From a virus, in IMG/VR virus record IMGVR_UViG_3300029922_000230, positions 1 to 30,641 of that record: DNA of 30,641 nucleotides; one strand, given 5' to 3'. The notes beneath the pieces are model-generated. The model did no database searches and was not told where the DNA came from. It saw only the letters and a program-made list of their open reading frames with translations. This document shows positions 1 through 30,641 of this stretch, in pieces (within the stretch, counting starts at the first letter, position 1; each line of letters starts with the position of its first letter). The position numbers and the translations under genes were made by a program.

Positions 1-612
1 TTGAGTAGTAGCTGTCGTGGCTGAACCCGCCGCCGCTGTCGCTGACGTAGCCGCCGCTGAAGCTGAGCCCGCCGCCGCTGTCGCTGAAGCCCCGGCGCCT
101 GACGCCGCCGTCGCCGATGCAGCGGCATTGGTCGCTGAAGTAGAGGCGTTGCTAGCTTGAGTAGTAGCTGTCGTGGCCGAACCCGCCGCCGCTGTCGCTG
201 ACGTAGCCGCCGCTGTTGCAGAGGTGGAGGCGTTACCAGCAGAGGTGGAGGCGTTACCAGCAGAGGTAGAGGCGTTGCCCGCCTGCGTCGTCGCTGTCGT
301 GGCTGAACCCGCTGCCGTTGTAGCGGAACCCGCTGCCGTTGTAGCGGAACCAGCTGCCGCTGTAGCGGAACCCGCTGCCGCTGTCGCTGACGTAGCCGCT
401 GCTGCTCCTGAAGCGCCGGCCGCCAATGCCGACGTTGCCGACGCGGCGGCATTCGTCGCCGAAGTGGCGGCGGCAGTCGCCGACGCGGCGGCATTACCCG
501 CTTGTGTCGTCGCGATTCCAGCCTCGGTCGTCGCTGTCGCCGCAGCCGTCAAGGTCGAGGCGATCGTCGCAGTAAGCGTCGGCGAGGGATTTATTTGAAG
601 AATGACCGACAT
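1..612 (-). CDS. Tail fibre protein, N-terminal part (runs off left edge)
   Basis: The reading frame starts with ATG at 612-610 and stays open to the window edge, giving 204 visible residues; the C-terminus is missing. A Shine-Dalgarno-like AGGA sits 7 bases before the ATG. After a short start ([20 protein letters not shown]) almost the whole visible protein is Ala/Ser/Thr/Gly with a seven-residue rhythm such as GNASTSA and GSATTAA. Low-complexity heptads like these are typical of lambda Stf-type side tail fibres, where they form a long trimeric shaft, so the receptor-binding part should lie beyond the window. The opposite strand is also open (173-598), but this is a by-product of the repeats; the minus strand has the start signal and matches the direction of all neighbours. 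The tail fibre call rests on composition and context, not on a recognised domain. Confidence 0.75.
219..388. repeat. Tandem 21-bp repeats in the tail fibre gene
   Basis: Three near-identical 21-bp units cover 219-281 and four more of a second type cover 305-388. Each unit is exactly seven codons, so copy number can change without breaking the frame. A longer direct repeat also exists: bases 1-59 match 157-215 almost perfectly, a shift of 156 bp (52 codons). Slippage or recombination between these repeats would change fibre length. Confidence 0.85.
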
Positions 613-640
613 GAACTGTTCCTAGTGTCTACGAAAGCAT

Positions 641-656
641 AAGTCAATTATGACTT
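641..656. promoter_or_regulatory. Intergenic palindrome, perfect copy
   Basis: AAGTCA-ATTA-TGACTT is a perfect 6+4+6 palindrome in the 48-base gap between the metallophosphoesterase gene and the tail fibre gene. It is one of 11 copies in the window. Function unknown; an operator for a dimeric regulator is my inference. Confidence 0.7.
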
Positions 657-660
657 GCAT

Positions 661-2496
661 TCAAGCTCGCCATTTTCCAGATTGAAGAGTCACAATACAG
701 CGCTTTCCATTGGCGTATTGCAGAACGTGCGACACGGCCCAGCCCGAAGGCCCGAGATTGTAGCCGTGCTGAAGATTCATCGCGCCCGCGCCATAGACTC
801 CCTCGTTGATGGAAGGACTATGCTTGTCGCCGATCGACATCTTACGGCCCATCTTGGCGTAACCGGAGACCGTACCTTGAGCGCCATTAGCGCCGCGAAA
901 GCCGTGATGTCCACACTCGATATCATCGACAAGAAAGCTTTCACCGTCATAGGCCCATTCAACGTGATCGATCAGACTCCCCATGATCTCACGAAGGGCG
1001 TTTTCCAGGAGAGCGAACTTCTTTGGCGCCTTATAAGCGTCAAGCTCCTTCGCGACGTGTTCGCGATGCTCGACCATTTCCCCTTCGAGCCAGAGACCGA
1101 ACTTTAGGTTGACGCCATCATTGCGATAGCGACCTTCCTTGATGTAGCGCCCGAGCGCGAGATCGTGGTTCGACTCGACTTCGATAATACGTAGACCAGG
1201 GCGTCTCAGAAGCGATAGAAAGCTCCCTAGGGACGCGATCTCGCTCTTGATGCATGTTCGACCTCGCATCGCGAGTTCGAAGCTAGCGTGCCCGTCACCG
1301 GCCCTGTGATGATTGCCGATTTCTTGATCGTGACCGTCGTGAATAAAAATAAGTTCCGGAGCCAGATCATCTAGCATGGAGTAACCAACCTTGACGTCGC
1401 GCTTAATATCAACGCCGAACGCGGCGACCGTGTTGGCGGGATCAAGCTTGGCGCGATGAAGATCCGCGAAGACGATCGACTTGACGTGATGACCGACGCT
1501 TATGACGCCATTCGCGACGTAGCGATCCAACTCGTAGAAGCTGCCATCCTTCTCGGCGTTGATCTGGCGGCAGAAGATATCGCCTTCGTGATCGAACTCG
1601 ACCAGCGTCGCGCCGATGACATGATGAAAGATGCTCTTTACGCCAGCCTTGCGGGCGATCACCTTGGGCCTTGTCACGGAGCCCGATGTCATGACCTGAT
1701 GAGCCTGGCGTTTCGGGTCCGTGGTCGGAACGCTTTCGAGCGCGAGTTTGGCGTGAGGAAATACTGCCCAACGACCGCGGCTATAGGTCGTGAGATCCGA
1801 GATCGGCTTCGAGGCGGTAGGAAGAGTGTTCATCTCGCCGCAGAAAACGAAGTTGTCGCCGATCGCCAGCTGACCGAAGCAAAGGTGATTTGTAAGAAGT
1901 GGATCATAGGAGCGCGACACCGGGTTATTCTCGCTCCACCACTGGGTCTCGTATGTCCAGGGTCCGACGACGATCTCGGCATCTATGAATTTCGCGAAGG
2001 CTTGAAGGTTCACCCAGAAAGATTGATCGACGATGGCGTCATTCTGAGCGCCTGTGAAAAGGAATTTCCTGTTCCGACAGTCCTCGATAGGCGCAACGCG
2101 CAGCGTATCGGTGATCCAAGTGCGAGGTGTTCCTTCGACATCCTTATATCGACCAGAAGCGCGGTCGTATCGCTCGGAGAGATAGCTATCGACCATAAGC
2201 GATTCTGGATTGATGATCGGGTATTTCGAGCGGCTCAATAGCGCGTCGATCTCACCCTTGAGACGATTCGCGCGAGCCTTGGCGTGATCGACGGGCTTCG
2301 GCTCGACGGGAAGCGCAGCCTCGCGCTTGCGAGTAATAATCAGTAGCCTATCGTTACGATAGATCGCCGATCGATTAATGACCGTCTTCCGGGATATCTT
2401 GAGCTTCTTCGCCACGTCAGCGATCAGAGGATATTTCTTCGTATCGTTGTAGATGGCGATGAAGTCGGTCGAGTCCGGAAGAGTCCTATGTGTCAT
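661..2496 (-). CDS. HTH plus metallophosphoesterase protein, phage T5 A1-like
   Basis: A 611-residue protein. Residues about 22-50 look like a helix-turn-helix (LIADVAKKLKISRKTVINRS). The C-terminal half carries the ordered motifs of a calcineurin-like metallophosphoesterase: D345-x-H347 (FADLH), a Gly-Asp region degenerate as HDGHD (387-390), SNHD (442-445), paired histidines at 530-531 followed by Gly-rich turns, and IGDKHSP (555-561) where relatives usually have a GHTHSP-like site. From memory, this arrangement and the ending YANGKR...GKWR resemble phage T5 A1 and related DNA-transfer proteins; T5 A1 is needed for second-step DNA entry and host DNA breakdown. Here it lies between the spanins and a tail fibre, in late territory. 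It has its own upstream 33-bp element (2526-2558). The start lacks a clear ribosome site, and a 19-codon reading frame overlaps it. The phosphoesterase fold is fairly sure; the A1 role is inferred. Confidence 0.72.
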   Translation of the reverse strand: MTHRTLPDSTDFIAIYNDTKKYPLIADVAKKLKISRKTVINRSAIYRNDRLLIITRKREAALPVEPKPVDHAKARANRLKGEIDALLSRSKYPIINPESLMVDSYLSERYDRASGRYKDVEGTPRTWITDTLRVAPIEDCRNRKFLFTGAQNDAIVDQSFWVNLQAFAKFIDAEIVVGPWTYETQWWSENNPVSRSYDPLLTNHLCFGQLAIGDNFVFCGEMNTLPTASKPISDLTTYSRGRWAVFPHAKLALESVPTTDPKRQAHQVMTSGSVTRPKVIARKAGVKSIFHHVIGATLVEFDHEGDIFCRQINAEKDGSFYELDRYVANGVISVGHHVKSIVFADLHRAKLDPANTVAAFGVDIKRDVKVGYSMLDDLAPELIFIHDGHDQEIGNHHRAGDGHASFELAMRGRTCIKSEIASLGSFLSLLRRPGLRIIEVESNHDLALGRYIKEGRYRNDGVNLKFGLWLEGEMVEHREHVAKELDAYKAPKKFALLENALREIMGSLIDHVEWAYDGESFLVDDIECGHHGFRGANGAQGTVSGYAKMGRKMSIGDKHSPSINEGVYGAGAMNLQHGYNLGPSGWAVSHVLQYANGKRCIVTLQSGKWRA

Positions 2497-2545
2497 GTGC
2501 TCTGTTTCTGCGTTGGAAAGCGAACTCCCAAGTCCGCTCTCTCAT
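2486..2545 (-). other. Possible 19-codon leader ORF overlapping the next gene's start
   Basis: An ATG inside the 33-bp element opens a 19-codon frame beginning MRERTWE and ending in TAG at 2488-2486, overlapping the start of the metallophosphoesterase gene (2496) by 11 bases in another frame. The other two element copies also read MRARTWE from their ATG. No Shine-Dalgarno is seen. It may be a translated leader used for coupling, or chance. Confidence 0.25.
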
Positions 2546-2558
2546 ATATTACTTACTA
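2526..2558 (-). promoter_or_regulatory. 33-bp shared element (copy B), putative phage promoter
   Basis: Read on the minus strand it contains the cores ATATGAGAG and GGACTTGGGA, preceded by GTAA-type tetranucleotides. It matches the element at 30524-30556 at 31 of 33 positions and lies 29 bases upstream of the metallophosphoesterase ATG. The AT-rich upstream part and the fixed orientation toward the gene suggest a promoter, but no convincing sigma-70 -35/-10 pair is visible. Confidence 0.5.
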
Positions 2559-2589
2559 GATAAATACATACTTACTTATATAGCGGTAA

Positions 2590-2955
2590 CTACTTCACAG
2601 TATCGAGGGCGGGAATCACCACCGGATCGGTAGTCTTCTCGTAGTAAGTAACAATGGCATTCATCTTCAACATCCACTTGGCGACGCGAAGTTTATTCTT
2701 CACGTCGTCATGAGCCTCGCTGAGTGCGACGCACGCCTTCACGGTGTCACACTCCTGCCAATGCAACGGCATCAGCTTGAGCGCGGCGGGTCGCGCGGGG
2801 TGAGCAATCGCCGGCGTCTCAACGGTGAGTCGAAGCGGTTCCGCGGGAGGCGCGCTCGAGCAGCCGGTCAGCGGCGTCAGAAGAAGAATTAAGGGCAGCA
2901 ATAGCAGCGGCAGCGGCGGAAAGATGGGACGATGAAGGCGTTTGAACGGCGACAT
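2590..2955 (-). CDS. o-spanin, outer-membrane lipoprotein (Rz1-like)
   Basis: 121 residues from the ATG at 2955, which has AGGA upstream; the frame is open further (to 3045), but that start lies outside a sensible signal peptide. The N-terminus has basic residues, a strongly hydrophobic Leu-rich stretch and the lipobox LTGC, with Cys32 as the predicted lipidated residue, followed by Ser-Ser, which favours outer-membrane sorting. A Pro-rich region follows, then a helical C-terminal domain. The first 137 bases lie inside the 3' part of the i-spanin gene in another frame, the nested arrangement known for Rz/Rz1. With the i-spanin it would span the periplasm and fuse inner and outer membranes in the last step of lysis. 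Assignment is by architecture, not sequence identity. Confidence 0.8.
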   Translation of the reverse strand: MSPFKRLHRPIFPPLPLLLLPLILLLTPLTGCSSAPPAEPLRLTVETPAIAHPARPAALKLMPLHWQECDTVKACVALSEAHDDVKNKLRVAKWMLKMNAIVTYYEKTTDPVVIPALDTVK

Positions 2956-3304
2956 GGGACTGGTCCTCTGTGATGGGAGCGGGCGCCGGGGGAGGGAGAT
3001 CCACGGCTTCGATCTTGGCGTCGATTTTCTCATCGATCTTTTCATCGGTCGCCGAGAGCGTGGAGAGACCGTCCGAGACGCGAGCGGCGCTCTGACGAAC
3101 CAACTCGGAAGATTGCTCGGCGAGATCCTTGGAGACCTGAGCCTGGGCGGCGATCGTGGTCTGCTGAATTAGAGCGGCGCGATTGTTCTCGATGTGCCGA
3201 TAGCCGGCGAATATAACGCCGACGATCACGAGGGCCGCCAGACCGATCGCGATAAGCTTCGCGCCAATGCTAGCGGGCGTCAGGGAGCTGAGAAGCTTGA
3301 TCAT
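2819..3304 (-). CDS. i-spanin (Rz-like)
   Basis: 161 residues. A single transmembrane helix lies at about residues 15-38 (IGAKLIAIGLAALVIVGVIF), N-terminus in the cytoplasm, followed by a periplasmic helical, Ala/Gln/Glu/Lys-rich region likely to form a coiled coil and then a Pro-rich linker (PPPAPAP). It starts at 3304 with a 4-base ATGA overlap with the holin-like gene stop, and its 3' end contains the start of the o-spanin gene. This is the canonical inner-membrane partner of the spanin complex that disrupts the outer membrane after the wall is cut. The C-terminal 40 residues (Ser/Ala-rich) may be shaped mainly by the overlapping o-spanin signal sequence. Confidence 0.78.
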   Translation of the reverse strand: MIKLLSSLTPASIGAKLIAIGLAALVIVGVIFAGYRHIENNRAALIQQTTIAAQAQVSKDLAEQSSELVRQSAARVSDGLSTLSATDEKIDEKIDAKIEAVDLPPPAPAPITEDQSHVAVQTPSSSHLSAAAAAIAALNSSSDAADRLLERASRGTASTHR

Positions 3305-3666
3305 GGAGCGCCTATGGGTTGGCTCGGTCGGTGATAGGGACGCGAGGTGTCGATGGGGCCGGAAGTTATCGTCTGGTCGCTGTGATAGGTCTCGAAGCTG
3401 CCCGAGCTATAGTCGTTGCCGCCGACCATGCGCTTGTTGTGATCATCCCAGACCACGCCGAAGATGTAAGCGCACAGCAGCGAGGTCGACGCGCCGGCCA
3501 TGGCGATGAACGCCTGGTCGTAGAGCGCATTCTCGGTGCTATGGAACGCCGCGTAGATGATGATCCATGTCATCGTGACCGCCTGCCAGAACAAGGCGAT
3601 GAACAGCGTTCGGCGACGATATCGCCAGTTGTCGCCGCTCGCATTGTCCGGAACAGGCTGACCCAT
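3301..3666 (-). CDS. Holin-like membrane protein, two TM segments
   Basis: 121 residues with two hydrophobic helices, about residues 20-40 (TLFIALFWQAVTMTWIIIYA) and 50-73 (AFIAMAGASTSLLCAYIFGVVW), preceded by a basic RYRRR stretch and followed by a long polar tail. This topology and its place directly after the endolysin gene fit a class II holin-type protein. The start ATG shares one base with the endolysin stop (TAATG), so translation is probably coupled. Another membrane protein lies on the other side of the endolysin (4249-4551); which is the holin and which an antiholin or helper cannot be told from sequence. Confidence 0.65.
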   Translation of the reverse strand: MGQPVPDNASGDNWRYRRRTLFIALFWQAVTMTWIIIYAAFHSTENALYDQAFIAMAGASTSLLCAYIFGVVWDDHNKRMVGGNDYSSGSFETYHSDQTITSGPIDTSRPYHRPSQPIGAP

Positions 3667-4241
3667 TACGCGGCTAGACCATCGTAGAAATGATCGTAGT
3701 AACCCGCGATCATGTCGGCGCAGTCGGTCCCATTGATGATGCGGCGCGCGTTGACTTGATCCTCGACGTCATCGTTGAAGTAGTCAGCGAGCTTGCGGCC
3801 GGTGAACCAGCCCTCGATCATGCCAAAGATCATGATCGGAGCCGCGATGTCCGGACGCATGGCGAGCTCGGGGTTCTTCTCGAGGTCTGTGTTGGCGTCG
3901 ATGATGCCGCGCGCGCGAAGCCGCTGGGTCGCTTTCGCGTAGTTCGCCTCCCACGTCATCTGAACGTCACCACGACCGTCGTAGACCTGATTCCAGGGGC
4001 CTGTAGGCGTACCGTAAGCTCGACCGCGACCCTTGCCGTATTCCTCGATCGGAAGCATCGTCGCCGCGGTCTCGCGATAGACGGTGGCGAGGCTATAGGC
4101 GATGAAGCGAATGTCGGAATTGGGGGCCCAATGATCCCACGCATCAAGAATAGCGTTGATGCCGTCAACCTGTTCCTGAGAGAGGTTGTCGCCAAAGATC
4201 GTGGGTCGAACGCTGGTGAAGAATTTGTTACGATCTATCAT
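3666..4241 (-). CDS. Endolysin, glycoside hydrolase family 19-like
   Basis: 191 residues. The sequence YRETA (E57, likely catalytic acid), the PIEEYGKGRGRAYG segment and YDGRGDVQMTWEANY (residues 87-101) match the GH19 chitinase/endolysin pattern, where family members read like YKGRGYIQLTGRANY. GH19 phage endolysins cleave the peptidoglycan glycan backbone. No signal peptide or SAR helix is seen, so the enzyme should need a holin for release. The start has a good GGA-type ribosome site (GAGGATATC-ATG) placed just after the stop of the upstream membrane-protein gene. It lies in a compact lysis cassette with holin-like and spanin genes. Confidence 0.85.
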   Translation of the reverse strand: MIDRNKFFTSVRPTIFGDNLSQEQVDGINAILDAWDHWAPNSDIRFIAYSLATVYRETAATMLPIEEYGKGRGRAYGTPTGPWNQVYDGRGDVQMTWEANYAKATQRLRARGIIDANTDLEKNPELAMRPDIAAPIMIFGMIEGWFTGRKLADYFNDDVEDQVNARRIINGTDCADMIAGYYDHFYDGLAA

Positions 4242-4248
4242 GATATCC

Positions 4249-4551
4249 TCAGTGAAACAAAGCGACGAATTTCGACCAGAAGGTCGTTAGAAACAGAGCA
4301 AAGCCGCCCAGGGCGGCTAGAACGTAGTAACCGCCATGCGCCATATCGAGTGACTTCTGTACGTTATCCAGACGAATCTTGAGGATTAACGTTTCGGCGG
4401 CGAACGCCTCGCGCGTAAGCTTCGTTTCTTCCTTGAAGGTATCGCGATGCTCCTTTAGGTCGGCTGTAAGTCGGGTTAGGCGATCAGCGATGACCGCCAG
4501 ACCGGGCTCGGAGCCCACATGAACCTCAACGTTGGTGTTTTCGTCAGACAT
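4249..4551 (-). CDS. Small coiled-coil membrane protein, XhlA/holin-associated type
   Basis: 100 residues. The start is set at ATG 4551, which has GGAG six bases upstream; the longer TTG reading would place that GGAG inside the gene. A charged helical N-terminal region (about 20-65, rich in Lys/Glu/Arg/Thr) likely forms a coiled coil, followed by one hydrophobic helix near the C-terminus (YYVLAALGGFALFLTTFW). This layout, coil then terminal membrane anchor, is that of haemolysin XhlA-like lysis proteins. It is the first gene of the lysis cassette and may help or modulate the holin. The family call is by architecture only. Confidence 0.6.
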   Translation of the reverse strand: MSDENTNVEVHVGSEPGLAVIADRLTRLTADLKEHRDTFKEETKLTREAFAAETLILKIRLDNVQKSLDMAHGGYYVLAALGGFALFLTTFWSKFVALFH

Positions 4552-4588
4552 TGGGTTCTCCAAAAGGATATGCGCCTAATCCGAGCGC

Positions 4589-4604
4589 ACGTCAATACTG
4601 ACTT
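4589..4604. promoter_or_regulatory. Intergenic palindrome copy with extra half-site
   Basis: ACGTCA-ATAC-TGACTT, one mismatch from a perfect palindrome, lies in the 88-base gap just upstream of the lysis cassette. A third half-site AGTCA follows at 4613-4617, with an 8-bp palindrome TGATATCA (4606-4613) abutting it. The extra half-site is unique to this copy. Confidence 0.6.
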
Positions 4605-4639
4605 ATGATATCAGTCATGAGCGCAAATTGGAACCTCGA

Positions 4640-5233
4640 CTAGGCGATCGCCACTGTATTCGTGCCGGCCAGGTGCCAGGCCGTCGCGGTGCTTGTGACC
4701 ATTCCGCCGGTTCCCGCGCCGCTTCCCTCCTGAGTTCCCGCGCCATTGAAGACGCGCGCGTTGGTGGCGTAGGCCAGAAGTCCCAGCGCCGGCGCCGGTA
4801 AGCCTGCAACCGTGCTTGTGGGAAGAGTAATGGATGTTCCGCTGATGATAAGAGAGCCGTTGATCGAGATCGAGCCGTTCAGAATGGCCGAGAGTGGCGA
4901 GAGCGCGACGAGCGCAGCCTCGATATCCAGGAACGTCTGTCGGATAAGACTTGAGGTATCGACATCGCCATAGGTCGGCGTCGGATAGGCGTTGACCGGG
5001 GTGAAGTCGCGCTGAATAGCGTAAGCGACGCCTGTCTTCGTGGTGCCGGTGTAGGGCGCTCCGAGAACAAGATCTCCATTGTCGGTGATAGACGAGATCG
5101 AGTACCAGACGCCTTCGCCTTGAATCTCAAAGAGGTTTGTGGCGATGACGTTTCCGACCCAGAAAGAGCCTACACCCGTGACGGCCGTGCTACCGTTGGT
5201 GACTGAAACCGTGCCTAATCGATACTGAGCCAT
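4640..5233 (-). CDS. Tail fibre/tail-tip associated protein with duplicated N-terminal domain
   Basis: 197 residues with AGGGA upstream of the ATG. Residues 1-95 form a small beta-rich domain (GTVSVTNGSTAVTGVGSFW ... GDLVLGAPYTGTTKTGVAYAI ... FTP) that I recognise as common at the N-terminus of siphophage tail-associated proteins. The neighbour at 5293-5634 is a diverged copy of the same domain. The C-terminal half is Gly/Ser/Thr/Ala-rich and ends in a beta-like segment that may be a small fibre tip. It follows the J-like gene and precedes lysis, where fibre and fibre-attachment proteins usually sit. The exact role is unknown. Confidence 0.6.
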   Translation of the reverse strand: MAQYRLGTVSVTNGSTAVTGVGSFWVGNVIATNLFEIQGEGVWYSISSITDNGDLVLGAPYTGTTKTGVAYAIQRDFTPVNAYPTPTYGDVDTSSLIRQTFLDIEAALVALSPLSAILNGSISINGSLIISGTSITLPTSTVAGLPAPALGLLAYATNARVFNGAGTQEGSGAGTGGMVTSTATAWHLAGTNTVAIA

Positions 5234-5260
5234 GACAATCCCTATGTCTGTCTGAATAGT

Positions 5261-5276
5261 AAGTCAATTGTGATTG
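5261..5276. promoter_or_regulatory. Intergenic palindrome, degenerate copy
   Basis: AAGTCA-ATTG-TGATTG, with the left arm intact and two changes in the right arm. It occupies the 59-base gap between the two paralogous tail-associated genes. Confidence 0.5.
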
Positions 5277-5292
5277 GTGATCTAGTCCAAAC

Positions 5293-5634
5293 TCAGACCG
5301 GCATTTCATTATCGAGAAGAAGAACTCCGCGATTTATCAGAGCTTGCATGTTAATAACGCCTCGAGTGGGCAGCGGTATCCCGATGATCGGGGTAAACTG
5401 ATCGGCGACATAATAGGTCAGCCCCGACATTGTGTTCCCCGATGGGCCGGGAATAGTCTCGATAGCATGGAGCGTCAGATCGTCGATGACAGCCGCGATC
5501 TGAAAGATCGTACTTAGACCGGGCACCATAAGCAGCGCGCCGACCTTAACGTTCGTCAGAAAGAGAGTTCCGGAGCCGATGATTTGATTCGTGTCGCAAA
5601 CGAGCGAGATCGAGCCGGTGGAATAAGCGCTCAT
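5293..5634 (-). CDS. Tail-associated protein, single-domain paralogue of its neighbour
   Basis: 113 residues. It aligns by eye over its whole length with residues 1-110 of the product of 4640-5233: a Y-x-x-G-[ST]-[IV]-S start, a GSGTLFL/GVGSFWV turn, a central [DN]DLTL/NGDLVL strand, then SGLTYYV...FTP and a closing Leu-rich helix. It is therefore a stand-alone copy of the beta-rich domain, probably structural and tail-associated. The start overlaps the previous stop by four bases (ATGA). No catalytic motif is visible. Confidence 0.6.
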   Translation of the reverse strand: MSAYSTGSISLVCDTNQIIGSGTLFLTNVKVGALLMVPGLSTIFQIAAVIDDLTLHAIETIPGPSGNTMSGLTYYVADQFTPIIGIPLPTRGVINMQALINRGVLLLDNEMPV

Positions 5635-6152
5635 GATGCGCGATCCAAAAGAAGGGTCTTTAGAGCCTGCTCGCTTGTCGCCGCTAGAATCTCACCCTTC
5701 TTTCGTAGACGGTAGGCGTCGAGCAGAATAAGCCTGGTTGCGGCGTCATCTGCCTTGTCGACGATCTGAGTCGCCAACTCCATGACCGAAACGCCGCGAA
5801 TGGCGGCTTCCGCGAGCAGAGCAGGGTGCGGCGTTCCCTCGGCTAGCGTCAAACGCGCCAATCTCTCCTTCACGAGATAGATCGGCGGGTGCTTTGAAAC
5901 CAGCGCTGTCGCCTTGACGATCGTGTCATCGAGCTCCTCGAGAGCCCTTTGACGAACGATTTCTAGGTCGGTGGGAACCGAAGTTGCGCCTGTAGGGTAT
6001 TTTGCCTTTATCGCGTCGATAGCGGCGATATAGGAGTTCCATTTCGACGCATCGCCCCTCGCCCGCCAATAGAGCGCATCAGCAAGGTCTTCCAGCGGCG
6101 GATAGTCTGCGCCGCGGCGCGTGATGACGTCGCTCGTGTGGGTGATTTTCAT
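5631..6152 (-). CDS. Hypothetical protein, possibly tail fibre assembly factor
   Basis: 173 residues, mostly helical and charged. The N-terminal segment RRGADYPPLEDLADALYWRARGD, followed by a K-x-YP motif near residue 50, resembles the YPP-x-x-x-x-L-DAL-(W/Y) signature of small proteins beside tail fibre genes, some of which are fibre chaperones. The remainder has no recognised motif. It overlaps both neighbours by four bases (ATGA), so it is co-translated with tail-tip genes. Function is an inference from position and weak similarity. Confidence 0.55.
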   Translation of the reverse strand: MKITHTSDVITRRGADYPPLEDLADALYWRARGDASKWNSYIAAIDAIKAKYPTGATSVPTDLEIVRQRALEELDDTIVKATALVSKHPPIYLVKERLARLTLAEGTPHPALLAEAAIRGVSVMELATQIVDKADDAATRLILLDAYRLRKKGEILAATSEQALKTLLLDRAS

Positions 6153-6502
6153 TTGATCGTCACCGTCGTTTGTAGGTAGCCAGGCGCCGATAATGTCACC
6201 ACATACGGCCCAGGAAGATTGGGCGATAGTTCGAGCACGCCGTCGCCGATCAAATACGCAATGCCCTCAATGCGCGCCGTCGTCATGGAAGGCAGGCCCG
6301 AAACCGTGAACCCAGAGACGACGGCGCTCATAGGCTTCAACGGGACGGCTTCACCATTCTCGATATAATGCTGATCGCCACGAAAATGGCCGTCGACGCG
6401 AGCGTGACCACTTGGCGTGTTAGCCTCGACGTCGATCTCTTGACAGGTGATGGCGGCGTGGATCTGGCCCGTCGCCGGATCATAGGTTGTGAATGATTTC
6501 AT
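6149..6502 (-). CDS. Small tail-tip associated protein with PEGA-like end
   Basis: 117 residues from the ATG at 6502, chosen because it overlaps the J-like stop as ATGA, like most junctions here; a longer frame to 6568 would run into the conserved J C-terminus. The protein begins MKSFTTYDPATGQI and is beta-rich throughout. The last 30 residues (LPGPYVVTLSAPGYLQTTVTIK) resemble a PEGA-type beta domain, a fold often used in surface proteins. Located between the central fibre gene and a putative assembly factor, it is probably a minor tail-tip or fibre-associated protein. No enzyme motif is seen. Confidence 0.6.
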   Translation of the reverse strand: MKSFTTYDPATGQIHAAITCQEIDVEANTPSGHARVDGHFRGDQHYIENGEAVPLKPMSAVVSGFTVSGLPSMTTARIEGIAYLIGDGVLELSPNLPGPYVVTLSAPGYLQTTVTIK

Positions 6503-9500
6503 CGTTTCGAGCCCAGTATGATTAAGTTGCATTGACCGATGCTTACGGCGGTCGATGCTCCCCACCACCAGACATTGACGTTATGCGTCCCGGCGGCGAG
6601 AATGCCGGGCGAGTAGGTCATAACGAGAGACGTCGTGTCGGAGCCGTTGCTGATCGCCGCCACCCTCGAACTGTCGAGGTCCATTTCAATATACGTGGCC
6701 GCGCCAGTCGAATAGGACTGAATGCCGGAAAACAGGAGCGTAACAAACCCGGCATAATCCAGCGTAAAATTGACACTAGCGAGCGTAAATGGGTTACTAA
6801 CCCCCGCACCAGTGTAGGTTGATGAGTTATAATAACTTGTTGGGATCGTGACGATATTAGCGCCGAGCTGCAATGTCCCGGTGATGACCGCCGACCCAGT
6901 CACAAGCTGGCTGGACGAGATCGTCCCCGTCGTGATGCGTGTGCCGTCGATTATCGTGCCGCCATACAGCACTTGGAGATTAGCGCCCCCACCATATGTC
7001 GCCATAAGAGCGCCCGTCGAAGCCATCGCGGTGGTGTAATCGTTGGTGCTCGTTGATGACAGCGACGACGCGCCTTCGGTCCAATATACATAGCAGTTTT
7101 GAGTCGTATAGGTGACGCTGCCTGCCGATATGGTGATCGCCTGCACGGTTCCCGTATCGTCGGTGTAGAGAATATATCCCGCCGACCATGACAGTACGTT
7201 AGTTGATGCGTTGGCCTGAAAGTCTAGGCCCTGAATAGTTCCAAGACCTCGCGCGCCGATTTTGAGAGAATTGGCGGCGATCGAGTTAGTGTAAATCTTG
7301 CCGCCGTCAATCTTAGTCAGATCGCCGCCCGCGAGCCAGGTTGATAGGGTTGACGTGCCGGAAATTGTGACGAGGCCAGGTAGAATTTTCGTTGTACCGG
7401 TGTTGACGACCGTCGCCGGATTGGCGGCCTGCGTCTGCATTGTGGCGAGTGTGACACCGGTGCCGCTTACGGTGATCGTTCCAGGTAGCGCCGCTGTGGT
7501 CGATATTTGAGAACCCGTGATCGTGCTGGCCGCTATTTGCGAGGCCGTGATCGTGCCAGCGACTAAACGATCTCCTGTGATGCTTCCAGCCGCGATCTGA
7601 GTCGCCGTAAGAGTGCCAGCCGCCATATTCGCCGCGACGATCGTATTCGCGGCAATCTGACCGGCCTGAATTGAGCCAGTCATAATATTAGCGCCATTGA
7701 TACTTGTCTGACCATAGGTTACGATCAGACCGGCGATCGCGCTATACGTCGCCATATTCACGTAGTTGGCGATAGAGTAAACCGTGGTGGCGCTTACTAA
7801 AGATGTTGCGCCCTGTTGCCACGCTATATATATCGGCGTACCAGTATAGGTCACGGAGCCGGCGCCTATCGATACCGTCTGCGGTGTATTAGTATTATCG
7901 GTATATGAAATCGTTCCAGCGGTCCACGATATAACGCTGGTGCTTAAATTGAATGAAAAAGCAAGATTCGTTAATGTTAATCCGCGCATACCGACCGAGA
8001 TCGAGTTCGCCGCGATCGTGTTGGCGGCGATCGTACCGCCGTTTATCTTGGTTAGATCGCTTCCAGACTGCCACGAAGATAGCGTAGTGGCTCCGGTGAG
8101 CTGAATAAGACCAGGGCCGATGAGCGTTGTCTGCGCGTTGATTAGCGCGGCGGGAGCTGCGGTCGAGCCGATTGTTACGCCTGACGAGCCGATCGTGATC
8201 GTAGCGGGCAGCGAAGTCGAGATATTCAGCAAATTGCCGGTGATCGTTCCCGCGGTCAGACGATCAGCCGTGATCGAATTGGCTGCAATGTCGCCTGTCG
8301 CGACAACGCCTGGCGTCACACTCACAGCGGAGCTGTAGGAACCCGCTACGCCGGAAGTGTTCACTTCCCGCACCCAGTAGTAATAGGTTGTGCCGGTGGT
8401 CAGCCCTGCTTGCGTAAACCCCGTTCCGTATGAAGACCCAACGAGCGTCGAAGCGCTTTGAACATTCGTCGTCCCGCGCCAGATTTCGACGTGATCGATG
8501 TCGGTATCGGTCGAGTTAATCCATTGCAGATATGCGCTTTTCAGCGAAGCGGTTACGGTGAAAGAGGAGGTGGCGCCGGGGGCTGTGGTCTTGGCCGGCA
8601 TCGTCAGCGACACGACGGCGCAGAAACTCGATGCGTAACCGAGTTTAGAGACGGCCGACACCTGAACCGAATAGGCTTGCATAGCCACCAGATCAGGCCA
8701 GGAGAACGAATTCGACGCGGTCTGATAGCTGATATAACTGCCACCAAGCGTCTTAATTTGCACATTAAAGTAGGAGAAGTTCGTCGAAGGACTGACATCC
8801 CAAGACGCATTTAGAACCGCCTGAACCGTACCCGTGGGAAGCGTGAGCGTTCCAGCCGACAAAATGAGATCAGTCGGGACGTTCGGCGCGGATGTATCGA
8901 GAATAATACCGATAGCCTCGACCGACTGTACCGGCGAAATATTGAGATTCATGGTTCCGAATTGATCGTAACCCGCCATGCAGATGTAATAAACCGTTGA
9001 CGGAAGCGCCGGTATAGCCAGAAAATTATTCGATCCTTGATAGGTTGGCGTTGTCGTCAGCGGATTAAATGTTGGATTTGTAGAGACCCAAATGAAAGCG
9101 CCGACGTAATCGGGATCAGTCGGGTTCACGTAATTAAGATAGATACTGGACTGACCTGCCGTCAGCGTCGGCATAATAACCGCGGGGGGCGGGTTATCTG
9201 GTGTGATCGAGACCGGTAAGGACTGATTACCCAAAGTATCCTGAACGACGACCGTCACTATGAATGAGCGCTGCGGTCCTCGATTAAAGGCGGAATTATC
9301 CAAAGTGTTTTTGGCAAACGTATAGATATAGTCCGACGTATAGACAGTCTCGGTGCGAAAGATAGCGCCCGTGGCGACGTCTGAGATCGTAACTATATTA
9401 CAGCGATAAAAGGGGCTCTGAGAGCCAGTGCCGGCGCCCGCGGCTACAGGCTCTTGCCCCGCGTCGTAGTTCGCCCCGAGAAAGTTGTTCTGCCAGGTGA

Positions 9501-11790
9501 CATGGCAATCCGGCCCGCCGAAGTTCGTATTCTCACCGCCATTGAAGACTTCAAGTAAGGTGACAGTCGGCGGTTCCGCTCCCGCCCATCCCACGACATT
9601 GAACGTTATGGAAATATTGGTCGACACCTGACCAGCATAGCCCACGCTCTGAATATTGAAGGTCCACAGACCGAGAACGCAGTTGTTGATAGTGAAATTC
9701 GTCGCTGTGGCGTTGCCGAAAGTAATTTGACCGCCGCCGGCAGGGCTAAAGCCCGTGATGAGATAACTCGACGCCAAGAAGTCGTCTGATGGCGTCCACG
9801 ACAACACGACGTTATTGACTGCGACGCCATTCTGAAGAATTAGGGTTTCTGTCGCGCTGAAGTTACTAGGCGGATCGATCGTTGTCTTGACCTGATGATA
9901 CTGAATAGGCGCGAGCGGCTGCATATCCTCGACGCGCGCGTACTTGGTCGGATCATAAAATAGAGCCGTCACTTTGAAAAGATGCTTATCAGTCTCTACG
10001 ACCGATAGCACGCGCCACATCATCGGCGATACTTCGGTTCCGGTGAGAACCCAAAGCGTGTTCGGAGCGGCGGGGATCGCGAAGTCCGCCGTCAGAGTAA
10101 CGTTGGCGCCGCTGAAGCTGGACACCGCGGCGGTTCCGATCGTACCGTCCGGCAGTTCGGCCATCATCGTATAGGTTTCGCCCACGGTCGGCGTGAACAC
10201 CGCGTCGAGCTTATAGACGCCAGAACTGACTTCGCTCACGATGCGGCCGCCGATCCGAACCTGGGCCTTATTAGGATCGGCTACCGAGATGATCTGACCA
10301 GGCACAACGCCGACGTGATCCCAGGAAGCCACGTATTCGATGGTCTCGGTGGAATATTGCTCGGTATCGAGGATCCACTTCCCCATGCGATTCGCTTGAC
10401 CGCGACTCGTGCAGCCTACCGCGGTGAGATTAGTCTCGCGCCAGCCGAACTGATTCATCTGCGCGCCGTTGACTACGACCTCGAGCGCCGGCGACCAGAA
10501 GGCTAGCGGATCATTCCACTTGACCATCGCGACGCTGTGTCGGGTCTTGAGCGCGGTCCCGCTGTAGCTGAAATGACCACCGACGACGTCGGCCGGCGCC
10601 ACGAGCTTCAGCGGGTCGGCGGGGATATCGGCGGTTGTGAAGACTTGGCCGGTCGCCCAATAGATCATGCCACGGAAGCAGGAGGTAACGCTCATGAGCG
10701 CTTTCCATGCGTCTTGACGATTATTCAGAACGCCATTGAATGCGTATCGCGGCTCCGTGCCTCCGAAGCCATCCATGACCATCTGATCGCAGTATTGACC
10801 GATCGTGTAGAGCGACCACTTGTCGATTTTGGTTACGTCGATATAGGCGCCAATTCCATAACGATTGTTCGTCAGAAGGTCGTAGAGAACCCACGCGGGG
10901 TTTGACGAGTAGAGATTCTGAAAAGTGCCATCCCAGATACCCGTATAGATGCGTGTCGTCGGATTGTAGTTTGACGGCACCTGGATGATGAGGCCATTAA
11001 TGTGAAATGATCGGCCGGGGATCGAAGTTGCGCTAAAGAGTTCCGCGGCAACGGTTAGACCGACCACAGCCGAGTTCGGGTAGATGAAATTCCCCGCGAC
11101 GACGCTCGTATAGGAGTCGAACCAGGTCTGATTTTGAAGATTGATCGTGTAGGAGTCGGGTGTCAGCCGAACAACCTTAATGTTCCATGGCGAGCCGCCT
11201 GGCGGTAGATTAAAGACGCTCTGCTGTTGATAGACCGAGGTGCACATCTGGTTTAGCAGATCGACCTCATCCACCATCGCCCAAGCGCCGCCACTGGGCT
11301 GACACCAGACCTGCCATGAGACATTCGTCGGCCCCGTGTTACCGTTGTTATCGGTCGAGGAGAGCGCGGGGACGCTGACGATAACGCGCGCGGACGTCGC
11401 CTCGACATCGTCGATGGTTACGACAGTCGGCGGCACATTGAATTGGCATTGAACGTTAACGGCGGTCTGATTTTCAGCGGTCGCATTACCGACAAGTCCA
11501 GCTTGATCAGGGAGACCGTTACGAGCAGACCACTGAACGCCTCTAAAGTTGACGGTCTGATCGGCATTAACGACCGGCGTCTGATTGAAATAGATTGACT
11601 CACCGCCGTTTACGAGACCCTCGATCGGACCCTCGCAGATTAGCTCGACGAGGCGCGCGAACGCAGCCGATCGAAGCGTATTATTGCTTTGAACGCCCTG
11701 CTCGCCGCCCTTACCAGAGCCGCCGTTTGAAGTGGGCGCGGCAAAAGGATTGCCACCACCCGAACCGCGAATATCTACAATGGCGTTCAT
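6499..11790 (-). CDS. J: Central tail fibre / host specificity protein (lambda gpJ-like)
   Basis: 1,763 residues, larger than lambda J (1,132). The N-terminal 600 residues carry the J-type signature: a Gly-rich start, LRSAAFARLVELICEGPIEG, NNRYGIGAYID and the hub-like domain. Fibronectin-III-like modules follow at about 640-720, 970-1060 and 1070-1165. From about 1165 the protein changes to stacked short beta repeats such as AAGSITGDRLVAGTITASQI, which look like a beta-helical shaft, and contains a large duplication (about 1192-1380 and 1433-1628). The last 100 residues form a separate beta-rich tip with WWWG. The protein should form the trimeric hub and central fibre that contacts the receptor. 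Its ATG shares one base with the I-like stop, and it follows M, L, K and I in the lambda order. Confidence 0.92.
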   Translation of the reverse strand: MNAIVDIRGSGGGNPFAAPTSNGGSGKGGEQGVQSNNTLRSAAFARLVELICEGPIEGLVNGGESIYFNQTPVVNADQTVNFRGVQWSARNGLPDQAGLVGNATAENQTAVNVQCQFNVPPTVVTIDDVEATSARVIVSVPALSSTDNNGNTGPTNVSWQVWCQPSGGAWAMVDEVDLLNQMCTSVYQQQSVFNLPPGGSPWNIKVVRLTPDSYTINLQNQTWFDSYTSVVAGNFIYPNSAVVGLTVAAELFSATSIPGRSFHINGLIIQVPSNYNPTTRIYTGIWDGTFQNLYSSNPAWVLYDLLTNNRYGIGAYIDVTKIDKWSLYTIGQYCDQMVMDGFGGTEPRYAFNGVLNNRQDAWKALMSVTSCFRGMIYWATGQVFTTADIPADPLKLVAPADVVGGHFSYSGTALKTRHSVAMVKWNDPLAFWSPALEVVVNGAQMNQFGWRETNLTAVGCTSRGQANRMGKWILDTEQYSTETIEYVASWDHVGVVPGQIISVADPNKAQVRIGGRIVSEVSSGVYKLDAVFTPTVGETYTMMAELPDGTIGTAAVSSFSGANVTLTADFAIPAAPNTLWVLTGTEVSPMMWRVLSVVETDKHLFKVTALFYDPTKYARVEDMQPLAPIQYHQVKTTIDPPSNFSATETLILQNGVAVNNVVLSWTPSDDFLASSYLITGFSPAGGGQITFGNATATNFTINNCVLGLWTFNIQSVGYAGQVSTNISITFNVVGWAGAEPPTVTLLEVFNGGENTNFGGPDCHVTWQNNFLGANYDAGQEPVAAGAGTGSQSPFYRCNIVTISDVATGAIFRTETVYTSDYIYTFAKNTLDNSAFNRGPQRSFIVTVVVQDTLGNQSLPVSITPDNPPPAVIMPTLTAGQSSIYLNYVNPTDPDYVGAFIWVSTNPTFNPLTTTPTYQGSNNFLAIPALPSTVYYICMAGYDQFGTMNLNISPVQSVEAIGIILDTSAPNVPTDLILSAGTLTLPTGTVQAVLNASWDVSPSTNFSYFNVQIKTLGGSYISYQTASNSFSWPDLVAMQAYSVQVSAVSKLGYASSFCAVVSLTMPAKTTAPGATSSFTVTASLKSAYLQWINSTDTDIDHVEIWRGTTNVQSASTLVGSSYGTGFTQAGLTTGTTYYYWVREVNTSGVAGSYSSAVSVTPGVVATGDIAANSITADRLTAGTITGNLLNISTSLPATITIGSSGVTIGSTAAPAALINAQTTLIGPGLIQLTGATTLSSWQSGSDLTKINGGTIAANTIAANSISVGMRGLTLTNLAFSFNLSTSVISWTAGTISYTDNTNTPQTVSIGAGSVTYTGTPIYIAWQQGATSLVSATTVYSIANYVNMATYSAIAGLIVTYGQTSINGANIMTGSIQAGQIAANTIVAANMAAGTLTATQIAAGSITGDRLVAGTITASQIAASTITGSQISTTAALPGTITVSGTGVTLATMQTQAANPATVVNTGTTKILPGLVTISGTSTLSTWLAGGDLTKIDGGKIYTNSIAANSLKIGARGLGTIQGLDFQANASTNVLSWSAGYILYTDDTGTVQAITISAGSVTYTTQNCYVYWTEGASSLSSTSTNDYTTAMASTGALMATYGGGANLQVLYGGTIIDGTRITTGTISSSQLVTGSAVITGTLQLGANIVTIPTSYYNSSTYTGAGVSNPFTLASVNFTLDYAGFVTLLFSGIQSYSTGAATYIEMDLDSSRVAAISNGSDTTSLVMTYSPGILAAGTHNVNVWWWGASTAVSIGQCNLIILGSKR
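6900..8215 (-). repeat. Two diverged ~190-residue repeats in the J-like C-terminus
   Basis: The coding segments about 8215-7650 and 7490-6905 encode two homologous blocks. Both run LP[AG]TIT..G.GVT, then a P-G-L-[IV] turn, TTLSSWQSGSDLTKI versus STLSTWLAGGDLTKI, [VI]G[MA]RGL, a ~50-residue domain with SW[TS]AG and YTD[DN], and a closing TG[ST]I segment. They are separated by short AG[ST]IT repeats. This is an internal duplication of a fibre module. Confidence 0.75.
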
Positions 11791-12512
11791 CAGGTGTAAC
11801 CAGAAGGTTGAGTATAGGAGGTGGGGCCGCCAGAAACGACGCCTTGCCCGGTCTCGGGATCGAAAGTGTCAATGGAGGTGTTGCCGTTGGTCGGATCCCA
11901 ATTGACCGGGATTTGTTCAATATCGAGTGAGCCCGAGACCAGCTGCGAACCGACGATAACCTCGCCATAGACCAGCGGTACGGGGTTTCCCTGAGCATAG
12001 GAGTTGCCGGGGCCGCTCAGCGTGAAGCTGGCTTGATTGTAGGGATCTTGCTGTTTGGGCGAGAGCAAGGTCGCGACGCCGGCGACCGCGAGCGCTACAC
12101 CCACCATGGCGACATTGCCGTAGGTAAGCCCGCTTAGAATGCCGGTGGACATAAGGCCGGCGCCCAGCGTCCCGCCCGACATAAATAAAGCCGTGCCAAC
12201 AAGCGCGACACCGAGGATAACCTTAAGCGTGCCGCCCGCGTTCTGACTCTTCGAGCCGGTGATGTGCGGGATGATATGAAGATCAGCCTTGCCGAGTCGA
12301 AACTCATTCACCTGATCGAGCTCGAGGCGCATACTGTCGTCTTCGATATCGCCGCGAACAATCTCGAATGAACCCTCTTGAGCAGAGACGAGGAAGGTCG
12401 GGAAATTGCAATGAAGCGCGCGAATAGCGTCGCCAGCCGTTTCTACGTCGAAGCGAAAGACAGGGCCGAACTCATCGGCGAGACGGCCGTGAAGCCAGAC
12501 ATTCCTAAGCAT
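11790..12512 (-). CDS. I: Tail assembly protein, lambda gpI-like
   Basis: 240 residues. The N-terminal 75 residues match the gpI pattern: an opening LRNVWLHGRLADEFG, then DAIRALHCNFPTF, and an IIPHITGSK end to the small domain. A Gly/Ala-rich hydrophobic region (about 95-150) follows, as in lambda gpI, and then a C-terminal domain with VPLVYGEVIVGS found in this family. In lambda, gpI acts with K in assembly of the tail-tip initiator. The gene overlaps K by 8 bases and J by 1, keeping the conserved K-I-J order. Confidence 0.88.
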   Translation of the reverse strand: MLRNVWLHGRLADEFGPVFRFDVETAGDAIRALHCNFPTFLVSAQEGSFEIVRGDIEDDSMRLELDQVNEFRLGKADLHIIPHITGSKSQNAGGTLKVILGVALVGTALFMSGGTLGAGLMSTGILSGLTYGNVAMVGVALAVAGVATLLSPKQQDPYNQASFTLSGPGNSYAQGNPVPLVYGEVIVGSQLVSGSLDIEQIPVNWDPTNGNTSIDTFDPETGQGVVSGGPTSYTQPSGYT

Positions 12513-13272
12513 TGTTACCCTCGTATCGAACCCAGATATCAGCGGCGCGAGCCCAGATGCCAGCGGGCTCCCGACGAGAGAGCCGCGTGGGAAGGTGGTG
12601 AACGAGAAGCCCGCCAGTGAGAAGCAGCCCCGCGTGGTTAAGGCGCTCGCTGTGAATCTTCATGAGGAATCCATCACCGGGGCGAGCCTCTTCGCGCTGA
12701 ATTCTCACGAAGCCTTCCTTCATGAAGTTCTCGGCGTAGAGGTCTTGATCGGGCTTCTTGTGACTACCCCACCAACCATCCTTGCGGGGGTATTCGTGAA
12801 TGACGATAGGATCGAACGGCCATTCGACGTCTTGCTTGGCTAGTTCAACCTTGCCGAGCTTGAAGACGTCGCGCGCGAGGCTGTAGCAGTCGCGTATCCC
12901 GTGCATAAAGGTGCGCCCCAGGATCGCCGGAACAGGGGTGTCAGCGCCCCAGATTTCCGGGGGTGACACAAGCGCCCCGTCAGTCGCGACAAGCACCCAG
13001 GGAAGCGCTGTGTCGATCTGGCCCTGCATATCGAGCTGCGAAGGGAAGTAGGGGCCGTTGGGATGCGAGTGAACGACAGCTTCGATCTTTTTCCCTGCGA
13101 TAATCAGGCTTGACTGCACCGCTCCGGAGATCGAAAAATCTTCCTCTGGTTTTGAGGCGTAGTTGAAGCAAGGCATGTAATCGCCATCAACGATCAGCCC
13201 GCAAGATTCTTTCGGAAATTCACGTATCGCGTGCGCGTTCAGATCCTTGATGTTCTGGGGCGTCAGGATCAT
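12505..13272 (-). CDS. K: Tail-tip peptidase, JAMM plus NlpC/P60 (lambda gpK-like)
   Basis: 255 residues with two enzymatic domains. The N-terminal JAB/MPN metalloprotease motif is complete: E22 (KESCG), HSHP at 68-71 and S78-x-x-D81. The C-terminal NlpC/P60 cysteine-peptidase domain shows C129 in RDCYSLARD, H213 in LNHAGLLL and a further His pair at 225-226. Lambda gpK has the same two-domain plan; NlpC/P60 domains cut peptidoglycan stem peptides, which would help local wall opening during DNA entry or tail maturation. It overlaps L by four bases (ATGA) and I by eight. All key residues of both domains are present, so it is probably active. Confidence 0.93.
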   Translation of the reverse strand: MILTPQNIKDLNAHAIREFPKESCGLIVDGDYMPCFNYASKPEEDFSISGAVQSSLIIAGKKIEAVVHSHPNGPYFPSQLDMQGQIDTALPWVLVATDGALVSPPEIWGADTPVPAILGRTFMHGIRDCYSLARDVFKLGKVELAKQDVEWPFDPIVIHEYPRKDGWWGSHKKPDQDLYAENFMKEGFVRIQREEARPGDGFLMKIHSERLNHAGLLLTGGLLVHHLPTRLSRREPAGIWARAADIWVRYEGNNA

Positions 13273-13982
13273 TGGAATCTCGCGACGCCGGGGAAGCCAG
13301 CGAAAGGGAGCGCAGCCGTCGAGCCAAAGCGAATCTTGCAGGAATTGACGCTTCGCCCGCAGTCATCTTTCGTATTGTCGGTCGTGACGTTGTCGTAGAC
13401 GTCATAGGTTGACCCGACGTAGGGGCATTGCGCGAGCGAGTAATCAAAGCTCGCGGAGAGCGGGTTCCAAACCCGATAGCGCCAGGTGCAAGTGTCACGA
13501 ATGACCATGCGCGCGGGTATCTGAGCGCCCTGATTATCGATTGAGGCCGAGAGCTCCCATTCGATGTATATCGGGTTCTCATTGGTCTTGCGCTCGACCC
13601 GAAACATATCGGGACCATAGTAGGCAGTAGGATCGGCCTCGGGCGCCCCGTCGAGAAACTGAGAAAAGGTGCGTATGCGCTGAATGTCGCAGCCGACCAG
13701 ATCGCCATAGGTGTTAACCATCGCCTGAAAGATGCCGTTGGTGTTGGCGAGCTTGATCTTGGGCGTGGGCAGACCGCCGCCGGCTACGATTTCGAAGCCT
13801 TTGAACTCGACATCAACTGGCGTGTAATAGATGCCATTGAAGGTCACGCCAGATGCCGCGCCGGCTATGGTGTTCTGTGAGAAATAGGCGATAGGGCCAC
13901 CGAGCGGGCTCGTATCCAATTTGAACAAGGAGACAAGAGCGCCTGGCGCCGAGCTTCTCTGTGCTGCGATAAGATTGGTCAT
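13269..13982 (-). CDS. L: Minor tail protein, lambda gpL-like, with Fe-S cysteine set
   Basis: 237 residues. The N-terminal beta-rich part (SLFKLDTSPLGGP, then GVTFNGIYYTPVDVEFKGFE) and the C-terminal DDCGRSVNSCKIRFG are characteristic of lambda gpL. Four cysteines, C165, C186, C208 and C215, occupy the C-terminal domain; in lambda gpL an equivalent set binds a [4Fe-4S] cluster. A fifth cysteine, C98, lies in the N-terminal half. The protein joins the tail tip beneath the tube. The start has AAGGA five bases upstream, and the stop overlaps the K start as ATGA. Confidence 0.92.
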   Translation of the reverse strand: MTNLIAAQRSSAPGALVSLFKLDTSPLGGPIAYFSQNTIAGAASGVTFNGIYYTPVDVEFKGFEIVAGGGLPTPKIKLANTNGIFQAMVNTYGDLVGCDIQRIRTFSQFLDGAPEADPTAYYGPDMFRVERKTNENPIYIEWELSASIDNQGAQIPARMVIRDTCTWRYRVWNPLSASFDYSLAQCPYVGSTYDVYDNVTTDNTKDDCGRSVNSCKIRFGSTAALPFAGFPGVARFQ

Positions 13983-14010
13983 GACGTCCTTCTGGCCGAA
14001 CCTCGATCAT

Positions 14011-14026
14011 AAGTCAATAATGACGT
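14011..14026. promoter_or_regulatory. Intergenic palindrome copy
   Basis: AAGTCA-ATAA-TGACGT, one mismatch from perfect, in the 52-base gap between the M-like and L-like genes. It begins 28 bases upstream of the L-like ATG. Confidence 0.6.
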
Positions 14027-14034
14027 GTCGTCCA

Positions 14035-14391
14035 TCAGTTTCCTATGCTGAAATCCTGAACCAGGGTCGCCGTCATCGATCGAATACCGCCGCTACCTCG
14101 CTTCACCGTCCAAACCTTGCAGATCCATTGCTTCGCGGTCGTCTCATCGGAGATCGTATAGAGAAATGGGATGTAACCGCCTTGACCGACGAAGAAGGCG
14201 TCGATCGCGTTAGCCTGGGTCGGCAGCAGCGTCTCCCAGCTCAGATTCACGGTATCCCGAATCCAGTTGATACCGTCGGCCGAGGCTTGCGTGTAGCCGT
14301 CGCCGAACTCCGTCTCTAGGAGCTTCGGCTTGGGCTTGCGATCGGTTCCCGGCGAGGGCGCGGGAACCGGGCTGAAGGTGTTCATCGTCAT
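14035..14391 (-). CDS. M: Minor tail protein, lambda gpM-like
   Basis: 118 residues. The sequence FSPVPAPSPGTDRKPKPKLLETEFGDGYTQ, read as separate motifs (PSPG, KPK, FGDGYTQ) and followed by DGIN and a W-x-x-L-x-x-x-QA segment, is the typical gpM pattern. In lambda gpM completes the tail-tip complex before the tape measure. AGGA lies 7 bases before the ATG. It sits between tape measure and L as in lambda. Confidence 0.9.
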   Translation of the reverse strand: MTMNTFSPVPAPSPGTDRKPKPKLLETEFGDGYTQASADGINWIRDTVNLSWETLLPTQANAIDAFFVGQGGYIPFLYTISDETTAKQWICKVWTVKRGSGGIRSMTATLVQDFSIGN

Positions 14392-14411
14392 GTCAGATTC
14401 CTAATTCACAG

Positions 14412-17400
14412 TTATTGCGCGAGCATATTTCCGGGCCGCATCTGATTCATCAGCTCAGAGACGACCGTTTCGCGCGCGACGCGCTCGACGTGGTCGCCCA
14501 CCTGACGCGCGAGATCGGCGTTCTGTTCCGCGGAGCCGCCCGCGGCGTTCAGCGTGATGTTGTTGTTCACGTTAATCGCGTGACCGCCACCCGAGCCGCC
14601 GATCGTCATCGCCTTCATCTGGGCTTTGGTGAAAACACCTTCGCCCTTCTGAGTGATGATCGGCACTTCATCCGAACCAATCACGCCGCCCGTGTGGAAG
14701 CGAGGCGCTCCATGGAAAGCCTCCCAGGCCGCGAAGCGCGTGGGTACGCCAGCGGCGCCAACGATGTCGCCGCTATGGTGAATACCAAACATAGCGCCAA
14801 GCGAACCCATGATGCCGCCAATGCCGCTAGGCTGCATTGGACCGGTCGGACCCACGACGCCACCCTTACCACCGCCGCCGCCAAGAGCCTCGCCGCCAAG
14901 TTTACTAGCGCCGCCGCCAGCGACGCTGGTGAACATTCCGGTCAGTCCCGTGCCGCCCAAGAGACCAGATGTGGCGCCCTTCAGCGCGGTCGACAGCAGG
15001 CTCTTTTCAATACCATCCGCGATACCCATCCAATTCGCGCGGTGGGTCATGATCATCGAGGTCACGCCATCGAGCGCCGAGCTCATCGCCCCAGCCATAT
15101 CGGACTGAACGTTCTTTGATACATCGCCCCAAGCCTGCATCTCCTTGCCGATGGGGCTCTTAGCGGCCAGGGCGGCTTCCTGATAGGCTAAGTCCTTATT
15201 AGCCTTGGCTTCAAATTCAGCCTTCTGTTCGAGCGACCCGTGAAAGTTAGCTACGTCCCGATCATAGCCTTCCTTAGCGAGACTAATTACCTCGGCGTCG
15301 CGCTCGGCTTCCGTCATCGTGGCCTGCTTCGCGGCTTCAACCTTCTTATTGAGCGCATCAAGCTTTTGCACCGAGTCGAGGCTCTCGCCGCTCGACATGG
15401 TGTCGGTTCTTAGCTTCTCCGCCGCGACGACATGCGGATCGTTGGGATCCTTGTAAAGCGCGCGCTGCTTGGCGACGTTCTTATCCAGATCCTCTCTCAG
15501 ACGAATTAACGCTTCGGATACGCCCTTGCCGCCGCTTTTGATCCCGCTCATGAGGTTCGCCAGATCGTCGTTAATCTTCTGGCTCTTTTCCGTCATGCTC
15601 TCCGAGGACGCCTTAGCGGCCGACTGAAGCTTCTCATGGTCGGCATACGCCTTCGCCGCCACGTCGGCTTTATCCGCCATAGCTAGAAAATCCTTGAACG
15701 CGGGGTTCGCCGGATCGATAGAATGAGCGCTCGAATCGAGACCGCCGTCGTGAATTTTCTCAAGCGCCTTCGCGCGATTGGTGCCCACGCCATCGGCTTC
15801 AAAGTCGCGACGCCCGAAAACCTTCTTAAACTCATCCATCATCTCGCGTATTGCGAGGTTGGCGTCCTCCATCTTCTTTTGCGCCTCTAGCGTACCGATC
15901 TGGCCCATCTTGAGACCTTGATCAGTCGATAGATTGAGAGCGGAAGACACGGATGGCGTTTTCGGTACGGATGGCGCTGTCGGTACGGATGGCGCCGCCA
16001 CCGGCAGCGAATTCGCATATTGCGTCCACTGATCGGAGTTGCGACCGGCGCGAACGATATGCGAATTCTTTTCGTCATCGAAAGCTCGCACTTTATCGCC
16101 AGCCGTGCCTTCCATATCCAGGTGAAGATGGGTGTTCGAGATGCCGATGCCGCGAAAGCCGGCCATGACGCCCGCGGTGACGGCCGCGGTGTACTGAGCG
16201 TCCGTCATCCCTGACGTGGAGATATCTACGGCCTGGCCCTTATAGTGCAAGGAATTCTTCGCATGGTCGCCCTCCGTCGTCGAGTTAACTGTCAGCGTGC
16301 CAAGCGTAGCCTCCATCGCCTGAAGCGCGTTTTTCACTTCAGAGGTGATCTTATCGTTCGCGCTCGTCTGCGCCGAGCCCGGTCCCGCGTTACCAAAGTG
16401 AATACCATCGGCCCAATTCGGAGAAGGCTCGGCGCCGCCCATGATCGAGCCGTTCAGCGTCGGGTTGCCTGTCGGAACGTTGATACCATTGGCGCCGCCA
16501 AGGAGCGCGAGAAGCGGGTTATTACCGCCCTGCGAAGCGGCGGCGGCAAATGTAGCGCCAGCGCCTTTCATAGCGTCGCCGGTTCCCCGCAGCGCGTCGT
16601 TCAGATTATTGATCTTACTGACCAATGTTCCGCCAATCGCCTGTTCGAGCGTCGCGCCAAACGTCTTCGCGGTTTCAGTATTGGAGATGATTTGCTGCCG
16701 CAGCGCGGTTAGACGCTGCTGCTCGACGGTCTCGCCGCCATGACCCGCGAAGTGACCCTCCCGAAGCTGCTCCATAAGCTGCTCGGACTCACTATTCTTG
16801 CCGAATTTATCCTTAAAAATACCTTCTTTCAGCTTGTCGATAGTTTCATCCAGCGCCTTGTCGAGCTTGTGATCGCCCTCCATGATCTTATTAAGATCAT
16901 CGGCTTCTTTCTTAGCTTCTTTAATTTGCAGAATCAGGTTACGGACGAACTCGCTATCGCCATTGGCCCGCTCCATGCGCGTCCAGGTCTCATAGAGCCT
17001 CTCAGCCTCATAATCAGCGCCGCGAATACCAGCGCTATAGCCGCCAATGCTCTCCTTGAGCTTCTCGAGTTCGGTCTGCGCCTTCTCAATCAGCGCCTTA
17101 TCGTCTACAGGCTTGGCGTTCTTTTGCAGACCCATGACTTGATTTTGCGTCTGTAACTGTTGACGTCTTAGGTCAAGAATACGCTTCTCCGCATCAGCCT
17201 GAACTTCGATATTCGCGTTCTTTTGCTTGAAGTCTCCCGTTTCAGCGACCTTCGCTGATAGCGCGGCCTCTTCCTTGATCGCGGTGATCTGTTCGTCGTA
17301 GTAACTCATGTTACGATCATGCACTAGCTGTTCGTATTCAGCCTGGGCAAGCGACGTAGACTTTTTCTCGTTGGCGAGTTTGGTGTATTTTTCACCGTAT

Positions 17401-19808
17401 TCGTCTGCGTCTTTATTAGCCTGACGATTATAGTCACGCTCCTCCTTCATCTGCGTCTCATCCATTGACGTGATGTAAGGCTTGGCGTTTTTCTTCGCGT
17501 CGTTCTTGTCACCTTCGGCGTAGTTCTTACGCTCCTCAATACGGAGATCCGACATCTTTTTCTCCTGTTCGGCGTAATCGATCTTCGCGGCTGCGCGCTT
17601 CTGCTCCCAGCTCCTAGAATCGCCTTCTCCATCAGGATTAGCTGAAAGAGTGCCAAACTGTTGGTTCTTCGCGTTCTGATACCACTCAGCCGTTTTCCTA
17701 AGACTATCGAGCTTCGCCTGCTGCTGCTTCACAAAAGGGTCGCCAGATTCAGCTGCTTCGCGTGACGCCGCGCCGTAATGCTCTAGGTTTTCCCAGGCCT
17801 CCTTCGCCTTATGATTAAACACGTCGAAATATTCAGAGAGAAAACCGACCGCGGCCATCGCAATAGGAGCCGCGACCGCGATCCCCATGAAGCCGGTCGC
17901 GATCGCCGGCAAGAAGGCGATTAGGTTCCTACCGCTGCGAGCAAGGGCGCTGGTTCCGGACTCAGCTTCAGCTACAGCCAGACGCTCGGAGGCGGCTGCA
18001 ACACCCAGCGCGCTCGCGTTAGCGGCGACGGCGTCTCGTTTCGCGGTCGCCTGCGCCCTGATCGCGGTCAACTCCGCTTCATTCTGCTGAAAGTCTGTTC
18101 GCGCGACGGTTTCCGGAGTCGCGCGCGCTACACGGAGCGCTTCGTTGTACCGAACCTGCGCGACGGTGACGCGGTCTATTGCGTCAGCTTCAGCCTGAAG
18201 CTTAACGTTCGTTAGTTCGATCATATCGCGATGCAGCTCCTCCTGAGCTCTCGTCGCGGCTTTGTTTAGATTGGCCTGAGCAAGCTCAGTGCGAGCCACA
18301 CCGCCACTCAAATGCGGCTGCTCATCGGCTCTAGCCTGGGCCGCATCCGCCCTGACGCGCTGATCCTTGATATTCTGTTTCGCCGCCTCGACAGTCTTCA
18401 TACTAGCGAGCTCTGCGGCAGCGATCTCGGAGTTGAGCGTCTTCTTGGCGTTGAGCTGCTTAGCTTCCAGATCATTCTGCTCGATCAGGGTGCGCGATCC
18501 GGCGCTGGGCTGCGTATCGGCGAGCCGGCGCATCTCATCGGCGACACTCTGCGAGTTACCCGCGCGAACGTGAGCCGTGCCGGCGGCCTGTCGTGCCTCT
18601 CGCAGCTCCCTCTCCGCCACAGCCTGACGCTTCAGCGCCGCGGTGGCGCTGTTAATCTCGACAGCATCGAACGCCGTCGTCCACTGAGCTTTAATAAACG
18701 TCAGTTCCGTCTTGATGCTGCCTAGTATGCCGATAAGACCGCCAATACCCCCGATCGCTAGTTTTACGCCAAATCCCATAGCCATCGCTTCGCCGGCCGC
18801 GACGATCTCTTCTCTGAATTTTACAACCCAATCGATCGCGCTTCGGATATCGCTTACGATAGCGGTAAGATCCTGACCGAGCGTGTCGCCCAGACCCTTA
18901 GCGGTGCCGCTGGCGAGAAACTCGTTAAAGTCGACCGCCTGCTTCTTAATAACCTCGAAGAAGCCGTTGGCGTTCGGCAGACCGCTCTCAGACATCGGCT
19001 TGCCGACGTTGATGATCGCCAAATCTTGAAGCAGAAGCGCGGTACGGCCAATCTGACCGTTGAAGGTCTGCATCTGGCGCACGGCCGCGCCGCCAAAGGA
19101 TCGCTCGAACTCGAGATTCAAGGCTTGAATGGTGCTCTTAGCGTCAACGGTGCCGGTGTGAATATCCGACATCATCTGGCCGTAGGACTCGCCGACCGAT
19201 CGCGCCATGAGCTTCGCGGCCGAGGGGATCGCCATCATGAGCTGATTACGCAGCTCCTTCATCTGGACGACGCCCTTACCGGCCATTTCCTGCATAGCCA
19301 AGGAAGCGCGGTTTAGTTCGCTATCGCCGCCACCGAAGGCCGCGACGGCGTCAACAAGCGCCTTCATACCGCCAGCCATGGGGTCGAGCCCAGCGGCGTT
19401 CAGTCGAACAAAGGCGGTATGAATGGCATTCAGAGAGAACGGCGCGTCTTTCGCCATGTTCCGGAGCTGAGTGACGCTTTCGGTCGCTTCCTTCAGCGGG
19501 TCTTGCGCCACCGAGAGCGTCTTCATGATCGTAACCATGCGCTCGAACTCGGCGTTGACGCCGACAATCTCTCGAACCCATGACGTCGTCGCGGTCTCGA
19601 CCATGCCGAGCGCCTGGTGCGTGAGCCCCAGAACAACGGTTACGTCGCGTAGCGTGCTTAGAAAGCTCTTGGAGCTATCTTCCATCTTTCGGATGGAAGT
19701 AACGACATTGCCGGCCTTGCTTTCGAACTTAGTGAGCGACTCGCCCGCACGCAACATGCCAGACGAGAACGAGCCGTCATCAAGTTCGAGTTCAACTTTC
19801 AAGGCCAT
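14412..19808 (-). CDS. Tape measure protein with embedded M15-like peptidase
   Basis: 1,798 residues; it sets tail length and travels down the tube at infection. The N-terminal region (about 90-290: APFSLNAIHTAFVRLNAAGLDP, MAGKGVVQMKELRNQL as separate motifs) is the conserved tape-measure domain. Hydrophobic segments occur at about 336-366 and 623-660. Long Ala/Glu/Lys-rich coiled-coil stretches fill the middle. Residues about 1146-1250 form a peptidase M15-type domain with SLHYKGQAVD (H1188, D1195) and THLHLDM (H1227, H1229), the expected zinc ligands. The C-terminus (FHTGGVIGSDEVPIITQKGE) is typical of lambda-family tape measures. AAGG precedes the ATG by about ten bases. The embedded domain probably cuts peptidoglycan cross-links during penetration. 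Confidence 0.93.
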   Translation of the reverse strand: MALKVELELDDGSFSSGMLRAGESLTKFESKAGNVVTSIRKMEDSSKSFLSTLRDVTVVLGLTHQALGMVETATTSWVREIVGVNAEFERMVTIMKTLSVAQDPLKEATESVTQLRNMAKDAPFSLNAIHTAFVRLNAAGLDPMAGGMKALVDAVAAFGGGDSELNRASLAMQEMAGKGVVQMKELRNQLMMAIPSAAKLMARSVGESYGQMMSDIHTGTVDAKSTIQALNLEFERSFGGAAVRQMQTFNGQIGRTALLLQDLAIINVGKPMSESGLPNANGFFEVIKKQAVDFNEFLASGTAKGLGDTLGQDLTAIVSDIRSAIDWVVKFREEIVAAGEAMAMGFGVKLAIGGIGGLIGILGSIKTELTFIKAQWTTAFDAVEINSATAALKRQAVAERELREARQAAGTAHVRAGNSQSVADEMRRLADTQPSAGSRTLIEQNDLEAKQLNAKKTLNSEIAAAELASMKTVEAAKQNIKDQRVRADAAQARADEQPHLSGGVARTELAQANLNKAATRAQEELHRDMIELTNVKLQAEADAIDRVTVAQVRYNEALRVARATPETVARTDFQQNEAELTAIRAQATAKRDAVAANASALGVAAASERLAVAEAESGTSALARSGRNLIAFLPAIATGFMGIAVAAPIAMAAVGFLSEYFDVFNHKAKEAWENLEHYGAASREAAESGDPFVKQQQAKLDSLRKTAEWYQNAKNQQFGTLSANPDGEGDSRSWEQKRAAAKIDYAEQEKKMSDLRIEERKNYAEGDKNDAKKNAKPYITSMDETQMKEERDYNRQANKDADEYGEKYTKLANEKKSTSLAQAEYEQLVHDRNMSYYDEQITAIKEEAALSAKVAETGDFKQKNANIEVQADAEKRILDLRRQQLQTQNQVMGLQKNAKPVDDKALIEKAQTELEKLKESIGGYSAGIRGADYEAERLYETWTRMERANGDSEFVRNLILQIKEAKKEADDLNKIMEGDHKLDKALDETIDKLKEGIFKDKFGKNSESEQLMEQLREGHFAGHGGETVEQQRLTALRQQIISNTETAKTFGATLEQAIGGTLVSKINNLNDALRGTGDAMKGAGATFAAAASQGGNNPLLALLGGANGINVPTGNPTLNGSIMGGAEPSPNWADGIHFGNAGPGSAQTSANDKITSEVKNALQAMEATLGTLTVNSTTEGDHAKNSLHYKGQAVDISTSGMTDAQYTAAVTAGVMAGFRGIGISNTHLHLDMEGTAGDKVRAFDDEKNSHIVRAGRNSDQWTQYANSLPVAAPSVPTAPSVPKTPSVSSALNLSTDQGLKMGQIGTLEAQKKMEDANLAIREMMDEFKKVFGRRDFEADGVGTNRAKALEKIHDGGLDSSAHSIDPANPAFKDFLAMADKADVAAKAYADHEKLQSAAKASSESMTEKSQKINDDLANLMSGIKSGGKGVSEALIRLREDLDKNVAKQRALYKDPNDPHVVAAEKLRTDTMSSGESLDSVQKLDALNKKVEAAKQATMTEAERDAEVISLAKEGYDRDVANFHGSLEQKAEFEAKANKDLAYQEAALAAKSPIGKEMQAWGDVSKNVQSDMAGAMSSALDGVTSMIMTHRANWMGIADGIEKSLLSTALKGATSGLLGGTGLTGMFTSVAGGGASKLGGEALGGGGGKGGVVGPTGPMQPSGIGGIMGSLGAMFGIHHSGDIVGAAGVPTRFAAWEAFHGAPRFHTGGVIGSDEVPIITQKGEGVFTKAQMKAMTIGGSGGGHAINVNNNITLNAAGGSAEQNADLARQVGDHVERVARETVVSELMNQMRPGNMLAQ

Positions 19809-19832
19809 AAAACTATACCTTCAACTGAAGCC

Positions 19833-20078
19833 TTATCGAAAGGCGCTTGCGAGAGACTTCAAAGACTGAAGTCCGACTTTATCCAGCTGTTCGGTCAGCT
19901 TTTCAGCCGCGACGTCTATCTCCGCGACCGTACCCATTTGCTTTCTCAGGTCGCTCATGAGTAGTGAGAGACCTTCACCGGACTGAACGCTTGCGCCTAT
20001 CATCGCGGTTTTGATGGATTCTTCGGCCGTTATTCTATCGATATTTCGATGCATTAGCCAGAAGCGAGCGATCGGCAT
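19833..20078 (-). CDS. T: Tail assembly chaperone, T-frame part (ATG-bounded segment)
   Basis: 81 residues from the first ATG, but the frame is open upstream to 20180 and reads sensibly there (YDFGYVFCRVVRFYSLSD before MPIARFWLMHRNIDR). No ribosome site precedes the ATG at 20078. It lies in the -1 frame of the preceding chaperone gene, and a slippery heptamer occurs in the overlap, so it is most likely made only as the C-terminal part of a G-T fusion, as in lambda. In that model T recruits the major tail protein to the tape measure during assembly. It would be non-structural. Confidence 0.75.
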   Translation of the reverse strand: MPIARFWLMHRNIDRITAEESIKTAMIGASVQSGEGLSLLMSDLRKQMGTVAEIDVAAEKLTEQLDKVGLQSLKSLASAFR

Positions 20079-20116
20079 TTTAAGTACCGCTCGATCGCTT
20101 AGGCTATAGAATCGAA

Positions 20117-20509
20117 CTACGCGGCAGAAGACGTATCCGAAGTCGTAAGACTTGACGTTGCGGGAGGGTTTGCGGCAGCATCAGCCGCAACCTCCCCGTC
20201 AGCTTTACGCTCGCCGTTATGCGTCTTGGCGAACTCGAGAATCTTATTGAGACTCGCCAGCGGCAACTGAATCAGCATTTCGTGAGTGAGGGTCTTGAAG
20301 GATCGGCCGATCATCTTCGTCAGCGTGCCGATCTCGGTCTCGATGTCGGTGGCGACGGCGAGAGCCTGCATATCCTTGGTGTTGGCAATCCACGCCTCGA
20401 CCGTCACAGGGGATAGCGCATGAGCGACGCCAGCGAGCTTGATGGTAACTTCGGGGAATTCGCTCGCGATCGCGTCCAGATCAAGAAATTTCGTCGGTGC
20501 GGAAGCCAT
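20117..20509 (-). CDS. G: Tail assembly chaperone, G-like
   Basis: 130 residues, small and mostly helical, with an Ala/Thr/Ser-rich disordered tail. It lies directly between the major tail protein and the tape measure, the conserved site of tail assembly chaperones, which coat the tape measure during tube polymerisation and are not in the virion. Sequence similarity to lambda G cannot be judged by eye; the assignment rests on position, size, and the overlapping -1 frame with a slippery site (20165-20171). A short stem-loop AAGTC-TTAC-GACTT (minus strand, 20153-20140) lies 11 bases after the heptamer and might stimulate slippage. A terminator separates the gene from the major tail gene. Confidence 0.78.
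   Translation of the reverse strand: MASAPTKFLDLDAIASEFPEVTIKLAGVAHALSPVTVEAWIANTKDMQALAVATDIETEIGTLTKMIGRSFKTLTHEMLIQLPLASLNKILEFAKTHNGERKADGEVAADAAANPPATSSLTTSDTSSAA
20165..20171 (-). other. Slippery heptamer AAACCCT for -1 frameshifting
   Basis: In the G frame the codons read GCA-AAC-CCT, so A-AAC-CCT fits the X-XXY-YYZ rule for tandem slippage; both tRNAs re-pair as AAA and CCC. It is the only such heptamer in the window where the T frame is open and G has not stopped. A 5-bp stem-loop begins 11 bases downstream. Confidence 0.65.
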
Positions 20510-20526
20510 GGGTGTTTCTGTCCTGT

Positions 20527-20561
20527 CAAAGAAAAACTGGCGCTTCTTGCGAAACGCCAGT
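20527..20561 (-). terminator. Intrinsic terminator after the major tail protein gene
   Basis: On the minus strand ACTGGCGTTTC pairs with GAAGCGCCAGT (11 bp with one G-U) around a GCAA tetraloop, followed immediately by a T-run (TTTTTCTTT). It lies 36 bases after the major tail protein stop and before the chaperone gene. It would reduce transcription into the chaperone and tape measure genes. Confidence 0.85.
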
Positions 20562-20573
20562 CAATATTGATCT
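20558..20573. promoter_or_regulatory. Intergenic palindrome, degenerate copy beside the terminator
   Basis: CAGTCA-ATAT-TGATCT keeps the TCA-N4-TGA core. It abuts and slightly overlaps the 5' arm of the terminator stem that follows the major tail gene. Confidence 0.5.
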
Positions 20574-20596
20574 ATCTCACTTGAAATTACAAGTGA

Positions 20597-21460
20597 TTAG
20601 ATGGCCGAAGCGTCACCGATCAAGAAGAGATTGCCGTAGACCGGGTCCGGATAGCCCGTGAAGGTGACGTCGTAGATGCGCTCCTTCTCGAGTTGGTAGG
20701 CGAACTTCAAGCCGCCGGCGGTCGCCGCATACGGGATGTTAAAGTCTTCCGAGCGGTTCGTGTCGGCGTTCGCCTGCGGATGTAAGGTAAGCAGCTGGGC
20801 GATCGCGAGTAGCGAGGTGCCGACCGCGGTCGGGACGGTCACTTTGATCTTGGTGCCGAGAACGCCGCCCGTCAGGGTCGCGCCGGAAAGCGTCACGGTG
20901 CCGGTGCCGGTCTTGGCGAGGGTGATGGTGTTCGAGGAGAAGTAGGCGGTGTCATAGCTGTCCGCGACGATCGTCGCGACGCCTAGAGCCGAGGTGCCCG
21001 TAACCATGCCGACCAGCGGATCTTCATCGATGTTGAACTGCGCCACGAAGTTCGCGGCCTGCGCCGTGACCGAAGCGCCGATCAAGAACTGATTGGCGGC
21101 GAGCGGACCAGTGGCGACGGCGGTGTAGGTCTTGCCGTTGACGGAAATGGTGTCGCCGACAGTCGCAACCGTGGTCCAGGTGATCGTACCCGAAGCCTTG
21201 ACGGCGCCGTTCTCGTCGATGACAGCGCCCGGCATGATGCGGACCAAGTTGTCGAGTGTGGTTTCCGCCAACGGCACTTTCACCGAGACCGTGCGGCCCA
21301 GGATGATTTCGTTGATGACGGACTTGCCATACTGATCGACCAACACCTGATGCGTCTCGGTCTTGACTTCGACGTCCACGCCGCCCTGGGTATAGCCCAG
21401 GTCAACGCCGCCAAAGAGAACCTTGCAGACACCCAGGCGAACGTTATTTGTGTTGCTCAC
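20597..21460 (-). CDS. Major tail tube protein with inserted domain
   Basis: 287 residues, GTG start with AGGA about eight bases upstream. The ends (GVDLGYTQGGVDVEV near the start; YQLEKERIYDVTFTGYPD near the end) are those of siphophage tail tube proteins. Residues about 92-215 look like a separate inserted module (VGDTISVNGKTYTAVATG, FLIGASVTAQAANFVAQFN, SGATLTGG), of a kind I recognise as recurring in surface-exposed regions of phage structural proteins. The tube protein forms stacked hexamers around the tape measure. The gene is flanked by two palindromes upstream and by a palindrome plus strong terminator downstream, suggesting it is transcribed and ended as its own unit within the operon. 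Confidence 0.88.
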   Translation of the reverse strand: MSNTNNVRLGVCKVLFGGVDLGYTQGGVDVEVKTETHQVLVDQYGKSVINEIILGRTVSVKVPLAETTLDNLVRIMPGAVIDENGAVKASGTITWTTVATVGDTISVNGKTYTAVATGPLAANQFLIGASVTAQAANFVAQFNIDEDPLVGMVTGTSALGVATIVADSYDTAYFSSNTITLAKTGTGTVTLSGATLTGGVLGTKIKVTVPTAVGTSLLAIAQLLTLHPQANADTNRSEDFNIPYAATAGGLKFAYQLEKERIYDVTFTGYPDPVYGNLFLIGDASAI

Positions 21461-21464
21461 GGCG

Positions 21465-21479
21465 TTTTCCTTCGGAAAA
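21465..21479 (-). promoter_or_regulatory. Hairpin covering the ribosome site of the major tail gene
   Basis: On the minus strand TTTTCC-GAA-GGAAAA forms a 6-bp stem whose 3' arm contains the Shine-Dalgarno-like AGGAAAA, four bases before the GTG start. It could mask the ribosome site until opened, but the stem is short and A/T-rich. Confidence 0.4.
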
Positions 21480-21484
21480 TTGGG

Positions 21485-21499
21485 AAGTCAAAGTGACTT
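21485..21499. promoter_or_regulatory. Intergenic palindrome with 3-base spacer
   Basis: AAGTCA-AAG-TGACTT has perfect arms but a spacer of three rather than four bases. It is the promoter-proximal member of a pair upstream of the major tail gene. Confidence 0.6.
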
Positions 21500-21527
21500 G
21501 AACAATTATAACCTTGAAAACGCCGAT

Positions 21528-21543
21528 AAGTCAAAGCTGACTT
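21528..21543. promoter_or_regulatory. Intergenic palindrome, perfect copy
   Basis: AAGTCA-AAGC-TGACTT has perfect arms and overlaps the stop codon of the tail terminator gene. With the copy at 21485 it forms the only pair in one gap, 43 bases apart start to start (about four helical turns). Confidence 0.65.
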
Positions 21544-21953
21544 AGCACGTTTGGCATAATATATTGGGAAGATAGGTTGATCGCCCACTCATAAACGTTA
21601 CCCGCCGACCTCGGATAGACGATTGGCAGGTTGACGGGGTAGCATTGCATAATACGCAACAGCACGGTCATGCCATCGGCGTCATAAAACGTCTGATTAG
21701 TCATCGTCAACGCATTGGCGATGTTAATAGCCATTGCATCCCCGGTCGCATGATCCTTATTACGATAGATGGCCTGAAATCGCGCCCTGTAGAAATCAGG
21801 GACGTAGTGATTGACCGGGATACCCTGCGCCGGCAGCTTCAAAAGAATGCCGTTGATACAGCTCTCGGGCATATGGTGCTCGAATATATCGACGCCTAGC
21901 GCTGTCGCGAGTCCGGCCTCGATCAGAATTCCGGCGATGCAGTCGAGGTTCAC
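21531..21953 (-). CDS. Probable tail terminator / tail completion protein
   Basis: 140 residues with a GTG start overlapping the previous stop as GTGA. The fold looks mixed alpha/beta: an N-terminal helix (LDCIAGILIEAGLATAL), a strand with CINGILLKLPAQGI, a central FYRARFQAIYRNKDHATGDAMAINIANAL and later strands. The R-x-R-F-Q-x-x-x-R pattern in a small protein just before the major tail gene is common in tail terminators and related minor proteins, which cap the tube and contact the neck. The assignment is from position and general pattern. Confidence 0.62.
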   Translation of the reverse strand: MNLDCIAGILIEAGLATALGVDIFEHHMPESCINGILLKLPAQGIPVNHYVPDFYRARFQAIYRNKDHATGDAMAINIANALTMTNQTFYDADGMTVLLRIMQCYPVNLPIVYPRSAGNVYEWAINLSSQYIMPNVLSQL

Positions 21954-22384
21954 TTATCATCTCCCAGTGCGGTTGCGGCGATAGTCTGCATCGTCACCTG
22001 GAAAATCTCCTCGGGTAGCTTCTCGGCATAGAAGTCGACAGCGCGGCCGATGAAGTCCTCTCCGATATCGATACCGGGATTCGCTTCCATCTTCGCGAAC
22101 GTGCCGGGGCCAATACCCATATGCGAGTAGTTTTGATCGATCTCAGCCGCATAATCGAGACCCTCGCCGCCGACGATATCGATCTCAAGCCGACCGCGTT
22201 CGCCGCGATTTACGACCTTGTGAATGGAATCCTCGAGATCGCCGGTGTCATGCGGCGTCTGAAGTTTCGCCAAAATAACGATCTTGTCGGTGACATTCTG
22301 CATCGTGCGACGCGCGTGATCAGGTACCTTCTCGGCGCAGTAACGAAATGCGGCGATCAGTTCATCGCCGCCCTTAATTCTCAT
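21950..22384 (-). CDS. Neck / tail-component protein, HK97 gp10-like
   Basis: 144 residues from ATG 22384. The frame is open to 22420 but the upstream part lies inside the previous gene, and MRIKGGDELIAAFRYCAEKV is the usual start of this family. Motifs include ARRTMQNVTDKIVILAKLQTP-HDTGDLEDSIH, matching the K-x-x-x-P-x-x-TG-x-L-x-x-S pattern of HK97 gp10-type proteins, then beta strands with YAAEID, and a C-terminal helix. These proteins sit at the head-tail joint or near the tail top. The stop overlaps the next start by four bases. Confidence 0.75.
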   Translation of the reverse strand: MRIKGGDELIAAFRYCAEKVPDHARRTMQNVTDKIVILAKLQTPHDTGDLEDSIHKVVNRGERGRLEIDIVGGEGLDYAAEIDQNYSHMGIGPGTFAKMEANPGIDIGEDFIGRAVDFYAEKLPEEIFQVTMQTIAATALGDDK

Positions 22385-22392
22385 GCCGGGTT

Positions 22393-22740
22393 TCACTGTT
22401 CCCACTCCTCGAAGTCGCACTCGTAATGATCGAGCGCGCCATCCATGCCCCAGCGAGGCTCAACCATCATCACGCGCAGATAGCGACCAGCGATCGAGAA
22501 TTTGTCTTCCTCGTTGATCGGTACGTTGGCGGGGAACAGAATCGTCGCGGCGACCACATCTTCGTCAACGTTGCCCTTGGAGGCGGAAGCGTCGGATCGA
22601 ACTGGCGTCTTCTTGACGGTGACGTCCAGCTCGACGACGCCGCAACCGACCTTAATCGTGTTCGCGCTATAGATCGGCGATCCAAACTTATCGGTCCCAA
22701 GGAACTTGGTCCAATAACCGAAATTATTGGGGATAAACAT
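22393..22740 (-). CDS. Probable head closure / stopper protein
   Basis: 115 residues, beta-rich, with GGAG six bases before the ATG. It contains a central segment AATILFPANVPINEEDKFSI and a final ECDFEEWEQ. Small beta proteins of this size between connector and gp10-like genes are usually stoppers (SPP1 gp16 class) that close the capsid after packaging. No diagnostic motif is visible, so the role is inferred from gene order. Confidence 0.5.
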   Translation of the reverse strand: MFIPNNFGYWTKFLGTDKFGSPIYSANTIKVGCGVVELDVTVKKTPVRSDASASKGNVDEDVVAATILFPANVPINEEDKFSIAGRYLRVMMVEPRWGMDGALDHYECDFEEWEQ

Positions 22741-22741
22741 C

Positions 22742-23611
22742 TCAGCTCCTCGACAGCGTGTAGCGGAAGTCGATATAGCCTTCGATGCACTTCAACGTCG
22801 CCTTTGAGATGCCGATGTCCAGAGGCATACTGTTTCGGAACTGAATCTCGGACTGACCGATCTTCTCCATGATGACGCCGGCCTGGCGCTTCACGTTGAG
22901 CGGGCTCTGCGTGAGAATAGCGTCAGCCTCGACGACCTGCGCGCGTCGCATTGCGGCCCGGAACAGCTCGGGATAATAATTGTACCATCGATCGGTGGTC
23001 ATTACCGACCACAGGCGCGGGATGATGATTTCGTTGGCGCTGTCGAACCAGTTCAGATAGTTCTGCGCGTCGGGATCACGAGGCCAGCGAACGAAATAGC
23101 CGAGCTTGGTTAAGCCGAGCCAGGCCGCGGTCATGGCGTTGATGCGATCGCCTTCCGAAGCGAGTCCCCAGCTCATCAGGTTCGGAATTTGCGAGGCGGT
23201 GAGAAGGGCCAGATTGTAGGTCTGAAACGAGTTCTGAAGCAGCACAAGGCGCGCGTCAGGGGAGCCTACGATATACTGCGCCTTGGCGACATAGGAGCCG
23301 TTCGCCGTCGTCATCGTCAGCTGAATCTCACGAAGACCCAGCGTGGTGATAATCGGATTGCCTTCGGCGACGCCCTCGTTGAGATTGGGCCGCGGCCCCG
23401 CCAGACCGTTATTCACGGCGAGAACTACGATCACGGCGGCTCGATCCGTGGCGGCGGGGTTCGCGAGCGTCACCGGCCCCTGAACGATATTCTCAAGCTC
23501 GTCGAGCACCTGATAGCTCAGCGTCATCCCCACCGGCGACACGGGTGCGCCATTCAGATCGACGAAGGGTATCGCGACAGTGACGTTTGTATTGGCGGGG
23601 TAAGTGTTCAT
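22742..23611 (-). CDS. Neck/head-tail connector candidate, beta domain plus helical domain
   Basis: 289 residues with GAGG eight bases before the ATG. Residues 1-120 look like a beta-sandwich (VTVAIPFVDLNGAPV, MTLSYQVLDEL, GLREIQLTMTTANGSYVAKAQY), probably Ig-like. Residues about 150-289 are helical, including FRAAMRRAQVVEADAILTQ, SPLNVKRQAGVIMEKIGQS and a closing aromatic strand IDFRYTLSRS, reminiscent of head-tail adaptor helices. It follows the capsid genes and precedes the stopper, where an adaptor is expected. The fusion of a beta-sandwich to an adaptor-like part is unusual; I do not recognise a named family. Confidence 0.5.
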   Translation of the reverse strand: MNTYPANTNVTVAIPFVDLNGAPVSPVGMTLSYQVLDELENIVQGPVTLANPAATDRAAVIVVLAVNNGLAGPRPNLNEGVAEGNPIITTLGLREIQLTMTTANGSYVAKAQYIVGSPDARLVLLQNSFQTYNLALLTASQIPNLMSWGLASEGDRINAMTAAWLGLTKLGYFVRWPRDPDAQNYLNWFDSANEIIIPRLWSVMTTDRWYNYYPELFRAAMRRAQVVEADAILTQSPLNVKRQAGVIMEKIGQSEIQFRNSMPLDIGISKATLKCIEGYIDFRYTLSRS

Positions 23612-23617
23612 CGAAGT

Positions 23618-24199
23618 TTACCTCGAGCCGGCGCGACGAGCGCGGGCGACATCCTGAGCGCGAAGGATCGACGCCATCAGTTCCGGAATTGCCCGGCCCT
23701 TAACGCCGTAAACCTGAGCGATATCGCGAAGACCCTGAATGCCGCGCTCATCCACGACGCCACAGAGCTGATCATGCGAGTAGAAGGGCTGAGCCTCGAG
23801 TTCGCTTTTCTTGGTCTGCTTGATCGCCTCGGCGTCCGTCGCCTTCTGATCGGTCGTGGGAGCCACGAGCGGCGCGACGATCGTCAGTTTGATAGGCTTG
23901 TTATTGATGAGCCGCTGACCTGGGCCGACCTGAAGACCCGTTTCCGGATCGATGCATCGAAGCTGTGTCGCTACGCGATCGACAGCGACCTGCGGTAGCG
24001 GCTCATCGGAAAGACCATTGGTGAAATTATGCGAACCAAAGTCGCCGGTGTAGTTTTCCCAACCCTTCGACATCATGCGAATGTGAATCCTAACGCCGTT
24101 ATCGGGAACTTCGGCGGGAGCAGGCGGCGGAACGTGAATGTGCGGGCGACCAGTGACGACGGCGGGCTCGACGGTGCCCTTGACGAGAATATCGGCCAT
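23618..24199 (-). CDS. Head-region protein with SAP/HeH-like C-terminus
   Basis: 193 residues from ATG 24199, which shares one base with the glutaredoxin stop (TAATG). The frame stays open to 24427, but that extension reads Arg-rich nonsense inside the glutaredoxin gene. The N-terminal two thirds (PHIHVPPPAPAEVPDNG, then GWENYTGDFGSHNF) have no recognised domain. The C-terminal 45 residues, GIQGLRDIAQVYGVKGRAI-PELMASIL, resemble a SAP, HeH or Rho-N type helix-extension-helix that binds nucleic acid in other proteins. Similar domains occur in small proteins next to phage capsid genes. The role may be in head completion; this is an inference. Confidence 0.55.
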   Translation of the reverse strand: MADILVKGTVEPAVVTGRPHIHVPPPAPAEVPDNGVRIHIRMMSKGWENYTGDFGSHNFTNGLSDEPLPQVAVDRVATQLRCIDPETGLQVGPGQRLINNKPIKLTIVAPLVAPTTDQKATDAEAIKQTKKSELEAQPFYSHDQLCGVVDERGIQGLRDIAQVYGVKGRAIPELMASILRAQDVARARRAGSR

Positions 24200-24459
24200 T
24201 AGTGGCCTCCGATCATTTGTTGGAGAGTGCCGTTTAAGTCGGCCATGAGCAGGTCCGAGTAGCCGCCAACATGAATCTTGCCGATGAATATCTGCGGCAC
24301 GGTCAGGGCGTGATTCGAACGCGCGGCGAACTCCTCTTCGAGCGAGGGGTCTTTGGTCATGTTGCGGTAGACGAAGGCGATGCCTTGCTTTTGAAGCAGC
24401 GCGCGGGCGCTGGCGCACCAGCGACAAGTGTCGGTTCCGTAGATTTCGACGGTCTGCAT
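24199..24459 (-). CDS. Glutaredoxin
   Basis: 86 residues, the normal length of a small glutaredoxin. It has the dithiol active site C12-R-W-C15 at the end of the first strand, the cis-proline motif TVPQIF (53-58) and the GGYSD loop (65-69) that binds glutathione. The CRWC site differs from the common CPYC, though both cysteines are present. The enzyme reduces disulfides using glutathione in the cytoplasm. Its place between capsid and tail genes, directly after a terminator, is unusual, since phage glutaredoxins normally accompany nucleotide-metabolism genes such as ribonucleotide reductase; here it may serve structural proteins or simply be a cargo gene. Confidence 0.92.
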   Translation of the reverse strand: MQTVEIYGTDTCRWCASARALLQKQGIAFVYRNMTKDPSLEEEFAARSNHALTVPQIFIGKIHVGGYSDLLMADLNGTLQQMIGGH

Positions 24460-24470
24460 AGCTGCCTCAT

Positions 24471-24499
24471 AAGCAAAAGGGCGGGATTGCTCCCGCCCT
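24471..24499 (-). terminator. Intrinsic terminator after the major capsid gene
   Basis: On the minus strand AGGGCGGGA pairs perfectly with TCCCGCCCT (9 bp) around a GCAA tetraloop, followed by TTTTGCTT. It lies between the capsid stop and the glutaredoxin start. The stem is very GC-rich, so it should end much of the capsid transcript. Confidence 0.85.
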
Positions 24500-24504
24500 A
24501 ATGT

Positions 24505-24520
24505 AAATCAGTTATGACTT
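24505..24520. promoter_or_regulatory. Intergenic palindrome copy before the capsid terminator
   Basis: AAATCA-GTTA-TGACTT, one mismatch, lies between the capsid stop codon and the terminator stem, in the same order as at the major tail gene. Confidence 0.6.
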
Positions 24521-24530
24521 TCGTTCAAGA

Positions 24531-25433
24531 TCAAACGTTGGTCAGACCGGCGAGACGAGCCAGGCTCAGCGTGGACTTCAGGGCGGTGCCCACATACCAC
24601 TTCATGCGGTAGCGAACGGCGTCCTTGTTCTGGATCGTGCCGATATTCTCGACCTGAATGCCGCCCGACGGGCCGCCGTAGATGCCATGGAAGCCGTCGA
24701 CTTCGTTCAGGCGAACCGCGTAGATCGAGGTCGTCGCGTTGTTGGTGCCGCAGGTCTCGTTGTTCGGGATGAAGTCATTCAGCACAACCGGGATGCCGTC
24801 GTAGACATGGATCGGCTTGCCGAAGTTCTCGATCATGACCGTATCGGCCATGTTGCCGTTGAACGAACGAAGCAAAGCGCGGATCGCGCGCCAGGTCGAA
24901 CGACGCATCACGAAACAGTCGGCGCCGAGCTTCACGAGGTCTTTCAGTTCGTCGAGCATCGCCAGCGTCAAGGAGGCGCCGTTGACGTCGGCCAGAATCA
25001 CCTGGCTCGGGTCGCAGAGGGAAGCGATGCCGTCGAAGGACTTCGGATTGACCGAGGAATAACCCTGAACCAGGGCGCGACGGAAGGCGCGGCCGAGACC
25101 CTTGGCCTTGGAAGCCAGCTGAATCGCAAGCTGCGAGTTGCTGTTGGACTGCGTCGCGAGCAGGAACTTGTCCATATCGACGTCGCCGGCCATGATCTTC
25201 AAGGTCGTGGTGATTTCGGTGAAGGTCGCGCCGCCTTCGTTCACGGGATCGTAGGGCGACAAGAAGTCGGCTTCCGTCAGCGTGTTTTCGCGGTTGTAGA
25301 GATACGCCTTCGAATTGACGTACATGAACGGAAGAAGGGCGAACAGCTCATCGATGTCGATGATCTCTTCGATGACGCCGCGCTCAAGCTGCTCAAGCGA
25401 CAGTTGGTTGGCGGTTGCGACCAGCAAGGGCAT
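24531..25433 (-). CDS. Major capsid protein, HK97-fold type
   Basis: 300 residues with a strong GGAGAA ribosome site. An N-terminal helix precedes an acidic/aliphatic stretch and an E-loop-like region (SKAYLYNRENTLTEADFLSPYDPV). The central domain has the typical RRALVQGYSSVNPKSFDGIASLCDP capsid pattern: a helix, an aromatic-Gly turn, and a short segment naming the domain loop. The C-terminal part contains a G-x-P-V-hydrophobic strand (YDGIPVVLNDFIPN), Y-GPSGG and VENIG. The position after scaffold and before neck genes is canonical. No maturation protease gene is visible, so the scaffold may be removed by another route. Palindromes and a terminator bracket the gene. Confidence 0.92.
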   Translation of the reverse strand: MPLLVATANQLSLEQLERGVIEEIIDIDELFALLPFMYVNSKAYLYNRENTLTEADFLSPYDPVNEGGATFTEITTTLKIMAGDVDMDKFLLATQSNSNSQLAIQLASKAKGLGRAFRRALVQGYSSVNPKSFDGIASLCDPSQVILADVNGASLTLAMLDELKDLVKLGADCFVMRRSTWRAIRALLRSFNGNMADTVMIENFGKPIHVYDGIPVVLNDFIPNNETCGTNNATTSIYAVRLNEVDGFHGIYGGPSGGIQVENIGTIQNKDAVRYRMKWYVGTALKSTLSLARLAGLTNV

Positions 25434-25449
25434 TCGTGTTCTCCATGAA

Positions 25450-25513
25450 GCTTCTCGCGGGAAGCTAGAAAGCGTAAGTCAAATCTGACTGGCACTATGA
25501 TACCGCGAGAAGC
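25450..25513 (-). promoter_or_regulatory. Long-range stem in the capsid gene leader, enclosing a palindrome
   Basis: On the minus strand GCTTCTCGCGG (25513-25503) can pair perfectly with CCGCGAGAAGC (25460-25450), 11 bp, with a 42-base loop that holds the palindrome 25476-25491. The stem ends a few bases before the GGAG ribosome site of the capsid gene. It may stabilise or control the most abundant message. Confidence 0.6.
25476..25491. promoter_or_regulatory. Intergenic palindrome in the capsid leader
   Basis: AAGTCA-AATC-TGACTG, one outer mismatch, lies in the loop of the capsid leader stem within the 147-base gap between scaffold and capsid genes. The rest of that gap is AT-rich with no other feature seen. 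Confidence 0.6.
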
Positions 25514-25580
25514 CTCATTGTCAAACATCAAAATGGAGCAATACTCGACTATTAGGTCGAATATTACATTTCTGCCCTAA

Positions 25581-26504
25581 TCAGATAGCTTTCTTCGCGA
25601 GCGAGCCGGCCAGTAGAGACGCTTCGATGCGCGCCATACCTTTAAGGGCGCCAGCCGCGGGCGGAGTCGTTACTCCCTTCACGGTGCGCGAACCGGCGCC
25701 ATCGCCAAGTTTCGACTTCAGCATACGATCCTTATCCGGATCGCCTTCGACGATACGCTTGATCGACTCCTCGAAGGATAGCGGATTGCCGGAACCGTCG
25801 ACCAGCTTCGTGCGAGCCGCTTCACCCTTGGGCTTGTCATAGGCGATGATCGCCTCGCCTTCGATCTCGAAATTCGAGCCGTAGAGCGCGCGAGCCTTCG
25901 CCGCGGGGACCACGAGATCGTCCGTGACGAACTTCGAGGTCGAGAAAGCCTGACCGATCGTCAGGTCGTTGATCTTCGAAACCGATGCGTTATTGGCCGC
26001 CGCGGCGTCGGCCGCCGCTTTCGTGACCTTCGCAAGCTCCGCGGCGTGCTCTGTCGCCATCATGGCCTTCAGCCGATCGAAGTCGCCGGCCTTCTCGAGC
26101 GCGGCCTTCTCGGCGGCGACCTGTGTGGCGAGCAGGGCCTTGATCGCGACCGGATCAATGCCGTCGAACAGCGCGAGCTTGGCGGCGAGATCAGCCTTTT
26201 CCGTCGCGGCGTCTTCGAGCTTCTTCTTGCTCGCCATGACTTCCTTCAGGAGCTTGGCTTCGGCGTCGGTCGGCTTGGTCTTGTTCTTTTCGAGTTCAGC
26301 GGCGGCGAGCGCCGCGTCATCAGCGGCTTTCTTAGCGGCGGCGGCGTCGGAAACGATCTTCGCGGCAGCGGCGGCGGCGAGAGCCGCGGCGTCATCATCG
26401 GGCGAGAACGCCGGACGAAGGTATTTGGATTGGAACATCGGCATCGGCGTAGGCTCGAAAGCCGGCGGAGTCATAGCGGTCGTGGAGTTCAAGTTGGTGT
26501 TCAT
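25581..26504 (-). CDS. Capsid scaffolding protein
   Basis: 307 residues. Residues about 38-180 are Ala/Lys/Glu/Asp-rich and likely a long coiled coil (AAAKIVSDAAAAKKAADDAA), followed by a central beta-containing part (IGQAFSTSKFVTDDLVVPA, KARALYGSNFEIE) and a Gly-rich, basic C-terminus (GDGAGSRTVKGVTTPP, then a Lys-Lys end) suited to bind the inner capsid face. This architecture and the position between portal and capsid genes fit a scaffolding protein, similar in kind to phage GP20-type scaffolds. I see no serine-protease motif, so it appears to be a pure scaffold. Confidence 0.8.
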   Translation of the reverse strand: MNTNLNSTTAMTPPAFEPTPMPMFQSKYLRPAFSPDDDAAALAAAAAAKIVSDAAAAKKAADDAALAAAELEKNKTKPTDAEAKLLKEVMASKKKLEDAATEKADLAAKLALFDGIDPVAIKALLATQVAAEKAALEKAGDFDRLKAMMATEHAAELAKVTKAAADAAAANNASVSKINDLTIGQAFSTSKFVTDDLVVPAAKARALYGSNFEIEGEAIIAYDKPKGEAARTKLVDGSGNPLSFEESIKRIVEGDPDKDRMLKSKLGDGAGSRTVKGVTTPPAAGALKGMARIEASLLAGSLAKKAI

Positions 26505-26522
26505 ATGCGTACTACCTTCTTC

Positions 26523-26564
26523 GGCCGGTCACTTGGCCTGGTGTTCGAGCCGGTCTCTTGGCTC
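26523..26564 (-). other. Two tandem small hairpins between portal and scaffold
   Basis: On the minus strand GAGCC-AAGAGACC-GGCTC (26564-26547) and GGCC-AAGTGACC-GGCC (26538-26523) are two stem-loops with nearly the same 8-base loop. They lie in the 80-base gap, the only sizeable late gap apart from 2497-2589 with no palindrome. They may bind a protein on the RNA or mark a processing site. Confidence 0.45.
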
Positions 26565-26584
26565 TATCAGCGAGGATCGCCGAT

Positions 26585-28453
26585 TTATTTACCGGTCTGG
26601 CTCGTCACCTGTCCTTGGCGATTAGCTGTTCCGGGATTCTTGGATTTCGGGTTGCCGCCCTTGGAGGCTTTCTTCGCCTTGCCACCGGAGTTTCCGCCGG
26701 GGCCGGCGATCACTGGCGCGAGTGGAACCTGCGGTATGATCGGGGGCGGGGCGCCCGGCGTCATCGTCGAGGTGAGCTTGGCGGGGAATGTCGCTGTCGG
26801 ATTGCCGGTGTTCACGGCCTGGATCTGAATCTGATCGGCGCCCGTGATGGGCCAGGAAACCAGCTGAGCCAGCATCGCTTTCTTCAGCGACGCCTTGATC
26901 GAGGGAAACATCTTGTCGATCATCGTTCTCATTTGCGTCTGACGCACGAGCTCAGGGGCGTCAATCAATTCTAAGCGCTCTGCGACAGTGAACTCGTCAT
27001 AAAGCGAGCGCACGTCGAACGTATCAGCGTACTGTACTAGACGGGGCTCTCCGTCGTCCCCAGGGGTATCCGTCTGGGGTAGCTTCTCGCCGTTCCAAAG
27101 AGCGACAAGCTCGATCAGCTTGTCTTCCGCGTTCTGAAGGCTGGCGCTTTTGGTGGTCAGCAGCGAGTTCAGCCGCTCGAAGTCGTAGGCTTTCGCCACC
27201 CCCGAGGAGCTGTCGGTGCCGACGGCGTTGTCCTTCTCGGTGCGCTGCTCGCCCATGCCGACGGAATGGTAGATTTCGTTGATGATCTTATTGATCACCA
27301 CGACGATGATCTCGGCCTGCTTGACGTCAGGACTGAGATATTCCGGCTTGGCACCGCTCTCGCCGTCATAGGTGAATACACGCTTGGTGCCCAAACCGAT
27401 GAGCGCCTCGTATTTATCGGTGCCGGGCATCATCCCCTGCGCCGGCATCGCCAGTTGCGAGAAGGTCTGATCCTGAATGATCGCGTCGAGGTTCGAGAGA
27501 TAGTTCGCCACCGCCTTGTCGAGATGAGCGATATCGCCGATCAGCGAGGGCGCGGAATACTTATTGTCGCCGATCACGTTATCGACGGGGAAGAAAGGCA
27601 CGCGGCCGATCGAGAACTGACCGCTGCTGACCAGCTGAACGCTGACCTTGCCGTTGTTGGCGACATTCTGAATATAAGGCGACACGCCGGGGAGTTCGAG
27701 CTGCGCGATGGCGCTCGCCGCCGGCGCGTTCATAAAGCCGTTCTGAGCCGACTGCGGAGCGCCAGGGCTCTCCGAGCTGCCATTAACGCCTTCGTCATTC
27801 TCGTTGATTTCGAATAGATACCAGCTGTCCGTCGTCCATAGACGATATCGCTCGCGAATGACGCCCGACGATTTAATCGGGTCCGCGTCGTCGCGCTTGT
27901 ATTCGCGCACGAGAATCCAATTTAGGTCATCGTGCTCGTCGAAGCCGATGTCGAGCACGTCCTTGGCGGGAACCAGATAGGTGTAACAGCGTGCGCCGAC
28001 GGCTTTCTCATCAGCCTTACTCAGCACGCTATCGGTCTTGGTCGAGTCGACGCAAACCCAGGCGCGACCCTCGATCGAGGACGCGGACGCCACGAGCTTC
28101 ATATATTGCTCGATGGTCAGCTTTGAGAGCGTCGCGTCCTTCCAGAACGCCCGGATGTAATCAGGCGCATCATCCCAATTGCGGGCAATGTCGGACTTGA
28201 AGATATATTTCTGAACGAGATCAACGACTTCCTTGGTATGCGGGAAGCGATAAGCGCGCTCGCAGCGATCAAGATACTCCTGGTCGCCTTCCTTGATGTA
28301 GCGAAAGACGTTGCCGTTGAACCATTCGCGCCCGCCGTCATACGTCTTCTGGCAAAAGATCCACTCGTGGAGCTTCTTCCGGTAGTCAGGGTGGCGACGC
28401 GCCAGAAAGCTCTGAAGCGTCTTTTGATCGGTTACGTCTATCGAAAGCGGCAT
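26585..28453 (-). CDS. Portal protein
   Basis: 622 residues, within the range of siphophage portals. The first part is helical with many aromatic residues (HPDYRKKLHEWIFCQKTYDGG, YRFPHTKEVVDLVQKYIF), then a mixed wing-like domain, a segment of long helices (NYLSNLDAIIQDQTFSQLA; a stem-like NKIINEIYHSVGMGEQRTEK near 390-410) and a helical crown. The Gly/Lys/Pro/Gln-rich last 45 residues look disordered. The portal forms the dodecameric ring at the capsid vertex for DNA entry and exit. It sits between large terminase and scaffold. The exact portal family is not certain; it may be of the DUF4055 type. Confidence 0.85.
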   Translation of the reverse strand: MPLSIDVTDQKTLQSFLARRHPDYRKKLHEWIFCQKTYDGGREWFNGNVFRYIKEGDQEYLDRCERAYRFPHTKEVVDLVQKYIFKSDIARNWDDAPDYIRAFWKDATLSKLTIEQYMKLVASASSIEGRAWVCVDSTKTDSVLSKADEKAVGARCYTYLVPAKDVLDIGFDEHDDLNWILVREYKRDDADPIKSSGVIRERYRLWTTDSWYLFEINENDEGVNGSSESPGAPQSAQNGFMNAPAASAIAQLELPGVSPYIQNVANNGKVSVQLVSSGQFSIGRVPFFPVDNVIGDNKYSAPSLIGDIAHLDKAVANYLSNLDAIIQDQTFSQLAMPAQGMMPGTDKYEALIGLGTKRVFTYDGESGAKPEYLSPDVKQAEIIVVVINKIINEIYHSVGMGEQRTEKDNAVGTDSSSGVAKAYDFERLNSLLTTKSASLQNAEDKLIELVALWNGEKLPQTDTPGDDGEPRLVQYADTFDVRSLYDEFTVAERLELIDAPELVRQTQMRTMIDKMFPSIKASLKKAMLAQLVSWPITGADQIQIQAVNTGNPTATFPAKLTSTMTPGAPPPIIPQVPLAPVIAGPGGNSGGKAKKASKGGNPKSKNPGTANRQGQVTSQTGK

Positions 28454-28484
28454 CAGGGGTTCCAGCCTATTCGGCGCGAAGGGT

Positions 28485-28500
28485 AAATCAATTCTGACTT
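28485..28500. promoter_or_regulatory. Intergenic palindrome copy
   Basis: AAATCA-ATTC-TGACTT, one mismatch, in the 57-base gap between the large terminase and portal genes. Confidence 0.6.
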
Positions 28501-28510
28501 GTAATCAAGG

Positions 28511-29800
28511 TCAACGGGAATATCCAGCCATTTCAACCTTCCGAACCGGAAATTCGATATCCATGGCGTAACCCACGGCGTCGGCGGCGTGCTCGATGTT
28601 CATCGTCTTATCCACATCCCGCGTGCCGGGTTTGTAAATAACCTGCTCGAACGCCGTGATGGTGTGCTTGCAGGAATGGTCGATCCGCATCCGAATGGTG
28701 CCGTCGGCCGACTTGAACATTCGGTTCACCGCGTTCACGCGATCGGCGACCTTGGGCGCCTTCCGACGATACTTTAGCCTAATGAAGCCGGCCTCTCGCA
28801 TAATGTCGAAGTCGGATTCGCCGTGCTGATGACCTCGCTGCGTGCCGGCTGGGTCGGGATAGACCGTGACCGATTTCATCTGCCTGAATAGCAGCTCGCC
28901 GAGCTTGTCGGACGCCTCCTGGGTGTTCGAGCCGAAGATGACCGACTCGTTCACGATCCAGATTTCGCCGTTTTCCTGCGGCTGCATGATGACCGAGGTC
29001 ATCGGGTCGATGTTGAAATCCTGCCCGACCCAGATCGGCAGTTTCGGATTGAAGGCGTAGTTACCCAGATGAATGTTACGGTCGAAGGCGTGATAGACGC
29101 GACCGCTCATCGACTCGAAGGACGCTTCAAACTCCTGGCGGAACGACTTCTCGTCGAGATCGTGGCGTGCGGCGACGATCTCCTCGGGCGGGATGAATGG
29201 CGAGGTGATGGTCGGGAACTGCCAGGACTTCCAGGGATTAACGACATGAACTCTGCGCTTCGGGTCGTGAAAGGTGTCGCCTCGCTGGCCGAGCATGTAG
29301 ACGTCATAGAGCCAGTTGAAGGATTTGGGCGTGCCGATGATCAGGGCTTCGCCGCGGGTGGACGCGAGCGTCGGCCGCAGAATCTTGTACCAAGTGTCTT
29401 CCCGAATGTTCTGAGCCTCATCGATCACAACGAGATGCAATCCTACCCCACGAAGCGTATCGGGCTTGTCAGCCCCCTTACACTCGATTCTAGTCTTGTT
29501 TACGAGCGTGATGATCATCAGCGTCTCGTCCGCCTTCGCGATGAGACCGCGGGGGATCGATTCCAGCAGCTCGAGCCACATAATGCCGCGCGCCATTCGA
29601 TAGGTCGGCGCGACGTACCAGATCAATCGCCTCGGCTTCTTCGAGGCTTTAATGATCGCGCTCTTGGCGCTTTGCGTCTTTCCCCAGCGTCGGCCGGCGA
29701 CGATCACCTTGAATCGGTGTCGATCGTCGATGACCTTGCGTTGACCAGAATGCACCGTGAGAGTCTTGCGAACCCTGGCGCCTAACGCGAGCGTGCTCAT
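28511..29800 (-). CDS. terL: Terminase large subunit
   Basis: 429 residues. The ATPase domain shows Walker A AGRRWGKT (35-42), Walker B LVVIDE (123-128) followed by AQ, and the coupling motif IIGTP (154-158). The C-terminal RNase H-like nuclease has D261 in GQDFNIDP, a second Asp in YPDPAG and the final HAADAVGYAMD. It drives ATP-dependent DNA packaging through the portal and cuts concatemers. The start overlaps the small terminase stop by four bases (ATGA). All key residues are present. Confidence 0.95.
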   Translation of the reverse strand: MSTLALGARVRKTLTVHSGQRKVIDDRHRFKVIVAGRRWGKTQSAKSAIIKASKKPRRLIWYVAPTYRMARGIMWLELLESIPRGLIAKADETLMIITLVNKTRIECKGADKPDTLRGVGLHLVVIDEAQNIREDTWYKILRPTLASTRGEALIIGTPKSFNWLYDVYMLGQRGDTFHDPKRRVHVVNPWKSWQFPTITSPFIPPEEIVAARHDLDEKSFRQEFEASFESMSGRVYHAFDRNIHLGNYAFNPKLPIWVGQDFNIDPMTSVIMQPQENGEIWIVNESVIFGSNTQEASDKLGELLFRQMKSVTVYPDPAGTQRGHQHGESDFDIMREAGFIRLKYRRKAPKVADRVNAVNRMFKSADGTIRMRIDHSCKHTITAFEQVIYKPGTRDVDKTMNIEHAADAVGYAMDIEFPVRKVEMAGYSR

Positions 29801-30429
29801 TCGACCACGACATCGTCATCCGCGTCCAGCGGGGCCAGCGGATCGAAATCCATGGCCTTGCCCTGCTGAAGGTTGATGATTTCCTCGTCGCTCAGGTCGC
29901 GGATGACGATCTCGGGCAGTTCGTCAGTCGCGATATGATCGTCCATCGCCAGATTTTCACGCATTCCGGTGTTGGCGATCTGGAATTGACGCGCCAGAAG
30001 CATCGCTTCCTTCTCGGAAAGTGGGTCCGTCACCTTGTTCGCCAGCGCGGTAGCGGATTCCCGGAACTTCATGACGGCGCGTTGACCCATGATCCGGAAG
30101 CCCTGATTGGCGAAACCCTTCCATTCTTCGATCCGCTGAAGGCGTTGTTCGGCGAAAGACGAAGCCCTTGCCGCGGCGACGGCGTTGGCCGCGGCGGCTT
30201 CCGCTTCTTTCCGAATACGTCGAACCTCGCCGCGAGTGAGGTTCATGGCCCGGAACATCTGACTGAAATGCTGAGCCGTGCGATCGTACTTGCGCGCGAT
30301 GTCGGCGATGGAGATGCCTTCACCGAAAAGTTCGACAGCATCCTGCTTCTCCTCCGAGGTCATCGGAGGCTTTTTCGTTGCGCCAGGAACTTCCTCTTCC
30401 AATTCCGGAAGCTCGATTTCTTCAGACAT
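29797..30429 (-). CDS. terS: Terminase small subunit
   Basis: 210 residues. An acidic N-terminus precedes a helix-turn-helix at about 28-62 (AVELFGEGISIADIARKYDR, then the recognition-helix-like TAQHFSQMFRAM), followed by a basic Ala-rich helix (RRIRKEAEAAAANAVAAARA) suited to ring oligomerisation, and an acidic C-terminus (DADDDVVVE) that may contact the large subunit. It recognises the packaging site and loads the large subunit. A 41-base leader separates the start from the 33-bp element, with one degenerate palindrome in it. Identity rests on HTH architecture and the ATGA overlap with terL. Confidence 0.82.
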   Translation of the reverse strand: MSEEIELPELEEEVPGATKKPPMTSEEKQDAVELFGEGISIADIARKYDRTAQHFSQMFRAMNLTRGEVRRIRKEAEAAAANAVAAARASSFAEQRLQRIEEWKGFANQGFRIMGQRAVMKFRESATALANKVTDPLSEKEAMLLARQFQIANTGMRENLAMDDHIATDELPEIVIRDLSDEEIINLQQGKAMDFDPLAPLDADDDVVVE

Positions 30430-30436
30430 AACGTTC

Positions 30437-30452
30437 CATTCAAAAGTGACTT
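30437..30452. promoter_or_regulatory. Intergenic palindrome, degenerate copy in the terS leader
   Basis: CATTCA-AAAG-TGACTT keeps one complete arm and the TCA-N4-TGA core. It lies eight bases upstream of the terS ATG, partly over its ribosome site. Confidence 0.45.
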
Positions 30453-30470
30453 ATCGTTCTCCGGAGAGGA

Positions 30471-30500
30471 TTCCCAAGTCCTTGCTCTCATATCTTACTA
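30471..30500 (-). promoter_or_regulatory. 33-bp shared element (copy C) upstream of terS
   Basis: Minus-strand cores ATATGAGAG and GGACTTGGGAA, preceded by AT-rich GTAA/GATA tetranucleotides, point toward terS. The orientation relative to the gene is the same as for the copy at 2526-2558. Likely a promoter or terminase recognition element; no clear sigma-70 boxes are seen. Confidence 0.5.
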
Positions 30501-30557
30501 CTAATTACTATTAGATAGATAGATAGTAAGTAAGATATGAGAGCGCGGACTTGGGAA
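30471..30557. repeat. Long inverted repeat next to the terminase genes
   Basis: The arms 30471-30499 and 30529-30557 are inverted copies matching at 27 of 29 positions. The 29-base centre holds its own small palindrome (CTAAT-TACT-ATTAG, 30501-30514) and GATA repeats (30513-30524). A 10-bp palindrome TCTCCGGAGA lies just outside at 30458-30467. The structure could be a pair of opposed promoters, a DNA cruciform for packaging or regulation, or an RNase III-type hairpin in RNA. Confidence 0.75.
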
Positions 30558-30641
30558 TTAGATTTCCAAAGCCTGCTGCGGCGGCTTGAAACGACGATAA
30601 GCTGCGGGGGTTGGCTTCACGTAACCTTTGCGGCCTTGAAC
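30558..30641 (-). CDS. C-terminal end of an unknown gene (runs off right edge)
   Basis: The minus strand is open from the window edge to a TAA at 30560-30558, giving 27 residues including GRKGYVKPTPAAYRRFK and ending in QQALEI. The stop abuts the right arm of the inverted repeat. A competing plus-strand frame starts at the ATG at 30537 inside that arm (MRARTWELDFQ...) and is also open to the edge; I favour the minus frame for its composition and its agreement with all other genes. Too little is visible to name a product. Confidence 0.42.
   Translation of the reverse strand, partial: VQGRKGYVKPTPAAYRRFKPPQQALEI

Follow-up and report, generated by a model that had tools for sequence, protein, structure and literature searches.

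The palindromes that recur between the genes of this virus are probably operators of a phage-encoded XRE lysogeny (immunity) repressor, which would occlude core promoters during the plasmid state. The window, the whole stretch of 30,641 nucleotides that was analysed, is a piece of a ~110-kb phage-plasmid relative in the RHEph10/SSU5 superfamily. Its large terminase gene (28511..29800, − strand) served to identify relatives, and the product shares 62.7% identity with that of Rhizobium phage RHEph10. RepC genes are present in the relatives, one of which (G003) is a 109,453-bp contig of a Faunimonas pinastri isolate genome, and a further related element, pLM21S1, is a prophage of circular, plasmid-like form (PMC4447125). 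The window fragment is without replication genes, and its own XRE gene is outside the 30.6-kb record. In the mechanism that we propose, this gene would lie beside the plasmid replication and CobT/CobS region, and a dimer of its product would bind the 18-bp TAAGTCA-N4-TGACTTA, placed within a core promoter mostly in the 17-nt spacer and otherwise over the −35 or the start site. Because the operator sits inside the core promoter, RNA polymerase would be excluded upon binding, and a single protein could silence dozens of early, replication and late promoters individually while the element is a plasmid. Loss of repressor activity would then release the lytic programme.

A first-pass annotation had described 11 copies of a 16-bp palindrome in ten gaps, and each copy was verified at its position. 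Scanning the window at ≤2 mismatches gave 10 matches, compared with 0.43 ± 0.66 in dinucleotide shuffles, a level reached by 0 of 100 shuffles, and at ≤3 mismatches there were 23 matches compared with 6.5. Nine of the 10 matches at ≤2 mismatches are listed palindromes, while the tenth, at 10217 (ACGCCAGAACTGACTT), lies within the tail-tip gene and has no TCA core. The statement that no copy falls inside a gene thus holds for the better matches and fails for weak ones, as copies with 3 mismatches and the TCA-N4-TGA core occur inside genes at 13101, 16202 and 27324. All genes of the window are on the − strand, and all ten palindrome gaps are immediately upstream of gene starts. The conserved unit is the 18-bp palindrome, one base longer on each side than the 16-bp version.

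A closer look at the individual sites shows how they are placed on promoter elements. The putative operator at 641..656 (AAGTCAATTATGACTT, 0 mismatches) is nested on the − strand between TTGAAT (−35, 664-659) and TATGCT (−10, 641-636), 31 nt before the ATG of a gene running off the contig. Nested arrangements also hold the putative operators at 14011..14026 (AAGTCAATAATGACGT, 1 mismatch; within TGGACG-N17-TATGAT, 14034-14006, − strand, upstream of gene 13269-13982), at 28485..28500 (AAATCAATTCTGACTT, 1 mismatch; within TTGATT-N17-TACCCT, upstream of the portal gene 26585-28453) and at 24505..24520 (AAATCAGTTATGACTT, 1 mismatch; within TTGAAC-N17-TACATT, upstream of the glutaredoxin gene 24199-24459). 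The last of these stands just before an intrinsic terminator (24478..24499, − strand) that follows the capsid gene, and a start from its nested promoter would be expected to land within the 5′ arm of this terminator. The major-tail-protein-like gene (20597-21460) is preceded by a promoter-like TTGACT-N18-TATAAT (21505..21534, − strand; 11/12) with a putative operator on each side, where an arm of the copy at 21528..21543 (AAGTCAAAGCTGACTT, 0 mismatches) forms the −35 (TTGACT) and a copy with a 3-base spacer (21485..21499) lies just downstream of TATAAT. Upstream of the major capsid protein gene (24531..25433, − strand), whose orthologues have an operator upstream in 12 of the 12 genomes examined first, is a promoter-like TTGACA-N16-TATCAT (25497..25524, − strand; 11/12), and the putative operator at 25476..25491 (AAGTCAAATCTGACTG, 1 mismatch) is just downstream of its −10. 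Directly after a −10-like TATCAT (− strand) is the putative operator at 4589..4604 (ACGTCAATACTGACTT, 1 mismatch), upstream of a small membrane-protein-like gene (4249-4563). For the one at 5261..5276 (AAGTCAATTGTGATTG, 2 mismatches), upstream of the tail-fibre-like gene 4640-5233, the last base on the − strand is the first base of a −10-like TACTAT. The weakest putative operator, at 20558..20573 (CAGTCAATATTGATCT, 3 mismatches; upstream of gene 20117-20509), overlaps the beginning of an intrinsic terminator. A promoter search at 30437..30452 (CATTCAAAAGTGACTT, 2 mismatches; upstream of the terminase-small-subunit-like gene 29797-30429) returned no good promoter.

Across 25 sequences there are 481 copies at ≤1 mismatch, of which 420 fall in gaps, a fraction of about 12% of the DNA (genes in the relatives being called with a dicodon-scored ORF caller), and the median distance from copy to start codon is 30 nt. 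The complete relatives therefore carry the motif mostly in gaps, not equally often within genes, and the relatives retain both the gaps and the motif. In 17 of 17 complete relatives there is a dominant dispersed palindrome of the same geometry or a lineage variant of it, with the top N4-centred half-site of each found in 7-37 exact copies compared with 2-7 in shuffles; a control with the reversed pattern lacks independence for the CAGTCA class, owing to the 4-bp periodicity of that class. In complete relatives, about 20 or more promoter-located putative operators are distributed genome-wide, and the window, as a 30-kb fragment, contains 11 palindromes. Geometry and locations are preserved where the letters change by lineage to TAAGTAA, TCAATCA or TCAGTCA, and at the portal, capsid and ParB-like/helicase promoters the site stays in place. 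SSU5 and nickie were included as outgroups, and nickie has neither sites nor XRE.

The best candidate for the binder is an XRE helix-turn-helix (HTH) protein of 130-150 aa. Its gene is present once per genome in 17 of 17 complete motif-bearing relatives, where it encodes the sole regulator-type HTH protein recognised in all of them, and was detected in most further relatives; that it binds the palindromes, represses and serves in lysogeny is our inference. The proteins match phrog_8 (‘transcriptional regulator’) in 17/17 and HTH_3 in 11/17, and the predicted fold has a confident HTH domain that resembles C.BclI and lambda CI, while in RHEph10 and most isolated phages the gene is labelled ‘hypothetical protein’. 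As with lambda CI, P22 C2 and 434, an XRE-type domain would read a palindromic operator through helix 3; unlike them, the candidate has no S24 peptidase domain and the operators are dispersed, not clustered at one divergent cI/cro switch. No cro gene was recognised adjoining XRE. An S24/LexA-like repressor was rejected, as the S24 peptidase domain is absent from 22 of 23 records and the single match (G018:66505-66858) is not the XRE gene. An upstream site is present at only 6 of 20 XRE genes compared with 1.65; this enrichment is weak, and autoregulation at the XRE promoter was set aside as proof of a repressor.

The first recognition-helix residue of XRE is Asn where the half-site has A, and Lys, Arg, Gln, Ser or Thr where it has C. 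By contrasts this covariation has r = 0.86, and the column, spotted before it was tested, shares the top rank among the 9,692 columns that universal phage proteins provide. We take this residue to occupy the place of lambda Q44, 434 Q28 and P22 N32, and the Asn-A and Lys/Arg-G:C pairings fit general protein-DNA contact chemistry. Klebsiella pJN2-26 and E. coli Cyrano, examined afterwards, have Asn together with TAAGTAA/TAGGTAA-type sites. An exception is L359, an N-type member with mostly C-type sites, and G030 has the C-type motif despite a very divergent XRE.

It is unlikely that a different phage protein (another HTH, a ribbon-helix-helix or a ParB-like protein) binds the sites and that XRE regulates something else. 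G034, G035 and SSU5 have sites, and a profile search detected no XRE in any of the three; the G034 sequence is cut at the XRE locus, G035 has there a different small HTH-like ORF with no Pfam match, and SSU5 is missing the whole int-XRE-70aa block. Whole-protein distances also do not single out XRE, which at r 0.29 against motif distance ranks 4 of 31, no better than other genes, and this Mantel-type coevolution was rejected as uninformative for finding the binder. The XRE residue shares its rank with two columns from elsewhere, but these belong to nuclease/phosphoesterase-type proteins, while the XRE column is at the known specificity position. A ParB-like binder sits poorly with G030 and G037, which are rich in sites without ParA and its small partner gene.

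If XRE is the binder, the position of the sites bears on how it would act. A sigma70-like promoter, counted from consensus matches only, is found in or beside 213 of 352 oriented sites in the direction of transcription, compared with 123 on the reverse strand. The nested register, with the site between −35 and −10, occurs 60 times forward and 23 in reverse, the register after the −10 44 and 17 times, and that with an arm as the −35 35 and 19 times, while TTGA is found at exactly −8 in 22 compared with 5 cases. In the commonest register the palindrome fills the 17-nt spacer, and at the portal promoter it is retained there in nearly every genome. It is unlikely that the same kind of repressor mainly blocks elongating polymerase between genes, as the stoperators of mycobacteriophage L5 do. 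The sites do lie in short gaps of long co-directional operons, about 40% of the oriented sites have no recognisable promoter, and the L5 genome similarly carries 20-30 sites (PMC6550527), but the sites here are palindromes placed in register with promoter elements, and the two best promoters in the late half of the window coincide with them. The first-pass view of a dimeric DNA-binding protein, probably a repressor, on symmetric genome-wide sites thus stands, whereas halting transcription between genes gives way, on promoter registration, as the best model.

L5 had also been named as the closest analogue, a place that P1 C1 fills better. Like L5 and Bxb1 (Cluster A), the relatives combine dispersed sites with a lineage-specific consensus, and repressor-less relatives occur, as SSU5 does here. 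However, L5 sites are 13-14 bp long, without dyad symmetry, monomer-bound and mostly not promoter-associated (PMC6550527), and neither the asymmetric monomer site nor the location of most sites away from promoters is seen here, by the consensus matches above. P1 is likewise a phage-plasmid in which one repressor has about 20 or more genome-wide operators, with 22 for C1 (PMC8546580). In P1 the operators are asymmetric and 17 bp long (ATTGCTCTAATAAATTT), in contrast to the often spacer-nested 18-bp palindromes here, and the candidate here is a small XRE protein. We would read the system as P1 C1-like dispersed-operator immunity with a different site and protein type. Cluster K mycobacteriophages have conserved elements (SAS/ESAS) just upstream of many start codons, like the palindromes; SAS/ESAS are tied to translation start, whereas the palindromes are tied to promoter elements.

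A late activator recruiting polymerase to phage promoters would suit the many sites upstream of structural genes and the small sigma-factor gene in 15 of 17 genomes. This is very unlikely because the sites take several core-promoter registers and also precede early and replication genes; at least 3 registers (−35, spacer, start site) with normal 16-18-nt spacing suit occlusion over recruitment. Dispersed parS-like plasmid centromeres for partition are known from N15-type elements, and the phage-plasmids here have ParA and ParB-like genes, but this reading has little to recommend it here, given 20-40 copies tied to promoters and about 30 nt from start codons, and it was rejected because G030 and G037 keep the sites with ParA absent. 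RNA hairpins (6-bp stem, 4-nt loop) in processing or termination can be dismissed almost entirely: perfect copies could pair as RNA, but the commonest site in G029, G025, G032 and G034 joins a C-type to an A-type arm, which breaks the stem instead of keeping it paired by compensatory change, and a nested site is upstream of the start and so untranscribed from that promoter.

Phage-plasmids of the SSU5/RHEph10 superfamily are common, and we came across no earlier description of an operator system in them. The chances are roughly even that this superfamily, which ranges from alphaproteobacteria to Escherichia, Klebsiella and Acinetobacter, has a common and previously undescribed immunity system, in which an XRE repressor closes 20-40 promoters through spacer-nested palindromes and a residue-to-base code sets immunity groups. 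If true, cross-immunity among widespread plasmids could be read from sequence. The operators point to a candidate repressor gene and predict the set of promoters kept silent in the plasmid state; they also suggest which elements would exclude one another, and they reveal natural derivatives without a repressor, SSU5 among them. With the residue-base covariation, immunity specificity can be put to a direct test. Cyrano, a phage-plasmid of E. coli LF82, has an XRE homologue, CYRAN_45, in the same order of int, XRE, ~70-aa gene, CobT and CobS. Its transcription in the lysogen is 10-fold over the prophage background (PMC9928086); its annotation, however, says only ‘putative repressor’, and no published operators were found for it. 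Relatives of the XRE protein are encoded in 902 plasmid records, mostly from Klebsiella, Escherichia and Acinetobacter.

The window spans the full 30,641 bases of the IMG/VR virus record. All of its genes are on the - strand and comprise a tailed phage's late set (terminase, portal, capsid, major tail protein, tape measure, tail tip and endolysin). A glutaredoxin gene (24199-24459, - strand) lies between the capsid and head-completion genes of the late operon, and at 20-495, where the fragment is truncated, 21-bp tandem repeats code for a repetitive, alanine-rich protein. The terminase and capsid are closest to those of RHEph10-group Rhizobium phages (62-63% identity), followed by Pseudomonas, SSU5-type Salmonella/Escherichia and Klebsiella phages. 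In all likelihood the element forms part of a phage-plasmid, because pLM21S1, which resembles RHEph10, is a plasmid-like circular prophage that replicates by a RepC system (PMC4447125), repC is present in RHEph10 and other relatives (read from the sequence by us where unannotated), and the related genome G003 is a 109-kb contig within the Faunimonas pinastri genome.

The 11 copies of the palindrome AAGTCA-N4-TGACTT that the first-pass annotation placed in the window were all located at their coordinates, and 10 matches at ≤2 mismatches compare with 0.43 expected from dinucleotide shuffles. All 10 palindrome-bearing gaps are immediately upstream of a gene start. The claim that the palindrome is missing from genes holds strongly, although not absolutely, since a 2-mismatch match at 10217 and a few 3-mismatch matches are intragenic. 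The preference for gaps extends to the relatives, where, with improved gene calls, 420 of 481 sites fall in the ∼12% of sequence that is gap. Exact copies are spread genome-wide in complete relatives (23 in G039, 20 in G011 and 10 in G004), while a reversed-pattern control for the initial pattern gave almost no matches. With the same gene calls, the median distance from site to next start codon in the relatives is 30 nt. The oriented site logo reads T-AAGTCA-R-T-A-Y-TGACTT-A.

A search for any palindrome recovered a single dominant dispersed family in nearly every one of the 17 complete genomes, with a constant N4 centre and lineage-specific letters (TAAGTCA, TCAGTCA, TAAGTAA and TCAATCA/TAAATCA). 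The weakest case is G019, in which the site palindrome is only level with unrelated GC-rich palindromes. At the capsid, portal and ParB-like/helicase promoters, the position of the site is kept and its letters differ by lineage. A hybrid site, with one TAAGTCA arm and one TAAGTAA arm, is the commonest form in four relatives (G025, G029, G032 and G034).

Promoter-like matches at oriented sites, which are consensus matches and not mapped transcription starts, are commoner on the forward than the reverse strand in three registers: nested, with the site within the spacer and the -10 beginning at the site's last base (60 vs 23), directly after the -10 (44 vs 17), and with a site arm serving as the -35 (35 vs 19). 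TTGA starts exactly 8 bases ahead of the site 22 times on the forward and 5 times on the reverse strand. The clearest example is the portal promoter, where (C)TTG, the 16-bp palindrome and a TATNAT-like -10 follow one another in nearly all 17 genomes. Within the window, the nested register is the best match for sites 641, 5261 (weakly), 14011, 24505 and 28485. The capsid and major tail promoters, the two best - strand promoters in the late half, are overlapped or abutted by sites 25476 and 21528/21485, respectively, and site 30437 has no good consensus match. That the sites occupy core promoters in several registers argues for steric repression. Strong intrinsic terminators (- strand, 20535-20562 and 24478-24499) directly follow operators 20558 and 24505; a transcript initiated at the nested promoter of 24505 would thus start within the 5′ arm of the latter terminator and might evade it.

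The probable binder is a 130-150-aa XRE-type helix-turn-helix (HTH) protein, present as one copy in 17/17 complete genomes (weakly in G030) and detected in 18 records of a second, partly overlapping set of 22. The gap immediately downstream of its gene bears a site in 12 of 20 cases, against 0.66 expected, and is a further place where position is conserved despite changing letters. The HTH domain is predicted confidently, a domain search found no S24 domain, and the nearest solved folds, all with weak E-values, are the controller protein C.BclI, lambda CI and similar. Whole-protein XRE distances were uninformative for finding the binder. The first residue of the recognition helix, noticed ahead of the covariation test, is Asn where the half-site is rich in A at position 6 (TAAGTAA), whereas lineages with a predominance of C there have Lys, Arg, Gln, Ser or Thr (A fraction averaging 0.66 vs 0.13). 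This covariation holds under independent contrasts on the terminase+capsid tree (r = 0.86), and its column shares first place with two others among 9,692 universal-protein columns (17,704 tests). G030, whose helix alignment is not clear, was excluded, and L359, an Asn-type member with mostly C-type sites, is an exception. The residue occupies the place of lambda Q44, 434 Q28 and P22 N32, the canonical specificity position; Asn-adenine and Lys/Arg-guanine are standard contacts.

Most likely, an XRE dimer sits on palindromes built into core promoters and would thereby keep dozens of phage promoters closed during plasmid replication of the element. Release would have to come via repressor loss or an antirepressor. 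Direct RecA-driven cleavage is unlikely because XRE has no S24 domain, consistent with the lack of response of pLM21S1 to mitomycin C (PMC4447125), while the 39-fold induction of Cyrano, an E. coli LF82 phage-plasmid, by ciprofloxacin (PMC9928086) would need an indirect route. A small conserved ∼70-aa gene, usually preceded by an operator, separates the XRE gene from CobT (L212:7878-8102, G011:67578-67802, and orthologues, with CYRAN_46 and pJN226_0109); speculatively, it is a candidate antirepressor in the manner of P1 Coi, or a regulator partner. A small sigma-70 region 2 protein is encoded just after CobS in 15/17 complete genomes (for example G011:71833-72483, G039:26564-27178 and RHEph10 gp045).

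Dispersed operators are known from P1 C1, which has 22 asymmetric 17-bp sites (PMC8546580) and resembles this system in mode of action, and from the L5 stoperators, which resemble it in distribution (PMC6550527). Both differ in site, here palindromic, in the promoter-nested register and in the protein type found in relatives. As the system lacks defining features of each family, we file it as a distinct variant within dispersed-operator immunity; no published account of these palindromic operators was found in the openly licensed literature.

Among outgroups, Cyrano and Klebsiella pJN2-26 have an XRE homologue, with Asn at the specificity position, in the gene order of the relatives (integrase, XRE, ∼70-aa gene, CobT, CobS), and TAAGTAA/TAGGTAA-type sites (12 in the 79 kb read of Cyrano and 21 in the 100 kb read of pJN2-26; 0-1 in shuffles). 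The Cyrano homologue, CYRAN_45, is annotated as a "putative repressor", with lysogen transcription 10-fold over the prophage background (PMC9928086). SSU5 keeps 19 operator-like sites and has no integrase-XRE-70aa block between tRNA-Asn (L376, 42525-42596) and CobT (42761), where Cyrano has this block between its tRNAs and CobT; SSU5 thus appears to be a naturally occurring, virulent derivative without a repressor. Neither XRE nor sites were found in Pseudomonas phage nickie. Profile search found no XRE in the site-bearing G034, whose record stops at the XRE locus, or G035. G035 has AGTAA-type sites, and next to its CobT the place of the XRE gene is taken by another small HTH-like ORF with no Pfam match (L392:7190-7519, G035:106690-107019); the repressor gene may have been exchanged for an unrelated one. 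Counted by protein alone, XRE relatives occur in 902 plasmid records of any type. A second dispersed palindrome, AAACAA-N-TTGTTT, does not stand out as dominant among the alphaproteobacterial relatives and is perhaps a second regulator's site; its seed counts are 14 in SSU5 (L376/L377), 14 in pJN2-26 (L419/L420) and 4 in Cyrano (L417/L418).

Follow-up and report, generated by a model that had tools for sequence, protein, structure and literature searches.

A dyad-symmetric inverted repeat upstream of the small terminase gene and its recurrence at module starts in phage-plasmids of the RHEph10 and SSU5 group

Several described phage systems resemble the locus presented here. The nutL and nutR sites of lambda, with their boxB elements and the N protein, occur as several copies at operon starts that are alike within a phage and differ between relatives. 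In lambda cosB, the R sites around the IHF site make up a pair of separated recognition arms, placed immediately before terS. P1 parS is a two-arm site with an AT-rich middle in a phage-plasmid, and N15 has dispersed copies of its centromere. In T5, the left terminal repeat carries an injection stop signal together with A1, inverted repeats are present and the terminal repeats are long. The repeat that we describe shares these respective features, including an A1 relative, but departs from each system. The boxB hairpins are about 15 nt long and keep their local pairing, whereas the arms here are 20-35 nt long and some copies no longer pair. Unlike cosB, the site occurs in two or three copies per genome, in a group with long terminal repeats and not cohesive ends. 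The arms are much longer than those of P1 parS and N15, and the partition pair of RHEph10 resembles type Ib ParA/ParG. In contrast to T5, A1 and the strongest repeat would lie outside the terminal repeat as we place it below. No prior description of the repeat was found in the open-access papers searched.

The window, meaning the whole stretch of DNA analysed here, is a 30.6-kb record (30,641 nucleotides) that encodes terminase, portal, capsid, tape measure, a J-like tail protein, lysis genes and an A1-like protein. It is part of a phage of about 115 kb from the phage-plasmid group of RHEph10 and SSU5; its TerL is 63% identical to that of Rhizobium phage RHEph10 and 56% to that of Salmonella phage SSU5. 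Several bacterial hosts harbour phage-plasmids of this group with resistance genes, and the control of their lytic modules is poorly known. RHEph10 encodes ParA, ParB-like proteins and RepC, SSU5 encodes ParA- and ParB-like proteins, and the contig next to the window has a ParA-like gene on the upstream side of terS. A bacterial contig of Faunimonas pinastri has the size of a whole group genome (109,453 bases) and encodes a TerL with 71% identity, which agrees with a phage-plasmid life. The 215,656-base contig IMGVR_UViG_3300046694_000296 (L044, L046), with two terL copies 106.6 kb apart, is apparently a head-to-tail genome dimer. The genes around the repeat upstream of terS, hereafter site 1, are all on the minus strand, and the features of this end of the window are as follows.

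28511 to 29800, minus strand: terL, 429 aa, phrog_2
29797 to 30429, minus strand: terS, 210 aa, putative HTH DNA-binding, phrog_867
30437 to 30452, minus strand: AAGTCA-N4-TGACTT-like palindrome between site 1 and terS, 2 mismatches
30470 to 30499, minus strand: site 1 inner arm, on the terS side, minus-strand sequence AGTAAGATATGAGAGCAAGGACTTGGGAAT
30500 to 30528, no strand: site 1 core, 29 nt, AT-rich, with GATA units and a TAATTA palindrome
30529 to 30558, plus strand: outer arm of site 1, AGTAAGATATGAGAGCGCGGACTTGGGAAT, whose last base touches the stop codon of the upstream gene
30558 to 30641, minus strand: 3' end of the neighbouring upstream gene, which reads in the same direction, 97 aa in L004, phrog_900, E = 3e-9

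The two arms of site 1 (30470-30499 and 30529-30558) are 30 nt each, with 28 complementary positions, and lie 29 nt apart. A sequence-only reading of this DNA had described 29-bp arms with 27 matches at 30471-30557 around GATA repeats and a small palindrome; the arms are in fact slightly longer, and both core elements are present (TAGATAGATAGATAG and TAATTA). The minus-strand gene that it had placed at 30558, with the reservation that it be real, is supported by a 97-aa open reading frame in the near-identical strains L004 and L005, which have more minus-strand genes further upstream; its stop codon is at 30558-30560. Near-identical strains have a loop with one GATA unit fewer than the window and both arms intact. 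No other inverted repeat of the window comes close to site 1 (score 24, next 14), while 60 dinucleotide shuffles of the whole window reached at most 16, confirming that the repeat is real and far beyond chance. The folding energy of its single strand is -52.5 kcal/mol for RNA (z = -11.2) and -29.9 kcal/mol for DNA (z = -10.7).

The same reading had described one long inverted repeat beside terS. The strength of the structure stands, but an arm that is repeated along the genome and co-varies is invisible by eye. Relative to terS, the further copies lie at +27 to +34.5 kb (site 2) and at -13 to -15 kb (site 3). Site 2 of the window, a copy of the outer arm, is intergenic, 14 nt before the A1-like gene.

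661 to 2496, minus strand: gene for a T5 A1-like DNA transfer protein, 611 aa, phrog_1745
2510 to 2558, minus strand: site 2, second arm copy, 49 nt, 88% identity to 30524-30572
2571 to 2587, plus strand: site 2, putative degenerate partner arm, judged by eye, CTTACTTATATAGCGGT

Most of the genomes tested have a copy of their own arm close to A1, or at the corresponding position if A1 is missing. This was observed before A1 or at its place in RHEph10, RHph_N1_15, B1VFA and SSU5, at site 2 of a close RHEph10 relative, and at site 2 of five IMG/VR genomes, with 96-100% identity over 20-25 nt. In SSU5, the entire 57-bp repeat recurs at 33,458. Seven genomes have a site 3 copy 13.2-14.8 kb upstream of terS. 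A BLAST scan with the own repeat did not reveal site 3 in G010 and G028, the arm before A1 was not seen in the phage of L009, and site 3 of the window's phage was not found within the 15.1 kb upstream of terS on a 15.3-kb neighbouring contig, whose far end is poor in genes and rich in repeats. BLAST of the genomes with their own repeats gave no further GC-containing copies of comparable strength.

Some other features were seen near these places. At 14100-15140 of L194, the contig end upstream of terS is gene-poor and repeat-rich, with repeated ATATGTCACA motifs, and may lie near a genome end. The gene after A1 contains coding repeats with a 21-nt period (window 2-495); its product has 648 aa in L006 and is weakly tail-fibre-like. 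For the A1-like proteins of G003, G004, G005, G021 and G029 (L101-L105), only the N-terminal HTH-like part was matched (residues 7-50, or 8-106 in G021, in frames that are 377-468 aa long), which looks as though the C-terminal portion had been swapped.

Among relatives, the intergenic repeat upstream of terS is usually kept with a quite different arm sequence. An inverted repeat with a score of at least 12 was found there in 40 of 74 relatives, compared with 13 of 400 random windows, and such repeats also occur in the named hosts Faunimonas, Methylocystis and Kluyvera. The copies within a genome nevertheless stay alike: the genome's own site 1 was the best match of its site 2 in nine of nine genomes (two tie with a sister) and of its site 3 in seven of seven. 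As sites 2 and 3 were first located by similarity to site 1, the weight of these counts lies in the conserved places despite unlike arms. The sites precede genes that start modules, and the genes after site 3 are homologous in three genomes.

From the AT-rich core outward, each arm runs through a phage-specific block into a partly conserved outer block. The outer block is of the type GGNYY(N)GGA, a pattern chosen after looking at the arms, in 11-12 of 19 non-redundant arms, compared with fewer than one in shuffles. Symmetry is nearly always highest at site 1; sites 2 and 3 may have a degenerate arm on one side, and the site 2 arm extends into the first codons of A1 in some genomes. RHEph10 and B1VFA keep the identity of the site 2 arm to site 1 but have lost its local partner, which implies that the sequence itself is read, whether by a protein or by an RNA that pairs with it. 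Changes that affect the two arms symmetrically, at site 3 of G024 and between PhiR41_1 and SSU5, indicate that the dyad is important as well. Directly observed are the repeats and where they lie, the concerted divergence of the copies, and the arm identity that outlasts local pairing. A simple directional promoter was rejected, since sites 2 and 3 can have their best-kept arm in either orientation.

Repeats at module starts, with asymmetric halves, a symmetric whole and joint rewriting, are best explained by one trans-acting phage factor. We therefore lean, tentatively and from sequence comparison, towards a dyad-symmetric site that would be bound by a phage-encoded DNA-binding factor controlling module starts. 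The repeat upstream of terS would be the best-preserved copy of a cis-acting site of which a genome has up to three, each copy consisting of two inverted half-sites of about 25 nt that flank an AT-rich core. A phage-encoded factor of changing specificity would bind the half-sites across the bendable core. From site 1 it would control the late operon (terS, terL, portal, capsid and tail), from site 2 the genome end with A1, PhoH and DnaB, and from site 3 the region with few genes that lies about 14 kb upstream of terS. The protein reader, its transcriptional effect and the identity of the protein are what we infer here; no regulator gene was linked to the changes in arm sequence. Further points against this reading are that site 1 has no recognisable promoter, that the preserved arm of sites 2 and 3 occurs in either orientation, and that site 3 or the arm before A1 was not seen in the genomes named above. 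That places and symmetry are kept while all copies are rewritten together points to a single, strong trans-acting factor. A broader proposal, which we consider doubtful, is that recognition of this kind extends across the SSU5/RHEph10-type group: as many as three dyad sites, lying where modules start, might be rewritten together with their reader and provide specificity, in the sense of immunity or compatibility, between co-resident phage-plasmids.

The alternative that fares best, though we consider it rather unlikely, operates at the level of RNA. The hairpin of site 1 would be an antitermination or processing signal as in lambda nut, or the transcript would pair in trans with sites 2 and 3, as in P4-like immunity. 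The very stable fold of site 1 fits such a role, and the large RNA hairpin that the sequence-only reading had listed is physically possible. Pairing is conserved though the sequence diverges, the changes between PhiR41_1 and SSU5 are compensatory, and several copies stand at module starts, as the nut sites do at operon starts. A hairpin at each copy, as in nut, is however not what we found: it is broken at site 2 of RHEph10 and B1VFA, which argues against a local hairpin signal. Pairing in trans needs only arm identity, the very feature that is kept. The conservation of part of the outer block across phages and the absence of any Rfam family match also speak against an RNA signal.

A hairpin beside terS can be misread as a packaging site, and a packaging site at the repeat had been listed as one possibility from the sequence alone. 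TerS would read the arms as separated R sites are read in lambda cosB, and terminase would start there; this we regard as unlikely. Site 1 is next to terS on its upstream side, where a TerS site, like a cos or pac site, is usually located, and TerS has an HTH match, albeit a weak one under Pfam's cut-off. The group, however, has long direct terminal repeats. A terminal repeat of 3,605 bp was determined for B1VFA by PhageTerm and one of 3,939 bp for V1VFA-S from read mapping (PMC12509600), and Nican01 was classed as 'DTR (long)' (PMC11256456). When B1VFA and V1VFA-S are aligned, the 334-bp difference is best matched by a repeat that starts at about 39.6-39.8 kb and stops at about 43.2-43.4 kb of B1VFA, where the net difference is 335; placements with 344 and 321 fit less well. 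This position is deduced from two published lengths and not mapped. The terminal repeat of B1VFA would then lie 11-15 kb from terS, and terS is probably not a genome end. Site 3 of B1VFA would be about 0.3 kb inside the left end so placed, a point in favour of packaging, but each genome has two or three sites where a cos or pac site would be single, and two of them are far from the deduced ends. The start of the Nickie record was dropped as evidence of a terminus, its first gene being unlike the B1VFA gene at the deduced boundary.

The contig ends of 53 fragments from relatives do not cluster at site 1, which makes a genome end there improbable; with the long terminal repeats of relatives, such an end is left unsupported. 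The deposited linear record of SSU5 (L091/L092, JQ965645) was opened inside the loop of site 1, a point in favour of packaging, but the Kluyvera contig L171 reads through the SSU5 junction without a break, so the opening point of the record may be arbitrary. The TerS N-termini of the window and L009 differ widely, yet their arms share a TGAGAG..GCGGA core; as a test of TerS as the reader, this alignment is mildly adverse and not decisive. TerS might nevertheless recognise a site that lies some way from the ends.

A role in partition or replication, as for P1 parS or the dispersed N15 centromeres, appears quite unlikely. It would suit the phage-plasmid lifestyle with ParA, ParB-like proteins and RepC, as well as the two-arm layout and the dispersed sites. 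However, ParA of RHEph10 is paired with a small ParG-like protein, and known relatives of ParG-like proteins use direct repeats upstream of parA. Moreover, the extremes of cumulative GC skew do not coincide with the sites.

We give still less credence to a plain bidirectional terminator or insulator between operons, with copies kept alike by gene conversion. Such an element would account for a strong hairpin between co-directional operons, but site 1 is not an intrinsic terminator, as no T-tract follows the stem, the hairpin is not kept at every site, and a terminator has no need of identity between sites. Simple divergent promoters had already been thought unlikely because the rightward arm would fire antisense into the upstream gene, and we agree: no sigma-70-like promoter site was found at site 1, and the upstream gene is co-directional. 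A protelomerase site of the N15 telRL type does not fit a 29-nt core in a whole that is not palindromic through its centre, and a MITE or other mobile repeat, for which varied insertion places are expected, does not agree with the conserved positions across genomes with different arms.

A second, shorter motif was observed in the window and in relatives. The palindrome AAGTCA-N4-TGACTT, with up to two mismatches, occurs 0-67 nt before the starts of minus-strand genes, and its 16-mers in the window are at 641, 4589, 5261, 14011, 21528, 24505, 25476, 28485 and 30437. The genome of each relative has about 20-37 copies, compared with 1-6 in shuffles, and the palindrome is possibly the promoter or operator of many genes.
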